64,000 nt of DNA, taken from positions 1-64,000 of the forward strand of contig JAGCOB010000009.1 of NCBI GenBank assembly GCA_017645645.1, in the 5' to 3' direction. Positions 1 to 64,000 of this stretch are shown here, one piece after another. The DNA comes from Prevotella sp. (GTDB lineage: Bacteria; Bacteroidota; Bacteroidia; Bacteroidales; Bacteroidaceae). Positions within the stretch are counted from its first letter, which is position 1; each line of letters opens with the position of its first letter. The notes below the pieces were generated by a model. It was not told the origin of the DNA. It did not search any database and saw only the letters and a list, made by a program, of their open reading frames with translations. Position numbers and translations under genes: made by a program.

Positions 1-1269
1 GAACTGCTTGTTGTCGCCAGCGATGCCGCTTGCGTCAATCGTCGCACCATCTGCACCGGTGATAGACACATTGCCTGCAGCTACAATAGGAGCGGTAACT
101 GTGTATGCCGTGCTGGCTGCAAGATTTAATGTCAGGTTCTTAACAGGAGCACCTGCTGCCTTGGCGGCAATAGCTGCGGTGATGTCACCACCAGTAATGT
201 CTGTGGCTGCAACTGTCACATCAACAGGAGCCTTCTTGAAGGTAGCGTTTACAGTCACATCAGTAGCAGGCATGGTGAACTTACCATCCTTTACAGTAAC
301 AGCAATGTCTTCAGAAACACCTCTTACCGAAATAGCGTCAAGCTCATAGCTAGCATCAGGAGTAGTGGTAATCGTCACCTCTTCACCATCAGTAGCAGTA
401 GTCTTGTCAACTTCCACTTTACCATTGGTAATACCGTCAGCAATATTAACAGCATACATACGTATTAACTCAACCTGTTTAACGGTCTGCTTAGGATTAA
501 CAACAACTACACCGTTATTATTTTCTACGTCATTAATTTCCGCTGCTGCTTCATCGGTCTTGATAATGAAGTCGACAACAGGATTAGTATAGTCATTCTT
601 TGTTTCAATTTCAGCATCGGTGAAATCAGTCCATGTCCATCCCTTGTAATAAGCTAATCCAATCCAGTTGTCTTGTTCTGAATCTGTCTTTTCCAAGTAT
701 ACACGGATAATGTCACCTTTCTTCACGCCATTAAAGTTATCGAAATTAGCAAAATGGCAATTGTTAATTGTTACATTATCCTTTGTAACAGATCCTATCC
801 AGATAGATTTGTCTGTACCGGTAGCAGCCGCAACACTTTCAAGTGTGACACTGCTGACTTTAGCACCAGTACCGTTAATCTGGGCACCTGTAGCCTTCAA
901 AATCTTAACCATGTCACCTGTCAAAACATATTGTGCATCGGTTATCGGATCCGCAGTACCTACACCAGCAATGTTTTGATTTTTGTCCAAGTTCTTCCAA
1001 TTGGTTGAACGGAAACTTACCTGGGCTTCCCAAGGATCGGTTGCACCTGTTTTGACATCTGTCATGTTAATATGAACGATGTCACCCACTTTGACATCAG
1101 CGAATTTTTCGGCAGGAATAGTGATATTAGGCTGATCCCATACCAATGCTTCAGCAGGATCGGCACTCCAAATCTCAGTACCTACTGCCCTTCGCATACT
1201 TTGCGTTGCTGCGAATGCAATGATAGCAATCGCTGTCAACGAAAAGAAAGATAGTAATTTCTTTTTCAT
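1..1269 (-). CDS. Secreted modular surface protein, C-terminus beyond window edge
   Basis: The frame starts at the ATG at 1269 and is still open at base 1, so 423 codons are visible and the C-terminus is missing. Residues 1-20 are a Sec signal peptide (MKKKLLSFF, hydrophobic core, AFA). Two beta-rich stretches, about 30-150 and 155-220, share a 'VKxGDIxxxxL/M' core and look like carbohydrate-binding-type jelly-roll modules. Residues about 280-345 resemble the InlB-type 'bacterial repeat' ending in FTMPATDVTVNATF. From about residue 350 the sequence (LTLNLA, VTAPIVA, VSITGADG) looks like the first turns of a pectin-lyase-like beta-helix. I infer a polysaccharide-directed cell-surface protein, which would suit the divergent pectate lyase at 1875. 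The exact family is not recognised. Confidence 0.75.
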   Translation of the reverse strand, partial: MKKKLLSFFSLTAIAIIAFAATQSMRRAVGTEIWSADPAEALVWDQPNITIPAEKFADVKVGDIVHINMTDVKTGATDPWEAQVSFRSTNWKNLDKNQNIAGVGTADPITDAQYVLTGDMVKILKATGAQINGTGAKVSSVTLESVAAATGTDKSIWIGSVTKDNVTINNCHFANFDNFNGVKKGDIIRVYLEKTDSEQDNWIGLAYYKGWTWTDFTDAEIETKNDYTNPVVDFIIKTDEAAAEINDVENNNGVVVVNPKQTVKQVELIRMYAVNIADGITNGKVEVDKTTATDGEEVTITTTPDASYELDAISVRGVSEDIAVTVKDGKFTMPATDVTVNATFKKAPVDVTVAATDITGGDITAAIAAKAAGAPVKNLTLNLAASTAYTVTAPIVAAGNVSITGADGATIDASGIAGDNKQF

Positions 1270-1464
1270 ACGCAATTTGTTTTAGTTTGTTAATAGTATA
1301 ATGTTAATTAAATCATTGTTCCAGTTACGGTTCATGCCCACCTCTGGCAAAGAGGCGAACATAATTTGTTGCAAAGATAAACTATTTTTATGAAATACCT
1401 CCGTTCGTTTGCATTATTTAACGGAAATGTTTTAAGAAGTAGGTTAGACCGTACCTTCCTCCTA

Positions 1465-1570
1465 GTTAGGCGGCACCTATCGCATAGATAGGCGGCACCT
1501 ATCGCATAGATAGGCGGCACCAAACGACCCGATAGGCGGCACATATCGATGCGATAGGTGCCGCCTAACT
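1465..1570. repeat. REP-like array, core TAGGCGGCACCTATCG, period 22
   Basis: Direct copies of TAGGCGGCAC begin at 1467, 1489, 1511 and 1533, exactly 22 bases apart. They are followed by an inverted copy (GATAGGTGCCGCCTAAC, about 1554-1570), so the block can fold into a long hairpin. The same core, with the flank TTAGTTAGGCGGCACC, recurs at 58574-58640, which makes it a dispersed element. Function is unknown. Confidence 0.8.
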
Positions 1571-1571
1571 T

Positions 1572-1607
1572 ACTATAGTGACTATAGGGCCTATAGTTCC
1601 TATAGGA
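1572..1607. repeat. Nine-base tandem array, unit ACTATAGGN
   Basis: Four units lie end to end: ACTATAGTG, ACTATAGGG, CCTATAGTT, CCTATAGGA. The same unit recurs at 5392-5418 and, in frame inside a gene, at 22438-22482. Confidence 0.8.
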
Positions 1608-1617
1608 ATAATAAACG

Positions 1618-1749
1618 GGAACAGATGGAACAGATGGAACAGATAGTTTATAAAACCTTACGCGTGGACGGACGGACGGGCACGCACCTGCCCGTCCGCC
1701 CGCACGTAAAAAGTCTAAAAAGTACCGTTCCATCTGTTCCATCTGTTCC
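1618..1749. repeat. Nested 132-base inverted repeat
   Basis: The outer arms, 1618-1640 and 1727-1749, are perfect 23-base inverted complements built from the nine-base unit GGAACAGAT. An inner GC-rich hairpin pairs GGACGGGCA (1674-1682) with TGCCCGTCC (1689-1697) around a six-base loop. The inner part is far richer in GC than its surroundings. It could be a structured RNA, a cruciform or a terminator-like barrier. No T-tract follows it. Confidence 0.75.
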
Positions 1750-1874
1750 TTTTTCAGAAAAACGACTACCCTATCCTTACTGGAAAACGTCATAAAAAGA
1801 GGAAGCGTATGAGTACAATCAAGGGAATGAAGTGTCTTATTAATATAAATATTAAACGCGTTTAAAAACTAATT

Positions 1875-3611
1875 ATGAGAAAACTAATCTTTATGGCTGT
1901 ATCGTTGCTTGGTGTAGCAACGACGGCTTTTGCACAGTATCCCGATCTCACCAGTGAAGCAAAGCAGATGATCGGAGAACAGAAGAAACAGTGGGCAGCC
2001 CACAGCGACTCCGCATGGGCAGTTGCCTTCCCCATCGTAATTGAAGAAGCCAAGGCAGGTCGTCCCTACGTACCCTGGGCATCCCGTCCCTATGACCTTC
2101 GGCAGGCAAAAATACCTGCCTTCCCAGGTGCTGAAGGCGGTGGTATGTTCACCTTCGGCGGTCGTGGCGGTAAGGTACTGACCGTCACCAACCTGAACGA
2201 CGACGGTCCCGGCTCGTTCCGCTGGGCTTGTGAACAAGGCGGAGCCCGTATCGTCGTATTCAACGTCAGCGGCATCATCCGTCTGAAGTCACCTATCTAC
2301 GTCCGTGCCCCCTATATCACCATAGCCGGTCAGACGGCTCCTGGCGACGGTGTCATCATTGCCGGAGAGTCATTCCAGGTCGACACCCACGATGTCATCG
2401 TGCGCCACATGCGCTTCCGTCGTGGTGAGACACAGGTCACCAACCGTGAGGACTCCTTCGGCGGCAACCCCGTGGGTAACATCATGATCGACCATTGCTC
2501 CTGTGAGTGGGGACTCGACGAGAACATCTCCTTCTACCGTCATATGTTCGACATGCACGACGGCAAGCCCAACCGCAAGGAACCGACCGTCAACGTGACT
2601 ATCCAGAATACCATCAGTGCCAAGGCACTCGACACGTGGAACCATGCCTTCGGCTCTACCATCGGTGGTGAGAACACCACCTTCATGCGTAACCTCTGGG
2701 CTGACAACACCGGTCGTAACCCAAGTATCGGCTGGGGTGGCGTGTTCAATTATATTAATAATGTTGTGTATAACTGGGTACACCGTACCGCCGACGGTGG
2801 TGAGTTCACCACCATGTCGAACTTCATCAACAACTACTACAAGCCCGGTCCGCTGACTCCGAAAGACAGCCCCGTAGGACACCGTATCGTCAAGAGCGAG
2901 AGCCGTTCACAGGGTCTCTTCCCCTTCAAGCAGTTCGGTCGCGTCTATGCCGTGGGTAATATCATGGAGGGCTATCCCGAGATTACCAAGGATAACTGGA
3001 ACGGCGGTATCCAGACTGCCGACAAGGACGGTGAGATGGATGCCACGGAACTGGCACTGATGCGCTCCAATGAGCCGTTCGTCATGCCGCATATCTCGAT
3101 GATGAGTGCCCAAGAGGCTTTCGACTGGGTACTGTCGAATGCCGGTGCCACCATCCCCTGCCGCGACATTGTCGACCAGCGTATCTGTGAGGAGGTTCGC
3201 ACAGGTGTCGCCTACTATGTGCCTGACTATGAGAAGAAGGTGAAGGACAATCCCTACGGTGACATGTGGGGACTCCACGACAAGTCGAAGAACGAACAGG
3301 GCTATTTCAAGTACCGCCGTCTTCCACAGGACTCCTACAAGCAGGGTGTCATCACCGACCCACGACAGATGGGCGGCTATCCTGAATATAAGAAATGGAA
3401 GCCCTGGAAAGACAGTGACGGTGACGGTATGCCGGATGAGTGGGAGAAGAAAAACGGTCTGAATCCCAATGACCCAAGCGATGCCATAAAAGACTGTAAC
3501 GGAGACGGTTACACGAATATAGAAAAGTATATTAACGCCATTCCTACTGATAAGAAAGTAGACTGGACGGACATGAAGAATAACCACGATACACTTGTAA
3601 AAGCACTATGA
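1875..3611 (+). CDS. Secreted pectate lyase, PL1 family
   Basis: It cleaves de-esterified polygalacturonan by beta-elimination, outside the cytoplasm. Residues 1-20 are a signal peptide (MRKLIFMAVSLLGVATTAFA). The PL1 beta-helix runs from about residue 80 (FPGAEGGG, FGGRGGKVLTVTNL) to about 430, with the family-typical 'IDHCSCEWGLDEN' near 204 and 'GRNPSIGWG' near 280. Two acidic calcium-binding loops follow near residue 514 (DSDGDGMPDEWE) and 540 (DCNGDGYTNIEKYI), of the thrombospondin-3/dockerin sort seen at the end of many Bacteroidetes PL1 enzymes. It has no type IX-like tail. The stop overlaps the next start as ATGA (3608-3611), so it is probably translationally coupled to the split transketolase. 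Confidence 0.9.
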   Translation: MRKLIFMAVSLLGVATTAFAQYPDLTSEAKQMIGEQKKQWAAHSDSAWAVAFPIVIEEAKAGRPYVPWASRPYDLRQAKIPAFPGAEGGGMFTFGGRGGKVLTVTNLNDDGPGSFRWACEQGGARIVVFNVSGIIRLKSPIYVRAPYITIAGQTAPGDGVIIAGESFQVDTHDVIVRHMRFRRGETQVTNREDSFGGNPVGNIMIDHCSCEWGLDENISFYRHMFDMHDGKPNRKEPTVNVTIQNTISAKALDTWNHAFGSTIGGENTTFMRNLWADNTGRNPSIGWGGVFNYINNVVYNWVHRTADGGEFTTMSNFINNYYKPGPLTPKDSPVGHRIVKSESRSQGLFPFKQFGRVYAVGNIMEGYPEITKDNWNGGIQTADKDGEMDATELALMRSNEPFVMPHISMMSAQEAFDWVLSNAGATIPCRDIVDQRICEEVRTGVAYYVPDYEKKVKDNPYGDMWGLHDKSKNEQGYFKYRRLPQDSYKQGVITDPRQMGGYPEYKKWKPWKDSDGDGMPDEWEKKNGLNPNDPSDAIKDCNGDGYTNIEKYINAIPTDKKVDWTDMKNNHDTLVKAL

Positions 3612-4441
3612 ATACCAAAGAACTGACAATACTCGCGGAGAAAAACCGCAAACGACTCGTAGAGGTCGTCTACCGTGCCAAGGCAGGACATATCGGCGGC
3701 GACCTGTCATGTCTGAATGTGATGACGGCACTCTATTTCCATGTGATGCAAGGTCTGGACCCTCAAGCCCCCAAGGCTCCCAATCGCGACCGTTTCGTAC
3801 TGAGTAAGGGACACTGTGTGGAAGCACTCTATGTGACCCTGGAGGCAAAGGGATTCCTGAAATCAGAGGTCCTCGACACCTTAGGACAGTATGGCTCCAT
3901 CCTCAGCGGACACCCCACCATCGAGGTACCTGGCATTGAGGTCAACAGCGGAGCCTTAGGACACGGTCTCAGCATCGGAGTCGGTATGGCTATCGCTGCC
4001 AAGATGGACCAGAAGACATGGAAGACCTACGTCCTCATGGGCGATGGTGAACAGGGCGAAGGCTCTATCTACGAGGCCGCCATGGCAGGTAACAAGTATC
4101 AGTTGGACAACCTCGTCGCCATCCTGGACCGTAACCATCTGCAGATCAGTGGTGACACGGAGGATGTGATGCCCATCGACTCTATCAAGGAACGCTGGAG
4201 TGCCTTCGGCTGGGATGTGATAGAGATGAACGGTGACTCGATGGAGGATATCATCAAGACCTTTGATGCCATCGACTACCAGAACAGGAAGCCCCATCTG
4301 ATCATCTCCAATACCACCAAGGGCAAGGGCGTGAGTTTCATGGAAGGCATCGCCAAATGGCACCACGGCGTATTGAACGAGCAGCAGTGCCTCGATGCCG
4401 TCAAGGAGATCGAAGAGAGGATTGAGAAATTAGAAGCGTAA
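3608..4441 (+). CDS. Transketolase, N-terminal (TPP-binding) subunit
   Basis: This 277-residue protein carries the thiamine-diphosphate half of transketolase. 'GHIGGDLSC' lies near residue 27, 'GHGLSIGVGMA' near 119, and the GDG...N magnesium/TPP motif (GDGEQGEGS to DRNHLQ) at about 144-176. The missing half is the next gene, so the active enzyme is a two-subunit transketolase that moves a two-carbon ketol unit. Split transketolases in catabolic clusters often serve a dedicated ketose phosphate (apulose-4-phosphate transketolase AptAB is one described example) rather than the pentose pathway. Coupling to a pectate lyase supports a pectin-derived substrate, but which one cannot be read from the sequence. 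Confidence 0.9.
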   Translation: MNTKELTILAEKNRKRLVEVVYRAKAGHIGGDLSCLNVMTALYFHVMQGLDPQAPKAPNRDRFVLSKGHCVEALYVTLEAKGFLKSEVLDTLGQYGSILSGHPTIEVPGIEVNSGALGHGLSIGVGMAIAAKMDQKTWKTYVLMGDGEQGEGSIYEAAMAGNKYQLDNLVAILDRNHLQISGDTEDVMPIDSIKERWSAFGWDVIEMNGDSMEDIIKTFDAIDYQNRKPHLIISNTTKGKGVSFMEGIAKWHHGVLNEQQCLDAVKEIEERIEKLEA

Positions 4442-4466
4442 TACCGGTATGCCGGAATGCCGAATA
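4442..4466. repeat. Eight-base array, unit (A)TRCCGGA
   Basis: About three units of the GGAATACC/CCGGTATG family fill the spacer between the transketolase genes. The upstream ATG at 4457 belongs to this array, which is one reason to reject it as the start of the next gene. Confidence 0.7.
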
Positions 4467-4480
4467 AAAAAAAGAAAACT

Positions 4481-5398
4481 ATGATAGCTTGTAGAAAACA
4501 GTTTACTGACACGCTGCTGGAACTGGCACGTGAAGATAAAGATATTATTGCCGTGACCACGGATGCCCGTGGCTCCGTGACCTTGGGAGACTATGCCAAC
4601 GCCCTACCCGAGCAGTTTGTGGAGTGCGGCATCGCTGAACAGGATGCCGTGGGAATCTCCGCAGGACTCGCCCACTCTGGGAAAAAAGTGTTCTGCTGCG
4701 GTCCTGCCTGCTTCTATGTGGCACGCTCCCTGGAACAGGTGAAGGTCGACCTTGCTTATTCCGAGAACCCTGTCACCATCCTGGGTGTATCAGGCGGTGT
4801 GGCATACGGTGCCTTGGGTGCCACCCATCACTCCCTGCATGACATTGCCGTGCTGCGTACCTTCCCGGGTATGACGGTCTGTTTGCCCTCTGACTGGCGC
4901 GTCACCAAGAAACTCGTCAAATTCCTGGTCAACTACGACAAACCCTGTTACGTCCGTGTGGGACGTGCAGCCGTTCCTGATGTCTATGAAAACGACAACT
5001 TCCAGTTTGAGGTCGGTAAGGCGATCACCGTCCTCGACGGCAACGATGTGACCATCGTGGCTACCGGTGAGACCGTCTATCATGCCTGGCAGGCTGGTCT
5101 GAAGTTGAAGGAACAGGGTATCAGTGCCCGTGTACTCGATATGTCATGGATCAAGCCCTTCGACACCGAGGCGATCCTGAAAGCCGCCAAGGAGACAGGA
5201 CGTTTCGTCACCGTCGAGGAGCATAGCCAGTTTGGTGGTTTGGGTGCGATGGTCTGTGAGACCATCAGCGAGAATCCCGTTCCTGTACGCATCCTCGGCA
5301 TCCCCGACGAGAATGCCGTCCACGGCACGAATGCCGAGATTTTCCACCACTACGGACTCGACGCCGAAGGTATCGTTAAAGCAGTTATGAGCCTATAG
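4481..5398 (+). CDS. Transketolase, C-terminal subunit
   Basis: This is the partner of the preceding gene: the pyrimidine-binding and C-terminal domains of transketolase. 'ECGIAEQDAVGISAGLA' near residue 47 contains the conserved glutamate that activates TPP. 'VRVGRAAVPDV' and 'VEEHSQFGGLGAMV' are typical of the C-terminal half. The frame is open from an ATG at 4457, but I choose 4481 (MIACRKQF). It follows an A-rich stretch and begins where family proteins begin, and 4457 sits in repeat DNA. The stop codon TAG (5396-5398) lies inside the first unit of a nine-base repeat array. Confidence 0.9.
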   Translation: MIACRKQFTDTLLELAREDKDIIAVTTDARGSVTLGDYANALPEQFVECGIAEQDAVGISAGLAHSGKKVFCCGPACFYVARSLEQVKVDLAYSENPVTILGVSGGVAYGALGATHHSLHDIAVLRTFPGMTVCLPSDWRVTKKLVKFLVNYDKPCYVRVGRAAVPDVYENDNFQFEVGKAITVLDGNDVTIVATGETVYHAWQAGLKLKEQGISARVLDMSWIKPFDTEAILKAAKETGRFVTVEEHSQFGGLGAMVCETISENPVPVRILGIPDENAVHGTNAEIFHHYGLDAEGIVKAVMSL

Positions 5399-5960
5399 TA
5401 CCTATAGTGTCTTTATAGTAGAGCCACCATACAATAGCCCAGATGATGCCTAAGGCACCTAATAGATAAAAGGCAGCACGCCAGCCAACCGTCATCATCA
5501 CAGGAATCACTACAAATGGAGTCAGGGCACCGCCCATACGACTGGCTGCCCAGACATAGCCTTGTGCCTTACCTACCTCGTCTTTCTCAAACCAGCGACT
5601 GATGACACCGGTGCTGCAAGGTGAGGATCCTGCCTCGCCGATACCGAACATGAAACGGATGACCAACAGGGACATCAGTCCACCTGCCATTCCCGTAAAA
5701 GCGGTAAAGGCAGACCACCACAGGACGATAGCCGCAAGGATATTACGATGTCCAAAGCGGTCTCCCAAAGCTCCCATGGGAATCTGCATCAGACCGTACG
5801 ACAGGATAAAGGCACTCTGTACCCATCCCCACTGGGCTGGTGACAGGTTGAGGTCTTGCATGATACTCGACCCCGCCACACTGATATTGATACGGTCGAG
5901 GAAAGTGACCATGCCCAGAATGACGAGCATGGTGAGGATGACGTTCTTCCTTTTCATCAT
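5385..5960 (-). pseudogene. MFS anion:cation symporter, truncated to its N-terminal half
   Basis: The 191 residues match the first six transmembrane helices of a major-facilitator transporter of the hexuronate/glucarate (ACS) type: 'FLDRINISVAG' in helix 1, 'GALGDRFGHRN' as the loop 2-3 signature, 'GIGEAGSSPCSTGVISRWF' and 'QGYVWAASRMGGALTP'. Family members run to about 420 residues with twelve helices, so the second half is gone. The frame ends in a nine-base repeat array encoding TIGTIGS. It most likely once imported an acid sugar for this operon and no longer works alone. A half-size functional protein is possible but unlikely. Confidence 0.8.
5392..5418. repeat. Nine-base array CCTATAGTA at convergent gene ends
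   Basis: The units are CCTATAGTA, CCTATAGTG and TCTTTATAG. It supplies the stop codon of the plus-strand transketolase subunit and the last residues (DTIGTIGS) of the truncated minus-strand transporter, whose reading frames overlap by 14 bases here. Confidence 0.75.
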
Positions 5961-6613
5961 AGTATAGGAACTTACGCAAGCCCTTCACACCAAGGACAGG
6001 ACTGGAGAGCACCGGTTTACCGGTCAACTCACTGAGACGCTGCTCCATCCGTGCCATCGAGCCCTGGGCTAGAACAAACATATCAACCTGTGAGGCAATA
6101 CGTTGTGCCGCCTCTGCAATCAGGCGGTCATGGGTCTCCCCGTCACCACTCTGTCCTGCAGCAAAAGCACCGTCGGCAAGTCCTTCCACCAAGGTCACCT
6201 CACGCCCTGCCTTCTTTGCCTCGTTACGTAACAGACGGCAAGTAGGATCGAGGGTGGTTGGTAAGGTGGAGATGACACCGATGCGGTCGTAGTTACCCAC
6301 TGCCTCCGCAGCCATCGGCTGGTCGATACGGAATACAGGGATGCGGGCATACAGGTTGCCATAGTCGGCGATATCACCAACACTGGAACAGGTATTAAAC
6401 ACTACATCGGCTCCAGCGTCAGCTGCCCCCGTTATAATAAGATAACAGACGACGACGCACGGCATTCGTCACCTGATTGTTGGCAATGACCTCCTTGATC
6501 AGCGACGAGTCGGCAATATGGTTTACATTCACTTCAGGAAGATACTCCTGGAAAATCTTCGTCAACGGCTCCACCAGAGCCATGGCGGTGTGTACACATA
6601 CTACGTGAATCAT
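5961..6613 (-). pseudogene. Asp/Glu/hydantoin racemase family, frameshifted
   Basis: The start is the ATG at 6613 (MIHVVCVHTAMALVEPL). The frame breaks at a run of five Gs on the coding strand near 6427-6431. Reading four Gs would join '...VRRRLLSYYNG' to 'AADAGADVVFNTCSSVGDI', which holds the family's first catalytic cysteine region. Downstream 'VLAQGSMARM' and 'VLSSPVLGVKGLRKF' are typical. The shifted frame then runs without a stop into the MFS gene as far as 5743, so the original stop also seems lost. With the truncated transporter next door this points to decay of the distal half of the operon. A slippable G tract or an assembly error could also explain the break. Confidence 0.75.
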
Positions 6614-6619
6614 ATCTCT

Positions 6620-8116
6620 TTAATGTTTAGAAATCAATTGGTTAACAGCATCACGCCAACCTTTGTATAGTTGTGCGTTGAGATTTGAGCATTGAGCGTT
6701 CGGACGGTAGATGTCTGTCACTTTACGCAGTCCGATGACCTCATCGAACGACTTCCAAAGTCCACGGGCAAAACCGTTCATGATGACGGCACCGAGGGCG
6801 GAAGCATCATCAACCTCCGTGCAGACGACAGGTGTTTCCAACATGTCTGCCTGGAACTGCATAAGGAACTTGTTCTTCGTCGGACCACCATCGGCACATA
6901 TCTCACTGAGCCTGCCTCCCGTGGCACGTGCCATCACATCCACCAGGTCCTTGATCTGATATGCGATACTCTCTAGGGCAGCACGGAGAAAATGTGCCTT
7001 CGTCGTGGCAAAGGTGAGTCCAAAGACAGCACCCTTTACCCCACTCTGCCACCATGGGGCTCCCAGTCCTGAGAAAGCGGGGACGATATACACGCCTCCA
7101 TTGTCCTCTACACTGGTAGCTAACGCCTCCATCTCCGAGGGATGACCGACTAGCTGCAACTGGTCGGCAATCCATTTCAGGGTGGCACCGGTACTATAGA
7201 TATTACCCTCAAAACCGTAATATACCTTACCGAAGGCTGAGAATCCCACACTGGTCACCAGTCCCTCGGGGGCTGCCTGCGGCTCCTCACCGATATTCAC
7301 CATCACGCTGGAACCTGTTCCGTATGTCACCTTACCCGAGCCTTTGGTGAAACACATCTGTCCAACAAGGGCACCATGACTGTCACCCAACACGCCGGCA
7401 ATAGGAATCGGCTGGGGGAAGATGCCTTCTACCGTCGTCTCTCCATAGACGGCATCACAAGGAAGGACATCCGCCATCATACTACGAGGAATCCCGAACA
7501 GTTTCAACAGGTCGTCATCCCAGTCCATCGTGTGGATATTAAAGAGCATCGTACGAGAAGCATTGGTATGGTCGGTGGCAAAAGACTTACCCCCCGTGAG
7601 TTTCCAGATGAGCCATGTCTCAATGGTTCCCATCAGCAACTCCCCGCGGTTGGCAGCATCCTTTGCTCCTTCAATATTGTCCAACAACCATTTCACCCCC
7701 GATGCGGAGAAGTTTGGGTCGATCAGCAGACCGCTCTTCGCCGTCACCTGACGGGTATAGCCCAGTTCCTTCAGTTCACGACAGAGTTCCGCACCACGGG
7801 TGTCCTGCCATACGACAGCATTGGCAATCGGTTTTCCTGTCAGTTTGTTCCACACCACTGCCGTCTCACGCTGGTTGGTGATGGCGAGGGAGAAAGCCCC
7901 TTCTTCCATCTTACCTCTTCCCTCTTCCATCAGGTTTCGGATAGCCTCCACCATATTATTATAGATCTCCTCTGCATCATGCTCCACCCATCCTGTCTTC
8001 GGATAATACTGGCGGTGGTCGACATTGGTACGCCCTATCATGTGACACTGCTCGTCAAACAACAATGCTTTAGTAGACGAGGTGCTCTGGTCTATTGCGA
8101 TGATGTATTGTTTCAT
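6620..8116 (-). CDS. FGGY-family carbohydrate kinase, glycerol-kinase-like
   Basis: It is an ATP-dependent kinase of a polyol or ketose, 498 residues, full length for the family. The N-terminal actin-like domain opens with 'IAIDQSTSSTKALLFD'. 'ITNQRETAVVW' and 'NAVVWQDTRGAE' are the sugar-binding segment, 'GDSHGALVGQ' and 'YGTGSSVMVNIG' the hinge, and 'ADGGPTKNKFLMQFQADML' the second FGGY signature. Spacing to the racemase is 6 bases and to the upstream BKACE gene 30 bases, so the four genes form one operon. With a split transketolase nearby, a ketose kinase such as apulose or xylulose kinase is a fair hypothesis. Glycerol-like substrates cannot be excluded. Confidence 0.85.
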   Translation of the reverse strand: MKQYIIAIDQSTSSTKALLFDEQCHMIGRTNVDHRQYYPKTGWVEHDAEEIYNNMVEAIRNLMEEGRGKMEEGAFSLAITNQRETAVVWNKLTGKPIANAVVWQDTRGAELCRELKELGYTRQVTAKSGLLIDPNFSASGVKWLLDNIEGAKDAANRGELLMGTIETWLIWKLTGGKSFATDHTNASRTMLFNIHTMDWDDDLLKLFGIPRSMMADVLPCDAVYGETTVEGIFPQPIPIAGVLGDSHGALVGQMCFTKGSGKVTYGTGSSVMVNIGEEPQAAPEGLVTSVGFSAFGKVYYGFEGNIYSTGATLKWIADQLQLVGHPSEMEALATSVEDNGGVYIVPAFSGLGAPWWQSGVKGAVFGLTFATTKAHFLRAALESIAYQIKDLVDVMARATGGRLSEICADGGPTKNKFLMQFQADMLETPVVCTEVDDASALGAVIMNGFARGLWKSFDEVIGLRKVTDIYRPNAQCSNLNAQLYKGWRDAVNQLISKH

Positions 8117-8120
8117 TGTT

Positions 8121-8149
8121 TTATTCGGTTTTCGGGATTTCGGGATTTA
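8121..8149. repeat. Eight-base array TTCGGGAT between BKACE and kinase
   Basis: ATTCGGTT, TTCGGGAT and TTCGGGAT lie in tandem in the 30-base gap. The stop codon of the BKACE gene lies at the edge of the array. Confidence 0.6.
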
Positions 8150-8980
8150 TTTTTTAATAATGTGTTGCATCGCCCTTGCCTCATCAGGGGTGGCAGGCTC
8201 ACAGCCCATCATACGGATCAGTGCCACCAGCCGCTCTACCAGTTCGGCATTCGTATGGGCACGTTTACCTTCGGCATAATAGAAACTGTCCTCGAAACCA
8301 ACACGGACGGCAGAGGCTCCCATGCCGATGGCACAGGCAAGCATGGAGAAGTCACGCATCGAGTCGTGGGTGATACCCCAACTGGTATTCGGCTCCATCA
8401 AAGAACAGAGCATGGCGAGGTTACGACCAGTCGCCGACAGGTTGGAGGAGTTACCTGGTCCCACACAAAAGTTATAGTGCATCGGACGATGGATGACACC
8501 CTCGTCGGCAAGACGGGTGGCACACTCCACATGACTCAGGTCGAAGAGCTCCATCTCCGGCACGGTATTCGTCTCGTCCAACCGCTTCGCCCAATAACGC
8601 AGGTCAGGCATCGTATTGACATACACGGTCTCACCGAAATTGACACTACCCATGTTCAGAGAGGCAACCTCCACCTCAGGGACATCCAAAGAGACACAAC
8701 GCTCAGCAAGGGTCAGCGTAGAGAGTCCTCCCGTAGACCCCTGCACGATCATGTCCGTCTCCTGACGGATCAGTCCGATGGTCTTCCGGAACACATCCAA
8801 CTCAAAGGTAGGATTTCCTTGCAGGTCACGGGTATGCAGATGTACCTCACAGGCTCCTGCCTTATAACAGTTAATAGTATCCTCGGCAATCTCCTCTGGT
8901 GTCAACGGGTTCTTCACATCAGCAGGTATCACCTTCCCCACATGGCAGACGGGTGCCACGGTTACAATAATCTTTCTCAT
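8147..8980 (-). CDS. Beta-keto acid cleavage enzyme (BKACE, DUF849)
   Basis: This family condenses or cleaves a beta-keto acid with acetyl-CoA using a zinc-bound TIM barrel. 'VTVAPVCHVGK' at the N-terminus and the metal-site 'EVHLHTRD' fit, as do 'VQGSTGGLS' and the later 'GMGASAVRVGFEDS'. I set the start at 8980 (MRKIIVTVAPV), giving 277 residues. An upstream TTG at 9013 extends the frame but lies inside the promoter -7 box. It is first in an operon with the FGGY kinase, racemase and MFS genes. The substrate is unknown. A C5-C6 keto acid derived from sugar acids would suit the setting. Confidence 0.85.
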   Translation of the reverse strand: MRKIIVTVAPVCHVGKVIPADVKNPLTPEEIAEDTINCYKAGACEVHLHTRDLQGNPTFELDVFRKTIGLIRQETDMIVQGSTGGLSTLTLAERCVSLDVPEVEVASLNMGSVNFGETVYVNTMPDLRYWAKRLDETNTVPEMELFDLSHVECATRLADEGVIHRPMHYNFCVGPGNSSNLSATGRNLAMLCSLMEPNTSWGITHDSMRDFSMLACAIGMGASAVRVGFEDSFYYAEGKRAHTNAELVERLVALIRMMGCEPATPDEARAMQHIIKK

Positions 8981-9010
8981 CTTATTTTTTTGTTTTAGTA
9001 TTCTAATGGG

Positions 9011-9018
9011 CAAAGGTA
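9011..9018 (-). promoter_or_regulatory. -7 box TACCTTTG of the BKACE operon
   Basis: TACCTTTG read on the minus strand lies 31 bases upstream of the BKACE start. It forms one arm of an inverted promoter duplication with 9092-9099. Confidence 0.7.
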
Positions 9019-9091
9019 CAAAAAACCGTGAACTTTTCCATCAGTGACAGTAAATTATTCACAACTTACACTTCACTTTTCACGTTTTTTG

Positions 9092-9099
9092 TATCTTTG
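9092..9099 (+). promoter_or_regulatory. Orphan -7 box TATCTTTG facing right
   Basis: This second arm of the inverted duplication points toward 9163, where the next gene lies on the opposite strand. I find no credible plus-strand gene for it. It may be the relic of a lost gene or may make an antisense RNA to the 3' end of the CxxC gene. Confidence 0.5.
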
Positions 9100-9162
9100 C
9101 CCACAAAATTTACCAAACAAACCTCCCGACGCCTCCCAAAGGGAGGGAGGCACTCCTACCAC

Positions 9163-11214
9163 TCATTTATATTCCACACTGATATCTATTCTGTAATACG
9201 TAGGTTTTGTACGGACATATAATTCATGAGTGGTCTTGGTGCCATAGGCAGATAATACGTAATAGTCAGAATAGTTATAACGCTCAAAGCTGGTGACACC
9301 CATCTGACGGAAATCATTGATGATTGCCGATACATACGTATTAATATCAGCAACATCTGATTTATCTATAAAGAAGCAATACATGTATTGCGGCTTACCT
9401 GACCAAATGGCTTTTCCCGCATCGAAACTGTAAAGCGGAAGTCCACAATAGGATATGCCCGTCAGTGAGGCATTCTTGTACACATCAACTTCGTAAGAAC
9501 TACTATACTCCGTCAAATCAAACATACTCGCCAGGGTAGTATATACGTTGTTGTAGGAATCGTTCACCAAACTGACATTGACATATCCGAAGGGTTTTGC
9601 CAACATATCAGAGAGAGACATCTGGGCAGCAAGCTGAGTGATGGGGATGGTCTGGGTATATGTTCCTGAGGTTATTGTCAGCGTACTGCTTCTTGAGAAC
9701 CAACTGGGCGCTTTGTCTGCATAAATGAATATCGCCTCGTTGCCCATTCCATCATAAGACTGTGAAGTGTCATAACTGGCGTATAAATGCACCCAGTCGT
9801 CGCTAACGGGCCGTTCCACTTTCCAGACACGACGGTCAGAGGCTGTTATCCTTAAAACCATGTAGCCACCCTCGTTTGAACAGTACGCAATAGGCACCTC
9901 CGCGGAGATGGTACCTTCACCTTCCTCCTGAGTGACTTCGATGGTTTCCGTCAAGCCGGCATAAGTCAACGTGACTTTGGCCTCACGCTTATCCATCGTG
10001 GGGTTCTTTTCTGCTGTTAATGTCAGATAGCCATTGCCGACGCCTTTTTCAGGAGTTACTTTCAGCCAGTCTTGATTGCTCGAGGAATACCAGTCTCTAT
10101 TACTGGTGACGGTAATGGTCTGACTTGCACTGGGCGTAGCTGTGAAGCCAACCTTCTCGTTCGACAATCTAAGGTAAGGAACACCTTCCTGGGTAATCGT
10201 GACATAAGTACTCTTGTCGCCATGGGTGATGACAATTGTTGACGTGCGGCTGTTTTCATATTTGTTCGCTTCCGCTGTAATGGATAAGTTGCCACTGTTC
10301 TTGCCTTCTGCGTCTTGAAGAGTAATCCAGCTGTCAGCACAAGTGGCTTTCCATTGCTTGTTGATAGTGATGAAGAGATTTTTGCTCTCTCCCTGATAAG
10401 AGAACGCCAAAGACTTATCGGACAGTATGATGTCAACCCAGTTATAGCCTAAGCCGTTGCATGAAGTACACTTACCGTCACTATTCTTACAGGCAAAACA
10501 ATGGCCGTCTCCTCCGCAGTTATAACACTGAGGGTTTCCGAAGCAATATTTGCAATTACCCGTCCCGTTACAAACCGAACAATCTAACGTGCCGTTACAT
10601 GAATTACATTTTCCATTTCCACCACACTTTGAGCAAGCCCCGGTAAAGCCTGCTCCATTGCATTTGGTGCATATCTTAGCACCATTACACGCTGTACATC
10701 TGCCACCTAAATACGATCCATAACCACCACACAACCAGCAATCACCGCTACCGCTACATGAGTTACAAGTATTATGACCGCTCCCCTCGCATCTGGTGCA
10801 CTCGCCGTAGTTGCAATATGGGCACCTTCCAGTCCCATTGCAGTATTTGTCAGCACCTGTACCACCACAACTGCTACAATACTTGCCCGTTCCGTTACAG
10901 ACACTACAGCCTTTACCGGTACCATGACACGTAGTACAATGAGTATCGCCACCACATACAGAGCACGTCTGTTTCACATATCCGTTATTCTCACAGCTTA
11001 TCAATGCTTTTACAATGTCGTTGACAGTGTACGTATAACCGCCAACGAACATTTGCATACCACTATTAGAGAATGTTATTGGCGAACTGCTTGTAATGTC
11101 TGAAGCCTGAAAATGTTGACTACCGCTACCTGTCGTGATGGTCAACGTCTGCGCTGTTGTCGCTATTGTCGCCATCAAGACAGAGATGGCGAAGAGTATA
11201 TATCGCCTTTTCAT
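9163..11214 (-). CDS. Secreted CxxC-knot (DnaJ zinc-finger-like) protein with BACON domains
   Basis: 683 residues. Residues 1-21 are a signal peptide. Residues 22-72 are a short beta module also present in the partner gene. Residues about 80-262 hold 17 CxxC motifs, many as CxxCxGxG or CNGTG, spaced 8-14 residues apart like an expanded DnaJ central zinc domain. Three BACON-type beta sandwiches follow (about 265-350, 351-438, 440-545), each with a 'W..........G..L.I.A..N' pattern ending TQE. The last about 135 residues are unrecognised. Zinc or disulfide knots outside the cytoplasm on a BACON stalk suggest a cell-surface binding protein. Its start overlaps the stop of the upstream gene (ATGA), indicating coupling. 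Function is unknown. Confidence 0.85.
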   Translation of the reverse strand: MKRRYILFAISVLMATIATTAQTLTITTGSGSQHFQASDITSSSPITFSNSGMQMFVGGYTYTVNDIVKALISCENNGYVKQTCSVCGGDTHCTTCHGTGKGCSVCNGTGKYCSSCGGTGADKYCNGTGRCPYCNYGECTRCEGSGHNTCNSCSGSGDCWLCGGYGSYLGGRCTACNGAKICTKCNGAGFTGACSKCGGNGKCNSCNGTLDCSVCNGTGNCKYCFGNPQCYNCGGDGHCFACKNSDGKCTSCNGLGYNWVDIILSDKSLAFSYQGESKNLFITINKQWKATCADSWITLQDAEGKNSGNLSITAEANKYENSRTSTIVITHGDKSTYVTITQEGVPYLRLSNEKVGFTATPSASQTITVTSNRDWYSSSNQDWLKVTPEKGVGNGYLTLTAEKNPTMDKREAKVTLTYAGLTETIEVTQEEGEGTISAEVPIAYCSNEGGYMVLRITASDRRVWKVERPVSDDWVHLYASYDTSQSYDGMGNEAIFIYADKAPSWFSRSSTLTITSGTYTQTIPITQLAAQMSLSDMLAKPFGYVNVSLVNDSYNNVYTTLASMFDLTEYSSSYEVDVYKNASLTGISYCGLPLYSFDAGKAIWSGKPQYMYCFFIDKSDVADINTYVSAIINDFRQMGVTSFERYNYSDYYVLSAYGTKTTHELYVRTKPTYYRIDISVEYK

Positions 11215-11582
11215 TTCACAACCACTTTTTTGTTTCCTTTACTCGTTTTCATAATGTATACGCCTTTTTCTGGCTGCTCCACAGGTCGGCCTTGCAAATC
11301 GTAGTAGCCGTAAATCTTGAAGTCTTCAGTATTCACAACAGTATGGATACCAGTAGTCAGGTTTGTTGTGCTGAAATACATCTTTTTCAGATCCTTGAGA
11401 GGTAATGTAATTTGGTCGCCAACTTTCAGTGTCGTCGACGAAAAGACCAGTGTCAGGTCTGACGCAAACTCCACAGAGACGATTTCTCCGCTATTCGTCT
11501 CAAAGGTCAGGTAAGGATAATCGTCTGCCTGTGCAGTGATTGTGCCTACCAATAGAAATAAGGTTAAAATGCTCTTTTTCAT
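11211..11582 (-). CDS. Small secreted protein with type IX-like C-terminal tail
   Basis: 123 residues with a signal peptide (MKKSILTLFLLVGTITAQA). Residues 22-75 ('LTFETNSGEIVSVEF...LPLKDLKKMYF') match, by pattern, the first module of the downstream CxxC protein. The C-terminus ('DLQGRPVEQPEKGVYIMKT', then KKVVVK) looks like the type IX secretion sorting tail common in Prevotella. Almost nothing lies between module and tail, so it could be a minimal anchor or adaptor. Its last codons overlap the CxxC gene start by four bases, and the two probably work together outside the cell. Confidence 0.8.
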   Translation of the reverse strand: MKKSILTLFLLVGTITAQADDYPYLTFETNSGEIVSVEFASDLTLVFSSTTLKVGDQITLPLKDLKKMYFSTTNLTTGIHTVVNTEDFKIYGYYDLQGRPVEQPEKGVYIMKTSKGNKKVVVK

Positions 11583-11646
11583 TGTATAAAAATAGTTTGT
11601 TGCATAATAGACATCAGCTTTGTCATAATTAGTAATATTTTGTTGG

Positions 11647-11654
11647 CAAAAATA
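11647..11654 (-). promoter_or_regulatory. -7 box TATTTTTG for the secreted pair
   Basis: TATTTTTG on the minus strand lies about 65 bases upstream of the start at 11582. The -33 element is not clear. Confidence 0.5.
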
Positions 11655-11700
11655 GTAAAAAAAACAAGATGTTCAAAGTTGTCGCAAAGCAACAATTAAC

Positions 11701-11751
11701 ACAAGAGGGATACAACGTTGACAACATGCAGTTTTTTGCAGACAAGAGGGA
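11701..11751. repeat. Direct repeat ACAAGAGGGA, copies 41 bases apart
   Basis: Identical ten-base copies lie at 11701-11710 and 11742-11751, about four helical turns apart and 50-100 bases upstream of the kinase promoter. They may be operator sites; this is inferred from position only. Confidence 0.4.
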
Positions 11752-11801
11752 CAAAAAACTTACCCGTTATACCACAAAAAATCAATTTTGTTTGTAAATT
11801 A

Positions 11802-11832
11802 TTGGTATAGCAAGGTTTTTTATGTATATTTG
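11802..11832 (+). promoter_or_regulatory. Promoter of the two-component operon, nearly leaderless
   Basis: TTG at 11802-11804, a 20-base spacer, then TATATTTG at 11825-11832. The ATG at 11841 is only eight bases past the -7 box, so the transcript would carry almost no leader if that start is used. Confidence 0.65.
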
Positions 11833-11840
11833 CAATTGAA

Positions 11841-13766
11841 ATGAGTATCTTACGATTGGTGAGGCGTTGGCTTGACATGATGGCTCTGGTATCTGTCATC
11901 ATGATGGCAGCATCATGCACGGGTAGCGGGCAGGGTAATGGGTTACGTGGCACTGTGTCGGAAGAAGACAGCGATGCCTACTATATGGCTCTGATGCAAA
12001 AGCACTATCAGTGGTATGCGGAAATGAATGTCGACTCAATGGTGGTTAGTAGCGAGCGCATCAAACAATACCTGACACATCACCAAAAAGCGGAAAATGC
12101 GGCACATCGCAGGTTGAAGGCTGAATGGCTCAAGGCCCGCGGCGTGTTTTTTACGGCTATCAAGGGAATGCCTGATTCTGGTGTGGTATATACAGAACGG
12201 GCCCTGCAGGCTATGCAGGGGCTGGAAGGTGTTGACGAGTTGCGCATCATTGCCATGGCCAATAGAGCAGATTTTTATCGTCAAATGGGTCAATTGGATC
12301 GTAGTGCTGATGGCTATCTAAGTGCACTGCAGGTAGCCGACTCTGCCGGACTGGGAGAAGCGATGAAAATCCCACTACTCCTTGGCATCAGCACAGCTTA
12401 TACTTTTATGGGCGACTATCAGACCAGCCGGTTGTGGTGGCAACGAACCAGCGAGCTCGTAGGAAAGATGGAGAAACCGGATCAGTTCATCTACTACAAT
12501 AACTTGGGCAATGACTACTACTTCCAACAAAAATACCGTGAGGCGCTAGAGTGTTTTCAAAAGGCTGCCTCATTGGTGCGTGACAACGAGAAGAAGAAGT
12601 GGGACTACTATACGGCATTGACTAATTTGGGTGAAATCTATGTTTGCTTAGGAAATGCTGACTCTGCGCGTATCTACATCCAACAGGCTGACTCCTTCTT
12701 TACAAAAGTGGATTTCCCTCCGTTACTCTATTATATTGAGACGGAGAAAATCGAGCTTGCCATGCTGGAAGGCAGGTTGGCCGATGCAATGGGACTGGTG
12801 AATAACGGGAAGTACAAAGAGGTGACAATTCCATCAGCTCGCCAACTCCGTCTCAAGGCTGTTGAGCAGGTGATGCAGAAGACTGGCAACTACAGAGCGG
12901 CCTACGAGGCAAACAAACAGCTGCAATTACTGAACGACTCCATACAGAACGCGAATACACGAATGCTGATGAGTTCACGCATGATGCAGTATGAGCACGA
13001 CAAGCGATTAATAGAGCAACAACGCACTATCGACCATGAACGAATGACAAGCCGGTTAGCATGGGCCCTCTTTACTGTGGCCTTGTTGGCAGTAGGACTG
13101 CTGATCATGTTCGGCTGGCTCTGGCGCAGACGACAACGGGTACATGACCTAACAGTCCGACAGCAGATAATGAGTATGCGTATGGAGAACACCCGTAACC
13201 GCATCACGCCCCATTTCATCTACAATGCCTTAAGCCATGAAATGCTGGCTCAGATGAAAGGGCGCAAGGTAGATCTCAACGTATTGACACAATTGTTGCG
13301 TAGAGGGGTGGAGCAGGCAGATCTATTGGAAACCACACTGGCTGAAGAACTGACGTTCATTGACTATTATATAGACATTGAGCGTCAACAGATGCCCCAA
13401 GAACTGCATTATCATAAGGAAATCGCCAATGACATGGACATTCAAGCCATCCATCTGCCTGCCATGACCATCCAGATATTCGTAGAAAACGCCATCAAAC
13501 ACGGACTGCGCCGCCAAGGTGGAAAACTGACTATTCGTGCCAGCAGGCAAGACCATGCAACCTTGGTTGAAGTGATAGACAATGGTCCAGGAATCGGTCT
13601 TTCATATCAAGAGCATATGGGTTTGCGGATTGTCCGTCAGACAATACAGATGCTGAACGAGCATAACCAACAGCGTATTTCCTTTGGTATAGGAAATATC
13701 CCTGAAGGTTGTCGTTCATGGCTATTGATTCCCGATGATTATAACTACAATATTGCAAAGACATGA
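11841..13766 (+). CDS. LytS/YehU-type sensor histidine kinase with TPR sensor
   Basis: It phosphorylates the LytTR regulator encoded next. Residues 1-26 form an N-terminal signal ending in a lipobox-like MMAAS-C. Residues about 90-300 are TPR-like helical repeats ('YYNNLGNDYYFQQKYREALECFQKA'-type units), probably the periplasmic sensor. One membrane helix is at 404-426. The His_kinase domain carries the phospho-histidine in 'NRITPHFIYNAL' near residue 458. The HATPase N box 'VENAIKHGLRRQGG' is near 548 and the G box 'DNGPGIG' near 580. It overlaps the regulator gene by ATGA. A start at 11877 is an alternative but would lose the basic N-region of the signal. Confidence 0.9.
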   Translation: MSILRLVRRWLDMMALVSVIMMAASCTGSGQGNGLRGTVSEEDSDAYYMALMQKHYQWYAEMNVDSMVVSSERIKQYLTHHQKAENAAHRRLKAEWLKARGVFFTAIKGMPDSGVVYTERALQAMQGLEGVDELRIIAMANRADFYRQMGQLDRSADGYLSALQVADSAGLGEAMKIPLLLGISTAYTFMGDYQTSRLWWQRTSELVGKMEKPDQFIYYNNLGNDYYFQQKYREALECFQKAASLVRDNEKKKWDYYTALTNLGEIYVCLGNADSARIYIQQADSFFTKVDFPPLLYYIETEKIELAMLEGRLADAMGLVNNGKYKEVTIPSARQLRLKAVEQVMQKTGNYRAAYEANKQLQLLNDSIQNANTRMLMSSRMMQYEHDKRLIEQQRTIDHERMTSRLAWALFTVALLAVGLLIMFGWLWRRRQRVHDLTVRQQIMSMRMENTRNRITPHFIYNALSHEMLAQMKGRKVDLNVLTQLLRRGVEQADLLETTLAEELTFIDYYIDIERQQMPQELHYHKEIANDMDIQAIHLPAMTIQIFVENAIKHGLRRQGGKLTIRASRQDHATLVEVIDNGPGIGLSYQEHMGLRIVRQTIQMLNEHNQQRISFGIGNIPEGCRSWLLIPDDYNYNIAKT

Positions 13767-14518
13767 ACAGACAGAAATTGACCAAGGCTTTCATCATAGA
13801 TGACAACATCAATGCCATAGAGGTACTACGGCGCATGCTGGAAAGCAGCTATTCCGTAGAGGTGGTTGGTGTTGCCTACGATGCGGAAACTGCTGCTGAC
13901 CTGATTATCAAAACAGAACCAGACCTGTTGTTTCTCGATGTCGAACTGCCAACTATGTCGGGGTTGGACTTCTGTTCTATGATGCATAATGAGCTGAAAC
14001 CTGAGGCGAAGGTAGTCTTCTATACAGGTCATGACAAATATATGTTGGATGCCATCCGACGCTCGGCTTTCGACTTTTTGATGAAACCACCTACAGAACA
14101 GGATCTGGCTCAAATTATGACACGCTATTACGAAAACAAGCTGACAGACATACCACAGGCTATCTACTCCAGGGAACAGCTACCCATCATTCTGGTGGTA
14201 AACACTTTCAACGAGCACCTGACGCTCAGACTGGACGATTGTGCATTCTTCCGTTACAATCAGGAACGCAAGGTCTGGGAGGTTGTCTGCATGGACAAAA
14301 CAGTCTATACATTGCGACATCGTACAACAGCAGAAACCATTTTAAATTACGCTACAGACTTGTTGCAGATTCATAAGCGTTATATTGTCAATATCAACCA
14401 TATAAAAATGATACAAGATGCCGTATGTATCTTGGAGGAGCCGATGGATGACAATCGCGAGTTAAAAGTTAGCAAGAACTATCGACAAGACTTATTGGCG
14501 GCCTTCTACTCTTTATAA
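13763..14518 (+). CDS. LytTR-family response regulator
   Basis: 251 residues. The receiver domain (about 5-125) has the acidic pair 'IIDDN', the phospho-acceptor Asp59 in 'LLFLDVELP', the T/Y switch 'VFYTGHDKY' and the lysine in 'FLMKPP'. A LytTR DNA-binding domain fills about 145-251, with the typical 'KRYIVNINHIKMI' stretch. It is coupled to its kinase by a four-base overlap. Directly downstream, 59-256 bases after its stop, lies a triplicated promoter in front of the sugar-acid operon, which makes that operon the obvious target. That link is inferred from position. Confidence 0.9.
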   Translation: MNRQKLTKAFIIDDNINAIEVLRRMLESSYSVEVVGVAYDAETAADLIIKTEPDLLFLDVELPTMSGLDFCSMMHNELKPEAKVVFYTGHDKYMLDAIRRSAFDFLMKPPTEQDLAQIMTRYYENKLTDIPQAIYSREQLPIILVVNTFNEHLTLRLDDCAFFRYNQERKVWEVVCMDKTVYTLRHRTTAETILNYATDLLQIHKRYIVNINHIKMIQDAVCILEEPMDDNRELKVSKNYRQDLLAAFYSL

Positions 14519-14576
14519 TCCAGCAAAACAATTAATGAATTCTGATGATTTTTATTAGATGAACAATAAAAATCGT

Positions 14577-14774
14577 GTTCTGCACTCGACTTTTCGTAAC
14601 TTTGCCGAAAATTCAGCGAAGTTACACCGTCTTGGCAAAAAAAGAAACACGTTTCTTGGTTTTGCACTCAATTTTTCGTAACTTTGCCATCAGAGATGGC
14701 GAAATTACACCGTCTTGGCAAAAAAAGAAACGAGTTTCTTTGTTTTGTGCTCAACTTTTCTTATCTTTGCCATC
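14577..14774 (+). promoter_or_regulatory. Three tandem copies of an 82-83-base promoter unit
   Basis: Repeat copies start at 14577, 14659 and 14742. Each carries a -7 box at the same place: TAACTTTG (14597), TAACTTTG (14679) and TATCTTTG (14762). Copies two and three have TTG or TTTG 19-20 bases upstream. Immediately before those lie palindromes GAAACACGTTTC (14644-14655) and GAAACGAGTTTC (14727-14738). Copy two also holds GCCATCAGAGATGGC (14686-14700). The last -7 box is 34 bases before the operon's first ATG. The palindromes are candidate operators. Confidence 0.8.
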
Positions 14775-14803
14775 AAATCTACTAAACAAATAACAGTACA
14801 CAA

Positions 14804-16228
14804 ATGAAAAACGGAAAGACTTGTTTTGGCGTAATTATTGGAACACGCGCCTATTTTAATTCTGAGCTTGCCAAAGACGTGCGCAAGCAGTTGTTGAAGA
14901 CCTTAGAAGAGGGAGGCTATGAGTATGTCGTCCTGCCTGAAGACGCCACACCAACCGGCAGTAGCAGTATCGAGACCCGTGAGGACGGACTGAAGGTATC
15001 GAAACAGTTCCGTGAGCACCGTGACGAGATAGACGGTATCATCGTCTCCCTGCCTAACTTCGGTTTCGAGATCGGTATCATCAATGCCATCAGCGATGCC
15101 GACTTGAACGTGCCTGTCATGGTACAGGCCTGCGACGACGAGAATGACAAGGTGGACCTTGACAGTCGCCGCGATGCTTTCTGTGGAAAGATCAGTGTCT
15201 GCAACAACCTCTACCAGTATGGTATTCCTTTCACGGACACCACCCTGCACACCTATTCTATCTATAGTGACCTTCTGGCAAAGGATATCGACCGCTTTGC
15301 AGCTATCTGCCGTGTCGTCAATGGCTTGCGTCACTGTCGTCTCGGACAGATCGGCACGCGTCCGTTGGGCTTCAACACCTGTCGTGCCTCTGAGAAATTG
15401 TTACAACGCAGCGGTATCACCGTCGTTCCTGCCGACCTCTCGGAGATTCTCTATGCTGCCCAGAAGATCAGCGACGACGATCCGAAGTTCATTGAGATGT
15501 GCAACCGTACCTGCAACTATGCCAAGGTGCCCGATTCCTATAAGGAGAAATTGGGACTGCAGGCTAAGTTCAGTGTGGCTGTCGAGAACTGGATAGAGGC
15601 GAACGACGTACAGGCTGTTGCCATCCAGTGCTGGGACTCCCTGGAGCAGAACTACGGCTGTGCTCCCTGCGTCACCATGTCGATGCTCTCCGATAAGTTG
15701 ATTCCTGCCGCCTGCGAGACAGACCTCGCCGGTGCAGTGTCGATGTATGCGCTGTCGCTTGCCAGTGGTCAGGCTCCTGCCCTGCTCGACTGGAACAACA
15801 ACTTCGCCGAGGACCGCAACAAGTGTGTATGTACCCATTGCGGCAACTTCCCCAAGCAGTTCGTGGGTAATGGTGACCTGAAACTCGGTCCCCTCGGTGT
15901 ACTCGGAAGGACACTCGGTAAGATCAACACCTTCGGTGCCGTCTATGCCAAGGTCAGCGAGGGTCCGTTCACCTTCTTCCGCATCTCTACCGACGACCCA
16001 AAGGGCTGTATCAAGGCATACCTCGGCAAGGGCGAGATTACCAACGACCCGTACGGTATGGACGGTTGCATCGCTGTCACGAAAGTCGACAACCTGCAGC
16101 AATTGATGAAGTATATCTGCAAGAACGGTTTCGAGCACCATGTTGCCATGTGCCGCACCGATGTCGTGGATATCCTTAATGAAGCAATAGAAACATATTT
16201 AGGTTGGAATCTGTATGTACATGAATAA
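14804..16228 (+). CDS. L-fucose/arabinose isomerase-fold protein
   Basis: 474 residues, similar in length and layout to FucI/AraA-superfamily isomerases: an N-terminal Rossmann-like domain ('FGVIIGTRAYFNSELAK', 'DGIIVSLPNFGFEIGI'), a second domain ('GQIGTRPLGFNTCRASEKLL') and a C-terminal beta domain ('CVCTHCGNFPKQFVGNGDLKLG'). Enzymes of this fold interconvert aldoses and ketoses with a divalent metal. This one is a divergent branch whose substrate I cannot name. It is the first gene of a seven-gene operon behind the triplicated promoter and overlaps the next start by 14 bases. Confidence 0.75.
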   Translation: MKNGKTCFGVIIGTRAYFNSELAKDVRKQLLKTLEEGGYEYVVLPEDATPTGSSSIETREDGLKVSKQFREHRDEIDGIIVSLPNFGFEIGIINAISDADLNVPVMVQACDDENDKVDLDSRRDAFCGKISVCNNLYQYGIPFTDTTLHTYSIYSDLLAKDIDRFAAICRVVNGLRHCRLGQIGTRPLGFNTCRASEKLLQRSGITVVPADLSEILYAAQKISDDDPKFIEMCNRTCNYAKVPDSYKEKLGLQAKFSVAVENWIEANDVQAVAIQCWDSLEQNYGCAPCVTMSMLSDKLIPAACETDLAGAVSMYALSLASGQAPALLDWNNNFAEDRNKCVCTHCGNFPKQFVGNGDLKLGPLGVLGRTLGKINTFGAVYAKVSEGPFTFFRISTDDPKGCIKAYLGKGEITNDPYGMDGCIAVTKVDNLQQLMKYICKNGFEHHVAMCRTDVVDILNEAIETYLGWNLYVHE

Positions 16229-17114
16229 GAAATACAGGGGTGTGGTCGTTCCGATGGTCACACCCGTCACAAAGGAAGGGGCACTCGATACGGATGCCGT
16301 CGTACGTATCATCGAGTTCTTTGCCCAGGCAGGGGTCTCCCCCCTGTTGATGGGTACCACGGGTGAGGGTAACAGCGTCAGTCAGGCTGACGGACTGTTG
16401 TTTGTGGAGACGGCAGTAAAGGCTGCCCGGCAACGCATCACCATCTATGCCGGACTGACAGGCAACTGTTTCAGTGAACAACTGCGACAGGCAGAGGCAT
16501 ATACCAAGGCAGGGGCTGATGTCATCGTGGCAACCCTGCCCACCTACTATGCCCTGACACCAGAGCAGATGGAGAATTACTACCGTCAACTGGCAGATGC
16601 TATTACCGGTCCGCTGATGCTTTACAATATCCTCGCCACGACACACATGAGTATTCCCGTGGATGTCATCCGCCGACTTGCCGACCACCCGAACATCGTG
16701 GGACTGAAGGACTCGGAACGTGACCTGGAGCGTATGGCACAGTGTATTGAGATAGCCAAAGGCCGTGAGGACTTCTGTTATTTCTGTGGATGGGCGGCAC
16801 AGTCGGCTCACTCCCTGGAACTGGGCGGTGACGGTATCGTTCCCTCTACGGGCAACTACGTCCCAGAGATGTTCCAACAACTCTACGAGGCAGCCATTGC
16901 AGGTGATATGACAACCGCCAACCGTCTCCAGGACGAGACGAACGAGATTGCCAAGATCTACCAGAAAGACCGTACGTTGGGACAGTCGTTGACAGCACTA
17001 AAGGTGATGATGCAGACGAAGGGACTCTGCGAGCCCTGGATGCTCATGCCGCTGACCCGTTTATCTGCCGAGGAAGAAGAGGCAATAGCCGCTAAGGCGA
17101 CATCCCTTTCGTAA
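16215..17114 (+). CDS. DapA/NanA-family lyase (dihydrodipicolinate synthase-like)
   Basis: 299 residues, standard for the class I pyruvate-dependent aldolase family. 'LLMGTTGEGNSV' is the GxxGE pyruvate-binding motif. Tyr137 ('MLYNILA') and the Schiff-base Lys165 ('VGLKDSERDL') are in place. In a catabolic operon such proteins cleave or dehydrate 2-keto-3-deoxy sugar acids rather than make lysine. The start at 16215 (MYMNKKYRG) overlaps the isomerase; a second ATG at 16221 is equally possible. An eight-base repeat array follows the stop. Confidence 0.88.
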   Translation: MYMNKKYRGVVVPMVTPVTKEGALDTDAVVRIIEFFAQAGVSPLLMGTTGEGNSVSQADGLLFVETAVKAARQRITIYAGLTGNCFSEQLRQAEAYTKAGADVIVATLPTYYALTPEQMENYYRQLADAITGPLMLYNILATTHMSIPVDVIRRLADHPNIVGLKDSERDLERMAQCIEIAKGREDFCYFCGWAAQSAHSLELGGDGIVPSTGNYVPEMFQQLYEAAIAGDMTTANRLQDETNEIAKIYQKDRTLGQSLTALKVMMQTKGLCEPWMLMPLTRLSAEEEEAIAAKATSLS

Positions 17115-17172
17115 TACCGGCATACCGTTATACCGGCATACCGTAATTCCGTAATACCGTAATACCGAAATT
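17113..17172. repeat. Eight-base array GGCATACC, seven units
   Basis: GGCATACC, GTTATACC, GGCATACC, GTAATTCC, GTAATACC, GTAATACC and GAAATTCG fill the whole spacer before the symporter gene. It is the same unit family as at 4442, 18736, 20739 and 44142. Confidence 0.85.
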
Positions 17173-17176
17173 CGAC

Positions 17177-18736
17177 ATGCACATCATTGATTATATCATC
17201 GTCTTGGTGTCCATCCTTGCCGCCATCGGCACGGGTGTGTATTTCGCCCACAAGCAGAAGGATACCTCCCAGTATTTTGCAGGTGGCGGTAAGATTCCTG
17301 CTTGGGCAGTAGGCATCTCCATATTTGCCACACTGATATCGAGTGTGACATTCCTCGCCTACCCCGGTGCCGCCTATGCCGACAACTGGATATTGCTGGT
17401 GCAGGGGCTGATGGTACCTATCGTCCTCGTGGCACTCATCGGTATCATCGTACCGTTGTTCCGCAAGGTCATCCGTCTCTCCACCTATGAATACTTCGAA
17501 CGACGCTTCGGACTGTTTGCCCGTCTGTACTCGTCGTTTGCCTTCACCTTGGGACATTTCTCCAAGGCAGGTACGGTATTCTTCCTCGTATCAATGGCGT
17601 TGGCGACATTCCTGAATATCGACATCTATGCTATCGTCCTCGTCTTAGGAATCACCATCATCATCCTGACGTTGTTCGGAGGTATGGAGGCAATTGTATG
17701 GATGGACGTGGCACAGGGTTTCCTGCTCATCGGTGGCGGTATCATCTGTATCGCCATCCTGATGTTCGGCATTGAGGGCGGTCCTGCCGAGACATTCCGT
17801 ATAGCCTCGGAATACAACAAGATCAGTTTCGGTCCCTACGACTGGAGCCTCTCGGAACTATGCTTCCTGGTGATGGTACTCAACGGTATCTTCTATGCCC
17901 TGCAAAAATACGGTACCGACCAGACCATCGTACAGCGTTACCTCGCTGCCAAGAACGACAAGGAGGCGAAGAAGGCAGCGTATATCGGTGTGCTGATGAG
18001 TGTTCCCATCTGGGCACTGTTTATGTTTATCGGTACGGCACTCTTCGCCTACTATCATGCACAGGGGGCTCCCCTGTTGCCGGAAGGTATCAAAGCGGAT
18101 GAGGTATTCCCCTATTTCATCGCCCATGAACTGCCCGTCGGTATCCGTGGACTTATCATTGCCGCATTGGCAGCAGCAGCCATCTCGTCCCTGGACAGCG
18201 ACCTAAACTGTCTGTCTGCCATTGCCGTCCAAGACTATTACAAACGGTTCCGCAAAGATGCCACCGACCAGCAACAGCTACGTTTCGGCAAATGGATGGT
18301 CGTTCTGGCAGGCATCGGTGCCATCGGTGTCGCCTGCCTCTACATCTTCTGGGGCGGTGAAGGTATCTTAGGAGCCTTGTTCTCACTCTATGCCATCTTC
18401 TCAGCAGGTATTGTGGGCATCTTCATCCTCGGCCTGTTCAGTCGTCGTGCCAACAAACAGGGACTGTATATCGGTATCGCCGCCGCTGTGGTCTTCACGG
18501 CATACGCCGTACTGACCAGTACGAAGGTGGACATCCATGGCACGGGTATCAAAGAGACATTGCTCGACCTGGGTGACTGGAACTTCTCACACCATAAATA
18601 TATGTTAGGTGTCTACTCTCACCTCATCGTCCTCGTGGTAGGCTATGCCGCCAGTTTCCTCTTCAAGACACCGCTTGCCGACAAGGAACTGACCATCTGG
18701 GGCTATCTGGAGGAGCGAAAGAAAACATCGGAATAA
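17177..18736 (+). CDS. Sodium:solute symporter (SSS family)
   Basis: 519 residues with about 13 hydrophobic helices, starting 'IDYIIVLVSILAAIGTGVYFA'. The 'YFAGGGKIPAWAVGISIFA' stretch in the first loop is typical of the SSS family (PutP/SGLT relatives), as is 'GLIIAALAAAAISSLDSDLN' for helix 8, where the sodium site lies. It should import this operon's substrate, an acidic sugar or its lactone by context, using the sodium gradient that the Nqr complex encoded at 27-33 kb can generate. Helix counts are by eye. Confidence 0.88.
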   Translation: MHIIDYIIVLVSILAAIGTGVYFAHKQKDTSQYFAGGGKIPAWAVGISIFATLISSVTFLAYPGAAYADNWILLVQGLMVPIVLVALIGIIVPLFRKVIRLSTYEYFERRFGLFARLYSSFAFTLGHFSKAGTVFFLVSMALATFLNIDIYAIVLVLGITIIILTLFGGMEAIVWMDVAQGFLLIGGGIICIAILMFGIEGGPAETFRIASEYNKISFGPYDWSLSELCFLVMVLNGIFYALQKYGTDQTIVQRYLAAKNDKEAKKAAYIGVLMSVPIWALFMFIGTALFAYYHAQGAPLLPEGIKADEVFPYFIAHELPVGIRGLIIAALAAAAISSLDSDLNCLSAIAVQDYYKRFRKDATDQQQLRFGKWMVVLAGIGAIGVACLYIFWGGEGILGALFSLYAIFSAGIVGIFILGLFSRRANKQGLYIGIAAAVVFTAYAVLTSTKVDIHGTGIKETLLDLGDWNFSHHKYMLGVYSHLIVLVVGYAASFLFKTPLADKELTIWGYLEERKKTSE

Positions 18737-18806
18737 CGGAATCACGGCATATCGGCATAACGGAATACCGGCATACTGGAATACCGGAATACCGGAATAA
18801 CGAAAA
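18736..18806. repeat. Eight-base array GGAATACC, about nine units
   Basis: The spacer reads GGAATCAC, GGCATATC, GGCATAAC, GGAATACC, GGCATACT, then three GGAATACC-type units and GGAATAAC. It is the longest array of this family in the window. Confidence 0.85.
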
Positions 18807-18810
18807 AAAT

Positions 18811-19557
18811 ATGATAAATCCTTTCAGAATTGACGGACAAAGAGCCGTGGTGACAGGCGGTGGCAGCGGACTGGGACTGGGTATCGCCAAAGTATTTATA
18901 GAGGCGGGTGCCGAGGTGGTTATCATCGGGCGTAACGAAGAGAAACTGCAGAAAGCCCAGCAACAATTAGGCAAACAATGCAGTTACCGCGCCTTTGACG
19001 TGACGCAGACAGACCAGATTCCTGCCTTAGTACAGGAAATCGGGGCTGTGGATATCCTCGTGAATTGTGCCGGTACACACCTCAAGAAATGGGCATTGGA
19101 TGTCAGTGATGCCGAGTTCCTGGATGTGATGAACGTCCATGTGATGAGTGTCTTTACACTCAGTCGTGAGTTTGCCAAAGGGATGGTGGAACGCGGCAAA
19201 GGCAATATCATCATGATCAGTTCCATGGCTGCCCTCATGGGGTTAGAGCAGATTGTAGCCTACACCACGGCAAAGACGGCCATCCTCGGACTACAACGTA
19301 GTTTAGTGGCAGAACTGTCACCCAAAGGGATCCGCATCAACACCATCGCCCCAGGATGGATAGACACGCCCATGTTCCACAAGGCAACTGACAACGACCC
19401 ACAACGCAAGACCAATATCCTGCGCCGCATCCCGATGAAGACCTTCGGTCAACCCGAAGACATTGGCTATGCCGCCCTCTATCTGTCATCACCTGCCGGC
19501 AGTTACGTGAATGGTGTCTTCCTCCCGGTGGATGCCGGAGCTTCTGAGGCATTCTGA
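18811..19557 (+). CDS. SDR-family oxidoreductase, KduD/gluconate dehydrogenase-like
   Basis: 248 residues, a classical short-chain dehydrogenase. The N-terminal dinucleotide motif is TGGGSGLGLGIA. The NAG-type motif is 'NCAGTH'. Catalytic Ser lies near 138 in 'MISSMAAL', with Tyr151 and Lys155 in 'AYTTAKTA'. 'PGWIDTPM' follows as in the KduD/gluconate-5-dehydrogenase group. It probably oxidises or reduces one hydroxyl of the operon's sugar acid with NAD(P). In pectin catabolism KduD acts on a 3-deoxy-diketo-hexuronate, but the accompanying KduI is absent here, so that role is not assumed. Confidence 0.85.
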   Translation: MINPFRIDGQRAVVTGGGSGLGLGIAKVFIEAGAEVVIIGRNEEKLQKAQQQLGKQCSYRAFDVTQTDQIPALVQEIGAVDILVNCAGTHLKKWALDVSDAEFLDVMNVHVMSVFTLSREFAKGMVERGKGNIIMISSMAALMGLEQIVAYTTAKTAILGLQRSLVAELSPKGIRINTIAPGWIDTPMFHKATDNDPQRKTNILRRIPMKTFGQPEDIGYAALYLSSPAGSYVNGVFLPVDAGASEAF

Positions 19558-19592
19558 AGAGTTAAGAAAAAACATTAAGAGTTAAGAGTTAT
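19558..19592. repeat. Seven-base array AAGAGTT
   Basis: AAGAGTT units flank and fill the 35-base spacer (AAGAGTTAAG, then TTAAGAGTTAAGAGTTA) right up to the start of the alcohol dehydrogenase gene. Confidence 0.65.
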
Positions 19593-20738
19593 ATGAAGGG
19601 TATCACATTATTGCAGCCGCAGAAAATCGTGTTCGGCACAGGCTGCATTCAAACACTAGTAGATGATTACAAAAAGATGGGACTGAAGCGCCTGTTTGTA
19701 CTGACGGCACCCCCCATCTTGCCACTTATAGAGCCTACACTGGCAGAACTGAAAGAAGCAGGTATCCATATCGAGGTTTTCCAGAACATCCTGGCAGAAC
19801 CCACACTCAACGATTTCAATGATATCGTGGAGAAGGCTCGACAGTTTAATGCCGATAGCGTAGTAGGTATTGGCGGCGGCAGCGTCCTTGACGTCGCCAA
19901 GTTGGTGGCAGCCTTTGTTCATTCCGACCAACAGGCAGCCGATTGCTTCGGCATAGGTCTCATCAAAGCGAAAGGATTATGGTTTGCCTGTCTACCGACG
20001 ACAGCAGGAACAGGCTCGGAGGTATCACCCAACGCCATCCTGTTGGATGAGCGTGACCACCTGAAGAAAGGTATCGTCTCACCCTACCTCATCGCCGATG
20101 CCGCCTATGTCGACCCGAAACTGACATGGACGGTACCTGCCAAGGTGACGGCAGACACGGGAATGGATGCCCTGACGCATTGTATGGAGGCCTATACCAA
20201 TAAGTTTGCCCATCCCACCGTCGATATCTATGCCTTACAAGGCATCAAACTCATTGCCGCCAACTTAGAACGTGCTGTCAAAGACGGCAAAGACGTAGAA
20301 GCCCGTGAGGCACTCGCCCTCGGCTCCCTGTATGGTGGACTCTGCCTGGGACCTGTCAATACGGCTGCAGTCCATGCCCTCTCCTATCCCCTCGGTGGTG
20401 AGTTCCATATTCCTCACGGCTTGTCGAACGCCATTCTATTGCCCAGCGTCATGAAGTTTAACATGCCTGCCAGCATCAAGCGTTATGCCGATGTTGCCAT
20501 TGCCCTTGGCTGTGAACCAGGCAAGAGTGACGAAGAGACAGCACAGCGTGGTGTCGATTTCATCTACCGCTTAGCCGAAGCCGTGGGGATTCCCCAGAAA
20601 CTGACAGACCTTGGTATTCCACAGACTGCCGTCGACGGGATGGCGAAAGCTGCCATGGAGGTGCAGCGCTTGCTGAAGAACAACCCCAGGGAGGTCACCG
20701 AGCAAGATGCAAAAGAGATTTATAATTCATTATTCTAA
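19593..20738 (+). CDS. Iron-containing alcohol dehydrogenase
   Basis: 381 residues, full length for the group III Fe-ADH family. The NAD-binding 'GIGGGSVLDVAK' is near residue 92-103. The metal site follows: an aspartate in 'DTGMDALTHCMEAYTN' with its histidine, then 'HALSYPLGGEFHIPHG' with two more histidines. Family members reduce aldehydes or oxidise secondary alcohols, including hydroxy acids. In this operon it could handle an aldehyde released by the DapA-like lyase or a hydroxyl on the sugar acid. Confidence 0.88.
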   Translation: MKGITLLQPQKIVFGTGCIQTLVDDYKKMGLKRLFVLTAPPILPLIEPTLAELKEAGIHIEVFQNILAEPTLNDFNDIVEKARQFNADSVVGIGGGSVLDVAKLVAAFVHSDQQAADCFGIGLIKAKGLWFACLPTTAGTGSEVSPNAILLDERDHLKKGIVSPYLIADAAYVDPKLTWTVPAKVTADTGMDALTHCMEAYTNKFAHPTVDIYALQGIKLIAANLERAVKDGKDVEAREALALGSLYGGLCLGPVNTAAVHALSYPLGGEFHIPHGLSNAILLPSVMKFNMPASIKRYADVAIALGCEPGKSDEETAQRGVDFIYRLAEAVGIPQKLTDLGIPQTAVDGMAKAAMEVQRLLKNNPREVTEQDAKEIYNSLF

Positions 20739-20780
20739 GCGGTATCCCGGCATCCCGGCATTCCGGTATTCCGGTATAAC
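20739..20780. repeat. Eight-base array CCCGGCAT/CCGGTATT
   Basis: About five units (GGTATCCC, GGCATCCC, GGCATTCC, GGTATTCC, GGTATAAC) make up the spacer before the pdxA-like gene. The units are the inverted complement of the GGAATACC family. Confidence 0.8.
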
Positions 20781-20796
20781 AAAAAAATAAAAAACT

Positions 20797-21837
20797 ATGA
20801 AACCGATATTAGCTATCACCATGGGCGACCCCGCAGGTATCGGACCTGAGATTACGGTACGCGCCCTGAATAGAAAAGAGACTTACGAGAAGTGCCAACC
20901 CATCGTCACCGGTGACGCCGCCATCATGGAACAGGCTGTGAGGTTGCTAGGCTTCAACCTGAAGGTGAATGCCGTACAGAGTGTCAAAGACGCCAAGTTT
21001 GAGTACGGTACTATTGATGTCTACGACCTGCAGTGTGTCGACCTCTCCACCTTCGAGTTCGGTAAGGTACAGCCACAATGCGGCAACGCTGCCTTCCAGT
21101 ATATCAAGAAGGCGATAGACCTTGCCATGGCAGATGAGGTGGACGGTACCGTCACGGCTCCCCTGAACAAAGAGGCATTGAACCTTGCCGGACATCACTA
21201 CGACGGACATACGGAGATCTATGCTACCTTCACCAACACCAAGAAATATGCCATGATGCTCGCCGACGAGAACATCCGTGTCATCCATGTCTCCACCCAT
21301 GTACCTCTTCGGAAGGCTTGTGACTTGGTGAAGAAGGCACGTGTCATCGAGTGTGTGGAACTGATAGACGATGCCTGTCGTCAGTTCGGTATTGAGAAAC
21401 CACATATCGGTGTGGCTGGTCTGAACCCTCACTCCAGTGAGAACGGTATGTTCGGCTATGAGGAGGCACAGGAGATTATCCCTGCCATCGAGGAACTGAA
21501 GACACGCGGCTTCGATGTTGAAGGTCCCGTACCGCCCGACTCTATCTTCGCCAAGGCGAAGTGCGGACAATTCGACGGATGTGTCGCCATGTATCACGAC
21601 CAGGGACATATCCCTTTGAAGGTGTGTGCCTTCAACTGGAACAAGGATACGGGTAAGATGGAGAGTGCCAGCGGTGTCAATATCACCCTCGGTCTGCCTA
21701 TCATCCGCGTGTCGGTAGACCACGGTACTGCCTTCGATGTGGCAGGCAAGGGTATTGCCAACGATAGTGCCATGACTCTCTCCATCGACTATGCCACACG
21801 CATGGCGATATATAGAAGAGAAAAAGCTAATAGCTAA
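20797..21837 (+). CDS. PdxA-like 4-phospho-tetronate dehydrogenase
   Basis: 346 residues of the PdxA family: 'MGDPAGIGPEI' at the N-terminus, 'GHYDGHTEIYA' with a metal histidine, and 'MYHDQGHIPLK' with His267. Next to a DUF1537 kinase, PdxA homologues (PdxA2) act in D-threonate or erythronate catabolism. The kinase makes the 4-phosphate, and PdxA2 oxidises and decarboxylates it to dihydroxyacetone phosphate. I therefore call it a catabolic PdxA2 rather than vitamin B6 synthesis. Its last codons run into a seven-base repeat before the kinase start. Confidence 0.85.
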   Translation: MKPILAITMGDPAGIGPEITVRALNRKETYEKCQPIVTGDAAIMEQAVRLLGFNLKVNAVQSVKDAKFEYGTIDVYDLQCVDLSTFEFGKVQPQCGNAAFQYIKKAIDLAMADEVDGTVTAPLNKEALNLAGHHYDGHTEIYATFTNTKKYAMMLADENIRVIHVSTHVPLRKACDLVKKARVIECVELIDDACRQFGIEKPHIGVAGLNPHSSENGMFGYEEAQEIIPAIEELKTRGFDVEGPVPPDSIFAKAKCGQFDGCVAMYHDQGHIPLKVCAFNWNKDTGKMESASGVNITLGLPIIRVSVDHGTAFDVAGKGIANDSAMTLSIDYATRMAIYRREKANS

Positions 21838-21852
21838 TAGCCAAAAGCCATG
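21826..21852. repeat. Seven-base array AGCTAAT spanning a stop and a start codon
   Basis: AGCTAAT, AGCTAAT, AGCCAAA and AGCCATG lie in tandem. The TAG stop of the pdxA-like gene and the ATG of the DUF1537 gene are both written in the array. Confidence 0.8.
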
Positions 21853-22923
21853 CTGGTCATTGCCGATGATATCACAGGGGCTGCGGAGATGGCGGGCATC
21901 GCCCACTGTCATGGACAACAGGTGCGCCTCCTCTGTTCCCTTTGCTGCGACCGGGTTGCAGCAGAGAAGACAGGTACCACCGTCATCGCCACAGACACCC
22001 GTTCCATGACCGAGGAGGAGGCGGTAGCGGAAACCCGCCGCCTTATCTCTCATCTTTTGCCTCTATCTACGCCTCTCTTCAAAAAGACCGACTCCGCCCT
22101 CCGTGGTCATGTAGTGGCAGAACTGAAGACATTGATGGAGATGACAGGTTATCAGCGTGCCTTCTATTTACCTGCCAATCCTTCCAAAGGGCGCATCATC
22201 AAGGATGGCACATACTATATCAACGGGACACCGATCGACCAGACCGACTTCTCCTTCGATCCAGAGTTTCCTGCTAAGACGGCTGTCCTCAGAGAGCGCT
22301 TCCCTGATGCGGAGGCAAATGGCATCCTCATGCCTGATGCAGAGACGGTGGAGGATATCCAAAAGATAGTAGCAGCATACGATGACGGTAAAACTCTCTT
22401 TGCCGGTGCCGCCGATTTATTCGAGGCGATGATAGGGACTATAGGTACTATAGGCACTATAGGGACTATAGGCACTATAGATTCTACCCTCTTCCTCTGC
22501 GGCAGTACGCAAAGCAAACCATTGGACCTCGATATTCCCGTCAGTCCTATGCCTCTGGCTATCTATGACGGCAATCAGGATATCAAGGAATGGCTGGAGG
22601 AAACCAGTGCCATCTACAAACGGGAAGGGTCACTGATGATTACCATTTCCTTCCGCCATCGTACCGGCAAGGAGGTTGCCGTCCATCTGCGTGAGATGAC
22701 GGCGACACTGATACAAGGACTGATTGCCCAACGACAGCCTCAGCAACTCATCATCGAGGGTGGAGCCAGTGCTTTTACCACCCTGCATCGTCTTGGATGG
22801 AATGAACTGGAGGTCGTCAGTCAGTTAGCACCAGGGGTTATCAAAACGAAAGCCCCGAATGGGACTTTCGTAATTATGAAGCCAGGGAGTTACCCCTGGG
22901 GCAATATGTTCGCTAACCTCTAA
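21850..22923 (+). CDS. Four-carbon acid sugar kinase, DUF1537 family, with internal IGT repeat
   Basis: 357 residues, shorter than the roughly 420 usual for the family. The N-terminal domain begins 'LVIADDITGAAEMAGIA' and contains 'KKTDSALRGHV', the substrate-binding signature. The C-terminal domain has 'IIEGGASAF' and the nucleotide-binding 'IMKPGSYPWGN' in place of the usual KSGNFG. At the linker, residues 197-211, five nine-base units encode (TIG)n. Together with the PdxA-like enzyme it should phosphorylate a tetronate such as threonate or erythronate and send it to dihydroxyacetone phosphate. Motifs of both domains are intact, so it may be active despite the short middle. Confidence 0.85.
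   Translation: MLVIADDITGAAEMAGIAHCHGQQVRLLCSLCCDRVAAEKTGTTVIATDTRSMTEEEAVAETRRLISHLLPLSTPLFKKTDSALRGHVVAELKTLMEMTGYQRAFYLPANPSKGRIIKDGTYYINGTPIDQTDFSFDPEFPAKTAVLRERFPDAEANGILMPDAETVEDIQKIVAAYDDGKTLFAGAADLFEAMIGTIGTIGTIGTIGTIDSTLFLCGSTQSKPLDLDIPVSPMPLAIYDGNQDIKEWLEETSAIYKREGSLMITISFRHRTGKEVAVHLREMTATLIQGLIAQRQPQQLIIEGGASAFTTLHRLGWNELEVVSQLAPGVIKTKAPNGTFVIMKPGSYPWGNMFANL
22438..22482. repeat. In-frame nine-base array ACTATAGGN, five units
   Basis: ACTATAGGT, ACTATAGGC, ACTATAGGG, ACTATAGGC and ACTATAGAT encode repeated Thr-Ile-Gly at the interdomain linker of the DUF1537 kinase. The unit matches those at 1572-1607 and 5392-5418. Confidence 0.9.
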
Positions 22924-22929
22924 CCTCTC

Positions 22930-25632
22930 TTACCTTTTCTCCATCACTTTCATGGTTCGTGTAGTACCGTCTGAGAAGGTCTCACGGATGATGTTCATTC
23001 CGTTTTGTATACCTGTTGACTGACGACCGTTCAGTGAGAAATACTGGCGGTTGACCATAGAAGCCCCTTTCTTAACGGGAGCAATAGCAGTAGTGATAAT
23101 ACGTATGGTCTCTCCCATCAGACTATTCAGGTAAATTTCCAGGGCAGTATATCCATCTGCAGAAGCGATAACGTTACGGTCTTCGGCATTAGTGGGGTCG
23201 AAACCATTGGCAACCTCCCAATCGTCAGCCATACCGTCATGGTCGTTATCCACTACTGGCGTTGCATCAGCATAGTCTGGCCAACCTTCTGCATCCGAAG
23301 GCATATCGATAATACCTTGTTTGTTGGCACTGTTTCCCTTATATTTTGGTGAGCCAGACCTGACATCTTCTATGACACGCTGCTCCACTACGTCACGACG
23401 TATCGTACCAGCCTTTGCCAATACGTTCTCATAAGCACTGGCAACAGACTCGGTAGGTGTACGGTAGTCATCGTAGTTCTCAAACACGGAGGCGGGCAGA
23501 CGGGTGTATTGGTCTGAAGGGTAGATGATGCTCGAAGCCTTCATCGTGTTGACAGGATATCCTGTCTTGTTATTGATAGCCGTCCAATTGTCATTAGTAG
23601 CAGCATCCCTGCCCTCCATCGTATTGTCTGCGATATACCATATAGACGGTCCGTTGAGTGTCTTACCACTGCGGGCAGCAGACATCTCAATGAAATAAGA
23701 AGAGTTTGTCGCAGGACGGGCAGGACCTGGTTTATAGTAGTTACCTACGAAGTTACACTCATGGGAACTAGAAGTACCTGCCTCGTTCTCACCACCATAA
23801 CAAGAGTTCTGGCGTCCCCAGTTGAAGTTGACATTATTCATAAACTCCAGGAACACGTTACGATCCTGACTGGCATTGCTGGCACCATTGATACGAGGAC
23901 TACGACTATCATTATTGGCAAGTACATTATGATGGAACGTAGCTGGTGAACCACCCCACTGACAACCGTACCCACGGACACCTTTTGCATGACCAGCGTT
24001 ATATAGTCCGTCATGGACAATAGACCACTGAACGGTTGTGAAGTGGTTGTCATACATCGTCATGATCTCCTCTGCACTCCATCCGAAGCAACAGTGGTCG
24101 ATGATGATATTGGTGGCGTTCTCGATACCGATGGCACCACCTTCGATGAAATTACGCTTACGCCATTTATCATCCGCTTCTCCTTCTTCCTTTGGTAGTC
24201 CTTTGTTACCCACACGGAAACGCAGATTACGGATGATAACATTATTGGAACCACCTAAGTTAATCTTACCACCACGTATCAAGACACCCTCACCAGGTGC
24301 CGTCTGTCCCGCGATAGTGACATTCTGTAACTTAGCACGTATCTCTCGTTTCTTCTGGGCGTTTTCACCAAGGGTGATGATACCGCTGACACGGAAGACG
24401 ATGGTGGCATTCTCCTTTCCTGCCACTGTCAGTGCCCAACGTAGAGAACCCTCACTGGGATTCGCTGGGTCATCCTCGAGGTTGGTAACCTCCACGACCT
24501 TGCCACCACGTCCGCCACTGACATACTTACCGAAGCCTCGTGCTGTAGGGAAAGCCAACAGCTTATCCTCCAACGGGGCATAGTCGTCGGCAGAAATCTG
24601 TTGATGGCCAGCAATTACTGTCTCCGGGTCAAAAGCAACAGCACTGGTATTGATAGCACGATAGGCGGCATCCACCTTTGCCCAGCTATTCACCTTCTCA
24701 TAGTCAGCATCCGTGAGCTGGTGACTCCAACTGATACGTTGTGACACATCAGCAAGCTCCTCCCCATTTTTATTCTTATATTCTGCATAATAGGACATAG
24801 TGCCGTCATTACCTCCCATCGTCTCCCATCCAGCATCCTTGATGATATTATTCAACTGACAGTTCTGGAACATGCTGCCACACTTCTCTGATCCCCAGCA
24901 ACGTCCCAGCGACACACTCTTGTCACTGACATCACTTGCCTTGGTCACTGTACAATGATTGAAGATGAATCCCAGCCATATCTTATCACCATTCTCAGCT
25001 GTCGTATAAACCGTGATATCCTCTGGAGCTGTGATATAGCCTCCTGCGACACTATTCAGCGTGCAACGCTCAAACCAGCAGGTACCACCAGCATAGATAT
25101 AGTCGACAGCACCTTCGATGACACATTCCTTATAATAGCTGCGAGTCCCTTTCTTCGTACGATGGGTATCCTGATAACCAGCTATCTTACAATGATAGAA
25201 TGTAGCACGGTCACCATCCAGATGCAGGGCGAGAGCCTGACCAGCAGCCTTACCACCTGTATTTTGGACACATAGGTCCTGGGCGTAGAAATCAGGAGCA
25301 AAGACAGCCAACGTAGCATAGTCGCGTACATCCTTACCACTTCCGATCGTATTCTTACCATTAGCGGCAGTGATGACAGTCTTGTCCATCCCCTCGCCTA
25401 TCATGGAAATCTTCTTGGTGGAAGGTTTCTGACGAGTACCAATCTTCACCATCCCCTCATACGTTCCAGCTTTCATCATGATGGTTGCCTCCTCACCTTC
25501 GGCAACAGCATCAATAGCAGCCTGAACAGTAGTATAGTCTCCACTACCGTCATTGGCGACAGTAATTGTCTTCTGTGCGAAAATACTTAATGTTAAAGCA
25601 CTCATCAGCACCAGCATCATTTTTCTCTTCAT
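22930..25632 (-). CDS. Secreted pectin methylesterase-pectate lyase fusion (CE8-PL1)
   Basis: 900 residues. Signal peptide 1-20 (SIFAQ end). Residues about 21-330 are a CE8 pectinesterase ('TVANDGSGDYTTVQAAIDA', 'GYQDTH', 'GAVDYIYAGGTCWFE', and 'LGRCWG' where most have LGRPW). Residues about 370-760 are a PL1 pectate lyase ('FGKYVSGGRGGKVVEVTNL', 'IDHCCFGWSAEE', 'SRSPRING'). A calcium-loop segment (DNDHDGMADDWE) and a tail resembling the type IX sorting domain ('YFSLNGRQSTG...') end the protein. One chain can demethylate pectin and then cut it, which suits export of oligogalacturonides to the neighbouring pathway. It is convergent with the DUF1537 gene, six bases away. Confidence 0.9.
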   Translation of the reverse strand: MKRKMMLVLMSALTLSIFAQKTITVANDGSGDYTTVQAAIDAVAEGEEATIMMKAGTYEGMVKIGTRQKPSTKKISMIGEGMDKTVITAANGKNTIGSGKDVRDYATLAVFAPDFYAQDLCVQNTGGKAAGQALALHLDGDRATFYHCKIAGYQDTHRTKKGTRSYYKECVIEGAVDYIYAGGTCWFERCTLNSVAGGYITAPEDITVYTTAENGDKIWLGFIFNHCTVTKASDVSDKSVSLGRCWGSEKCGSMFQNCQLNNIIKDAGWETMGGNDGTMSYYAEYKNKNGEELADVSQRISWSHQLTDADYEKVNSWAKVDAAYRAINTSAVAFDPETVIAGHQQISADDYAPLEDKLLAFPTARGFGKYVSGGRGGKVVEVTNLEDDPANPSEGSLRWALTVAGKENATIVFRVSGIITLGENAQKKREIRAKLQNVTIAGQTAPGEGVLIRGGKINLGGSNNVIIRNLRFRVGNKGLPKEEGEADDKWRKRNFIEGGAIGIENATNIIIDHCCFGWSAEEIMTMYDNHFTTVQWSIVHDGLYNAGHAKGVRGYGCQWGGSPATFHHNVLANNDSRSPRINGASNASQDRNVFLEFMNNVNFNWGRQNSCYGGENEAGTSSSHECNFVGNYYKPGPARPATNSSYFIEMSAARSGKTLNGPSIWYIADNTMEGRDAATNDNWTAINNKTGYPVNTMKASSIIYPSDQYTRLPASVFENYDDYRTPTESVASAYENVLAKAGTIRRDVVEQRVIEDVRSGSPKYKGNSANKQGIIDMPSDAEGWPDYADATPVVDNDHDGMADDWEVANGFDPTNAEDRNVIASADGYTALEIYLNSLMGETIRIITTAIAPVKKGASMVNRQYFSLNGRQSTGIQNGMNIIRETFSDGTTRTMKVMEKR

Positions 25633-25667
25633 ATCATATTTGTTTTAGTAGTTTTCTGCGTTGGGTG

Positions 25668-25675
25668 CAAAGTTA
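25668..25675 (-). promoter_or_regulatory. -7 box TAACTTTG of the CE8-PL1 gene
   Basis: TAACTTTG on the minus strand lies 36 bases upstream of the start at 25632. Confidence 0.65.
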
Positions 25676-25714
25676 TATGATTTCTTTCAGACTTCCAAAT
25701 ATTTAGATAACTAA

Positions 25715-25745
25715 AAAGCGGAGCCTAATCATACGGCTCCGCTTT
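25715..25745 (-). terminator. Rho-independent terminator
   Basis: AAAGCGGAGCC pairs with GGCTCCGCTTT across a nine-base loop and is followed on the minus strand by five Ts. It ends transcription of the secreted protein gene at 25769. Confidence 0.85.
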
Positions 25746-25768
25746 ATATTATTAATTAAGGTGTAGAC

Positions 25769-26839
25769 TTATTTGTTCACGAACTTACGTCCATTCTGGA
25801 TCAGGACACCCTTAGAGTCCTTGCTTACCTGTTGTCCTGCGAGGTTGTAGATAGGAGCGTTGACATCTTCTGTCTTACTGTCCTTAACAACTGCGATACC
25901 AGTTACGGGATCTACTGGAGTATAAGAGTGAATGCTTGCACCTGGAGTGAATTCATAGCCACGGAAACCAAACTGCCAGCTATTACCAAAAATCATATAT
26001 TTGTGATCTTTCTTGGCATCAAAAACAAACCATCCATATTTTGGCTGCGTAACCTGATTTTTAGGATCGCCATTAGGAGCTATAAACTCTTTATCTCCTA
26101 TAACATAATCGTCAACACCTTCTACACCAATATTAATCTTGATAGAGGCCTGCCAAAGAGGTGAGCCATCTGTATTGTCACAACCATTTACATAACCCTC
26201 AATCTTGTATTCTGTATCAGGCGTTAATACTTTCAAATCAGTTGCATCTACTAAATATAAAGCACGGTTTGTTCCATTGACAGCATAGAATCCAATTTTA
26301 AACATACCATCCACATCAGCAGTAAACTCAAAATATTCACCACGTGAAGGAACTTTCGTAGGATTGTTGGGATCAAAATATTGACCTTCATAATCTGCTG
26401 TTAACTTCGAGAATACATCAGCTGTTAATACAGCTTTACTTTTAAATCCAAAGACAGGATTTCCAGAGCCAGTAACACTACGGAATTGAAATAAGTGAGT
26501 CACTTCTCCATCTTTGTAATACCAGATATTCTTATTCTTATTAGTTTGCTTCCATTCAGCCGTACCCCATTTTGGCCAATCTGCATCAGTGAAAGACTGA
26601 CTCTCTGTATAACCTTCTTCTGCAAGGAGATCCTCTGGGGGTGCACTTGAAACACCTTTAACAGTCACATGAGTAGTTGAGATACTTGCAACCTTATTAC
26701 CCTGCGCATCTAAAGAAGCATTAGTAAATTCTGAGGAGATAACACCATCTTCATCTATTGCTGAATATCTCTCCGTTGTCTGCGCATTAACACTCATAGC
26801 TACGAGAGCCATGCTAATTAGAGTAAAAATCTTTTTCAT
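25769..26839 (-). CDS. Secreted protein of unknown function with type IX-like tail
   Basis: The start is placed at 26839 (MKKIFTLISMALVAMSVNA), a clear signal peptide; the frame is open 14 codons further but those have no signal-peptide character. The mature part, about 335 residues, is beta-rich with many aromatics ('WPKWGTAEWKQTNKNKNIWYY', 'YFEFTADVDGMFKIGFYAVN') and reads like an adhesin or carbohydrate-binding sandwich. It ends 'PIYNLAGQQVSKDSKGVLI' then RKFVNK, the type IX-like sorting tail. I do not recognise the family. It sits between the pectin enzymes and nqrF and has its own promoter and terminator. Confidence 0.8.
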   Translation of the reverse strand: MKKIFTLISMALVAMSVNAQTTERYSAIDEDGVISSEFTNASLDAQGNKVASISTTHVTVKGVSSAPPEDLLAEEGYTESQSFTDADWPKWGTAEWKQTNKNKNIWYYKDGEVTHLFQFRSVTGSGNPVFGFKSKAVLTADVFSKLTADYEGQYFDPNNPTKVPSRGEYFEFTADVDGMFKIGFYAVNGTNRALYLVDATDLKVLTPDTEYKIEGYVNGCDNTDGSPLWQASIKINIGVEGVDDYVIGDKEFIAPNGDPKNQVTQPKYGWFVFDAKKDHKYMIFGNSWQFGFRGYEFTPGASIHSYTPVDPVTGIAVVKDSKTEDVNAPIYNLAGQQVSKDSKGVLIQNGRKFVNK

Positions 26840-26878
26840 AAGCGTTTTAGTTTTGTTTGTTAAGTACATATTCCGCGA

Positions 26879-26886
26879 CAAAATTA
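26879..26886 (-). promoter_or_regulatory. -7 box TAATTTTG of the secreted protein gene
   Basis: TAATTTTG on the minus strand lies 40 bases upstream of the start at 26839. Confidence 0.6.
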
Positions 26887-26933
26887 AGACATTTTACTGA
26901 AACTACCAAATATTATTCGTACTTTTTTACTAA

Positions 26934-26964
26934 AAAGGCGTGTAGAGTTTATCCACACGCCTTT
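26934..26964 (-). terminator. Terminator of the nqr operon
   Basis: AAAGGCGTGT and ACACGCCTTT pair around an 11-base loop. The minus-strand copy runs into TTTTT. It lies 22 bases after the nqrF stop. Confidence 0.85.
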
Positions 26965-26986
26965 ATCATATTTCAAAATAGAAAGA

Positions 26987-28255
26987 TTATCCTCCGAAGT
27001 TATCGTACATGATACTCTCGGGCTCTACACCGAGGGAGTCGAGCATCGAGACGACGGCTGCCGACATCGGACCAGGACCACACATGTAGTACTCTACATC
27101 CTCGGGAGCCTCGTGATCCTTCAGATAAGTGTTGAGCATGACCTGATGGACGAAGCCTGGCGTGTACTTCACACCTGCAGCATCGGCAGCAGGGTCTGGA
27201 CGGTCGAGGGCGAGGTGGAAATGGAAGTTGGGGAACTCCTTCTCCAAGCCGAGGAAGTCGTCGAGATAGAACACCTCGTTGAGGGCACGGGCACCATAGA
27301 AATAGTGCATCTCGCGGTCGGTCGTCTTCAACGTCTTCGTCATGTGCATGATCTGGGCGCGCAACGGAGCCATACCGGCACCACCGCCAACCCATATCAT
27401 CTCCTTCTTTGAGTCGAAATGCGGATGGAAGTCGCCGAAAGGACCAGACATAATCACCTTATCGCCAGGCTTCAATGAGAAGATATACGACGAGGCAATA
27501 CCAGGGTTCACCTCCATGAAGCCGCTCTTGTCGGGCTTGAACGGTGGTGTGGCGATACGTACCGTGAGCATGAAGACGTCACCCTCGGCAGGATAGTTCG
27601 CCATCGAATAGGCACGGATGGTAGGCTCGGGGTTCTTACACTTCAACGGGAAGAGTCCGAACTTCTCCCATGAAGGCAGATACTCATCACCGATAAGACT
27701 CTTGTCGAAGTCCTTGTCGTAGTCAATGCAGTCGAAGGCTGGAATCTTGATCTGGGCGTAAGAGCCAGGCAGGAAGTCCATGTGCTCACCGGCAGGAAGC
27801 TGTACCTTGAACTCCTTGATGAACGTAGCCACGTTCTTGTTCGAGATCACCGTACACTCATACTCCTTCACGCCGAGGATGCTCTCGTCGACATGAATCT
27901 TCAGGTCGCCCTTGACCTTACACTGACAACCCAGGCGCCAGCCAGCCTTGATTTCCTTACGGCTGAAATGAGGCTTTTCAGAGTCGAGGATTTCTCCCCC
28001 ACCCTCAAGGACCTGTACTTTACACTGACCGCAGCTTGCCTTACCACCGCAGGCAGAAGGCAGGAAGACACCGTTCTCGTTGAGGGTCGCCATCAGCGAG
28101 TTACCCTGAGCTACCGAGATGGTGCGGTCACCGTTAATCTCAATATTCACATTACCGCTGGGCGAGAGATATTTCTTCGCTACCAACAGGATGATGACCA
28201 ACAGGAGTATCAGAATCAGGAATACTCCTATGCTATATGCTATAAACTGTCCCAT
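26987..28255 (-). CDS. nqrF: Na+-translocating NADH:quinone reductase subunit F
   Basis: This is the NADH-oxidising subunit of the membrane sodium pump. An N-terminal helix (residues about 5-26) anchors it. A ferredoxin-like 2Fe-2S domain follows, with 'CGGKASCGQCKV' (C-x5-C-x2-C) near residues 69-80 and a fourth cysteine in 'LGCQCKV'. A ferredoxin-reductase FAD domain carries 'RAYSMANYP', and the NAD domain has 'GGGAGMAPLRAQI' and 'YMCGPGPM'. 422 residues, full length. It is the last gene of nqrABCDEF. The short spacer to nqrE is filled by an eight-base repeat. Confidence 0.97.
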   Translation of the reverse strand: MGQFIAYSIGVFLILILLLVIILLVAKKYLSPSGNVNIEINGDRTISVAQGNSLMATLNENGVFLPSACGGKASCGQCKVQVLEGGGEILDSEKPHFSRKEIKAGWRLGCQCKVKGDLKIHVDESILGVKEYECTVISNKNVATFIKEFKVQLPAGEHMDFLPGSYAQIKIPAFDCIDYDKDFDKSLIGDEYLPSWEKFGLFPLKCKNPEPTIRAYSMANYPAEGDVFMLTVRIATPPFKPDKSGFMEVNPGIASSYIFSLKPGDKVIMSGPFGDFHPHFDSKKEMIWVGGGAGMAPLRAQIMHMTKTLKTTDREMHYFYGARALNEVFYLDDFLGLEKEFPNFHFHLALDRPDPAADAAGVKYTPGFVHQVMLNTYLKDHEAPEDVEYYMCGPGPMSAAVVSMLDSLGVEPESIMYDNFGG

Positions 28256-28293
28256 TTGACTATTCTACTATTTTACGATTTGACAATTTATAT
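28254..28293. repeat. Eight-base array ATTTGACT at the nqrE/nqrF junction
   Basis: ATTTGACT, ATTCTACT, ATTTTACG, ATTTGACA and ATTTATAT occupy the junction, overlapping the nqrF start and the nqrE stop. The same unit family recurs at 29548 and 63785. Confidence 0.75.
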
Positions 28294-28914
28294 TGAAAGC
28301 CCTGAGAAGCACATCATAGCCATCGCCATGAGTCCTACGGTAATAAACACGATGCCGAGACCCTGCAAAGGCTTGGGCACATCAGAATACTGCATCTTCT
28401 CACGGATAGCACCCAGAGCGACGATAGCCAGTGTCCAACCGATACCGGAGCCGAAGCCATAGACGATGGCATCCCACACGCTGGTGATGGCCTGTGAGTT
28501 GTCCGGCTCCATGAGGATACGTTGCTGCATAAACAGCGAAGCACCCATGATGGCACAGTTCACAGCAATCAGCGGCAAGAAGATACCCAAAGCGGCATAG
28601 AGTGACGGCGAGTATTTCTCAACGGTCATCTCCACGAGCTGTACCATACCTGCGATAACGGCAATGAAGAGGATGAACGACAGGTAGCTAAGGTCTACGC
28701 CCTCAGCGAGACAGTCAGGACCTAACACCTTGGTCTGCAACAGGTAGTTGACGGGAACGGTGACGGTGAGCACGAAGGTCACAGCACAACCGAGTCCCAG
28801 GGATGTCTTCACGGTCTTCGACACGGCAAGGTAGGAACACATGCCGAGGAAGAAGGCGAAGATCATATTGTCGACGAATATCGACCTGAATAATAAACTT
28901 ATTGCGTGTTCCAT
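28288..28914 (-). CDS. nqrE: Na+-translocating NADH:quinone reductase subunit E
   Basis: 208 residues, six predicted membrane helices, related to NqrD and RnfA. '[21 protein letters not shown]' at the N-terminus and '[12 protein letters not shown]' mid-protein carry the conserved cysteines thought to bind an iron centre between NqrD and NqrE. It sits three bases downstream of nqrD. Confidence 0.96.
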
Positions 28915-28917
28915 AAC

Positions 28918-29544
28918 TTATTTCTTCTCTTTATAAAAGTAAGCACGATGTACCCATATCACACAACCCACGAGAATCAATGCCATGGCAGGCATCGTCA
29001 TCATACCGTTGTTCACATAGCCGAAGTCATAGCAAGCATCCGGGATAATCTGGAAGCCCAGCAGGGAGCCACGGCCCAACAACTCACGGACGGCACCGAC
29101 GATGACGAGAATCATTGCATAGCCTAAGCCGTTGCCCACACCGTCGAGGAAGGACGGCCAGGGCTTGTTCTGCATGGCGAACGCCTCCAGGCGACCCATC
29201 AGGATACAGTTGGTGATAATCAGACCGACATACACGCTCAACTGAACACTCACGTCATAGGCGAAAGCCTTCAGAATCTGAGAGACGATGGTTACGAGAG
29301 CAGCAACGACGACCAACTGCACCACGATACGGATGCGGTTAGGAATGGTATTGCGGATAATAGAGATGATCACGTTCGCAAAAGCGGTGATGACTGTCAC
29401 AGCGAGACCCATCACAATGGCGGGCTTCAACTGCGACGTCACAGCAAGTGCCGAACAGATACCGAGTACCTGTCCGAGTATCGGATGGTCGAGGTTCAAC
29501 GGATTGGTAAAAACCTCTTTATTTTGTTTACTGAATAATGCCAT
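28918..29544 (-). CDS. nqrD: Na+-translocating NADH:quinone reductase subunit D
   Basis: 208 residues, a six-helix membrane protein. 'LGICSALAVTSQLKPAIVMG' and 'ITNCILMGRLEAFAM' contain the two cysteines that pair with those of NqrE. It is separated from nqrC by a 36-base spacer made largely of the ATTTGACT repeat. Confidence 0.96.
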   Translation of the reverse strand: MALFSKQNKEVFTNPLNLDHPILGQVLGICSALAVTSQLKPAIVMGLAVTVITAFANVIISIIRNTIPNRIRIVVQLVVVAALVTIVSQILKAFAYDVSVQLSVYVGLIITNCILMGRLEAFAMQNKPWPSFLDGVGNGLGYAMILVIVGAVRELLGRGSLLGFQIIPDACYDFGYVNNGMMTMPAMALILVGCVIWVHRAYFYKEKK

Positions 29545-29547
29545 AGT

Positions 29548-29578
29548 AATTTACAATTTGACTATTTACCATTTGACC
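29548..29578. repeat. ATTTACA/ATTTGACT array at the nqrC/nqrD junction
   Basis: ATTTACA, ATTTGACT, ATTTACC and ATTTGACC alternate seven- and eight-base units, giving a 15-base period identical in form to that upstream of gyrA. Confidence 0.75.
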
Positions 29579-29580
29579 AA

Positions 29581-30195
29581 TTATTTCCGTATAGCATCAA
29601 TATAGGGTTTCAGACCGTCGCGGAGCATATCACTGACACCGTTGGAAGTCAGTGTGGCACCAGTCACACAGTCTACCTCGGAATCTTTGTTCTCCACTTT
29701 CTTCACAACAGCGACAGCCACTTTGCCGTCCTCAGAGAAAATCTTCTTGCCCTGGAACTTCTCCTGCCACTCCTGCGAGTCCTTGATCTCGGCACCGAGA
29801 CCGGCTGTCTCACTCTCATGGTTGAAGTAAGCACCATAGATGGTGTTCAGGTCGTCATTCACCGAGACGAAAGCACTGATACCGCCCCAGAGTCCCATAC
29901 CCTTCAAGGGGAACACATACTTCTTCTCACCCTTGATGTCACAGACATAGTAGAGCTGGTCGCCAGCCTTCTCCTCGCTCTTCACCACTTCCTTGTACTT
30001 GGCTTCAGCCTCAGCACCGTCCAAGCCACGGATATTAAGTGAATAGAGAATCTGCTTCTTTACATCGAGTGCCACGTTGGCATCCTGCATCGGCTTAAGT
30101 GCCTGGAAGACAAACGCCAACAGGAAGGCCACGATGACCACGAGTATCGTACTATATATAATAATGTACGTATTGGAATTGGTATTCAGTTTCAT
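29581..30195 (-). CDS. nqrC: Na+-translocating NADH:quinone reductase subunit C
   Basis: 204 residues with an N-terminal membrane helix ('YIIIYSTILVVIVAFLLAFVF') and a soluble FMN domain. 'DCVTGATLTSNGV' near residue 175-187 is the flavinylation motif, whose threonine (the last T of TGAT) carries covalent FMN. This modification needs an ApbE transferase, which is not in the window. It overlaps nqrB by four bases. Confidence 0.96.
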   Translation of the reverse strand: MKLNTNSNTYIIIYSTILVVIVAFLLAFVFQALKPMQDANVALDVKKQILYSLNIRGLDGAEAEAKYKEVVKSEEKAGDQLYYVCDIKGEKKYVFPLKGMGLWGGISAFVSVNDDLNTIYGAYFNHESETAGLGAEIKDSQEWQEKFQGKKIFSEDGKVAVAVVKKVENKDSEVDCVTGATLTSNGVSDMLRDGLKPYIDAIRK

Positions 30196-31349
30196 TTTGT
30201 ACCTCCTCTCTTCATTCGTTTCGAGATATTACGCTCCACAACGAAATGGTCAATCGTAGGAGCAATCATATTACCAAAGAAGATGGCAAGCATCATACCC
30301 TCAGGATAACCGGCATTCATCACACGGATGATGATAGCCATCGCACCAATCAGGAAACCGTAGATATACTGTCCTGTGGTGGTACGACAAGAGGTGACAG
30401 GGTCGGTAGCCATAAATACAGCACCGAAGGCAAAGCCACCCATGACGAAATGGTGCCACCATGTCATCGACTGCCCCGTCTGTTCAAACAACAGTGCCAA
30501 AGCAGCACCGCCTACAAACACACTCAACATGGTACGCCAAGAAGCAATGCCCGTCCACAACAGGATGACTGCACCAATGGCAATGGCAATGACAGATGTC
30601 TCACCGATAGAGCCGGGGATGAAGCCGCAGATCATATCACAGATAGAAGCATTGGGGTTGATACCCTGTGCCATCTGTCCGAGCGGAGTTGCTGCCGTAA
30701 ACGTGTCTGGCAGTGTATTACCCAGTCCGAAAATACTGTCCTGAGCTACCCAGACGGTGTCGCCTGTCATCTTCGACGGATAGGCGAAGAACAGGAACAT
30801 ACGGGCTGCGATAGCGGGATTGAACAAGTTCATACCCGTACCACCGAAGATCTCCTTACAGATAATGACGCTGAAGGCACAGGCAAGAGCCAGCATCCAC
30901 AGCGGACAGCCAATAGGTACAATCAAAGGAATAAGGATACCTGATACGAGATAACCTTCCTGAATCTCCTCACCTTTCCACTGTGCCCAGGCAAACTCAA
31001 TACCCAGACCGACGATATAGGAAACGAGAATCTTAGGCAGTACGGCAAGGAAACCGAAGAAGAACACCTCGAAGAAAGAGGCACTTGCCAGTGTTCCTGC
31101 AGCGAGATAGTTCTGATAGCCTATGTTATACATACCAAACAGCATGGCAGGCATCAGCGCGATCACCACCATACTCATAATACGCTTGGAGTCAATAGCA
31201 TCATGGATGTTCACGCCCGTCTTTGCCGTCGTATTCGGTACATAGAGGAACGTCTCAAATCCGTCGAAGACAGACCGGAAAGCGTGCAGCTTACCTTCGG
31301 GCTCGAAGTTGGGCTTGATCTTATTGAGATAATTTCTTAATGCGCTCAT
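30192..31349 (-). CDS. nqrB: Na+-translocating NADH:quinone reductase subunit B
   Basis: 385 residues with about ten membrane helices; it holds covalent FMN and riboflavin and much of the sodium path. The flavinylation site reads 'DTFTAATPLG', that is T-A-A-T where Vibrio-type proteins have S-G-A-T; the acceptor threonine itself is present. 'FMATDPVTSCRTTTGQ' near the C-terminus is conserved. It is coupled to nqrC by overlap and lies four bases from nqrA. Confidence 0.96.
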   Translation of the reverse strand: MSALRNYLNKIKPNFEPEGKLHAFRSVFDGFETFLYVPNTTAKTGVNIHDAIDSKRIMSMVVIALMPAMLFGMYNIGYQNYLAAGTLASASFFEVFFFGFLAVLPKILVSYIVGLGIEFAWAQWKGEEIQEGYLVSGILIPLIVPIGCPLWMLALACAFSVIICKEIFGGTGMNLFNPAIAARMFLFFAYPSKMTGDTVWVAQDSIFGLGNTLPDTFTAATPLGQMAQGINPNASICDMICGFIPGSIGETSVIAIAIGAVILLWTGIASWRTMLSVFVGGAALALLFEQTGQSMTWWHHFVMGGFAFGAVFMATDPVTSCRTTTGQYIYGFLIGAMAIIIRVMNAGYPEGMMLAIFFGNMIAPTIDHFVVERNISKRMKRGGTK

Positions 31350-31353
31350 AGTC

Positions 31354-32694
31354 TTATGCGTTTTCTTTACGTAATATATTCAAGCCTTCACGGACAATGC
31401 GCTGCAACTCCAGTTTGGAAGAATCCACAAACTCAGCCAAGGCGAAGTCCTCGGGACTAACTTCATAAATACCAAGAGCCTCCTGACGGTCGATATCACC
31501 CGTGATAATCGCCTTGATGAGATACTCACCATAGATATCCATCGGCAGTACCTTATCATACTCACCACTCATAATCATGTGACGTTCACCACCCTTCACA
31601 CGGGCATCCAGTGCATACTTCTTCTTGCCACAAAGCCAGGAGAAATAGCTACGGTTGACAGAGAACTGCTTGAAGCGCGGCATAATCCAACCGGCAAACT
31701 CATCAGCATCGTCACCTTCGGGAATCACCGTGATCTCAGAGGTATGGGCACCCAGGAAACCTTCCTTGGTCGTCACCTTACCTGTCAGCACATTACCGTT
31801 GATAATACGTACACGGTGGTCGGCATCATAGCTGTTGCTCAACAAGGTAGCCAACTCCTCACCCACCAGCATATCCACATAGGCAGGACTCTTCACCTCA
31901 CTGCCGCAAAGGGCAATGGTACGGGTCAGGTTAACCTTGCCCGAGTTGAACAGTCGTCCGATAAACAGCACAACGGTAGGCTCTACCGTCCATACCACCT
32001 CACCCTTGTTGACAGGGTCGAGGTGATTAACCTGGACACCTATGTTACCTGCAGGACAGGGACCGTCGAATACCGTGACCTCCACATCCCTGTAGTTCTC
32101 GAAACTGGAGTGAACACCACAGCCCAGATACGTCTTGGCAATCTTGGAGAGAGCGGTAAGACCTGTCTGGAAGTCACCCTCCTGTCCTTTCACCTCAAAC
32201 TCAAAACTGCCAGCCAACGGCTTGTCACGCAATGCAGAGACAAAGACAGCCTTCGGCATCTGAGAGGGATTGGTAGAGACAGCATAAGGTAACTGGTTGA
32301 TGTATCCGAAGATACCAGCCTCCAAGAGTGCATCGACGACAGCCTTGCCATCCATCTTTGCCACATCTTTCTTACCAAAGTCCACATACGTCTGCTGTGC
32401 ATCGGCTTCCACCTTGACGCACATCACTTTCCTACGTTCACCACGCACCACCTCACGGACGGTTCCGCTGACGGGCGAAGCAAACTTCACTTCCGGATAC
32501 TGTTTGTTGACAAACAAGGCATCCCCAGTTTTCACTTGATCCCCCTCCTTGACAACAACTTTCGGAGTCACACCCTCGAAATCATCAGGCACCAAAGCAT
32601 ACTGCCCGTTGGATTTCAATTGCATGCGCTTCTCCTCAGCCTTGCCTTGCAGGTTGATGTTCAAGCCTTTTCGCAATTTAATTACATTTGCCAT
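31354..32694 (-). CDS. nqrA: Na+-translocating NADH:quinone reductase subunit A
   Basis: 446 residues, the soluble first subunit near the quinone site. It starts 'MANVIKLRKGLNINLQGKA' and contains 'PKVVVKEGDQVKTGDALFV' (an RnfC-like barrel-sandwich hybrid) and 'GPCPAGNIGVQVNHLDPV'. As first gene of the operon it has its own promoter 38 bases upstream. The complex couples NADH oxidation to sodium export, feeding sodium symporters such as the one at 17177. Confidence 0.96.
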   Translation of the reverse strand: MANVIKLRKGLNINLQGKAEEKRMQLKSNGQYALVPDDFEGVTPKVVVKEGDQVKTGDALFVNKQYPEVKFASPVSGTVREVVRGERRKVMCVKVEADAQQTYVDFGKKDVAKMDGKAVVDALLEAGIFGYINQLPYAVSTNPSQMPKAVFVSALRDKPLAGSFEFEVKGQEGDFQTGLTALSKIAKTYLGCGVHSSFENYRDVEVTVFDGPCPAGNIGVQVNHLDPVNKGEVVWTVEPTVVLFIGRLFNSGKVNLTRTIALCGSEVKSPAYVDMLVGEELATLLSNSYDADHRVRIINGNVLTGKVTTKEGFLGAHTSEITVIPEGDDADEFAGWIMPRFKQFSVNRSYFSWLCGKKKYALDARVKGGERHMIMSGEYDKVLPMDIYGEYLIKAIITGDIDRQEALGIYEVSPEDFALAEFVDSSKLELQRIVREGLNILRKENA

Positions 32695-32731
32695 TTATAT
32701 AAATGTTTAAGTAAATCGTACGGAAACGTTG

Positions 32732-32739
32732 CAAAATTA
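32732..32739 (-). promoter_or_regulatory. -7 box TAATTTTG of nqrA
   Basis: TAATTTTG on the minus strand is 38 bases from the nqrA start. The 192-base spacer also carries the divergent box at 32805. Confidence 0.65.
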
Positions 32740-32804
32740 ATAAAAAATAGGTATAAAATGCGCAATTTTCTCTCGAATTATTCCTATGTCACAACTTTTT
32801 ATCG

Positions 32805-32812
32805 TAATTTTG
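32805..32812 (+). promoter_or_regulatory. -7 box TAATTTTG of the TamB-like gene
   Basis: TAATTTTG lies on the plus strand 75 bases before the GTG start at 32887. The two divergent boxes in this spacer are identical. Confidence 0.6.
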
Positions 32813-32886
32813 TACCAAAATATGAGTGCGTCAAAATAAATTGCAATCTCGGTCTGACAGATTGCACACTCTAGAAGAGACATAAA

Positions 32887-35800
32887 GTGAAGGTTCTCAA
32901 ACATATATTCAGTGTCACTATCTGGGTTGTCATCGGACTTTATATCCTGATGATTGCCTCTTTTCATATTCCCGCCTTCCAACGATATATGGGTGACAAG
33001 ACAGCGGAACTGTTGGCGGAGACACTGGGAACAGAGGTCAAGGTGGGCAGTATCAACCCGGGATTCCTCAACCGACTCATCATCGACAGGGTGTCCATCA
33101 TGGACCAACAGGGAAAAGAGATGCTGAAGGTAAACCGCTTGGGGGTACGTATCAGTCTGTGGGACTTACTCAACGGAAAGATATCCATCTCGTCGGCACA
33201 GGTCTTCGGAGCACATGCCCGCTTCTACCAGACAGCCCCTGATACAGCCCCGAATTTCCAGTTTGCCCTCGACTCCCTGGCTTCCAAAGACACTATCAGT
33301 CAGACACCCCTTGACCTGCATATCAATTCCCTGATTATGCGTCACTCCAGTGTGCGTTTCGACCGTCTCTATGAGGCAGAGACTCCCGGACAACTGAACC
33401 CTTCGCATCTCTTCGTGAAGGACATCAGTGCATATGTCATCCTCAAGACACTCACCCCCGACACGATGAATGTCAACGTGAAGAAATTGGCCTTTACAGA
33501 ACAGTCTGGACTGAAGATGGACAAATTCTCGATACACTTCGAGGGCGGGCGCTCCCATAGTCATCTGTACGACCTGCGTATCCAGATGCCCGGTACGGAT
33601 GTCAGTCTGAAGGATGTGACGGCTAACTATCAACTTGACGGCGACCGTCTGCTGTTGGAGACACTTACCTACCAAGGAGAGCTGCCCCAGTCACATATCC
33701 GCCTCTCTGACTTGTCATGCCTCCTACCCTCCCTCAAGACCTTCAATAGTACCCTGACGGTTTCCTCCCATTTCAAAGGGAAAGGCTATGATATTGAGAT
33801 ACCTGCCATTAACATCAGTTCCTCGACAGGAGACATTGATATCCACTGCAACGGTTTCATCAAACATCTCGACCGCCAACCACAATGGTATGCCAACCTT
33901 GAAGATATCTCCCTCTCGGCAAAGACCCTGAACTTCATCTCCGAGAACTTGAAAGGAAAACAGGTAGAGGTCCCTGCCGTCATAGAACGCATGGGGGATA
34001 TCCACTTGACAGGTGAGGTCAGCGGCACTGCCCTACAGCAGGTAAACGTCAGTCAACAGATCCGCTCAGGTGCCGGTAACGCCACCGTACAGTTCGCCCT
34101 GAATCCCCAACAGGACTTCATGGGTGAGATAGAGACGACAGGCATCAACCTGAGACAACTGCTCAACGACGAGCGGTTCGGCTCCCTTGTCACTAATATC
34201 CATCTGAACGGCAGTCTTGCCGAGAACCATACAAAAATACATGCCGATGGTATGGTGGATGTCTTTGAATATAACAACTACCGCTATCAGAACATCAAAC
34301 TGAACGGTACCTACGCACAGGATGACATCGAGGGGAGACTCTCTGTCGATGACCCTAACCTCAACCTGCTTGTGGAGGGTGTCTATCATACCGGTCAACA
34401 TAAGGACATCCAAATGAATGCAACAGTCCGAGACTTCTCGCCACAGGCGACACACCTCTCCGACCAATGGAAAGATGCCCGTTTCGCTGCTGATATCGAG
34501 ACGACCTTGAAAGGCACGACACTTAATGACGCACTGGGATTCTTCCACATCAGTAACTTTGCCATGCAGGCTACCGACAAGCATTATGAACTAGATGACC
34601 TGCAGATACAGACGGGATTTGACGAACAGACACACTATATGTTGCTCAACAGCGACTTCGCACAAGCAGAAATACGGGGCGACTTTGACTACCAGACACT
34701 GACACAGAGTTTCACCAACTTCATCGCCAGTCAACTGCCATCACTGCCCGGACTGCCAAAGGTCAATCCTAACACACACAACAACTTCACCCTCCATGCC
34801 GTCATCCGTAAGAGCGATTGGCTACAACAACTCGCTGAGGTTCCCCTCACCATCTCCGAACCCATCACCTTGGAGGGATTCGTCAACGACAACCTGCGTG
34901 ACATCAACCTGGAATGCCATCTGCCTGCTTTCTATTATGAGGAGAGCGGTTATCGCAACGGACATGTAGTCATCACAACCCCTGGCGACACCCTCGCCTG
35001 TGATGTCAACATCACCAAACTGATGGACAACGGTAATCACTTCGACCTCGGATTAAAAGGAACGGCACATAACAACCACCTTACCTCCTCGTTCTCATGG
35101 GACAACCATGCCAAGGAACGGATGAGCGGTGTACTGAACAGTACCGTCAACCTCTTCAGTACCCCCGACGGTCAGCAGGTGGCGTTCATCGGTATCGCCC
35201 CCTCGCATATCAATGTCCACAACACTATATGGAATGCAGAGCCATGTGCTATCAGTTATTCCGACAAACGATTGGAAATCAATGACCTTAACATCCATCA
35301 CGAAGACCAGTATTTGAAAATTAATGGTACGGCATCTGATAACAACCATGACTCGCTCGACGTACAGCTACAGGATATTGATGTCGCCTACATCCTTGAA
35401 CTCGTCAATTTCGACGCAGTGAGTTTCAGCGGTCTTGCTACTGGAAAGGCACATCTGAGAGGAGTCTTCGGAAAAGAACTGCAGGCGAATGCCGACCTCG
35501 TCGTCAACCAGTTTAAGTTCGAGCACGGACGGATGGGTGTGCTTGACGCACATGTCAGATGGAATCCTGAAGAGGAACAGATTGACATCCATGCTACTGC
35601 CGACGACGGCAAGGATGCCATGACCTATATCAATGGCTATGTATCGCCTGCCAAGAACTACATCGACCTCGGCATCGAGGCGGCAGGTACCCATATCGAA
35701 TTCATGCACTCGTTTACAAAGAGTTTCTTCAGTAAGGTGGAAGGGCATAGCAACGGAGCAGTACGTCTCTACGGACCGTTGGACGAGATTAACCTCACTG

Positions 35801-37296
35801 GAGAACTGGTCGTCAACGGACGAACACATGTCAAGCCTACGGGCTGCACCTATGAGCTGCGTAACGACACCATCCGCATGACACCGAATGAGGTCACGTT
35901 CGTCAACTGTCCCATCTATGATATCCACGACCGTCAGGGCATCGTCACGGGGGGTATTCATCATATCAACCTCACCCGCCTCTCCTACGATCTTTTTATC
36001 AACGCACAGAACCTGCTTGCCTACGACTTCCCCGACTTCGGTAACGATACTTTCTACGGCACAGTATATGGAACGGGTGACGTAGCCATCCACGGACACG
36101 GTAATGAAGTGGTCATCGACCTGAACATCACGCCGCAGGCCAACTCGGTATTCGTCTATAATGCCGCCGACCCGGATGCTGTCTCCACCCAAGAATTTAT
36201 CCACTGGGGAATTACGGAGAATTCTAAAGTACCAGCCAGTGAGAAACCTAAGACGACGATGCCCGCAGAGGAACGTACAGACATCCGCATCAACTTCCTC
36301 ATCAACTGCACCCCAGAGGCAACACTGCGGCTCCTGATGGACAGTCATACCAACGACTACATCACCCTGAACGGAAATGGCGTGCTACGAGCCAACTGGT
36401 TTAACAAGGGCGGCTTCAATATGTTCGGCACCTACCGGGTGACAAGCGGCACCTATAATGTAACAATCCAGAACGTCATCAAGAAAAACTTCACTTTCCA
36501 AGAGGGCGGCACCATCGTCTTTGGAGGTGATCCCTACGAGGCAGCACTTAACCTGCAGGCACTGCATACCGTCAACGGTGTCTCCCTCTCCGACCTCAAC
36601 GTGGGCAGGAGCTTCTCCAATACCGTACGCGTCAACTGTCTGATGAATATCACGGGACAACCGTCACAGCCTATCGTCGAGTTCGACCTCGACATGCCAA
36701 ACGTCAATGCCGACGAGAAACAGATGATACGCTCATACATCAACTCACGGGATGAGATGAACCAGCAGGTGGTCTACCTCCTTGCTATTGGACGCTTCTA
36801 TCCGCAGGGAGCCAATAATGCGGAGAGTACTAACGACCAGAGCCAGACATCCCTTGCCATGCAGAGCCTGTTATCGGGTACCTTGTCCGGACAGATTAAT
36901 AATGTGTTGAAGTCTGTTATCAAGAGCAACGACTGGACTTTCGGTGCTAACATCTCCACAGGTGATGAGGGATGGAACAATGCAGAGTATGAGGGACTCA
37001 TCAGCGGACGAATGTTCAATAACCGTCTGCTCTTCAACGGACAGTTCGGCTATCGTGATAATACGGCAACTGCCAGTGCTTCCTTTATCGGAGACTTCGA
37101 CATCCGTTACCTCCTCTTACCAAACGGCAACCTCGCTCTGAAGTTCTACAACCAGACCAACGACCGCTACTTCACCAAGTCGGCACTCAACACCCAAGGA
37201 CTCGGCTTCATCATGAAAAAGGATTTCAACGGCTGGCGCGATCTCTTCCATTCAAAGAAGAAAAAAGAAAAAAAGAAAAAGGATAATTCAAAATGA
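32887..37296 (+). CDS. TamB-like translocation/assembly protein
   Basis: 1469 residues. It begins with GTG at 32887 (VKVLKHIFSVTIWVVIGLYI), an uncleaved inner-membrane anchor. A very long repetitive beta region follows, of the AsmA/TamB bridge type. The last about 350 residues form the DUF490/TamB C-terminal domain ('GMFGTYRVTSGTYNV'-like, 'GGTIVFGGDPYEAALNLQA', 'ISTGDEGWNNAEYEG'). Such proteins span the periplasm and move phospholipid or help outer-membrane protein assembly with a TamA/BamA partner, which is not in the window. The lysine-rich C-terminal tail (KKKKEKKKKDNSK) is unusual. It is convergent with the GH25 gene. Confidence 0.88.
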   Translation: MKVLKHIFSVTIWVVIGLYILMIASFHIPAFQRYMGDKTAELLAETLGTEVKVGSINPGFLNRLIIDRVSIMDQQGKEMLKVNRLGVRISLWDLLNGKISISSAQVFGAHARFYQTAPDTAPNFQFALDSLASKDTISQTPLDLHINSLIMRHSSVRFDRLYEAETPGQLNPSHLFVKDISAYVILKTLTPDTMNVNVKKLAFTEQSGLKMDKFSIHFEGGRSHSHLYDLRIQMPGTDVSLKDVTANYQLDGDRLLLETLTYQGELPQSHIRLSDLSCLLPSLKTFNSTLTVSSHFKGKGYDIEIPAINISSSTGDIDIHCNGFIKHLDRQPQWYANLEDISLSAKTLNFISENLKGKQVEVPAVIERMGDIHLTGEVSGTALQQVNVSQQIRSGAGNATVQFALNPQQDFMGEIETTGINLRQLLNDERFGSLVTNIHLNGSLAENHTKIHADGMVDVFEYNNYRYQNIKLNGTYAQDDIEGRLSVDDPNLNLLVEGVYHTGQHKDIQMNATVRDFSPQATHLSDQWKDARFAADIETTLKGTTLNDALGFFHISNFAMQATDKHYELDDLQIQTGFDEQTHYMLLNSDFAQAEIRGDFDYQTLTQSFTNFIASQLPSLPGLPKVNPNTHNNFTLHAVIRKSDWLQQLAEVPLTISEPITLEGFVNDNLRDINLECHLPAFYYEESGYRNGHVVITTPGDTLACDVNITKLMDNGNHFDLGLKGTAHNNHLTSSFSWDNHAKERMSGVLNSTVNLFSTPDGQQVAFIGIAPSHINVHNTIWNAEPCAISYSDKRLEINDLNIHHEDQYLKINGTASDNNHDSLDVQLQDIDVAYILELVNFDAVSFSGLATGKAHLRGVFGKELQANADLVVNQFKFEHGRMGVLDAHVRWNPEEEQIDIHATADDGKDAMTYINGYVSPAKNYIDLGIEAAGTHIEFMHSFTKSFFSKVEGHSNGAVRLYGPLDEINLTGELVVNGRTHVKPTGCTYELRNDTIRMTPNEVTFVNCPIYDIHDRQGIVTGGIHHINLTRLSYDLFINAQNLLAYDFPDFGNDTFYGTVYGTGDVAIHGHGNEVVIDLNITPQANSVFVYNAADPDAVSTQEFIHWGITENSKVPASEKPKTTMPAEERTDIRINFLINCTPEATLRLLMDSHTNDYITLNGNGVLRANWFNKGGFNMFGTYRVTSGTYNVTIQNVIKKNFTFQEGGTIVFGGDPYEAALNLQALHTVNGVSLSDLNVGRSFSNTVRVNCLMNITGQPSQPIVEFDLDMPNVNADEKQMIRSYINSRDEMNQQVVYLLAIGRFYPQGANNAESTNDQSQTSLAMQSLLSGTLSGQINNVLKSVIKSNDWTFGANISTGDEGWNNAEYEGLISGRMFNNRLLFNGQFGYRDNTATASASFIGDFDIRYLLLPNGNLALKFYNQTNDRYFTKSALNTQGLGFIMKKDFNGWRDLFHSKKKKEKKKKDNSK

Positions 37297-37320
37297 TGAT
37301 GAAAGTTGTTTTCCTGGAAA

Positions 37321-38217
37321 TCACTCATCTTGATAGGCATCCTCGCCAATCTGTTCACGAGCACCGATGGTAAGTTTGCGGAGGTCATAGAATGATCCGT
37401 TATAGATATTGAAATCTACCGTTCCCTTGATACCTGCCAGTCGACCGTTATCGGTATGCTGCCAGAATTTCCAAGGTCCCTCATACTCAACCTGCTCTAC
37501 ATAATAATGCGCTATCCAATACGGATAACTATCAAATACCGAGTCACTTAGGTATTTGAGTTTAAACTTATAGTAAGTGTAAATAATCGGTTTGACATGA
37601 TAATGTTTCTCCACAATCTCAAGCCACTCCAGGACACTATTCTTAAACTCCTCGTCCGTCTGTTTCTTGGGTTTATGTTCCACATCAAGGACTGGTGGTA
37701 AGTCACCGTTCTCTAGTTTAACGTTCTTGATAAAATACTCCGCCTGTGCCTTGGCAGGAGAATAGACACTATAGAAATGATAGGCACCACGGGTAAACCC
37801 ATACTCCCGTGCCTGATAGAAATTGTCGTGGAAATTCTCGTCGATGATGCTGGCACCCTCCGTTGCCTTGATATAGACAAAACGGACAGGGTATTTGTCT
37901 ATCATCCCGTTATCCTTCAGTTCCGCCCAGTCGATGCGTCCCTGGTGATGACTGATGTCTATACCGTGTATCTCAAACCCTTCAGGATAACTGGCATCGC
38001 CATAGAGGGCACGCCAACGGAAACCGAACGGTCCAACAAAGATATAATAGAAAAAGAATACGTATGCGGCGACAATCAAACCGCCTCCTATCCACCATGC
38101 CCACCCGGGGGTGTGTTGCATGAGTTTCTGGAGAAAACGCACAAAGAGCCCTGGCCGCTTGTGGCGGACAGGACTCGTCAGACGTTTCTTATGTTGCGGT
38201 TTGCGTTTTGTCGGCAT
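37321..38217 (-). CDS. GH25 lysozyme, membrane-anchored
   Basis: The start is placed at 38217 (MPTKRKPQHKKR), right after a GGAGAAGG inside the end of the upstream gene. 298 residues: a basic N-terminus, one membrane helix (about 38-62, 'WWIGGGLIVAAYVFFFYYIFV') and a GH25 domain starting 'GIDISHHQGRIDWAEL'. The catalytic pair is in 'PPVLDVEHKP', and 'YIKATEGA' and 'FWQHTDNGRLAG' are family hallmarks. It should cut peptidoglycan glycan strands from the periplasmic side of the inner membrane. It is probably cotranscribed with the phosphofructokinase gene, without an obvious link in function. Confidence 0.9.
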   Translation of the reverse strand: MPTKRKPQHKKRLTSPVRHKRPGLFVRFLQKLMQHTPGWAWWIGGGLIVAAYVFFFYYIFVGPFGFRWRALYGDASYPEGFEIHGIDISHHQGRIDWAELKDNGMIDKYPVRFVYIKATEGASIIDENFHDNFYQAREYGFTRGAYHFYSVYSPAKAQAEYFIKNVKLENGDLPPVLDVEHKPKKQTDEEFKNSVLEWLEIVEKHYHVKPIIYTYYKFKLKYLSDSVFDSYPYWIAHYYVEQVEYEGPWKFWQHTDNGRLAGIKGTVDFNIYNGSFYDLRKLTIGAREQIGEDAYQDE

Positions 38218-38221
38218 AATA

Positions 38222-39856
38222 TTAAGCCTTCTCCAGCGCAAGCGTCATCGTAGGCTGGTCACAAACCTCCGTGGGTCCCCAGTACTGGATAGGACCAGGA
38301 TATACGTAGGCTGTCTTGCGCGCCCACTCGTCGCGATGAGCAGCAAACTCCTTGAAGGGAGCACCGTCAAGTTCAACGAGTGCCTTGCGGATAACAGGCT
38401 TCATCTCACCAGCACGTTTCTCCATATTCATCATCATCGTGATGGGCACACCACCGGCAATCCACTGGTCGGCAGGCTTGGTGGTATTCTTCACGATAGC
38501 CATATAGCCGGTCTTGCCGTTGGCAATAAGCTGGGCTGCAGAGGTACCAAGCGCATAGCAGTAGTCGGCATCGAAGTTAGAAGGAGCAGCGCAACGTCCT
38601 TCGTAACCGAAGAAATGGTGCTGCGTACCAAACTTGCCGCTATACTTGCCTTCCTTCTTCATCTTCTCGAGCTTCTGGGCAACCATTGTAGACAACAGCT
38701 TCTCGGTCTCAATCAGGGACACCTGTACGTTTCCATGAGGATCACGGTCGAGGGCCAACTGACGAGCCACACCTACAGGAAGACTGTTGAATACAGCAAG
38801 ATTCTCAGCAGTCAGGTGACTCTTGGCAAAGTCTACCTGCTCGTCACGACTGATCTCCTTAGCCTCAGGCATGGCGAGTACGTCGTTCAGTTGTGCAATC
38901 AGTTTCTTAATGGCAGGAATGAACTCGATGACACCCTCAGGGATGATAACGGTACCGAAGTTATTGCCATCAGCAGCACGGGTAGCTACAGCATTGGCAA
39001 TGTATGTTACGATATCGTCGAGGCTCTGCTCTTTTGCCTCCACCTCTTCACTGACGAGACAGATGTTGGGCTGGGTTTGCAGGGCGCACTCCAAAGCGAT
39101 ATGGGAAGCGGAACGTCCCATCACCTTGATAAAGTGCCAGTACTTACGGGCTGAGTTACAGTCACGCTCGATATTACCAATTAACTCGGAGTAAGTCTTA
39201 CAAGCGGTATCGAAACCGAAAGAGGTCTCAATCTGCTCGTTCTTCAGGTCTCCGTCAATGGTCTTCGGACAACCGATTACCTGTACGCCATAGTTCTTGG
39301 CGGCATAATACTCAGCCAGTACGCAGGCATTGGTATTAGAGTCGTCACCACCGATAATCACAATAGCCTTGATATCGAGCTCACGGATAATCTCCAAGCC
39401 CTTCTCAAACTGGTCTACCTTCTCCAGTTTCGTACGACCGGAACCGATCATGTCGAAACCGCCGGTATTACGATACTCGTCGATGATATCAGCAGTCAAC
39501 TCCATATAGTTATGGTCTACCAGACCGCCAGGACCGAGGATAAAACCAAAGAGACGGTTCTCTGGATTCAACTTCTTAATCTGATCGAAGAGACCCGTAA
39601 TGACATTATGACCACCAGGAGCCTGACCACCAGACAGAATGATACCCACGTTCATCTTCTTGTTATTAGCCTCTGTAGCAGGCTCAAACTCTACGATAGG
39701 CATACCATAGGTATTGGGGAACAACTTCTTGATTTCCTCCTGGTCACCCACACTCTGAGTCGGCTGACCTTCCTTGATTTTCACTGCGCCCTGAAGAGCC
39801 TTTGGTAATTTAGGCTGATAGGCTGCTCTTGCTTTCTGCAATGCACTCTTTTCCAT
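38222..39856 (-). CDS. PPi-dependent 6-phosphofructokinase, long form
   Basis: 544 residues, the length of the 'long' PPi-PFK clade. '[16 protein letters not shown]' is the first phosphate-binding loop. '[10 protein letters not shown]' contains the Asp that blocks ATP binding and marks PPi use. '[10 protein letters not shown]' carries the catalytic aspartate. The enzyme reversibly interconverts fructose 6-phosphate and fructose 1,6-bisphosphate using pyrophosphate, and is the usual glycolytic phosphofructokinase of Prevotella and Bacteroides. Its promoter is at 39902. Confidence 0.93.
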
Positions 39857-39901
39857 AGAATATTGTTATTTAATAATGAATATAATTTCCAAATCGGCTT
39901 A

Positions 39902-39909
39902 CAAAATTA
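39902..39909 (-). promoter_or_regulatory. -7 box TAATTTTG of the PPi-PFK gene
   Basis: TAATTTTG on the minus strand is 46 bases upstream of the start at 39856. Confidence 0.65.
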
Positions 39910-39983
39910 AGCATTTTCCAATAGAAATAAGAAAGAATAAGTGGTATTTTCTGCTTTTTAATATTTTTTTGTGATGAAAATCA

Positions 39984-40013
39984 TTGTAAGTTGAAATATT
40001 TTCCGTATCTTTG
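39984..40013 (+). promoter_or_regulatory. Promoter of the 40-44 kb operon
   Basis: TTG at 39984-39986, a 19-base spacer and TATCTTTG at 40006-40013. A strong AAAGGAGG lies at about 40045-40052 before the ATG at 40061, a clear Shine-Dalgarno that is rare in this phylum. Confidence 0.75.
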
Positions 40014-40060
40014 ACGAACTAAACAGAAAAGAAAACAATAAATAAAGGAGGAATCTATCT

Positions 40061-40330
40061 ATGGCAAACAAACGAACATTGAAAAAACAAATCAACCTTA
40101 TCTGTGAGGAACTCTTTGTAGACTTCGTAGCAGCATCACTGTATGGAAACTCCCCTAACCATTCAGAGGCAGAGGCAGTCTTGTTCTCCATTGTCAAACT
40201 ACGGAACAACTACATCAGCCGTATCTCACACCCGGAGCCGGGAATGCCGGCCCGTAAGTATTATCAGGATCTCAAGGAACAATTTAGCAAACAGGTCTCC
40301 GAGATTCTTGATCATATCAACAACTTATAA
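40061..40330 (+). CDS. Small conserved hypothetical protein
   Basis: 89 residues, mostly helical and charged ('TLKKQINLICEELFVDFVAA', 'YYQDLKEQFSKQVSEILDHI'), with no signal or membrane segment. It resembles a small uncharacterised cytoplasmic protein common in Bacteroidales. It has an AGGAGG ribosome site and its own promoter, and lies six bases before the acyltransferase gene. I cannot assign a role. Confidence 0.8.
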   Translation: MANKRTLKKQINLICEELFVDFVAASLYGNSPNHSEAEAVLFSIVKLRNNYISRISHPEPGMPARKYYQDLKEQFSKQVSEILDHINNL

Positions 40331-40335
40331 GAATT

Positions 40336-40893
40336 ATGTGGAAATCATTTTGTAACTGGTTACTTTACAAACAAATGGGGTGGACTGCCGAAGTGACGGA
40401 AGCTCACCCCGACAAATATATCATCTGTCTGGCCCCTCATACGAGCAACTGGGACTTTCTCATCGGACAGCTCTATAACGGGGCCACCGGCATGGGCAGT
40501 AATTTCCTGATGAAGAAAGAATGGTTCTTTTGGCCCCTCGGTCCTATCTTCAAAAGACTGGGCGGCATCCCCGTATGGCGCGACAAGAAGACGAGTATGA
40601 CCGACAACCTGGCGGAGACTGCCAGACAATTGAAGACCTTCCGTCTGTGTATCACGCCAGAAGGTACCCGTTCCGCCACCACCGAGTGGAAGAAGGGCTT
40701 TTACTATATCGCCCTCAAGGCAGAGTTGCCTATCCTGCTCTATGGCGTTGACTACGAGCGACGACATATCGAGTGTACCAAGACCATTATACCAAACGGC
40801 GACATCGACCAACAGATGCGCGAGATTAAACTATACTTCAGTAAGTTCAAGGGCAAGAAACCTGAGAATTTCACAATAGGAGACACCGAATGA
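40336..40893 (+). CDS. PlsC-like acyltransferase
   Basis: 185 residues of the 1-acylglycerol-3-phosphate acyltransferase superfamily: the catalytic H-x4-D as 'APHTSNWDFLIG' near residue 32, and the substrate-binding 'CITPEGTRS' near 106. This short form, without a long membrane anchor, is frequent in Bacteroidetes; it probably transfers an acyl chain to a lysophospholipid or a related acceptor. The stop overlaps the next start (ATGA). Confidence 0.85.
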   Translation: MWKSFCNWLLYKQMGWTAEVTEAHPDKYIICLAPHTSNWDFLIGQLYNGATGMGSNFLMKKEWFFWPLGPIFKRLGGIPVWRDKKTSMTDNLAETARQLKTFRLCITPEGTRSATTEWKKGFYYIALKAELPILLYGVDYERRHIECTKTIIPNGDIDQQMREIKLYFSKFKGKKPENFTIGDTE

Positions 40894-43775
40894 GAAGAAT
40901 TATTATTACTTTGCTTCTGATAGCGGTCTGTCACGGAGGATACGTATCCGCACAGAATAATACCACAGCCATCAAGGCTAAACTGGAAAACTATTTCAAG
41001 AATTACAAGCCACAGGGAGCACAGTTCTCTAAGACGGCTCACCTGACGGATTTGGAGATTGACGATGAGGAAGAGACACTCACTGTCACTGTGAATGAGG
41101 CCTTCGCCGAACAGGGATTCACTCCTGCCATCGTTGAGGGTATCTATCAACATATTAAGGAACTTCTCCCCTCCCCTTATGACAAGTATTTCCTAAAAGT
41201 GATGACGCATAACTACGAGATACAGGAACTAGTTCCCAATCGTCTCAGGAAACGGAAGGACGAAGGACGCCGATGGGGAGACATCGACTACCAGGGAGAG
41301 CCCTGGGTGAAGAACCTGTCATATCCGTACTCCATCACGGAGGGACTGCAAGGACGGCATATCTCCCTCTGGGCAAGTCACGGACGCTATTACGACAACA
41401 AGACAGGACAATGGAAATGGCAGCGCCCCCAACTCTTCGGGACGACGGAAGACTTGTTCACACAGACCATTGTCGTACCCTATCTCATTCCCATGCTGGA
41501 GAATGCCGGCGCCATTGTCTTCACGCCCCGTGAGAGGGTATGGCAACGGGAAGAGGTTATCATCGACAATGACGGCAGCAAGCGCAATTATATCGAGGCG
41601 ACCTCCCATGGGAAATGGAAAGACACACCCAATGCCGGTTTTGCATTTCATGACACTGCCTATGTCGACAACGAAAATCCCTTTGAGGCAGGTACGGCTC
41701 GTATGGCAAAGACCACCAACAGCAAAAGTCGCTACTCACTGGCCAGTTACCAACCCGACTTCCCCAAGACGGGACGCTATGCCGTCTATGTGAGTTATCA
41801 GACCCTGGACAATAGTATTGACAATGCAGAATATACCGTCTGGCACAAAGGTGAGCGCACCGTTTTCCATGTCAACCAGCAAATGGGTGGTGGCACATGG
41901 GTGTATCTCGGCACCTTTGAGTTTGACAAGGGCTACAGCGAATTCAATAGGGTGACACTCACCAACCAGAGTGACCGCAGCGGTGTAGTCACGACGGATG
42001 CCGTACGTTTTGGCGGCGGTATGGGTAATATCCGACGGGGTGAGTCGGTCAGCGGAATGCCCCGTGCCCTCGAGGGAGCCCGTTACTATGCGCAGTGGGC
42101 TGGTATGCCCTACTCTGTCTATAGCGGAAAAGAGGGAGCCGACGACTATGCCGACGATATCAACGTACGTTCCAACATGACCAACTATCTGGCAGGCGGT
42201 TCTCCCTTTGTTCCCGAGATGGAGGGACTGCATGTTCCTATCGAACTGTCACTTGCCGTACACAGTGATGCCGGCTATTCGAAAGACGGTATCGGACAAA
42301 TAGGGACGCTCTCCGTCGTCACGACGAATTTCAACGAAGGGAAACTGAACGCAGGCATCTCCCGACTTGCCTCCCGCGACTTGGCGGATGCGTTGATGGA
42401 GAATGTCACCAGAGAACTGAAAGACACCTACGGGAAATGGAACCGCAGGGAAATCTACGACCGCAACTATTCGGAGTCAAGGGTTCCTGCCGTCCCCTCT
42501 GTCATCCTGGAGACGATGTCACACCAGAACTTCCCGGACATGCGCTACGGACAAGACCCCCATTTCAAGTTTACCTTAGCACGTATCATCTACAAGACTA
42601 TCCTGCGCTATGTCAGTGAACACCATCAGCAGTCGTGTGTCGTCACCCCGTTAGCCCCCAACAACTTCCAAATAGAACTGTCAAAGAACAAGGCACGCCT
42701 GTACTGGAATGCCGTCGAAGATCCTCAGGAACCGTCAGCCTCACCAACGGGGTATGTCGTATATACCTCTGTGGGGGGTGCCGACTTCGATAATGGTACA
42801 TACGTCAAAGGAAAGAGTTATGAGGTGGAAATGGAGCCCGATCTTCTCTATCACTTTAAAGTGGTGGCGACGAATAAGGGCGGACAGAGTTTCCCGACGG
42901 AGACACTTTCAGCCTATTACACCCCTGCCGCCAAGAAGACCGTCATGATTATTAACGGGTTCCACCGTCTTTCGTCTCCTGCCATCCGTAACAATGAGAA
43001 TGAACAGGGCTTTGATATCGATGAGGATCCCGGTGTCACCTATGGGACGACGGCAGGATGGATTGGCAGACAGCAAAACTTCAGTCGTACAAAAATGGGA
43101 GGGACAACGCCAGACGACCTGGGATGGAGCAGCGAAGAACTGGCAGGTATGTTTATTGCAGGCAATGACTTCAACTATGTCGCCTGTCATGCCAAGGCAA
43201 TTGCCTCTGCCAAGGAATACAATATCGTCAGTGCTTCCAGTGAGGCCATAGAGTCCGGAAAAGTCAAACTGAAGAACTACGCGCTCGTCGACCTCGTTTT
43301 AGGACTGGAACGTAATGACGGACACAGTCTGAAATACTACAAGACTTTCACTAAAACGATGCGCTCCGCCTTACAGAACTTCACCCGCAGAGGAGGTGCT
43401 CTGTTGGTCAGTGGTGCTTATATCGGTACAGATATTGCCGGCACAGACGAGGAACAGTTTGTCAACCAAACCCTGAAATGTGCCTATGGCGGCAGGAACC
43501 GTAGTGAGAGCGATACTGTGAAAGGGATGGGTACGCAGATACCTTATTATAATACCTTCAACGAAAACCATTATGCCGCCACGTCGACAGACATTCTCAA
43601 CCCCATGCCATCTGCCTATACGGTGATGCAGTATGCCGACGGGCAGGATGCGGCTGTTGCCTACAAAGGCAAAGACTACCGCTCATTCACGATGGGGTTT
43701 CCTTTCGAGTGTATCAAGGACGAGCAACAACAAGGATCTATTATGCGAGGAATATTAAATTATTTAATGAAATAA
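40890..43775 (+). CDS. Large secreted amidase-like protein with golvesin-C and FnIII modules
   Basis: 961 residues, signal peptide 1-21. An N-acetylmuramoyl-L-alanine amidase-like fold is split around an insert: the first part 'GRHISLWASHGRYYDN' at about 150 and 'PYLIPMLENAGAIVFTPRE', the second 'LSLAVHSDAGYS' at about 455 and 'VILETMSHQNFPDM' at about 535. Between them lies a golvesin C-terminal-like domain ('YAVYVSYQTLDNSIDNAEYTV', 'GTWVYLGTFEF'). A fibronectin-III-like domain and a Rossmann-like C-terminal domain ('KKTVMIINGFHRLSSP') follow. Relatives are often labelled 'xanthan lyase', a name the sequence does not support. Peptidoglycan or surface-polymer processing is likely. No type IX tail is visible. 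Confidence 0.8.
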   Translation: MRRIIITLLLIAVCHGGYVSAQNNTTAIKAKLENYFKNYKPQGAQFSKTAHLTDLEIDDEEETLTVTVNEAFAEQGFTPAIVEGIYQHIKELLPSPYDKYFLKVMTHNYEIQELVPNRLRKRKDEGRRWGDIDYQGEPWVKNLSYPYSITEGLQGRHISLWASHGRYYDNKTGQWKWQRPQLFGTTEDLFTQTIVVPYLIPMLENAGAIVFTPRERVWQREEVIIDNDGSKRNYIEATSHGKWKDTPNAGFAFHDTAYVDNENPFEAGTARMAKTTNSKSRYSLASYQPDFPKTGRYAVYVSYQTLDNSIDNAEYTVWHKGERTVFHVNQQMGGGTWVYLGTFEFDKGYSEFNRVTLTNQSDRSGVVTTDAVRFGGGMGNIRRGESVSGMPRALEGARYYAQWAGMPYSVYSGKEGADDYADDINVRSNMTNYLAGGSPFVPEMEGLHVPIELSLAVHSDAGYSKDGIGQIGTLSVVTTNFNEGKLNAGISRLASRDLADALMENVTRELKDTYGKWNRREIYDRNYSESRVPAVPSVILETMSHQNFPDMRYGQDPHFKFTLARIIYKTILRYVSEHHQQSCVVTPLAPNNFQIELSKNKARLYWNAVEDPQEPSASPTGYVVYTSVGGADFDNGTYVKGKSYEVEMEPDLLYHFKVVATNKGGQSFPTETLSAYYTPAAKKTVMIINGFHRLSSPAIRNNENEQGFDIDEDPGVTYGTTAGWIGRQQNFSRTKMGGTTPDDLGWSSEELAGMFIAGNDFNYVACHAKAIASAKEYNIVSASSEAIESGKVKLKNYALVDLVLGLERNDGHSLKYYKTFTKTMRSALQNFTRRGGALLVSGAYIGTDIAGTDEEQFVNQTLKCAYGGRNRSESDTVKGMGTQIPYYNTFNENHYAATSTDILNPMPSAYTVMQYADGQDAAVAYKGKDYRSFTMGFPFECIKDEQQQGSIMRGILNYLMK

Positions 43776-43789
43776 AAACTAAAAGCCTT

Positions 43790-44137
43790 ATGTACAGAAT
43801 TCAAACTAATTCAAGCGGTACACGAAGTATCGAAATCAGTGACCAGCACCTGGAAACCATTGAGAAATACCAACTCTTCCGCGACCTCATTGATTCCAAT
43901 GGTTATGTGGACGAACAGGTCCTCGACAAACTGAAACTGAATATCCGTTCCATGCTGGAGTCAGAAGCTGGGAAAGACAAGAGTCTGCTGGACCTCTGCC
44001 TGGATGTCATCTACCATCAGAACATGAAGGCATACGGTCTGCAGCAACTTGTAGTGCTCTTCATCAATTGGAAAAACCGTGGCAACGACAACCTCGGTAT
44101 GACGACCCGTTCCTTCCAGGGGACACCGTTTAATTAA
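43790..44137 (+). CDS. Conserved hypothetical protein
   Basis: 115 residues from the ATG at 43790 (MYRIQTNSSGTRSIEISDQH); the frame is open further upstream, inside the amidase gene, but without a plausible start. The protein is soluble and helical ('LFRDLIDSNGYVDEQVLDKLKLNI'). I do not recognise it. It lies 14 bases after the amidase-like gene and just before the repeat that precedes ygiQ. Confidence 0.7.
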   Translation: MYRIQTNSSGTRSIEISDQHLETIEKYQLFRDLIDSNGYVDEQVLDKLKLNIRSMLESEAGKDKSLLDLCLDVIYHQNMKAYGLQQLVVLFINWKNRGNDNLGMTTRSFQGTPFN

Positions 44138-44141
44138 AATT

Positions 44142-44172
44142 GACGGAATACCGAAATACCGGAATAACAAAA
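44142..44172. repeat. Eight-base array GGAATACC before ygiQ
   Basis: GGAATACC, GAAATACC and GGAATAAC fill the gap between two genes. A TTG inside the array extends the downstream frame but is not a likely start. Confidence 0.75.
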
Positions 44173-44178
44173 AAGAAA

Positions 44179-46107
44179 GTGGAATACAGACTGACGGACT
44201 TCCTGCCGACGACGAAGAAGGAGTTGGAACTGCGGGGATGGGACGAGGTGGATGTCATCCTGTTCTCAGGTGATGCCTATGTCGATCACCCTTCCTTCGG
44301 TGTTGCCGTCATCGGGAGGATCTTGGAGTCCGCAGGCTATAAAGTGGCTATCGTACCTCAGCCCGACTGGCACGGAGACTTCCGCGACTTCAAGAAACTC
44401 GGTCGTCCACGTCTCTTCTTCGGCATCTCTCCAGGCTGTATGGATTCGATGGTCAATAAATATACCGCCAACCGTCGCCTGCGCTCTGAGGATGCCTATA
44501 GTCCGGACGGTCGGCATGACATGCGTCCGGAATATCCCACTATTGTCTATAGCCGTATCCTACGGGAACTCTATCCTGATGTTCCCATCATACTGGGAGG
44601 CATCGAAGCTTCACTCCGTCGGTTGTCACATTATGACTATTGGCAGGACACGTTACGACCCTGTATCCTCTGTGATGCCCCTGCCGACATGATTACCTAT
44701 GGCATGGGAGAGAAGGCTACCCTTGAACTGGCTCGTCGACTGGACGAGGGACAGCCTATTAGTGCGATACGCGACCTCCCTCAGGTTGTATATCTTGCGG
44801 AGAAGAAGGATATCCCCGGAGGGATCACAGAACAGGATATCGTACTCCATTCCCATGAGGACTGTCTGCGTGACAAACGGAAACAGGCAGAGAACTTCCG
44901 GCACATCGAGGAACAATCAAACATGATTCATGCCCAACGGTTGATACAGCCATTGGGAAGTCTGAAGTCTGAAGGCAGATATCAGACATCAGCCATCAGC
45001 CATCAGCCATCCTTCGTCGTCGTCAACCCACCTTATCCTCCCATGACAACCGAGGAACTGGATGCCTCCTTCGACCTGCCCTATACCCGTCAGCCGCATC
45101 CAAAATACAAAGGGAAACGTATTCCTGCCTATGAGATGATCAAGCATAGCGTCAATATCCATCGCGGTTGTTTTGGCGGCTGTGCCTTCTGTACCATCTC
45201 CGCCCACCAGGGCAAGTTCATTGCCTGTCGTTCGAAGGAGAGTATTCTCAAGGAAGTCAAACAGGTAATGCAGATGCCCGACTTCAAAGGGTACCTCTCT
45301 GACCTCGGAGGACCTTCTGCCAATATGTACGGCATGAAAGGACGTAACATCAAGGCTTGTGAGAAATGCAAGCGTCCCAGCTGTATCCATCCGCAGATAT
45401 GTCCTAACCTCGATACGAACCACAGTGCCCTGCTGGATATCTACCATGCCGTTGATGCATTACCTGGTATCAAGAAAAGTTTCATCGGCAGCGGGGTTCG
45501 CTACGACCTCATCCTGCATCGCAGCAAGGACGAGGCAAGCAACCAAGCCGCCATGCAGTATGCCCGCGAGCTCATCACCCGTCATGTCAGCGGACGGTTG
45601 AAGGTGGCACCGGAACATACCAGCGACAAGGTGCTCCAACTGATGCGCAAGCCGTCGTTCCAACAGTTCTACGACTTCAAGCGTCTTTTCGATCGCATCA
45701 ATCAGGAGGAGCACCTCAACCAACAGCTCATCCCCTACTTCATCTCCAGTCATCCAGGATGTACCGAGGCAGATATGGCGCAACTAGCGGAGATTACCAA
45801 GAAACTGAACTTCCACTTGGAACAGGTACAGGATTTTACACCGACTCCTATGACAGTCTCTACTGAGACATGGTATACGGGCTATGATCCTTATACACTA
45901 GAGAAAGTATTCAGTGCCCATAGCCAGAAAGAGAAACTCGCCCAACGCCAGTATTTCTTCTGGTATAAGAAAACGGACAATAGCCAACGGTCATCAGACA
46001 TCAGACATCAGACATCAGACATCAGATATCATGACAATCATCGAGCAAAGCCTCATTCCGAAAAACCCGAAAAAGAAAAGCGAGGACGGCATCGTCGTAA
46101 CCCCTGA
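44179..46107 (+). CDS. YgiQ-family radical SAM protein
   Basis: I place the start at GTG 44179 (VEYRLTDFLPTTKKELELRG), just past an AAAAAAGAAA tract. The in-frame TTG at 44140 lies in repeat DNA. An N-terminal B12-binding-like domain ('DVILFSGDAYVDHPSFGVAV') and 'PIILGGIEASLRRLSHYDYW' precede the radical SAM core 'HRGCFGGCAFCTI' (C-x3-C-x2-C) near residue 330. YgiQ proteins are conserved iron-sulfur enzymes of unknown reaction. Two oddities: residues about 261-276 are encoded by a seven-base tandem repeat, and the C-terminus past 'QRQYFFWYKK' is encoded by another such array and by the first 77 bases of the next gene read in another frame. Confidence 0.88.
   Translation: MEYRLTDFLPTTKKELELRGWDEVDVILFSGDAYVDHPSFGVAVIGRILESAGYKVAIVPQPDWHGDFRDFKKLGRPRLFFGISPGCMDSMVNKYTANRRLRSEDAYSPDGRHDMRPEYPTIVYSRILRELYPDVPIILGGIEASLRRLSHYDYWQDTLRPCILCDAPADMITYGMGEKATLELARRLDEGQPISAIRDLPQVVYLAEKKDIPGGITEQDIVLHSHEDCLRDKRKQAENFRHIEEQSNMIHAQRLIQPLGSLKSEGRYQTSAISHQPSFVVVNPPYPPMTTEELDASFDLPYTRQPHPKYKGKRIPAYEMIKHSVNIHRGCFGGCAFCTISAHQGKFIACRSKESILKEVKQVMQMPDFKGYLSDLGGPSANMYGMKGRNIKACEKCKRPSCIHPQICPNLDTNHSALLDIYHAVDALPGIKKSFIGSGVRYDLILHRSKDEASNQAAMQYARELITRHVSGRLKVAPEHTSDKVLQLMRKPSFQQFYDFKRLFDRINQEEHLNQQLIPYFISSHPGCTEADMAQLAEITKKLNFHLEQVQDFTPTPMTVSTETWYTGYDPYTLEKVFSAHSQKEKLAQRQYFFWYKKTDNSQRSSDIRHQTSDIRYHDNHRAKPHSEKPEKEKRGRHRRNP
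44958..45006. repeat. Seven-base array inside ygiQ, seven units
   Basis: AAGTCTG, AAGTCTG, AAGGCAG, ATATCAG, ACATCAG, CCATCAG and CCATCAG lie end to end within the reading frame. A seven-base unit is not a multiple of three, so gain or loss of one unit would break the gene. Confidence 0.85.
45993..46030. repeat. Seven-base array ATCAGAC at the ygiQ 3' end
   Basis: Four ATCAGAC units and ATCAGAT run directly into ATCATGA, whose ATG is the start of the next gene. The array also forms part of the ygiQ tail. Confidence 0.85.
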
Positions 46108-46837
46108 CTTCATCGCCGTCATCGACGGGTCTACGGCAAAGACGACTTACCGGCACAGCCTGTTCTGCTCCAACGGTCGACTGGCTATGAAGTTGGTCAG
46201 CAGGTATATCCGCCGAATGCCCAAGGACATCACCAGTGAGGCCTTTCTCCGAGGGGTCACCACCTACGTACGTAAACATTATAAGAAATCAATGCTCCCC
46301 CGTCTGGTAGAGCATGCCGAGGAGCGTCTCACCTGCTCTGTCGTCATCTATAGTCGTCTGCAACGACAGGTCTGGATGGTGGGTGACTGTTTGTGTCTGA
46401 TAGACGGAGAGCTCTACGAGAATCCCAAACCGGAGGAGGCTGTCTATGCCGCCAAACGGGCAGAGAAAGCAAAGGAGTTGTTGGCATCAGGTACCACCAT
46501 TGACGAGTTGCTGAGCCATGATGCGGCACGTGACTATATCCTTGCGGATATCGTAGACAGTACCAAACGACAGAATATCACCTTCTCCGTCATCGACGGC
46601 TTTCCTATTGCGCAGCAACATGTTCCTGTCTATACCCTCGACTTCCAGCCCCACGAGATTGTATTTGCCAGCGACGGCTATCCCTTCCTGTGTCCTACCC
46701 TCGCTGAGAGTGAGCAACGGCTGGAAGAACAACGGAAGAACGATCCGCTGAACATCCATACCTTCATCGCCAGTAAGGCATTCATGAAAGGACAGGACTC
46801 CTTCGATGACCGCACATATATCCGTTTTGAAGTGTAA
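46031..46837 (+). CDS. PP2C-like protein, family uncertain
   Basis: 268 residues from the ATG at 46031 (MTIIEQSLIPKNPKKKSED). The pattern is that of a metal-dependent PPM/PP2C phosphatase fold: 'FIAVIDGSTAKT' early, 'QVWMVGDCLCLID' mid-protein, 'IVFASDGYPFL' and 'DDRTYIRFEV' at the end supply the usual aspartates. Related unnamed proteins are found across Bacteroidales. The substrate is unknown; it could dephosphorylate a protein or a small metabolite. Its start codon is embedded in a seven-base repeat and overlaps the ygiQ frame. Confidence 0.7.
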   Translation: MTIIEQSLIPKNPKKKSEDGIVVTPDFIAVIDGSTAKTTYRHSLFCSNGRLAMKLVSRYIRRMPKDITSEAFLRGVTTYVRKHYKKSMLPRLVEHAEERLTCSVVIYSRLQRQVWMVGDCLCLIDGELYENPKPEEAVYAAKRAEKAKELLASGTTIDELLSHDAARDYILADIVDSTKRQNITFSVIDGFPIAQQHVPVYTLDFQPHEIVFASDGYPFLCPTLAESEQRLEEQRKNDPLNIHTFIASKAFMKGQDSFDDRTYIRFEV

Positions 46838-46851
46838 TTTTTGAGTTTTTA

Positions 46852-46883
46852 TTTGGTTTTCTTCTCACTTATTCGTACCTTTG
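46852..46883 (+). promoter_or_regulatory. Promoter of tRNA-Arg
   Basis: TTTG at 46852-46855, a 20-base spacer and TACCTTTG at 46876-46883, which is 15 bases before the tRNA. It is a near-perfect example of the phylum consensus. Confidence 0.8.
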
Positions 46884-46897
46884 CACCCGAATTTGAT

Positions 46898-46971
46898 GGT
46901 CTGGTAGCTCAGCTGGATAGAGCAACAGCCTTCTAAGCTGTGGGTCCGGGGTTCGAATCCCCGCCGGATCA
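46898..46971 (+). tRNA. tRNA-Arg (anticodon TCT)
   Basis: A complete 74-base cloverleaf. The acceptor arm GGTCTGG pairs with CCGGATC (two G-T wobbles). The D arm is GCTCAGCTGGATAGAGC. The anticodon stem ACAGC/GCTGT holds the loop CTTCTAA, giving anticodon TCT. The T arm is GGGGTTCGAATCCCC. The discriminator is A and the CCA end is not encoded. It reads AGA codons. Confidence 0.97.
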
Positions 46972-46972
46972 C

Positions 46973-47012
46973 ATAGTATAAGAGCCGAGGATGTCCTCGG
47001 CTCTTATACTAT
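46973..47012. terminator. Bidirectional terminator, perfect 19-base stem
   Basis: The arms 46973-46991 and 46994-47012 are exact inverted complements around a two-base loop. The outer part is AT-rich and the core is GAGCCGAGGA. It lies one base after the tRNA and 19 bases after the convergent phosphohexomutase gene, so it can serve both. Confidence 0.9.
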
Positions 47013-47031
47013 TATATAGAATAGAATAAAC

Positions 47032-48777
47032 CTAATCCAAGTTCAAACTCTTCTTGATTGCGGCAACCTTCTCCATAGCAGCATTGGTGCAACGCTCATA
47101 GCAACCGGCACACTTGAAGGAAGGATCCTTGATCTCACAGTAGAACTTGATCTTGGGCTCTGTACCTGAAGGACGTACGCTGATCTTCGTACCGTCCTCA
47201 CAGAACCACTGCAACACGTTAGAGGTGGCAGGCATGTCGATCTTAGAGGTCGTGCCGTCGGCATTCTTCTGCTCCAAAGAACGGAAGTCCTTCCAGACAA
47301 CAATCTTGGAACCGCCAACCTCCGTGGGAGGATTCTTACGGAAGTCTTCCATCATCTGCTTGATCTCGTCGGCACCGCTCTTACCAGGCTTCACTACATT
47401 GATGGTGGTCTCCTTCGAGAAGCCATACTCTGCATAGATGTCCATCAACAGATCGTAGAGGGTCTTACCCTGATCCTTGGCCCATGCAGCAATCTCACAA
47501 ATCAAACAGATAGAGGCAGGAGCATCCTTGTCGCGTACCTTGTCGAAGGGCAGGAAGCCGAAGCTCTCCTCACCGCCGCCGATATACTTTTTCTTACCTT
47601 CGTTGACACGGATACGATAGGCAATCCACTTGAAGCCAGTGAACTCGTCGAAGAGCTCTACGCCGTTCTTCTTGGCAATCTGTGCGATGACCTCAGAGGT
47701 CACGATGGTCTTCACGAGGAACTCGTTACCCTTCATCAGACCCAGTTTCTTACGGTTGGTGATGATATACCAGCAGAACATCATAGCAGTCTGGTTACCA
47801 TTAATAATCTCCCACTCACCCTTCGGGTTACGAACAACAATAGCGAGACGGTCGGCATCGGGGTCACTGGCAATCACGAGGTCGGCATTCAGACGGGTTC
47901 CGAGTTTCATACCCAGCGTCATGGCCTCTGCATTCTCAGGATTCGGAGAGACGACAGTGGGGAAGTCGCCGTCCACAACCATCTGCTCAGGAACGACATG
48001 GATATTCTGGAAGCCCCATGAGCGGAGAGCCATAGGAACGATGTGACGACCTGTGCCGTGCATGGCTGAGTAAACGATGTTCAGGTCTTTCTGACGGTTG
48101 ATGACCTCCTGGTCAATCAATGCCTCATGAACAGCCTGGATATAGTCCCAGTCCATCTCGCCGCCGATAATCTCGATGAGTTCCTTGTTACCCTCGAACT
48201 TCACGTCGTTGATGGTCACCCTGTTCACCTCATCGATGATTCCCGTATCGTGTGGAGACAGTACCTGTGCACCATCGTCCCAGTAGGCCTTGTAGCCATT
48301 GTACTCACGTGGATTGTGAGAAGCCGTGACATTCACACCAGCCTGTGCACCCAACTGACGGATAGCAAAGGAGATCTCCGGTGTAGGACGCAGGCTCTCG
48401 AAGAGATATACCTTGATGCCGTTGGCAGAGAAGATGTCAGCAACAGTCTCTGCAAACATACGTCCGTTGTTGCGGCAGTCATGACCGACAACTACAGAGC
48501 ACTGCTTGCCGGGGAATGCCTTCAGGATATAGTTGGCGAATCCCTGTGTCGCCATACCCACGATATACTTGTTCATGCGGTTGGTACCGGCACCCATGAT
48601 ACCACGGAGTCCACCCGTACCAAATTCCAGGTTCTGATAGAAAGCATCTACGAGGGCTGTCTTGTCGGGATTATCCAACATTGCCTGTACTTCCTTACGT
48701 GTCTCCTCGTCAAAGGCTGGAGAGAGCCATTCTTTCGCCCGTGCCTCACACTGGGCAATGAGTTCGTTATTTTCCAT
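47032..48777 (-). CDS. Phosphoglucomutase/phosphomannomutase (alpha-D-phosphohexomutase)
   Basis: 581 residues, the PGM2-like long form. The active-site serine is in 'VTASHNPREYNG' near residue 145. The metal loop 'SDPDADRLAI' is near 308, the sugar-binding 'GGGEESFGFLP' near 400 and the phosphate-binding 'RPSGTEPKIKFY' near 540. It interconverts hexose 1- and 6-phosphates for storage polysaccharide and envelope sugar synthesis. It is transcribed alone from the box at 48816. Confidence 0.93.
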   Translation of the reverse strand: MENNELIAQCEARAKEWLSPAFDEETRKEVQAMLDNPDKTALVDAFYQNLEFGTGGLRGIMGAGTNRMNKYIVGMATQGFANYILKAFPGKQCSVVVGHDCRNNGRMFAETVADIFSANGIKVYLFESLRPTPEISFAIRQLGAQAGVNVTASHNPREYNGYKAYWDDGAQVLSPHDTGIIDEVNRVTINDVKFEGNKELIEIIGGEMDWDYIQAVHEALIDQEVINRQKDLNIVYSAMHGTGRHIVPMALRSWGFQNIHVVPEQMVVDGDFPTVVSPNPENAEAMTLGMKLGTRLNADLVIASDPDADRLAIVVRNPKGEWEIINGNQTAMMFCWYIITNRKKLGLMKGNEFLVKTIVTSEVIAQIAKKNGVELFDEFTGFKWIAYRIRVNEGKKKYIGGGEESFGFLPFDKVRDKDAPASICLICEIAAWAKDQGKTLYDLLMDIYAEYGFSKETTINVVKPGKSGADEIKQMMEDFRKNPPTEVGGSKIVVWKDFRSLEQKNADGTTSKIDMPATSNVLQWFCEDGTKISVRPSGTEPKIKFYCEIKDPSFKCAGCYERCTNAAMEKVAAIKKSLNLD

Positions 48778-48815
48778 AATACTTAAATATAGTTTGTTTT
48801 AGATTCTCTGACTTA

Positions 48816-48823
48816 CAAAATTA
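48816..48823 (-). promoter_or_regulatory. -7 box TAATTTTG of the phosphohexomutase gene
   Basis: TAATTTTG on the minus strand lies 39 bases upstream of the start. Confidence 0.65.
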
Positions 48824-48878
48824 AGAAAAAAAATCGAAAACAAATACGACCCGTGTATTTATTTTCGATTTTTTAGCA

Positions 48879-50084
48879 TTACAGCTTCTTCATCACCTTG
48901 TCTATCTCCTCAAACTGTTTCCCCATATTCAAGTTGAGATAGATGCGGTAAAGGGCTGGTGCCCATTTGCGTTTCTCGTCAGGAGCAAGTTTGCGGTATG
49001 CCTCCATATAGGGGCGTGCCTCCATATATAACTTACGTATCTTGGAACGGTTTTCCTTCCCCTGACTCTGTTTGTCAAGGTCAAGCACCTGATTCAGTTT
49101 CGCCGTGGCAATCGTGAAGTAAGGCTCTGCAAGGGTGTCGTTCCTGCCGATAAGTCGTTCACTCACTTCAATACACTCGTCATAGCGCTCAAGATTGAGC
49201 AAGGCTACCGACTTTGCCAACAGGAACAGTTCACTGTCCGGATTCGTCTTCAGTGCCTTCTCTGCATAATAGAGTGCGGAGTCTGGGCGCTCCTTTGCCT
49301 GATAGTAATCAATCAGTCGTGGAAAGAAATAGGGAAATTCCGGATAGGCGGCAAAACCCCGTTGGAGTGTCTTCAGATAATCCTCCTCATCTCCTTGCCA
49401 GCGATAGGCCTCACAGGCATACTGCATAGCATAGCGAGCCCTTGCCGTATCCTTCACAGCCTCATCATAATAACGAAGGGTACGTGAGGCATCCTGCATC
49501 TTATAGCCGGCATACGAAGCCCAGTAGGCAGCCTCTGCCATACGGGCATCCGTCTCATCATAGTCATATCCAGAGAACAAAGGCTTCTGACCTGCCTCAA
49601 GGTAAGTCTCGAAGAAATCGTATGCCGTCAGATAGTCGTCACGTCTCAGACAGTAGGTACCTCCAAAATAGAGGTTGGGACGCAACTGGTCCAGCAATTC
49701 TGCATGGTCTTCGCGATAATGCAGCTTCACCCTACCCTTCTCGTCAGGCCTGGCATCCAGCGTATCGAGTGTCTCTGCAATAGCATAGAGCCGTCGAGTC
49801 AAGTTGAAGAAAGCCGCCGTGTCATATTTCTGCTTGAGGTATAGTTTCTCATTGGCTGCCTCATATTGCTTGGTGACAGCCTGGAACCATGTCAGGTAGA
49901 TTTTCTCATTCGTCTTGTTTTCCTCATCCTTCTCCAACAAGTCGGTCATCAGTTTCTCCGCCTTGTCGAAGTCCTTGCCGCTCTTGATATACGTCCGTGC
50001 CTGACTCAGTTCCTTCCGCTGAGCCATCGCCATCGTCGCCATCAAGCAGCAAGCTATGATGATACCGCATCTCCTGAAATTCAT
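48879..50084 (-). CDS. Secreted TPR-repeat protein
   Basis: 401 residues, with a signal peptide (MNFRRCGIIIACCLMATMAMA). The rest is helical with TPR-like pairs ('RTLRYYDEAVKDTARARYAMQ', 'RPDSALYYAEKALKTNPDSEL'). A second secreted TPR protein of almost equal length is encoded at 60013. Such periplasmic TPR proteins scaffold envelope complexes, but nothing here names a partner. Confidence 0.8.
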   Translation of the reverse strand: MNFRRCGIIIACCLMATMAMAQRKELSQARTYIKSGKDFDKAEKLMTDLLEKDEENKTNEKIYLTWFQAVTKQYEAANEKLYLKQKYDTAAFFNLTRRLYAIAETLDTLDARPDEKGRVKLHYREDHAELLDQLRPNLYFGGTYCLRRDDYLTAYDFFETYLEAGQKPLFSGYDYDETDARMAEAAYWASYAGYKMQDASRTLRYYDEAVKDTARARYAMQYACEAYRWQGDEEDYLKTLQRGFAAYPEFPYFFPRLIDYYQAKERPDSALYYAEKALKTNPDSELFLLAKSVALLNLERYDECIEVSERLIGRNDTLAEPYFTIATAKLNQVLDLDKQSQGKENRSKIRKLYMEARPYMEAYRKLAPDEKRKWAPALYRIYLNLNMGKQFEEIDKVMKKL

Positions 50085-50119
50085 TTGTCTCTAATACCTT
50101 ATTATATCAATACAGCGTG

Positions 50120-50151
50120 CAAAGATACAACAATTATTTCTATTATTCAAA
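50120..50151 (-). promoter_or_regulatory. Promoter of the TPR gene
   Basis: On the minus strand TTTG (50148-50151), a 20-base spacer and TATCTTTG (50120-50127), 36 bases before the start. Confidence 0.75.
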
Positions 50152-50218
50152 TTTTAGATGACGAATTCGCCTTTCACAATAAAAACAAAGAGTCTTCCGT
50201 TACTATGAAAAAAGCGAT

Positions 50219-50596
50219 ATGGAAGGATATATTCAGAATTTATCAGACGGTAAGACAAAACGGTATGTGCAGTTCCTGGAGATCAGTGACGACCCGGAAT
50301 TGGTGACACAATACCGAAAGTGGCATTCGGAGGAATATAACTGGAAAGAGATACGCGACGGTATCAGGGAAGTGGGCATTTTAGAGATGGAAATATACAT
50401 CCTGGGCAGTAAATTAGTCATGATTGTCGATGCCCCTGCCGATTTCCAATGGGAGGAAGCGATGGCTCGTCTCGCCACCCTGCCCCGACAAGCAGAATGG
50501 GAAGCCTTCGTTTCCAAGTTCCAGGGTTGTCCCGCCAACGCCCGCAGCGATGAGAAATGGCAACCAATGGAACGAATGTTCAGATTATACCAATGA
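50219..50596 (+). CDS. L-rhamnose mutarotase family protein
   Basis: 125 residues. 'KRYVQFLEISDDPELVTQYRKWHS' marks the start of the RhaM fold, with 'IREVGILEMEIYILGSKLVMI' and the C-terminal 'EKWQPMERMFRLYQ' typical of the family. These dimeric ferredoxin-like proteins interconvert alpha and beta L-rhamnose; relatives act on fucose or other sugars. The first 13 residues (MEGYIQNLSDGKT) are an extra N-terminal stretch compared with the usual 104-115. It stands alone, though rhamnose release from pectin would fit the pectin enzymes elsewhere in the window. Confidence 0.85.
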   Translation: MEGYIQNLSDGKTKRYVQFLEISDDPELVTQYRKWHSEEYNWKEIRDGIREVGILEMEIYILGSKLVMIVDAPADFQWEEAMARLATLPRQAEWEAFVSKFQGCPANARSDEKWQPMERMFRLYQ

Positions 50597-50637
50597 GGAA
50601 GGGCAAATACTAGATTCCTCGAATTGTTTGATAGCTA

Positions 50638-50925
50638 TCACTTCAATAACTGCAATACAGTTTCAGGTGACACCTGCATCTTGGTGACTGCACACATGCC
50701 AACACCCATATCCTTCACGCTGGCACCTAATAAAGCCACGAAAGCATTCATAATCATAATACTCCGTTCTATGGCTATTTTGCTATGCACAACGGTTGAA
50801 AGTTGTCCTATTCCCTGCTCCGTGAAAGCATAAGGTAAGGTGGGGCGAAATTTCAAGGACTGGAGGTGGTCACAATTTGCAACCACCTCATCAGGGTTGC
50901 TACGAATATTTGCTAATTCATCCAT
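50638..50925 (-). pseudogene. ORF6N-domain protein remnant
   Basis: The 95-residue frame keeps only the end of an ORF6N/KilA-N-type domain: 'LKFRPTLPYAFTEQGIGQLSTV' followed by 'IAIERSIMIMNAFVALLG'. Intact relatives begin with a longer DNA-binding part (about 80 further residues with an 'RFPEDF' segment) that is missing here, replaced by an unrelated short start (MDELANIRSNPDEV). I read it as a degraded phage- or island-derived gene, though translation of the short form cannot be excluded. Confidence 0.65.
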
Positions 50926-51076
50926 AGTTGGTTTGAACTTTTAAATGTTGACTTATCTATTCGACTGCGAAGATACAAAGAATATTTGATTTGACAAAAT
51001 ATTCTAAACAATAATATTTCCATCATACATCAGCCTTCATACATCAGCCATCACTTGCAGTTCTTTTTCTGCGATG

Positions 51077-51167
51077 CCTCGGTGAAGGTCGCTTCACCCA
51101 GCCCCTCCATACTACGTTCTCTCTCGTAGAGAGAACTACGTATGGGGCTTGAAGCCTTCACCTCGGC
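51077..51167. repeat. Large imperfect hairpin, possible miniature element
   Basis: The innermost stem pairs CCATACTACGTTCTCTC with GAGAGAACTACGTATGG. Outside it AGCCCC pairs with GGGGCT, GCTTCA with TGAAGC, and GGTGAAGG with CCTTCACC. The whole palindrome is about 90 bases. No flanking target duplication is obvious. Confidence 0.6.
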
Positions 51168-51371
51168 AAAATGAGAAAATATGTACTTAACTCTATTAGA
51201 ATGGCAAATCCTCGAACAGTTCTTCTTCTGCAAAATCGAGGGAGAGGGAATTGGATTCCTCGTAGTGTTTGATGGTATATTTGACAAATACCAATCCCTT
51301 GGCATAATTATTGAAAAACCAATGCTCGCTTAATAAAAAATCCGTTTTTTTTTAAAGGGAGTGATAGTCTC

Positions 51372-51440
51372 ACTAGTCCTACTAGTCATACTAGTCCTAC
51401 TAGTCATACTAGTCCTACTAGTCATACTAGTCCTACTAGT
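51372..51440. repeat. Nine-base array ACTAGTCCT/ACTAGTCAT
   Basis: Seven full units and ACTAGT alternate ACTAGTCCT and ACTAGTCAT, giving an 18-base superperiod. The array ends next to an orphan promoter box. Confidence 0.9.
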
Positions 51441-51443
51441 TTG

Positions 51444-51451
51444 CAAAGATA
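51444..51451 (-). promoter_or_regulatory. Orphan -7 box TATCTTTG
   Basis: TATCTTTG on the minus strand points into the nine-base array with no gene before the ORF6N remnant 500 bases away. It is probably a relic. Confidence 0.45.
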
Positions 51452-51483
51452 CAAACTATTTTTCAAATCACAAAATTTCAGGA

Positions 51484-51517
51484 GCAAAAAAGGACCCACG
51501 CAGTGCCGCGTGAGTCC
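51484..51517 (-). terminator. Terminator of the small peptide gene
   Basis: GGACTCACGC and GCGTGGGTCC pair (one G-T) around a six-base loop on the minus strand and run into TTTTTT. Confidence 0.85.
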
Positions 51518-51549
51518 TTGATGGGTTTTGTCCCGACCCTCCTTAACCT

Positions 51550-51572
51550 CACAGGGTGCCAGGCACCGTGTG
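51550..51572 (-). repeat. Hairpin between the peptide gene and its terminator
   Basis: CACACGGTGCC and GGCACCCTGTG form an 11-base stem with one mismatch and a single-base loop, ten bases past the peptide stop codon. It has no T-tract, so it may be an RNA stability element. Confidence 0.6.
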
Positions 51573-51581
51573 AGCATTGTG

Positions 51582-51710
51582 TTACTGCTCTTTGTCCACG
51601 GCACCATAGAATGCCGGGGCGCCGAGGGGCTCATCACCGCTGACACAAAGTATCTGTGCCATCTTGATGTCATAAGCCTGCATGGCTGGTTTTATATATT
51701 GTTTTTTCAT
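51582..51710 (-). CDS. 42-residue peptide gene
   Basis: ATG at 51710, TAA at 51582-51584. The product begins MKKQYIKPAMQAYDIKMAQ, continues LCVSGDEPLG and ends AVDKEQ. Short proteins with an MKKxYIKPxM start are, from memory, common in Prevotella and Bacteroides and have no known role. They are not signal peptides in the classical sense and often lie beside large surface proteins. This one follows the BspA-like gene by 44 bases and is followed by a hairpin and a strong terminator. It may be the last gene of that transcript. Confidence 0.65.
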   Translation of the reverse strand: MKKQYIKPAMQAYDIKMAQILCVSGDEPLGAPAFYGAVDKEQ

Positions 51711-51731
51711 AATGCTATTGTTTTTTTTGAA

Positions 51732-51749
51732 GTTAACTCCGTTAACTTC
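51732..51749. repeat. Two nine-base units GTTAACTCC, GTTAACTTC
   Basis: Directly after the BspA-like stop codon. They match the array inside that gene at 51854-51898. Confidence 0.7.
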
Positions 51750-51754
51750 TACCA

Positions 51755-54700
51755 TTACTTAATCACAACTTTTTTGCCATTTACGATGTAGAGGCCCTTC
51801 TGTGTGGGCTGCTTGTCCAGCTTGCGACCATCCAGTGTGTGCCAGCTATTGTCGTTATCTCCGTTAACTTCTTTAACTACGTTAACTTCTCTAACTCCCG
51901 TTGTACCGCCGTCGGCAGCAATCAGGCGAACCTTCATCTGGGCGGGCATCTCGGTGGCAGACGTTCTGCGTGGAGCCGGTGAACTACAGTTAGCTGCATC
52001 GAGGTAAGCACGGAATGGCAGGATATAGCTGTTGGAGCCGCCCTTCACACGGAAGAAAGTTCCCGGGCTGATGGTCGTAGCATTCGTAGCCGCAAAGCCG
52101 TAGACGGTCTGCGGATCGGTCAGCCAGTCGATGCGGTCGTAGGTACCGCGGAACGTCCAACCCTCCTTGATGGCATTGCCAGCTTCGGTAGTCGCTGGAG
52201 CTGTTCCATGGAACAATACGGGCCCCGTAGCTGCTGGTTTAAAGAGGTACGGCGTGTTGGCCGATAGCGTGCTGGCTTTATTGCCTGCAACGGGAGGATC
52301 AGCTGTAGGATCAGCTTCCTGCATGATGACTTCCCAGTCATTCGGATCTGTCTTATCCACCCCTACGAACGTGTAGAACTTGCCTGCTGCAGCGGCCTGT
52401 GTAGCGTCGATCGCGAACGGCAGACACACGGTGCTGGCAACGTTCTCCTTGAATTCACGACGGAACGCCACCTTGTCTCCTGCGTTCAACGTTGGCATGG
52501 AGGTCTGTGTCTCGCTCAGGATGATAGCCGGCACGGCGCCATCGTTGTCGGTGACGTCGTGACGGTCGTTGCTGCCGTTGATGTGGTATCCAGAGCCGAT
52601 GCCACTGGTGGCGTCACCCACGGTGCAACCGCTGTAGTAGTTGTGTTCGAGGGTGGCTTCTCCGTTGTGACCAACGATAGCGCCTGAGGCTTCATAATTG
52701 GTGTTATATTTGAGAGCAGGAATCGCAGTGCCGATGGCCAGGTTGTTGCGCAGGGTGCCCATATTTGCACAACCCACGATGGCGCCGAAGTAATAGCATC
52801 CGGTCTTGCTGGTAAGCGTGACGGCACTGGAACAGCCTGAGATGGTAGCGTTATAAGTAATTCCCGCAATGCCGCCGAAACCGCTGGTTTTCGTCATAAC
52901 GGCATGCAGGGCAACGGTAGCGGTGGCGTGGCAATTCTCAACCTTGCCGCCATATTCAATTTGCCCCACAACGCCGCCGACCTCCTCGTAGCCAGAGATG
53001 CAAGCATCGGCTACGGTGACGTTCTTCACCGTGCCGTTATTGCCTACATAGCCGAAGAGACCCTGATAACTTTCGGCATCTGTTTTTCCCCACTTATAGA
53101 TGCGGATGCCGCTCACGGTGTGGCCCTTGCCGTCGAAGGTACCGTTGAAAGGGTGAATACTGCTGTTAAAGACGCCGCCAATGGCGGTATAGTTGTTCTC
53201 CTCGCTATTAGCGTTCCAGTCGGTAGTGTGCGTGTAGGTGATGTCGTTAGCCAGCACGAAGTATTTGCCGCTGTAACTCTCACCGTCGTTCACGTTTGTG
53301 GCCAGCAGGTCGAGCTGGCTGGGATACTCGATGATATAGGGATCATCCGCGGAGTCTCCGCTGCCCGCCCAAGGAATCGTCGTCCACACGGCGCTGACGG
53401 TCACGTCGCAAGGCATCAGGAAGGTGTTTTCCGTCTGCATATCGACAGGATCACCCCAACGGTCTATCACGCTATAGCCTATGAACGGAGTGGTACAGCC
53501 CGCAGGCGCCTCGCCTGTGCCGCTCAGGGTCACCTCCTCATCCTGTTCTACCAGCGGGCCGTTGTAGGTAGTGGTAAAGGTGATGCCCGTGCCGCAGGTG
53601 ACGGTGTAGCCGGACTGCGGATTGTAATTACGCCAAACATCGTCGCCAGAATAGTCACCTTCTGCAGCAGCGACGATAACGAGATTCGGGCGACTATCAA
53701 ACGCATTACCGCCTAATGTCGTTATTGGCGTCGTGCGCAGCACATAGACCTTTGACAGATTCTCGCAACTCCCGAAAGCACATTCGCCGATGCTCGTCAC
53801 GCTGGCAGGGATGATGATTGTGGTCAGCGTTGAGTTGCCATAGAAGGCATCGTCATAAATCTGTGTGGTGCCTTCGTCAAGTGTAATGTTTGAGGCGTCG
53901 CCCTTCATCCTATAGGCCACATGGCCCAGATAGAACAGGGCGTTGTTGGGAATGTTGTCGTTGAGGTTGGCTTTCCACGGCGTATTGTAGAAGGCGCTAG
54001 TGCCGATGCTCGTCAGTCCGTCGCCGCCACTGACCGTCGCCAGATTGGTACAATTCTGGAAGACACCACCATAAAGGGTCGTCACGCTGGCGGGGATGTT
54101 GATGGTCGTCAAGGCAGCGCATCCATAGAAGGCATCGCCATAAATAGCCGTCAGCTGCGGTGTGCCGGCGAAGGTAACCGTCGCCAGACTGGTGCAACCA
54201 TTGAAGGCATTGGTTCCGATGATTGTCACGCCGTCCCCGATGACGAGGGTGTTAATGTCCGGCTTAAAGCCTGCCCAAGGCTGGTTGTATGAGCTGTAAT
54301 TCTTCATAGCCCCTGTGCCGCCGATGGTCAGCTTATCGTAACGGCCGTCGTCGTCGGTGTCCGTCACCTCCCAAGTAACCTCTGATTCGTGGCCGGATGT
54401 GCCGCACGTGCCGCTAACCTGAATAAATGTCGCATTGACGGTGACGTTGCTGGCGGGCATGGTGAAAGAATAGACGCCGCTGGCCTCGGTGACGGTGACG
54501 GTCTCGGCGGGATTCGTACCGTCCTTCGTCACGCTATAGCCTGCGAAGGCGTAGCCGTCGGGGATAGTACCCGTGCCGCTCAGCGTCACCGTCTCGCCCT
54601 GTGCCACAATCGGCGCATAGCTCGTGGCGGTGATGCCCTCGTTGCAGGTGATGTTGTAGCCGCGCTGCAGTTTTGAGTTGTATGAATACCAGTGACCTGA

Positions 54701-55648
54701 ATAAGTACTATACGCGGCAGTCGGCACGACGATGACAAGGTCGTCGCGGCACTCAAAAAACGCATCATTGCCTAATTGCGTGATCTCTGTGGAATTTGAC
54801 CCACTACGCAGCACATACATCTTTTGCAGGGCAGAGTTGGCAAAAGCATAGTCTCCGATGCGCTCAACGCTGGCGGGGATGACAATGCTGGTGATTTTGC
54901 TGTCTTGGAAGCAGTATTCATATATCTGCGTGGTGGCGGCATCAAGGTTGACACTGGTGCCATCGCCAACGAACCGATAGGCCACATGGCCCACGCTGGT
55001 CAGTCCGTCGGGCAGGTTGTTTTCCCAAGCTGTTCCATCGAAGGCGGAAGAATCAACGTATGTCACGCCGCTGGCGCCGCTGACGGTGGTCAGGTTGGTA
55101 CATTCGAAGAAGACTGCGTTGCCAATGGTTGTCACGCTGCTGGCGATGGTGACGCTGGTCAGCGCAGTGAATTGATAGAAAGCATTACCACCAATGCGCG
55201 TCACGCCATCGCCGATGTTGGCGGTAGTGATAACATCCTTAAAGGCCGCCCACGGCTGGTGGCTACTGCCGTAATTCTTCATAGCCCCCGTGCCGCTGAT
55301 GGTCAGCGTGTAAGCAGGAGCGTCGCCTGTCACCTCCCAGGTAACCTCTGATTCGTGGTAGTAATCGCCGCAGTAGCCGTATTTTCCGCATCTGGTGCAG
55401 ACGTTATTCTCAACCGAGTGACCCAGGGCGGGAGTTGCTTCTCCAAGCCATACACAGTGACAATAATCGCATTCATACTGATAGTAACCGCCTTGAGTAC
55501 AAGTAGCAGTGTTAGTTATCGTATACGCAGAGGATCCGCATTCCTGACATTTTTCTGCCCACGCCGTCTGGGCGGTCATCATGAACAACAGCATAAACAG
55601 CGTTGTCGCTGTTTTGGTTAAGATTGGTATAAGCCTTGTTTTCATCAT
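51755..55648 (-). CDS. BspA-type LRR and GLUG surface protein
   Basis: 1297 residues, signal peptide 1-31. A cysteine-rich segment (33-97; CQECG, CDYCHC, CTRCG) is followed by two copies of one large module. Each opens 'SEVTWEVT...LTI.GTGAMKNY', carries BspA-type LRRs (GNAFYQFTALTSVTIASSV and similar) and closes with an InlB-like repeat ending 'MPASNVTVNATF' or similar. Residues about 755-960 hold GLUG motifs ('GLFGYVGNNGTVKNVTV', 'GGVVGQIEYGGKVENC'). The tail 'HTLDGRKLDKQPTQKGLYIV' then KKVVIK is the type IX-like sorting signal. An in-frame nine-base repeat encodes part of the linker before the tail. It is probably an adhesin on the outer surface. Confidence 0.88.
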   Translation of the reverse strand: MMKTRLIPILTKTATTLFMLLFMMTAQTAWAEKCQECGSSAYTITNTATCTQGGYYQYECDYCHCVWLGEATPALGHSVENNVCTRCGKYGYCGDYYHESEVTWEVTGDAPAYTLTISGTGAMKNYGSSHQPWAAFKDVITTANIGDGVTRIGGNAFYQFTALTSVTIASSVTTIGNAVFFECTNLTTVSGASGVTYVDSSAFDGTAWENNLPDGLTSVGHVAYRFVGDGTSVNLDAATTQIYEYCFQDSKITSIVIPASVERIGDYAFANSALQKMYVLRSGSNSTEITQLGNDAFFECRDDLVIVVPTAAYSTYSGHWYSYNSKLQRGYNITCNEGITATSYAPIVAQGETVTLSGTGTIPDGYAFAGYSVTKDGTNPAETVTVTEASGVYSFTMPASNVTVNATFIQVSGTCGTSGHESEVTWEVTDTDDDGRYDKLTIGGTGAMKNYSSYNQPWAGFKPDINTLVIGDGVTIIGTNAFNGCTSLATVTFAGTPQLTAIYGDAFYGCAALTTINIPASVTTLYGGVFQNCTNLATVSGGDGLTSIGTSAFYNTPWKANLNDNIPNNALFYLGHVAYRMKGDASNITLDEGTTQIYDDAFYGNSTLTTIIIPASVTSIGECAFGSCENLSKVYVLRTTPITTLGGNAFDSRPNLVIVAAAEGDYSGDDVWRNYNPQSGYTVTCGTGITFTTTYNGPLVEQDEEVTLSGTGEAPAGCTTPFIGYSVIDRWGDPVDMQTENTFLMPCDVTVSAVWTTIPWAGSGDSADDPYIIEYPSQLDLLATNVNDGESYSGKYFVLANDITYTHTTDWNANSEENNYTAIGGVFNSSIHPFNGTFDGKGHTVSGIRIYKWGKTDAESYQGLFGYVGNNGTVKNVTVADACISGYEEVGGVVGQIEYGGKVENCHATATVALHAVMTKTSGFGGIAGITYNATISGCSSAVTLTSKTGCYYFGAIVGCANMGTLRNNLAIGTAIPALKYNTNYEASGAIVGHNGEATLEHNYYSGCTVGDATSGIGSGYHINGSNDRHDVTDNDGAVPAIILSETQTSMPTLNAGDKVAFRREFKENVASTVCLPFAIDATQAAAAGKFYTFVGVDKTDPNDWEVIMQEADPTADPPVAGNKASTLSANTPYLFKPAATGPVLFHGTAPATTEAGNAIKEGWTFRGTYDRIDWLTDPQTVYGFAATNATTISPGTFFRVKGGSNSYILPFRAYLDAANCSSPAPRRTSATEMPAQMKVRLIAADGGTTGVREVNVVKEVNGDNDNSWHTLDGRKLDKQPTQKGLYIVNGKKVVIK
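51854..51898. repeat. In-frame nine-base array GTTAACTTC, five units
   Basis: GTTATCTCC, GTTAACTTC, TTTAACTAC, GTTAACTTC and TCTAACTCC encode the linker REVNVVKEVNGDN just before the sorting tail of the BspA-like protein. Confidence 0.8.
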
Positions 55649-55674
55649 TTCGTTAGGGTTGTATTAACACAGGT

Positions 55675-55854
55675 TTATGCAGGTGACCCAGTAAATGCAC
55701 TATCAACCTTTGTATCAACAGGTTTATAAGTATCGGGTTTATAAAGCGATTTTTTTAGACTATCCTTAATTAAAACCTCTGCTTTCTGTTCTGGGGATTG
55801 ACTACATGCTGCCAATACAATCAGAACAAGTATCAAATACAAGACTTTCTTCAT
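55675..55854 (-). CDS. Small lipoprotein
   Basis: 59 residues from the ATG at 55854. 'MKKVLYLILVLIVLAAC' is a lipoprotein signal with Cys17 in the lipobox. The rest (SQSPEQKAEVLIKDSLKK, YKPDTYKPVDTKVDSAF) looks like the front of a longer lipoprotein type I have seen in this phylum, so it may be truncated. It lies 16 bases downstream of the DUF262-HNH gene stop and could be read from that gene's transcript. Confidence 0.65.
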   Translation of the reverse strand: MKKVLYLILVLIVLAACSQSPEQKAEVLIKDSLKKSLYKPDTYKPVDTKVDSAFTGSPA

Positions 55855-55870
55855 ACCATGATGTTTTTAA

Positions 55871-57889
55871 CTAATTAGACAATTCGGTTATACGACACTC
55901 CCCAAATACTTTTAATAAAATAGCCAATCTTTCTTTCTTCATTTCATTTATGTTTGATGCATCAGAGTATTTGGTAAAATCACTTTCTGAAATACCTGTA
56001 TATTTGGAAATGGATTGACGTAAGAAACTATCATCAACTTGTGCCAATGTTTTATCCTTCTTCTGAATATTATCTGCTTTGGGTAATAACTGTAAATTGA
56101 AAAGTGCATCTTTATACTTTGCTGGCACCATAGAATTTTTCTCTAATTTTGCCTGTGGAATAATGTGGTCCACCTCAGACGTTTCTTCTAATGGACTTTC
56201 TGGATTTTTCTTTTGCAACGCATACTGATAACATAATAACGGCGTCAAATGTTTTATATCAAGCGGTTGACCATTATATGTTCCTTCACATGCTTCCTCT
56301 ATTAATGCTTTCCATGACTTTTCATCCATAGGAGCAACGCGTTCATGCCAATTCTTTATATGATTTGCCATCTTTGAATCACCTGAACCTTTCCATGATC
56401 CAATACAATACTCAAAAATGAGTCTGTCAAATAGCAATTTTGCGTCTCTAATAAATGTATTGTATTCTGCTGATGAAACACGTGGACTTCCTTTCTCATG
56501 CCAATCGTATATCAATATGGTAATATATTCAAGAGTAGGAGCAGCCCCCAATAATTTATATAAAGACTTATTCCAACTTCGCAAATATTTGAAGAATTCT
56601 GTTTTTAGTAATATCTCACATATTGTATTGATGTCATCCACCAATTCATCTATGCTTTGTCCCCACTTGATTTCTTTATTACGTTCAAGTTCATTCACTA
56701 CAATTGCAGACATTCCCTTATTGAAATAAGAACTTATTAACTTGAAACCAAGTGTAATTTGTGTCATATCAATTTCTTGAGAAGATTTCTTTTCTAGGTA
56801 ATCTTCAAATATCAAGTGTTTATCTTTAATTCTAGATATTAAAGTTGCACCATAATCCCAACGAACTACACAATTATCTGTAGGAGTTTCAACCTCCAAA
56901 CGAGTATATAGGTCGTTCACTAGATCAAGCATCTTTCCATCACCAATTACAACCTTTTCATTCCAGAAAGGTTTGGCGGACAATAATTCTTCTGCTTTTA
57001 ATTGGGTTCCTCCACTATTAATACGAGAGAATATATTCTGTGCATCAAGTGGAGTTACATTCTTTAAAAGAATAACACCTATTCTTGCATCAGATATTAT
57101 TTGTTCTGATTTCGCAATGACTTTAACAATATGTTCTATATCATCCCAGGATTTATCAACCTCTTTCTTTAAATCTTGCTCCTTGTCTTCTTTGATTGCT
57201 CCTTTATCATCCATATATTGGATGAAATTATCTTTGTTAGGATTGCCAACCTTATTTTTGTATTCAAGAAGGAACTGCCTTAGTTCTTCTGGAATAATCT
57301 TAAAACCTTCTCGTTTGGGTGCATAGGGAGGTCTTTCTATATATTTATTAATTTGATTAAAAATGCGCACCCACTTACCTTCATTGTTCTTTTTTTGATG
57401 TACCATCAATATAATATCCAATAAAGTCTTTAATCCTTCACGTTGACGTAATTTATTGATGTCCTCATCATCATTTATCTCAGGTATTGGTTCAGCTACT
57501 ATATCTTCTGCTATATCTTCTCTTGTTTCTTCATCATCTTCTTCTTGCTGCAAATATGCATCTATCTTCTCCCAAAATAACTGTTTTACCTCAACATCAT
57601 CTTGGTTGTTCTTAAATTTGATATATTTTCTCGCCCAATCATATACTAAATCTGGATTTGCTCGAAGGTCTTTTAATGCAGACCTTCTTTGACGTCCATC
57701 AAGTAACCATGAAGTATGTCCTTCATCATTAATAATAACTACCCCCACAGGATATTCTTGAAAGATACTAATTGCCAGTTCAAAATTTTGTTTTGCATTC
57801 CATGTAGATTTACGTTGGAAGCGCGGCAGTTTAATTTTACTATCTGTAACAAATTCTGAAATTGATCGAGTTTCAATATTATAGCTCAT
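55871..57889 (-). CDS. DUF262-HNH (GmrSD-like) nuclease
   Basis: 672 residues. The N-terminal DUF262/ParB-like domain has 'IKLPRFQRKSTW' and the nucleotide-site motif DGRQRRSAL at residues 64-72. 'IFSRINSGGTQLKAEELLSA' mid-protein is another DUF262 hallmark. The C-terminus carries an HNH motif beginning 'EVDHIIPQA' at residue 572 with asparagines in 'FNLQLLPKADNIQKK'. Fusions of these two domains include GmrSD, which cleaves glucosylated hydroxymethyl-cytosine DNA, and SspE, which defends cells with phosphorothioated DNA. I infer phage defence against modified DNA. The gene is visibly richer in A and T than its neighbours and next to non-coding repeats, which suggests horizontal gain. No partner methylase or ssp/dnd genes are in the window. 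Confidence 0.85.
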   Translation of the reverse strand: MSYNIETRSISEFVTDSKIKLPRFQRKSTWNAKQNFELAISIFQEYPVGVVIINDEGHTSWLLDGRQRRSALKDLRANPDLVYDWARKYIKFKNNQDDVEVKQLFWEKIDAYLQQEEDDEETREDIAEDIVAEPIPEINDDEDINKLRQREGLKTLLDIILMVHQKKNNEGKWVRIFNQINKYIERPPYAPKREGFKIIPEELRQFLLEYKNKVGNPNKDNFIQYMDDKGAIKEDKEQDLKKEVDKSWDDIEHIVKVIAKSEQIISDARIGVILLKNVTPLDAQNIFSRINSGGTQLKAEELLSAKPFWNEKVVIGDGKMLDLVNDLYTRLEVETPTDNCVVRWDYGATLISRIKDKHLIFEDYLEKKSSQEIDMTQITLGFKLISSYFNKGMSAIVVNELERNKEIKWGQSIDELVDDINTICEILLKTEFFKYLRSWNKSLYKLLGAAPTLEYITILIYDWHEKGSPRVSSAEYNTFIRDAKLLFDRLIFEYCIGSWKGSGDSKMANHIKNWHERVAPMDEKSWKALIEEACEGTYNGQPLDIKHLTPLLCYQYALQKKNPESPLEETSEVDHIIPQAKLEKNSMVPAKYKDALFNLQLLPKADNIQKKDKTLAQVDDSFLRQSISKYTGISESDFTKYSDASNINEMKKERLAILLKVFGECRITELSN

Positions 57890-57916
57890 ATGCAGTAGTT
57901 TTAGATTTCAATATTG

Positions 57917-57924
57917 CAAAGATA
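57917..57924 (-). promoter_or_regulatory. -7 box TATCTTTG of the DUF262-HNH gene
   Basis: TATCTTTG on the minus strand lies 27 bases upstream of the start at 57889. Confidence 0.65.
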
Positions 57925-58339
57925 CAAAAAGTTTGCGAGATTATACATTCTAAAAGTGGAAAAACTATTATACTTTATGAATTTTACGATATTGAGGGAT
58001 CTAAACTATCCAAATTCGATCTAAACTGATCTAAAAACTTTTGCACTCTCTTCTTGATCTCCTTTACTTTTGCGAAATAATCCTGCTTTTCTTACAAAAA
58101 AAGATAAAGGATAATTAGAGGACCTTAATGTGGCAAAGTGGCAATGGGACAAATGGGCGGACTCACATGCCGACTGACCTTGACTCATGTACCGACTGAC
58201 TATTCAACAAAAACAAGGGTTAAGAGAGAATGATTCAACTTCTGCCAGGGATAAGAATTAAGGTACCTAATAAATATTCAACCTATGGCAGGGTTTAGTT
58301 AAAAACCATTCAACTTTTTCTAGGGTAGTATAGATAAAC

Positions 58340-58371
58340 GGTCACACGGTCACAACTGTGACCATGTGACC
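58340..58371. repeat. 32-base palindrome, copy 1
   Basis: The arms GGTCACACGGTCACA and TGTGACCATGTGACC flank a two-base centre, with one mismatch. Read in reverse complement it equals copy 2 (58461-58492) except for one central base. The GGTCACA...TGTGACC halves resemble a dimeric regulator site. Confidence 0.8.
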
Positions 58372-58460
58372 AATTCGTTTCGTTGATAGCAACTGCTTAT
58401 TTATAAATATCTGTATTTCAAGATATTATATCATCATCCCACCACACCTTCCTCCTCTGC

Positions 58461-58492
58461 GGTCACATGGTCACAGCTGTGACCGTGTGACC
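58461..58492. repeat. 32-base palindrome, copy 2, inverted
   Basis: The arms GGTCACATGGTCACA and TGTGACCGTGTGACC flank the centre GC. It is 121 bases from copy 1 and in inverted orientation relative to it. Confidence 0.8.
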
Positions 58493-58508
58493 GTTCAAAG
58501 TTTGTGAA

Positions 58509-58569
58509 GTTTGGAGGCTCCATTCACACCGTTTGGAGGCTCCATTCACACCGTTTGGAGGCTCCAAAC
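58509..58569. repeat. 22-base direct repeat, 2.7 copies
   Basis: Copies start at 58509, 58531 and 58553 with no spacer. Each begins GTTTGGAGGCTCCA. The last partial copy ends as the perfect palindrome GTTTGGAGGCTCCAAAC (58553-58569). Confidence 0.85.
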
Positions 58570-58573
58570 ACTT

Positions 58574-58660
58574 AGTTAGGCGGCACCTATCGATGCGTTA
58601 GGAGCCGGGTATCCATGCGTTAGGCGGCACCTATCGGGGAGACACATGCCGCCTATCGGA
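58574..58660. repeat. REP-like element TAGGCGGCACCTATCG, second locus
   Basis: Copies of TTAGGCGGCACCTATCG start at about 58576 and 58620, with a degenerate copy between and an inverted ATGCCGCCTATCGG at about 58646-58659. It matches the array at 1465-1570. Confidence 0.8.
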
Positions 58661-58927
58661 GATAAGTATGCCTTTTATGCTTCGTTCCGATACCTGTTAT
58701 GGGGGTAAAGGAATACCTCCTATGGGGGTATAGGAGGCATTAGAATGAAGTGTAGGAGATATCCGAACAAGTGTTAGAAGGCATCCCCATGTTTTCGCCA
58801 TGTAATTTTAAAGTTGAAAGTTATGACAGATGACAGTTAATTGAAATGAAGTGACCCAAAAAGTTGGACTGTTAAATAAACATGCCGACTGACCCTGACT
58901 CAGGTACCGATTGAATGATGCTGTGTT

Positions 58928-59083
58928 CTACTTTCTAAATTTCTGGATCAAATCCTTTACTTTGACTATGACGAGTATGGCAGCCGCAATGATAAACAGC
59001 GGCACATAACTTGCCAAGTCGTTCGTGATGAACTGGTTGACTCCCTGAACGATTCCTCTAAAAAGGGTTTGTATGAACTCCAT
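58928..59083 (-). CDS. Small single-span membrane peptide
   Basis: 51 residues from the ATG at 59083 (MEFIQTLFRGIVQGVNQFI), two bases after the VanW stop codon. It has an amphipathic first half and one membrane helix ('YVPLFIIAAAILVIVKV'), ending in a basic tail. An upstream ATG at 59122 would start inside vanW and is less likely. Its tight spacing suggests it is made with the VanW protein. Function is unknown. Confidence 0.6.
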   Translation of the reverse strand: MEFIQTLFRGIVQGVNQFITNDLASYVPLFIIAAAILVIVKVKDLIQKFRK

Positions 59084-59085
59084 GA

Positions 59086-59913
59086 TTATTCTTCCTCCCT
59101 GATCTCCATTGTCGGCGGACACTCATACATCACTTTGGCATGATTGGTGCGGATGAGTTGAGAGTCAACACACTGACCTGTGGTAACATCGATGGTGTCA
59201 CGATAGACCTCACCATTACGATAGACGATGCCTTTCTCGCGGGAGAAATACTCATTCTCGGCATGGATATGGAAAGTATGCGCCTGCGCCTCCTTCGCTC
59301 GCAACTCACCACACAAATACTCGTCATCCACCTTGAGGCAGAGCTGGTATGTGTTTGAAGTATTGTTCTTGAAACGATAGTCGATGTAGTTATAGGAGAT
59401 GCTGGTGCCTGTTCCGAAAGGAATCTGACGACCAAAGTCAGGGAAGAGGTCTAAGCCGTCGTGATGATGATGCTCTGTAATCGTCAGTTCACTATGCAGC
59501 ACCATCCAGTGAATGAGGTTGGACAACTGGCACATGCCGCCTCCGATACCCTGGGACGGTTGTCCTTTCGCTATCGTGAGTCCCTCTTTGTAACCCTTCC
59601 GCTTGGTGGTTCGTCCTATGAGTTGCCAGACAGAAAAGGTCTCACCAGGGTGAATCAGCAGTCCATCGATGTGTTTCACTGCCAACGCAAGATTGGTGGC
59701 TTTATTCTCCTGTAGTTGCATATTGACATTTCCCAACCTTCGTCGAATCAGAGAATTATGACGATAGACGAGGACAGGCAGTTGTTCCTTAGTGCGTTGG
59801 GTAGCAAAAGGAACTCGCTGAACGAGGTCCTGCATACGACGCTTCAGAATCTCTTTCTCCATCGACAGGCGATAGGTGAAGGGACATAACTCACAAAATA
59901 ATTTCCGGCTCAT
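59086..59913 (-). CDS. VanW family protein
   Basis: 275 residues. 'ATNLALAVKHIDGLLIHPGETFSVW' and 'GGGMCQLSNLIHWMVLHS' are the family signatures, followed by 'HHHHDGLDLFPDFGRQIPFGTG'. VanW was named from vancomycin-resistance clusters but has no known reaction, and most members, like this one, lie outside resistance loci. No signal peptide is seen. It does not by itself indicate glycopeptide resistance. Confidence 0.88.
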   Translation of the reverse strand: MSRKLFCELCPFTYRLSMEKEILKRRMQDLVQRVPFATQRTKEQLPVLVYRHNSLIRRRLGNVNMQLQENKATNLALAVKHIDGLLIHPGETFSVWQLIGRTTKRKGYKEGLTIAKGQPSQGIGGGMCQLSNLIHWMVLHSELTITEHHHHDGLDLFPDFGRQIPFGTGTSISYNYIDYRFKNNTSNTYQLCLKVDDEYLCGELRAKEAQAHTFHIHAENEYFSREKGIVYRNGEVYRDTIDVTTGQCVDSQLIRTNHAKVMYECPPTMEIREEE

Positions 59914-59945
59914 GGCTTCTATAACAACTTGTTCCTTTTTGTCCG

Positions 59946-59953
59946 CAAAGGTA
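59946..59953 (-). promoter_or_regulatory. -7 box TACCTTTG of vanW-like gene
   Basis: TACCTTTG on the minus strand is 33 bases before the start. Its upstream element would overlap the terminator of the preceding gene. Confidence 0.65.
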
Positions 59954-59958
59954 CAAAA

Positions 59959-59991
59959 AAATCCTGTGAATCGTCATGACTCACAGGATTC
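59959..59991 (-). terminator. Terminator of the TPR gene at 60013
   Basis: AATCCTGTGA pairs with TCACAGGATT around an 11-base loop and continues into a run of Ts on the minus strand. Confidence 0.85.
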
Positions 59992-60012
59992 TTTTTATGA
60001 TAATGAATATTA

Positions 60013-61224
60013 TTAGTGACTGTCAGCCTCGGCTGCCTTGGTCTCAGGAGCATCAGCACCATAGAGTCCGTAGTATGCCTGATAGCGGTTGTAGCCCCAG
60101 TTAGCCTGAGCCTTACCAGGATCAAGTTGCTTAGCCTTGTCAAGAGCTTGGATAGCTTCACGGTAGAGTTCCTTACGCTTGGCGGCATCCTCAGAAGCAC
60201 CAGCCATCACACTCAGACAGGTTCCGAGGTAAGTCTGGATAACAGGATTCTCAGGACTTGCCACAGCAGCCTTGCGGAGCCATGTGGCACCTTCCTCGGC
60301 ATTGTTCTCGGCAATCGCCATCATACCCTTGTTGGCAAGAGCAGCGAAGCTGTTAGGATACTTGGCGAGGTGGTTGTCAAGCAGAGCTGTCTGGGCAGCC
60401 TTGTCCTTCAAACCGTCATACATAGAGAACAGCTTGTCGAGGATGACATCGTTCTCAGGATCGTTGGCATAGAGTCCCTTCAACTGATCGATAAACTGCA
60501 GGGAGTCCGCCTTGCTCTTCAAGTTGCTGCCTGCGGCAAAAATCTTGAAGTTCAAAGCATCTTTCTTCTGCTCAGGATCCTGCATGGCGATATCGAAATA
60601 CTTATTGGCACGATCCAAGTCCTTAGCATCAAAGGCATAGCGTCCAGTGTAATAAGCCACCTGTCCGATATATCCCTTCTCTGCCTCGTGATTCTGTGAA
60701 GCAAATAAAGGATCAGTTGCAGAATCGAGGAAAGCACCCCAGTACTTCAGGACAGCAGCGCTATTACCCTTCTGAGCCTCATCCTGTCCGATGTTCACCA
60801 AATGGGCACGAATGGACCACAGACGCTGGGCATTCTTCTCAGCAAACTGCGGCTTCACCTTACCCTTGGCATTGGGAAGCTGGTCGTACTTGTTGCACTC
60901 AATAGCGGCATCGATAGCATTGCAGATAGCGTCAGCCAGTCCGAGGGTGTCAACAGGCGATACCTTACCAGTACCCAATTGAGCAGCAGCCTGGTTCTCA
61001 GCCATTGTACCCGTCTCCTTGCTCACCTTATCCATGGCAAGGTCTACCAGTTTATTGTATGCAGCGGCACGCTCCTCATCATTGGCAAGTTGAGCAGTCT
61101 TAATCATCTGTGCTGCCTCGGCATAGGTCTTTGCCTTCTTGATTGCCTTCAAGGCGTCACTGTCACCGGCAAAGGCTGTAGCACTTGCTATCAGTGCCAA
61201 TGCCATCATCATTACTTTTTTCAT
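60013..61224 (-). CDS. Secreted TPR-repeat protein
   Basis: 403 residues, signal peptide 1-19 (MKKVMMMALALIASATAFA). It has TPR-like helices ('YTGRYAFDAKDLDRANKYFDIA', 'EEGATWLRKAAVASPENPVIQ', 'REAIQALDKAKQLDPGKAQA'). It is 28 bases downstream of gyrA on the same strand, so it may be read from the gyrA promoter, and it ends at a good terminator. The C-terminus (GADAPETKAAEADSH) is disordered. A role in an envelope complex is likely but not specified. Confidence 0.82.
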   Translation of the reverse strand: MKKVMMMALALIASATAFAGDSDALKAIKKAKTYAEAAQMIKTAQLANDEERAAAYNKLVDLAMDKVSKETGTMAENQAAAQLGTGKVSPVDTLGLADAICNAIDAAIECNKYDQLPNAKGKVKPQFAEKNAQRLWSIRAHLVNIGQDEAQKGNSAAVLKYWGAFLDSATDPLFASQNHEAEKGYIGQVAYYTGRYAFDAKDLDRANKYFDIAMQDPEQKKDALNFKIFAAGSNLKSKADSLQFIDQLKGLYANDPENDVILDKLFSMYDGLKDKAAQTALLDNHLAKYPNSFAALANKGMMAIAENNAEEGATWLRKAAVASPENPVIQTYLGTCLSVMAGASEDAAKRKELYREAIQALDKAKQLDPGKAQANWGYNRYQAYYGLYGADAPETKAAEADSH

Positions 61225-61252
61225 AAGCTTTTAATATTGGTTAAACGTTTTA

Positions 61253-63778
61253 TTATTCTTGATTCTCGGAGCTCTCGGAGTTCTCTGAGTTCTCGGATTC
61301 TTCGGAGTATTCGACATCCTCGTCCTGACTGCTCATCACCTTGCAGACGCTGGCAATGACATCATTCTTCTTCGTGAGGTTGATGAGGCGGACACCATGG
61401 GTAGCACGTCCCATAACACGGACATCAGCCACCTTCAGACGAATGAGGATACCACTCTTATTGATAATCATAAGGTCATTCTCATCCGTTACCACCTTAA
61501 TGGCCACCAGACGACCGGTCTTCTCCGTGATAGCAAGGGTCTTCACACCCTTTGTACCACGCGCTGTCTTACGATAGTCCTCCACCTCAGAACGCTTACC
61601 ATAGCCGTTCTCTGAGACGACCATGATAGTCTCCTGTTGCGGATCGTTCACGCAGACCATACCGATGACCTCATCGTCACCACCATCAATACGCATACCG
61701 ATAACACCAGTTGACACACGTCCCATCGTACGTACCTGATCCTCATTGAAGCGGACGGCACGACCGTTACGGTTAGCAAGCAGCAGTTCATTCTTGCCGT
61801 TGGTCAGACGGACACCTACCACCTTGTCGCCCTCGTTGATATTGATGGCTATCACACCATTGTTACGCGGACGGCTGTATGCCTCCAGACAGGTCTTCTT
61901 GATGATACCGTTCTTGGTAGCGAAGACTACATAGTGAGAGTTAATAAACTCGGTATCATTGAAGTTCTTGATGCGCAACACGGCATTGATAGCGTCATCA
62001 GGATCGATGTTCAGCATGTTCTGGATAGCACGACCCTTCGAGTTCTTGTCACCCTCTGGTATCTCATAGCACTTCTGCCAGTAACAGCGACCCTTCTGGG
62101 TGAAGAAGAGCAGTGTGTTATGCATCGTGGCAGGATAGATATACTCCGTGAAGTCGTTGTCACGATGACGTGCAGCCTTGGCACCAACGCCTCCCCTGCC
62201 CTGCTCATGGAACTCATCGAGCTTAGTGCGTTTGATATAGCCCATGTGCGAGATGGTGATGACCACAGGATCATCGGGATAGAAGTCCTCGGCATTGAAT
62301 TCATGGTCGAAGGGGATAATCTCCGTACGACGCTCATCACCGTATTTCTCCTTCACCTCCTGAAGTTCATCCTTCATCACCTGCTTGCAACGCTCGGGAT
62401 TATCGAGAATCTCCTGCAAGTCGGCAATGAGTTTCTGCAGGTCGTCATACTCCTGATGAAGCTGGTCGACACGCAGACCTGTCAGTTGTGCGAGACGCAT
62501 ATCGACGATAGCCTTCGACTGGAGTTCATCAAGGTTGAAGCGCTCCTCCAAGTTACGCTGGGCATCACTAGGCGTCTTACTATTCCTGATAATGTGTACG
62601 ACCTCGTCAATGTTATTAACGGCAATGATCAAACCCTCCAGGATATGGGCACGCTCCTGAGCCTTGCGCAAATCATATTTCGTACGACGGATGGTCACGT
62701 CATGACGATGCTCCACGAAATACTTCACACATTCCTTGAGGTTCAGCAGACGGGGACGTCCCTTTACCAAAGCGATGTTATTCACTGAGAATGAGCTCTG
62801 TAGAGCCGTCATCTTAAACAACTTATTCAGCAGCACGTTGGCATTGCAGTCACGTTTGCAGTCGACCACGATACGCATACCCTGACGACCAGACTCATCG
62901 TTGACATTAGCCACGCCTTCAATCTTATGCTCGTTGGCAAGGTCGGCGATATATTTCACCAAGTCTGCCTTGTTGACACCATAGGGAATCTCCGTCACCA
63001 CAATCTTGTCATGCGTATCCCCACTCTCAATCTCTGCCTTGGCACGCATCACGATACGACCACGACCGGTCTCATAGGCATCCTTCACACCCTGCAAGCC
63101 ATAGATATAGGCTCCCGTGGGGAAGTCTGGACCCGGGATATACTGCATCAATCCGTCTGTATCGATATCGGGATTGTCAATATAGGCACAGCAGCCGTCA
63201 ATGACCTCACTGAGATTGTGCGTCGGCATATTCGTCGCCATACCCACGGCAATACCGTTACCGCCATTGACCAGCAGGTTGGGAATCTTGGTAGGCATGA
63301 CTGTCGGCTCTACGAGCGAGTCGTCGAAGTTGTTCATCATATCGACAGTCTCCTTCTCCAGGTCGTCCATGATATGCTCACCCATCTTTGAGAGGCGGCA
63401 CTCCGTATAACGCATGGCGGCAGGAGAGTCACCGTCTATCGATCCGAAGTTACCCTGTCCGTCCACCAAGGTGTAACGCAGGTTCCAGTCCTGTGCCATA
63501 CGCACCAGTGCTCCATAGACGGAGCCGTCACCATGAGGGTGGTACTTACCAAGCACCTCACCGACGACGCGGGCACATTTCTTATACGGCTGGGTAGATA
63601 CATTGTTAATATTCAACATACCATAGAGGATGCGGCGATGTACGGGCTTGAAGCCATCACGCACATCAGGCAGCGCACGAGCCACGATGACCGACATAGA
63701 GTAGTCGATGTAGGAGGATTTCATCTCCTCCTCGATGTTGATTTTGATAATTCTGTCGTTGTCAAATGTCTGATCCAT
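61253..63778 (-). CDS. gyrA: DNA gyrase subunit A
   Basis: 841 residues. It cuts and rejoins DNA in the GyrA2B2 complex that introduces negative supercoils. Catalytic Tyr124 lies in '[10 protein letters not shown]', and '[11 protein letters not shown]' and the beta-pinwheel repeats of the C-terminal domain ('[13 protein letters not shown]' and similar) are intact. The GyrA box '[10 protein letters not shown]' marks it as gyrase rather than topoisomerase IV. In the quinolone region the sequence is GDGSVYG, with Gly85 and Gly89 where E. coli has Ser83 and Asp87. The acidic C-terminal tail ([18 protein letters not shown]) is encoded by a nine-base repeat. Confidence 0.96.
61261..61314. repeat. 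In-frame nine-base array at the gyrA 3' end
   Basis: Six units of the type AGTTCTCGG (plus strand) encode SEN/SES-type triplets in the last residues of GyrA. The array starts six bases from the stop codon. Confidence 0.85.
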
Positions 63779-63784
63779 TATTAT

Positions 63785-63846
63785 ATTTTACTATTTAACT
63801 ATTTTACAATTTGACTATTTACGATTTGACTATTTACGATTTTGCA
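63785..63846. repeat. ATTTGACT array in the gyrA leader
   Basis: Eight units, ATTTTACT, ATTTAACT, ATTTTACA, ATTTGACT, ATTTACG, ATTTGACT, ATTTACG and ATTTTGCA, begin seven bases before the start codon. The same family occurs at the nqrE/F and nqrC/D junctions. Confidence 0.85.
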
Positions 63847-63909
63847 AATTTTGCGTTTAAGGCACTTTTCAGTCCCTCTGACGCGTTTTGCCACTTTTCC
63901 AATGGCGTA

Positions 63910-63917
63910 CAAAGGTA
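63910..63917 (-). promoter_or_regulatory. -7 box TACCTTTG of gyrA
   Basis: TACCTTTG on the minus strand lies 132 bases upstream of the gyrA start. The leader between them is largely the ATTTGACT array. Beyond 63918 I see no further feature. Confidence 0.6.
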
Positions 63918-64000
63918 CACTTTTTTTTCGACACAACGAAACATTTAACGTTATTTTTATGTTGCGCTGACAATCATTCATAATTAGAGGTACAGTCATC

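Follow-up and report, generated by a model that had tools for sequence, protein, structure and literature searches.

Tandem arrays of 7–9 nt units in rumen Prevotella appear to be inserted as blocks patterned on a template elsewhere

Arrays of short tandem repeats with a period of 7–9 nt are real and genome-wide in the rumen Prevotella genome (G000) that contains our window, the whole 64-kb stretch of DNA analysed. They appear to be inserted as blocks patterned on a template elsewhere, with translation acting afterwards as a filter. The reading that we tentatively prefer (probability roughly 0.4) to local slippage and to a selected element is an ongoing insertion process, in which blocks arrive with a unit specified in trans by template switching. 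We infer both the single-step insertion and the template switching. The arrays offer a handle on how unrelated loci in one genome come to share a repeat word, and on why that word differs at the same site between related species.

Census of arrays in the window genome

In 816 kb of G000 (the window plus 40 stretches, 39% of the genome sampled, assembly 64% complete) we found 161 arrays of period 7–9, with 89, 39 and 33 at periods 7, 8 and 9 and a median length of 34 nt. Between genes there were 33, 28 and 11 at the three periods, 72 in all, against 5 for periods 4–6 and 10–13 together, and dinucleotide shuffles, the kind of control suggested by an earlier reading of the sequence alone (the sequence-only reading), gave 0; as in long simple sequence repeats of 5–11 nt, tandem repeats here are longer than chance. 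That reading had also noticed the same units at distant places, a recurrence which exceeds base composition, with 118 same-unit array pairs at period 7, where shuffling the letters of each unit gave 9 on average, 8 against 1.6 at period 8 and 9 against 0.05 at period 9. The arrays that it named were detected by TRF and inspected in the sequence, except for a weak site near 5392, where the CTATAGNNN family, present at 1572–1605 and 22432–22480, amounts to only ~2 units. The arrays of the window are as follows.

1572–1605: CTATAGNNN array, period 9, in a divergent gap; TRF
1618–1644, + strand: three copies of GGAACAGAT, period 9; TRF
1727–1749, − strand: GTTCCATCT, the GGAACAGAT unit inverted, partner of 1618–1644; TRF
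4440–4462: GGNATNCC type, period 8, between two transketolase-half genes; TRF only, below score threshold
7899–7931, − strand: TCTTNCN, period 7, inside an FGGY kinase gene; the array there in genome G035 differs (GTGAGAG)
8107–8148: period-8 array at a co-directional junction; TRF
~17110–17171: CGNNATNC (GGNATNCC type), period 8, junction of a DHDPS-family gene and an SSF transporter gene; TRF
~18729–18808: CGNNATNC (GGNATNCC type), period 8, SSF/SDR junction; TRF
19557–19591, + strand: AAGAGTT, period 7, SDR/Fe-ADH junction; TRF only
20740–20777: CGNNATNC (GGNATNCC type), period 8, Fe-ADH/PdxA junction
21822–21850, + strand: AGCYAAN, period 7, junction of PdxA and an SBD_N gene; G035 has a GAAATGAG array here
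22432–22480: CTATAGTNC (CTATAGNNN type), period 9, inside the SBD_N/NBD_C gene between both domains; G035 has period-7 arrays here
~28254–28289, − strand: ATTTNACN (ATTTNAC(N) type), period 8, nqrE-nqrF junction
29549–29583, − strand: ATTTNACN type (ATTTNAC(N)), nqrC-nqrD junction; TRF only
44147–44166: GGNATNCC type, period 8, upstream of a YgiQ-like radical SAM gene; TRF
44957–45011, + strand: CATCAGN, period 7, left half inverted, in frame inside the YgiQ-like radical SAM gene
~45992–46036, + strand: CATCAGA (CATCAGN type), period 7, 3′ end of the YgiQ-like radical SAM gene; TRF
51020–51053: CATCAGN type, intergenic; TRF
51365–51440: ACTAGTNNN, period 9, CCT/CAT alternating, intergenic; TRF
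51852–51896, − strand: CTTTAACTN type, period 9, inside a BspA-type LRR gene; TRF
61264–61313, − strand: CTCNGAGNN, period 9, last codons of gyrA
63784–63842, − strand: ATTTNACN (ATTTNAC(N) type), period 7/8, upstream of gyrA; the G035 site is 6 nt; TRF

Placement and translation

Most arrays had been thought to fill stop-to-start spacers within operons, which is not what we found: co-directional junctions hold 7 of the 19 window arrays above threshold (one of them, at 61264, in the last codons of gyrA), 5 lie in genes, 3 in divergent gaps, 3 in convergent gaps and 1 at the window edge, with three more junction arrays (4440, 19557 and 29549) detected by TRF alone. The arrays at 22432 and 44957, also listed by the sequence-only reading, are both inside genes. 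Array density in G000 was similar in co-directional, divergent and convergent gaps (1.36, 1.05 and 1.08 per kb), and a modest co-directional excess, ~1.6-fold or more, appeared in G035 (1.19, 0.68 and 0.74 per kb) and in G022 (2.18, 0.60 and 1.39 per kb, in stretches chosen around matches). Stretches of G022, G001, G157 and G330 were picked around known matches, which overstates density there. Genes hold 64 of the 161 arrays of G000. A spacing or translation-coupling role, once offered as the reason for the arrays, is therefore not well supported by their placement in genes and the like gap densities of G000, the excess in G035 and G022 being in its favour.

Pooled over three genomes, the 169 arrays at co-directional junctions are concentrated at the stop of the upstream gene (genes were called with a simple hexamer finder, and starts are approximate). 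In 139 leader arrays ATG occurs 57 times in the sense orientation against 137 in antisense, and stops 547 times against 305, whilst in 133 coding arrays, 87 of them of period 7, hydrophobic residues make up 25% as read versus 40% in the other orientation. At junctions of G022 and G035, AATTGAAN was found 26 times in sense and 6 in antisense. Compared with shuffles, leader arrays showed no deficit of structure (mean z −0.93), and the idea that they keep leader RNA unstructured was rejected.

Unit families and variable positions

The recurring families, for example AGCYAAN, AATTGAAR, CGNNATNC, CTATAGTNC and CTCNGAGNN, have a fixed period and a conserved core with tolerated variable positions, which are mostly the same across independent arrays (the family names are ours and rest on a single clustering threshold). 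In 13 of 23 families none of 2000 rotations was as extreme as the observed coincidence of variable positions, and in 19 of 23 fewer than 5% were, the remaining 4 showing no phase effect; aligning the arrays by the similarity of their units may have strengthened the effect slightly. As period-7 units inside genes meet all codon positions, codon constraint cannot cause the shared variable positions. Family make-up differs between species: AGCYAAN, AACTNTN and CGNNATNC lead in G000, CTCTNAA and AATTGAAR in G035, and AATTGAAR, TAANTGA, TCNTTCC and AATGCTN in G022.

Single cores are not enriched outside arrays (observed/Markov ratios of 0.70–1.12 for 16 of 17 cores, 1.49 for CTCAGAG), so a template pool would be the arrays themselves. 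DNA uptake sequences are single motif copies enriched genome-wide, and an uptake-sequence or single-site motif idea was dropped for lack of such enrichment. Strings of variable positions were shared above shuffles at 5% in just 1 of 12 tests (TCNTTCC, 16/500), with two further tests at 7–8% (34/500 and 41/500), a comparison of low power given 39% of the genome; no donor can therefore be pointed to, and whole-array copying within a genome was set aside. Seeding by a non-local template, in line with the templated copying that the sequence-only reading had proposed, fits better than slippage at each locus separately, whilst no direct copying of whole arrays is visible. In most of 12 tests a variable position was more alike within an array than between arrays.

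Orthologous sites in related species

At 29 sites we compared the array with an array-free target carrying a net difference of at least 15 nt (one target per site). The empty orthologous site matched the unit over 4.45 nt against 4.17 nt for permuted units, 16 of 200 permutations being as high. Length change in whole units, the proposed slippage origin of simple repeats of 5–11 nt, was rare: the net insert was a multiple of the period at 2 of the 29 sites, with lengths approximate as boundaries came from species at ~70–90% nucleotide identity, and in 1 of 5 period-7 coding insertions, likewise with approximate boundaries, net inserts in genes being mostly multiples of 3 and rarely of the period. 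Empty sites without the unit and net inserts that are rarely multiples of the period point to block arrival with a non-local template, and per-locus slippage is insufficient, as had been argued from the sequence alone.

Arrays recur at the same places. At coding array sites another species also had an array in 11 of 31 cases against 5 of 562 control positions, and at non-coding sites in 21 of 48 against 21 of 111, counts which take both directions of a pair and, for coding controls, use random positions unmatched for insertion tolerance. Amongst 17 distinct same-site array pairs, the unit differs in 8 (6 by at least 3 letters, 2 in period), 3 differ by 2 letters and 6 agree within 1 letter. 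Unit comparison, as had been suggested for sister strains, thus often finds an array at the same site in sister species and, in about half the pairs, another unit in it. The Fe-ADH/PdxA spacer, readable in 6 of 12 loci, is 3 nt in locus L212 and holds other arrays in L213 and L214. In the radical SAM gene, where 11 of 30 loci could be aligned, 8 of 10 other orthologues have no insertion at the 44957 site, and G035 has a CTCTCAA array. Across 131 orthologue pairs, arrays made up 7 of 25 internal coding insertions of 15–90 nt (one array counted in two comparisons; shuffles gave 0.05). With 62 arrays for 445 same-strand junctions in the sampled part of G000 as well, the arrays look like one of the chief sources from which an abundant rumen genus gains new spacers and loops.

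At the nqrE/nqrF junction, identical or near-identical arrays lie between genes with 34–57% changed four-fold sites, and for six of the seven pairs the exact match stops 0–32 nt past the array. The exact run is 121 nt in L069/L084, which shows that exchange between species occurs, and 41–61 nt, array included, in the six other pairs, for which reason recombination was rejected as the sole cause of the identical arrays. Selection on these arrays would explain the short identity tracts. Spacing at this junction is at most 10 nt in 45 of 75 named loci.

Distribution and relation to known repeats

An imperfect 31-mer of AATTGAAR was found in 17 of 120 genomes of the genus, with up to 16 matches each (3 matches in all for the reversed control). 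Outside the genus, three copies of CTATAGNNN were present in 3 genomes out of 294 others from the order and three copies of CTCNGAG in 1 out of 394 others from the phylum, the reversed patterns giving 0 in both cases. A single array of period 7–9 was seen in six stretches of 10 kb drawn from six further families of the order, and G330, from another family, carries CTATAG, CTCNGAG and AATTGTTA arrays in two stretches chosen for its matches.

Short tandem repeated repetitive (STRR) sequences of filamentous cyanobacteria are tandem heptanucleotides at many loci. They may share tandem heptamers with our arrays; periods of 8 and 9 and a core with variable positions are not known from them. In G000 heptamers are 89 of the 161 arrays, in recurring families, and 72 are of period 8 or 9. 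TAACTGA heptamer direct repeats occur in Beggiatoaceae, Cyanobacteria and five Bacteroidetes (MacGregor 2015, PMC4679880, of which parts are used here); the Bacteroidetes covered in its section 10 exclude Prevotella. As described in those parts, they too are short tandem heptamers of few copies, intergenic, often just before start codons, strain-specific and sometimes in reading frames, but they consist of a single unit, related heptamers being rare in the main genome, whereas one Prevotella genome holds about a dozen families of three periods, with many arrays inside genes and shared variable positions. TAACTGA was not among our unit clusters or the 40 commonest period-7 units shown, and placement mostly within several nt upstream of a start is not what we found, with 64 of 161 arrays in genes and co-directional arrays clustering at the upstream stop. 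The GGGAATC and GGGGA(C/T)T repeats of Xanthomonas and Nostoc are likewise heptamers recurring at many gaps and, as in Prevotella, the same gaps are occupied in sister species of Xanthomonas with varying length and sequence (PMC4692102, in the parts used). They belong to one G-rich family with quadruplex potential, whereas most Prevotella families are not G-rich, and unlike in that account the Prevotella unit family itself changes at orthologous sites. Heptamer arrays are thus known elsewhere, whilst families of core plus variable positions and same-site unit replacement look new; amongst the literature matches listed (open-licence papers) we found no account of such arrays in Prevotella.

Origin of the arrays

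In the insertion process that we propose, which would be active across much of the genus Prevotella, each block of ~30–35 nt, with 4–5 head-to-tail copies of a 7-, 8- or 9-nt unit, would land at one place in an apparent single step. The unit would be set in trans, most simply by a nascent strand switching repeatedly to same-family arrays elsewhere in the cell, and annealing on ~6-nt cores would propagate the core whilst the other 1–3 positions drift. Blocks would persist wherever they are compatible with translation: at stop codons, in leaders or elsewhere between genes, and in the loops or linkers of proteins. Lineages would differ in their currently active families, and neighbouring species may exchange alleles. 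Core annealing alone leaves unexplained why mismatches are tolerated at variable positions and not in the core, and the 4 of 23 families without phase effect and the nqrE/nqrF identity, which would be explained by selection on the array, are further counterpoints.

Such selection is the essence of a functional element, whether binding sites or leaders for an RNA- or DNA-binding factor whose specificity changes by lineage, or spacers that tune or decouple translation, which we consider unlikely whilst giving it real weight. Conserved cores with tolerated positions, site recurrence between species, the co-directional excess in G035 and G022 and near-identical nqrE/nqrF arrays with identity ending 0–32 nt beyond them in 6 of 7 pairs, amid 34–57% changed four-fold sites, are all as expected of it. 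The orientation bias at junctions, such as that of AATTGAAN, would be as well, but is explained by ATG avoidance and stop retention; moreover, arrays lie inside genes and are about as dense in divergent and convergent gaps of G000, single cores show no enrichment, leader arrays show no lack of structure, 45 of 75 nqrE/nqrF loci have at most 10 nt, and the L069/L084 run attests interspecies exchange. Somewhat less probable again is local replication slippage, with each array grown from a chance unit copy, a polymerase favouring 7–9 nt and easily slipping units recurring. It would account for the sharp period range, for which a polymerase-contact idea for heptamers is reported in the parts used of PMC4679880, and for variable positions being more alike within arrays, as local duplication gives. 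However, the unit at empty sites is not above permuted controls, multiples of the period are few (2/29, and 1/5 for insertions of period 7), most coding arrays (87 of 133) have a period of 7 although each 7-nt step would shift the reading frame, and slippage predicts neither a common core with variable positions at unrelated loci nor family change at one site.

Enzymes that make or move repeats appear less likely still. To our knowledge, nothing connects the cDNA of DRT systems with arrays in the chromosome. Scars of a telomerase-like reverse transcriptase such as DRT10, making tandem cDNA of 7–9 nt units from a short RNA, with capture of the cDNA at breaks, would account for a trans-acting unit, several families per genome, block arrival and, by template change, family change, and in the parts used of PMC12632851 (preprint) DRT10 makes tandem-repeat cDNA with a 9-nt unit in one system, motif sequence and length varying between systems. 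Our arrays resemble this in tandem units of ~9 nt with a sequence that a variable template would set, but RVT_1 gave no match at E 0.001 in array-rich G022 (81% complete), G035 (94%), G007 (94%), G055 (99%) and G040 (80%), with no first-look candidate in G022 and G007, whilst G010, with no arrays in its 20-kb stretch, has 6 matches, and units with several variable positions apart from one another are not what a fixed RNA template predicts. Divergent enzymes may escape RVT_1 and a mobile one may have been lost; we regard this origin as very improbable. A broader version, in which a trans-acting repeat synthesiser with a changeable nucleic-acid template (a DRT10-like enzyme or a template-switching complex) makes ~30-nt tandem blocks of the 7–9-nt word then current in a lineage and seals them into breaks at gene ends and in genes, is a long shot, slightly less so than the scars; if true, the arrays would record successive templates. 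Genomes with REP/BIME elements carry a RAYT (Y1_Tnp) transposase. Dispersal of this kind is the least likely origin: length, gene-end position, inverted pairs and families that differ between species recall REP elements, but no fixed tetranucleotide or common end sequence was noticed in passing in the arrays. Y1_Tnp had no match in array-rich G035 (94% complete) or in G000 (64% complete); it is present in G010, yet also in array-rich G040 and G055. Y1_Tnp matched in 17 of 25 genomes, whether rich or poor in arrays (labels resting on single 20-kb stretches). Neither transposase nor reverse transcriptase presence was clearly associated with arrays.

Two reverse transcriptase loci, L334 and L335, gave strong RVT_1 scores. 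Inverted array pairs were seen at 4004/4060 in L285, at 13555/13679 in L298 and at 1618/1727 in the window.

Array abundance and unit families

The arrays are real; they are odd, and they occur widely across the genus. A sequence-only reading of the window had described families of 7-, 8- and 9-base arrays at gene boundaries; both TRF and direct reading of the sequence found them where it had placed them. The assembly (2.085 Mb, 64% complete) was sampled as 40 stretches plus the window, 816,222 bases in all, using our own period scan with dinucleotide-shuffled intergenic sequence as the control. Intergenic sequence held 33, 28 and 11 arrays at periods 7, 8 and 9, and five in total at periods 4–6 and 10–13, whilst the shuffled controls held none at periods 7–9; coding sequence held 44, 4 and 18. 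Once multiples were folded onto the base period the total was 161 arrays (89/39/33), with a median length of 34 nt (93 of 27–38 nt, 14 shorter, 54 longer). Two complete Prevotella genomes were scanned over 200 kb each: G045 had 10, 4 and 2 intergenic arrays at these periods and G024 (GC 38%) had none.

Units were shared between arrays far more often than when letters were shuffled within units, which bears out the claim that families recur at distant sites. Clustering defined families of fixed period.

Unit families in the window's genome, with number of arrays
AGCYAAN, 23
AACTNTN, 20
AANATTG, 17
TCTTNCN, 8
CATCAGN, 8
GGAGNNA, 6
CGNNATNC, 17
ATTTNACN/AATTGAAG-like cluster, 15
CTAGANNNN, 9
CTCNGAGNN, 8
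CTATAGTNC, 7
GGAACAGAT, 3
CTTTAACTN, 3

Across 11 families, adjacent copies agreed at 81–100% in core positions, save four at 68–75%, of which AGCCAAN and CATCAGN each have two. In variable positions agreement was 26–82%, save one at 91% (GGAGNNA); the CTATAG core, for example, showed 92–100% agreement and its remaining three positions 53, 26 and 67%. Each array's mismatch profile was rotated randomly 2000 times, in the 23 families, drawn from three genomes, that had at least four arrays, as a test of one rule per family: no rotation was as extreme in 13 families, fewer than 5% were in 19, and four showed no effect. Codon constraint does not explain the shared variable positions, because a period-7 unit passes through all three codon positions. 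Variable-position strings were common to arrays above shuffles (5% level) in only one of 12 tests, and copying of intact blocks between arrays is not visible. An exceptionally long array (L291, 248–462, ~30 copies of AGCATTR) is possibly the master array of the AATGCTN family in G022, another Prevotella genome.

Distribution in the genus

The families are not confined to one species, several being found elsewhere in smaller number. In 383 kb of G035, a further Prevotella genome, the commonest families were CTCTNAA, with 27 of the 39 arrays of period 7, and AATTGAAR, with 16 of the 21 of period 8, whilst in 395 kb of G022, in stretches picked around matches, the top families were AATTGAAR (29 arrays), TAANTGA (27), TCNTTCC (19) and AATGCTN (15). 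Among 120 genus genomes, the imperfect 31-mer AATTGAAGAATTGAAAAATTGAAGAATTGAA (at most one mismatch) occurred in 17, with up to 16 matches per genome, some overlapping within one array, and its reversed control gave three matches in total; three tandem copies of CTATAGTNC occurred in six, the window's own included. At least one array was present in 15 of 20 genomes surveyed by one 20-kb stretch each (two picked near matches and others near earlier loci), and the five with no array in their stretch included all three with a GC of 42% or below.

Placement and translation

Of the 161 arrays, 64 lay in genes, 62 in co-directional gaps (for 445 such junctions), 18 in divergent and nine in convergent gaps, and eight at stretch edges. 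Density per kb was 0.088 in coding sequence, compared with 1.36 in co-directional gaps, 1.05 in divergent ones and 1.08 in convergent ones; the co-directional excess was ~1.6-fold or more in G035 and G022. Co-directional arrays (n = 169, three genomes) concentrate at the upstream stop codon, frequently overlapping it. Leader arrays (n = 139) contained 57 ATG and 547 stop triplets in sense, 137 and 305 in antisense, and showed no deficit of structure relative to shuffles (mean z −0.93). Coding arrays (n = 133) were hydrophilic as read, with 25% hydrophobic residues vs. 40% in the other orientation. As outlined in PMC6847099, Shine-Dalgarno sequences are absent from Bacteroidetes and AUG is under-represented near their starts, traits which agree with a translation-type filter on array orientation.

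Against this reported absence stand AGGAGG-like sequences in the nqrE–nqrF spacer, ahead of nqrF, in several of loci L117–L135. Among 75 named loci, the nqrE–nqrF spacer was 10 nt or less in 45, and held an array in 14. In 12 it was longer and contained AGGAG or GGAGG, and the remaining four had spacers of other kinds. Identical or near-identical arrays occurred here in species with 34–57% of four-fold sites changed in both genes. An exact run of 121 nt, array included, shared by loci L069 and L084 suggests exchange between species, whilst runs of 41–61 nt, array included, in six other pairs may reflect either selection acting on the array or exchange of a very short tract.

Occupation of orthologous sites

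The junction between Fe-ADH and PdxA carries CGNNATNC in the window, CGNNATNT in L213 and an TCTAGANNN-like array in L214, and its spacer is 3 nt in L212 and 24 nt, array-free, in L211. The window's 16-residue insertion in a radical SAM gene is absent from eight of ten other aligned orthologues, and G035 has a CTCTCAA array in its place. When the three genomes were compared, the other species also had an array at 11 of 31 coding array sites vs. 5 of 562 control sites, an excess of which shared tolerance to insertion must be part; for non-coding sites the figures were 21 of 48 vs. 21 of 111. Among 17 distinct same-site pairs, six differed by at least three letters on the same strand, two in period, three by two letters and six by at most one.

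Mode of arrival and candidate agents

Twenty-nine array sites could be paired with a counterpart that had no array. In these empty sites the match to the unit was no better than the match to its permutations, and the net insert was a multiple of the period in two of the 29. Among 131 orthologous gene pairs, seven of 25 internal insertions of 15–90 nt held a period 7–9 array (six distinct arrays, five genes; 0.05 expected by shuffling); six of the seven were multiples of 3, and one of the five called period 7 was a multiple of 7. The mechanism is inferred: most simply, an array block would arrive in one step from a non-local template, though the variable-position strings described above give no sign of intact blocks being copied.

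Tandem cDNA made from a variable template, as outlined for DRT10 (PMC12632851), offers a tempting parallel, but the RVT_1 profile gave no RT match in five array-rich genomes, and neither Y1_Tnp nor RVT_1 profile matches clearly tracked array abundance in the 20-kb survey. The arrays are akin to the heptamer repeats outlined in PMC4679880 and PMC4692102. What sets them apart from those accounts is how many families there are, the variable positions that arrays share, the insertion of blocks in frame and the replacement of one unit by another at the same site.

Inverted array pairs also occur, ~24–108 nt apart, and some arrays switch strand partway along, as where TTGGC/TTAGC units give way to GCCAA units.

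Inverted array pairs
L285, 4004–4092 and 4826–4914
L293, 14275–14427
L298, 13555–13708
L300, 10614–10752
L098, 6576–6693

Arrays changing strand midway
Window, 44957–45011
L057, 5065–5112
L144, 7950–7999

The arms of the L098 pair have a 31-nt exact reverse complement in common, variant order included, which suggests inverted copying or a hairpin; a midway change would be the pattern left by strand-switching synthesis. Inverted GGTCAC/GTGACC period-8 arrays (window 58338–58494) lie in a 1.2-kb gap flanked by a GmrSD-like gene (55871–57889) and a gene at 59086.

Other repeats

Period-22 intergenic arrays numbered 21 in the 816 kb, 11 in 200 kb of G045 and four in 200 kb of G024. Being frequent in gaps, and present in G024 even though it lacks the 7–9 arrays, they seem to form a family of their own. 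Such arrays lie at window 1463–1548 and 58509–58636, and two share GGCGGCACCTATCG. An 83-nt unit is repeated 2.4 times (window 14577–14777) upstream of an isomerase-led catabolic operon, and may be a tandem promoter, because each copy has what we take to be a TAnnTTTG-like promoter element.
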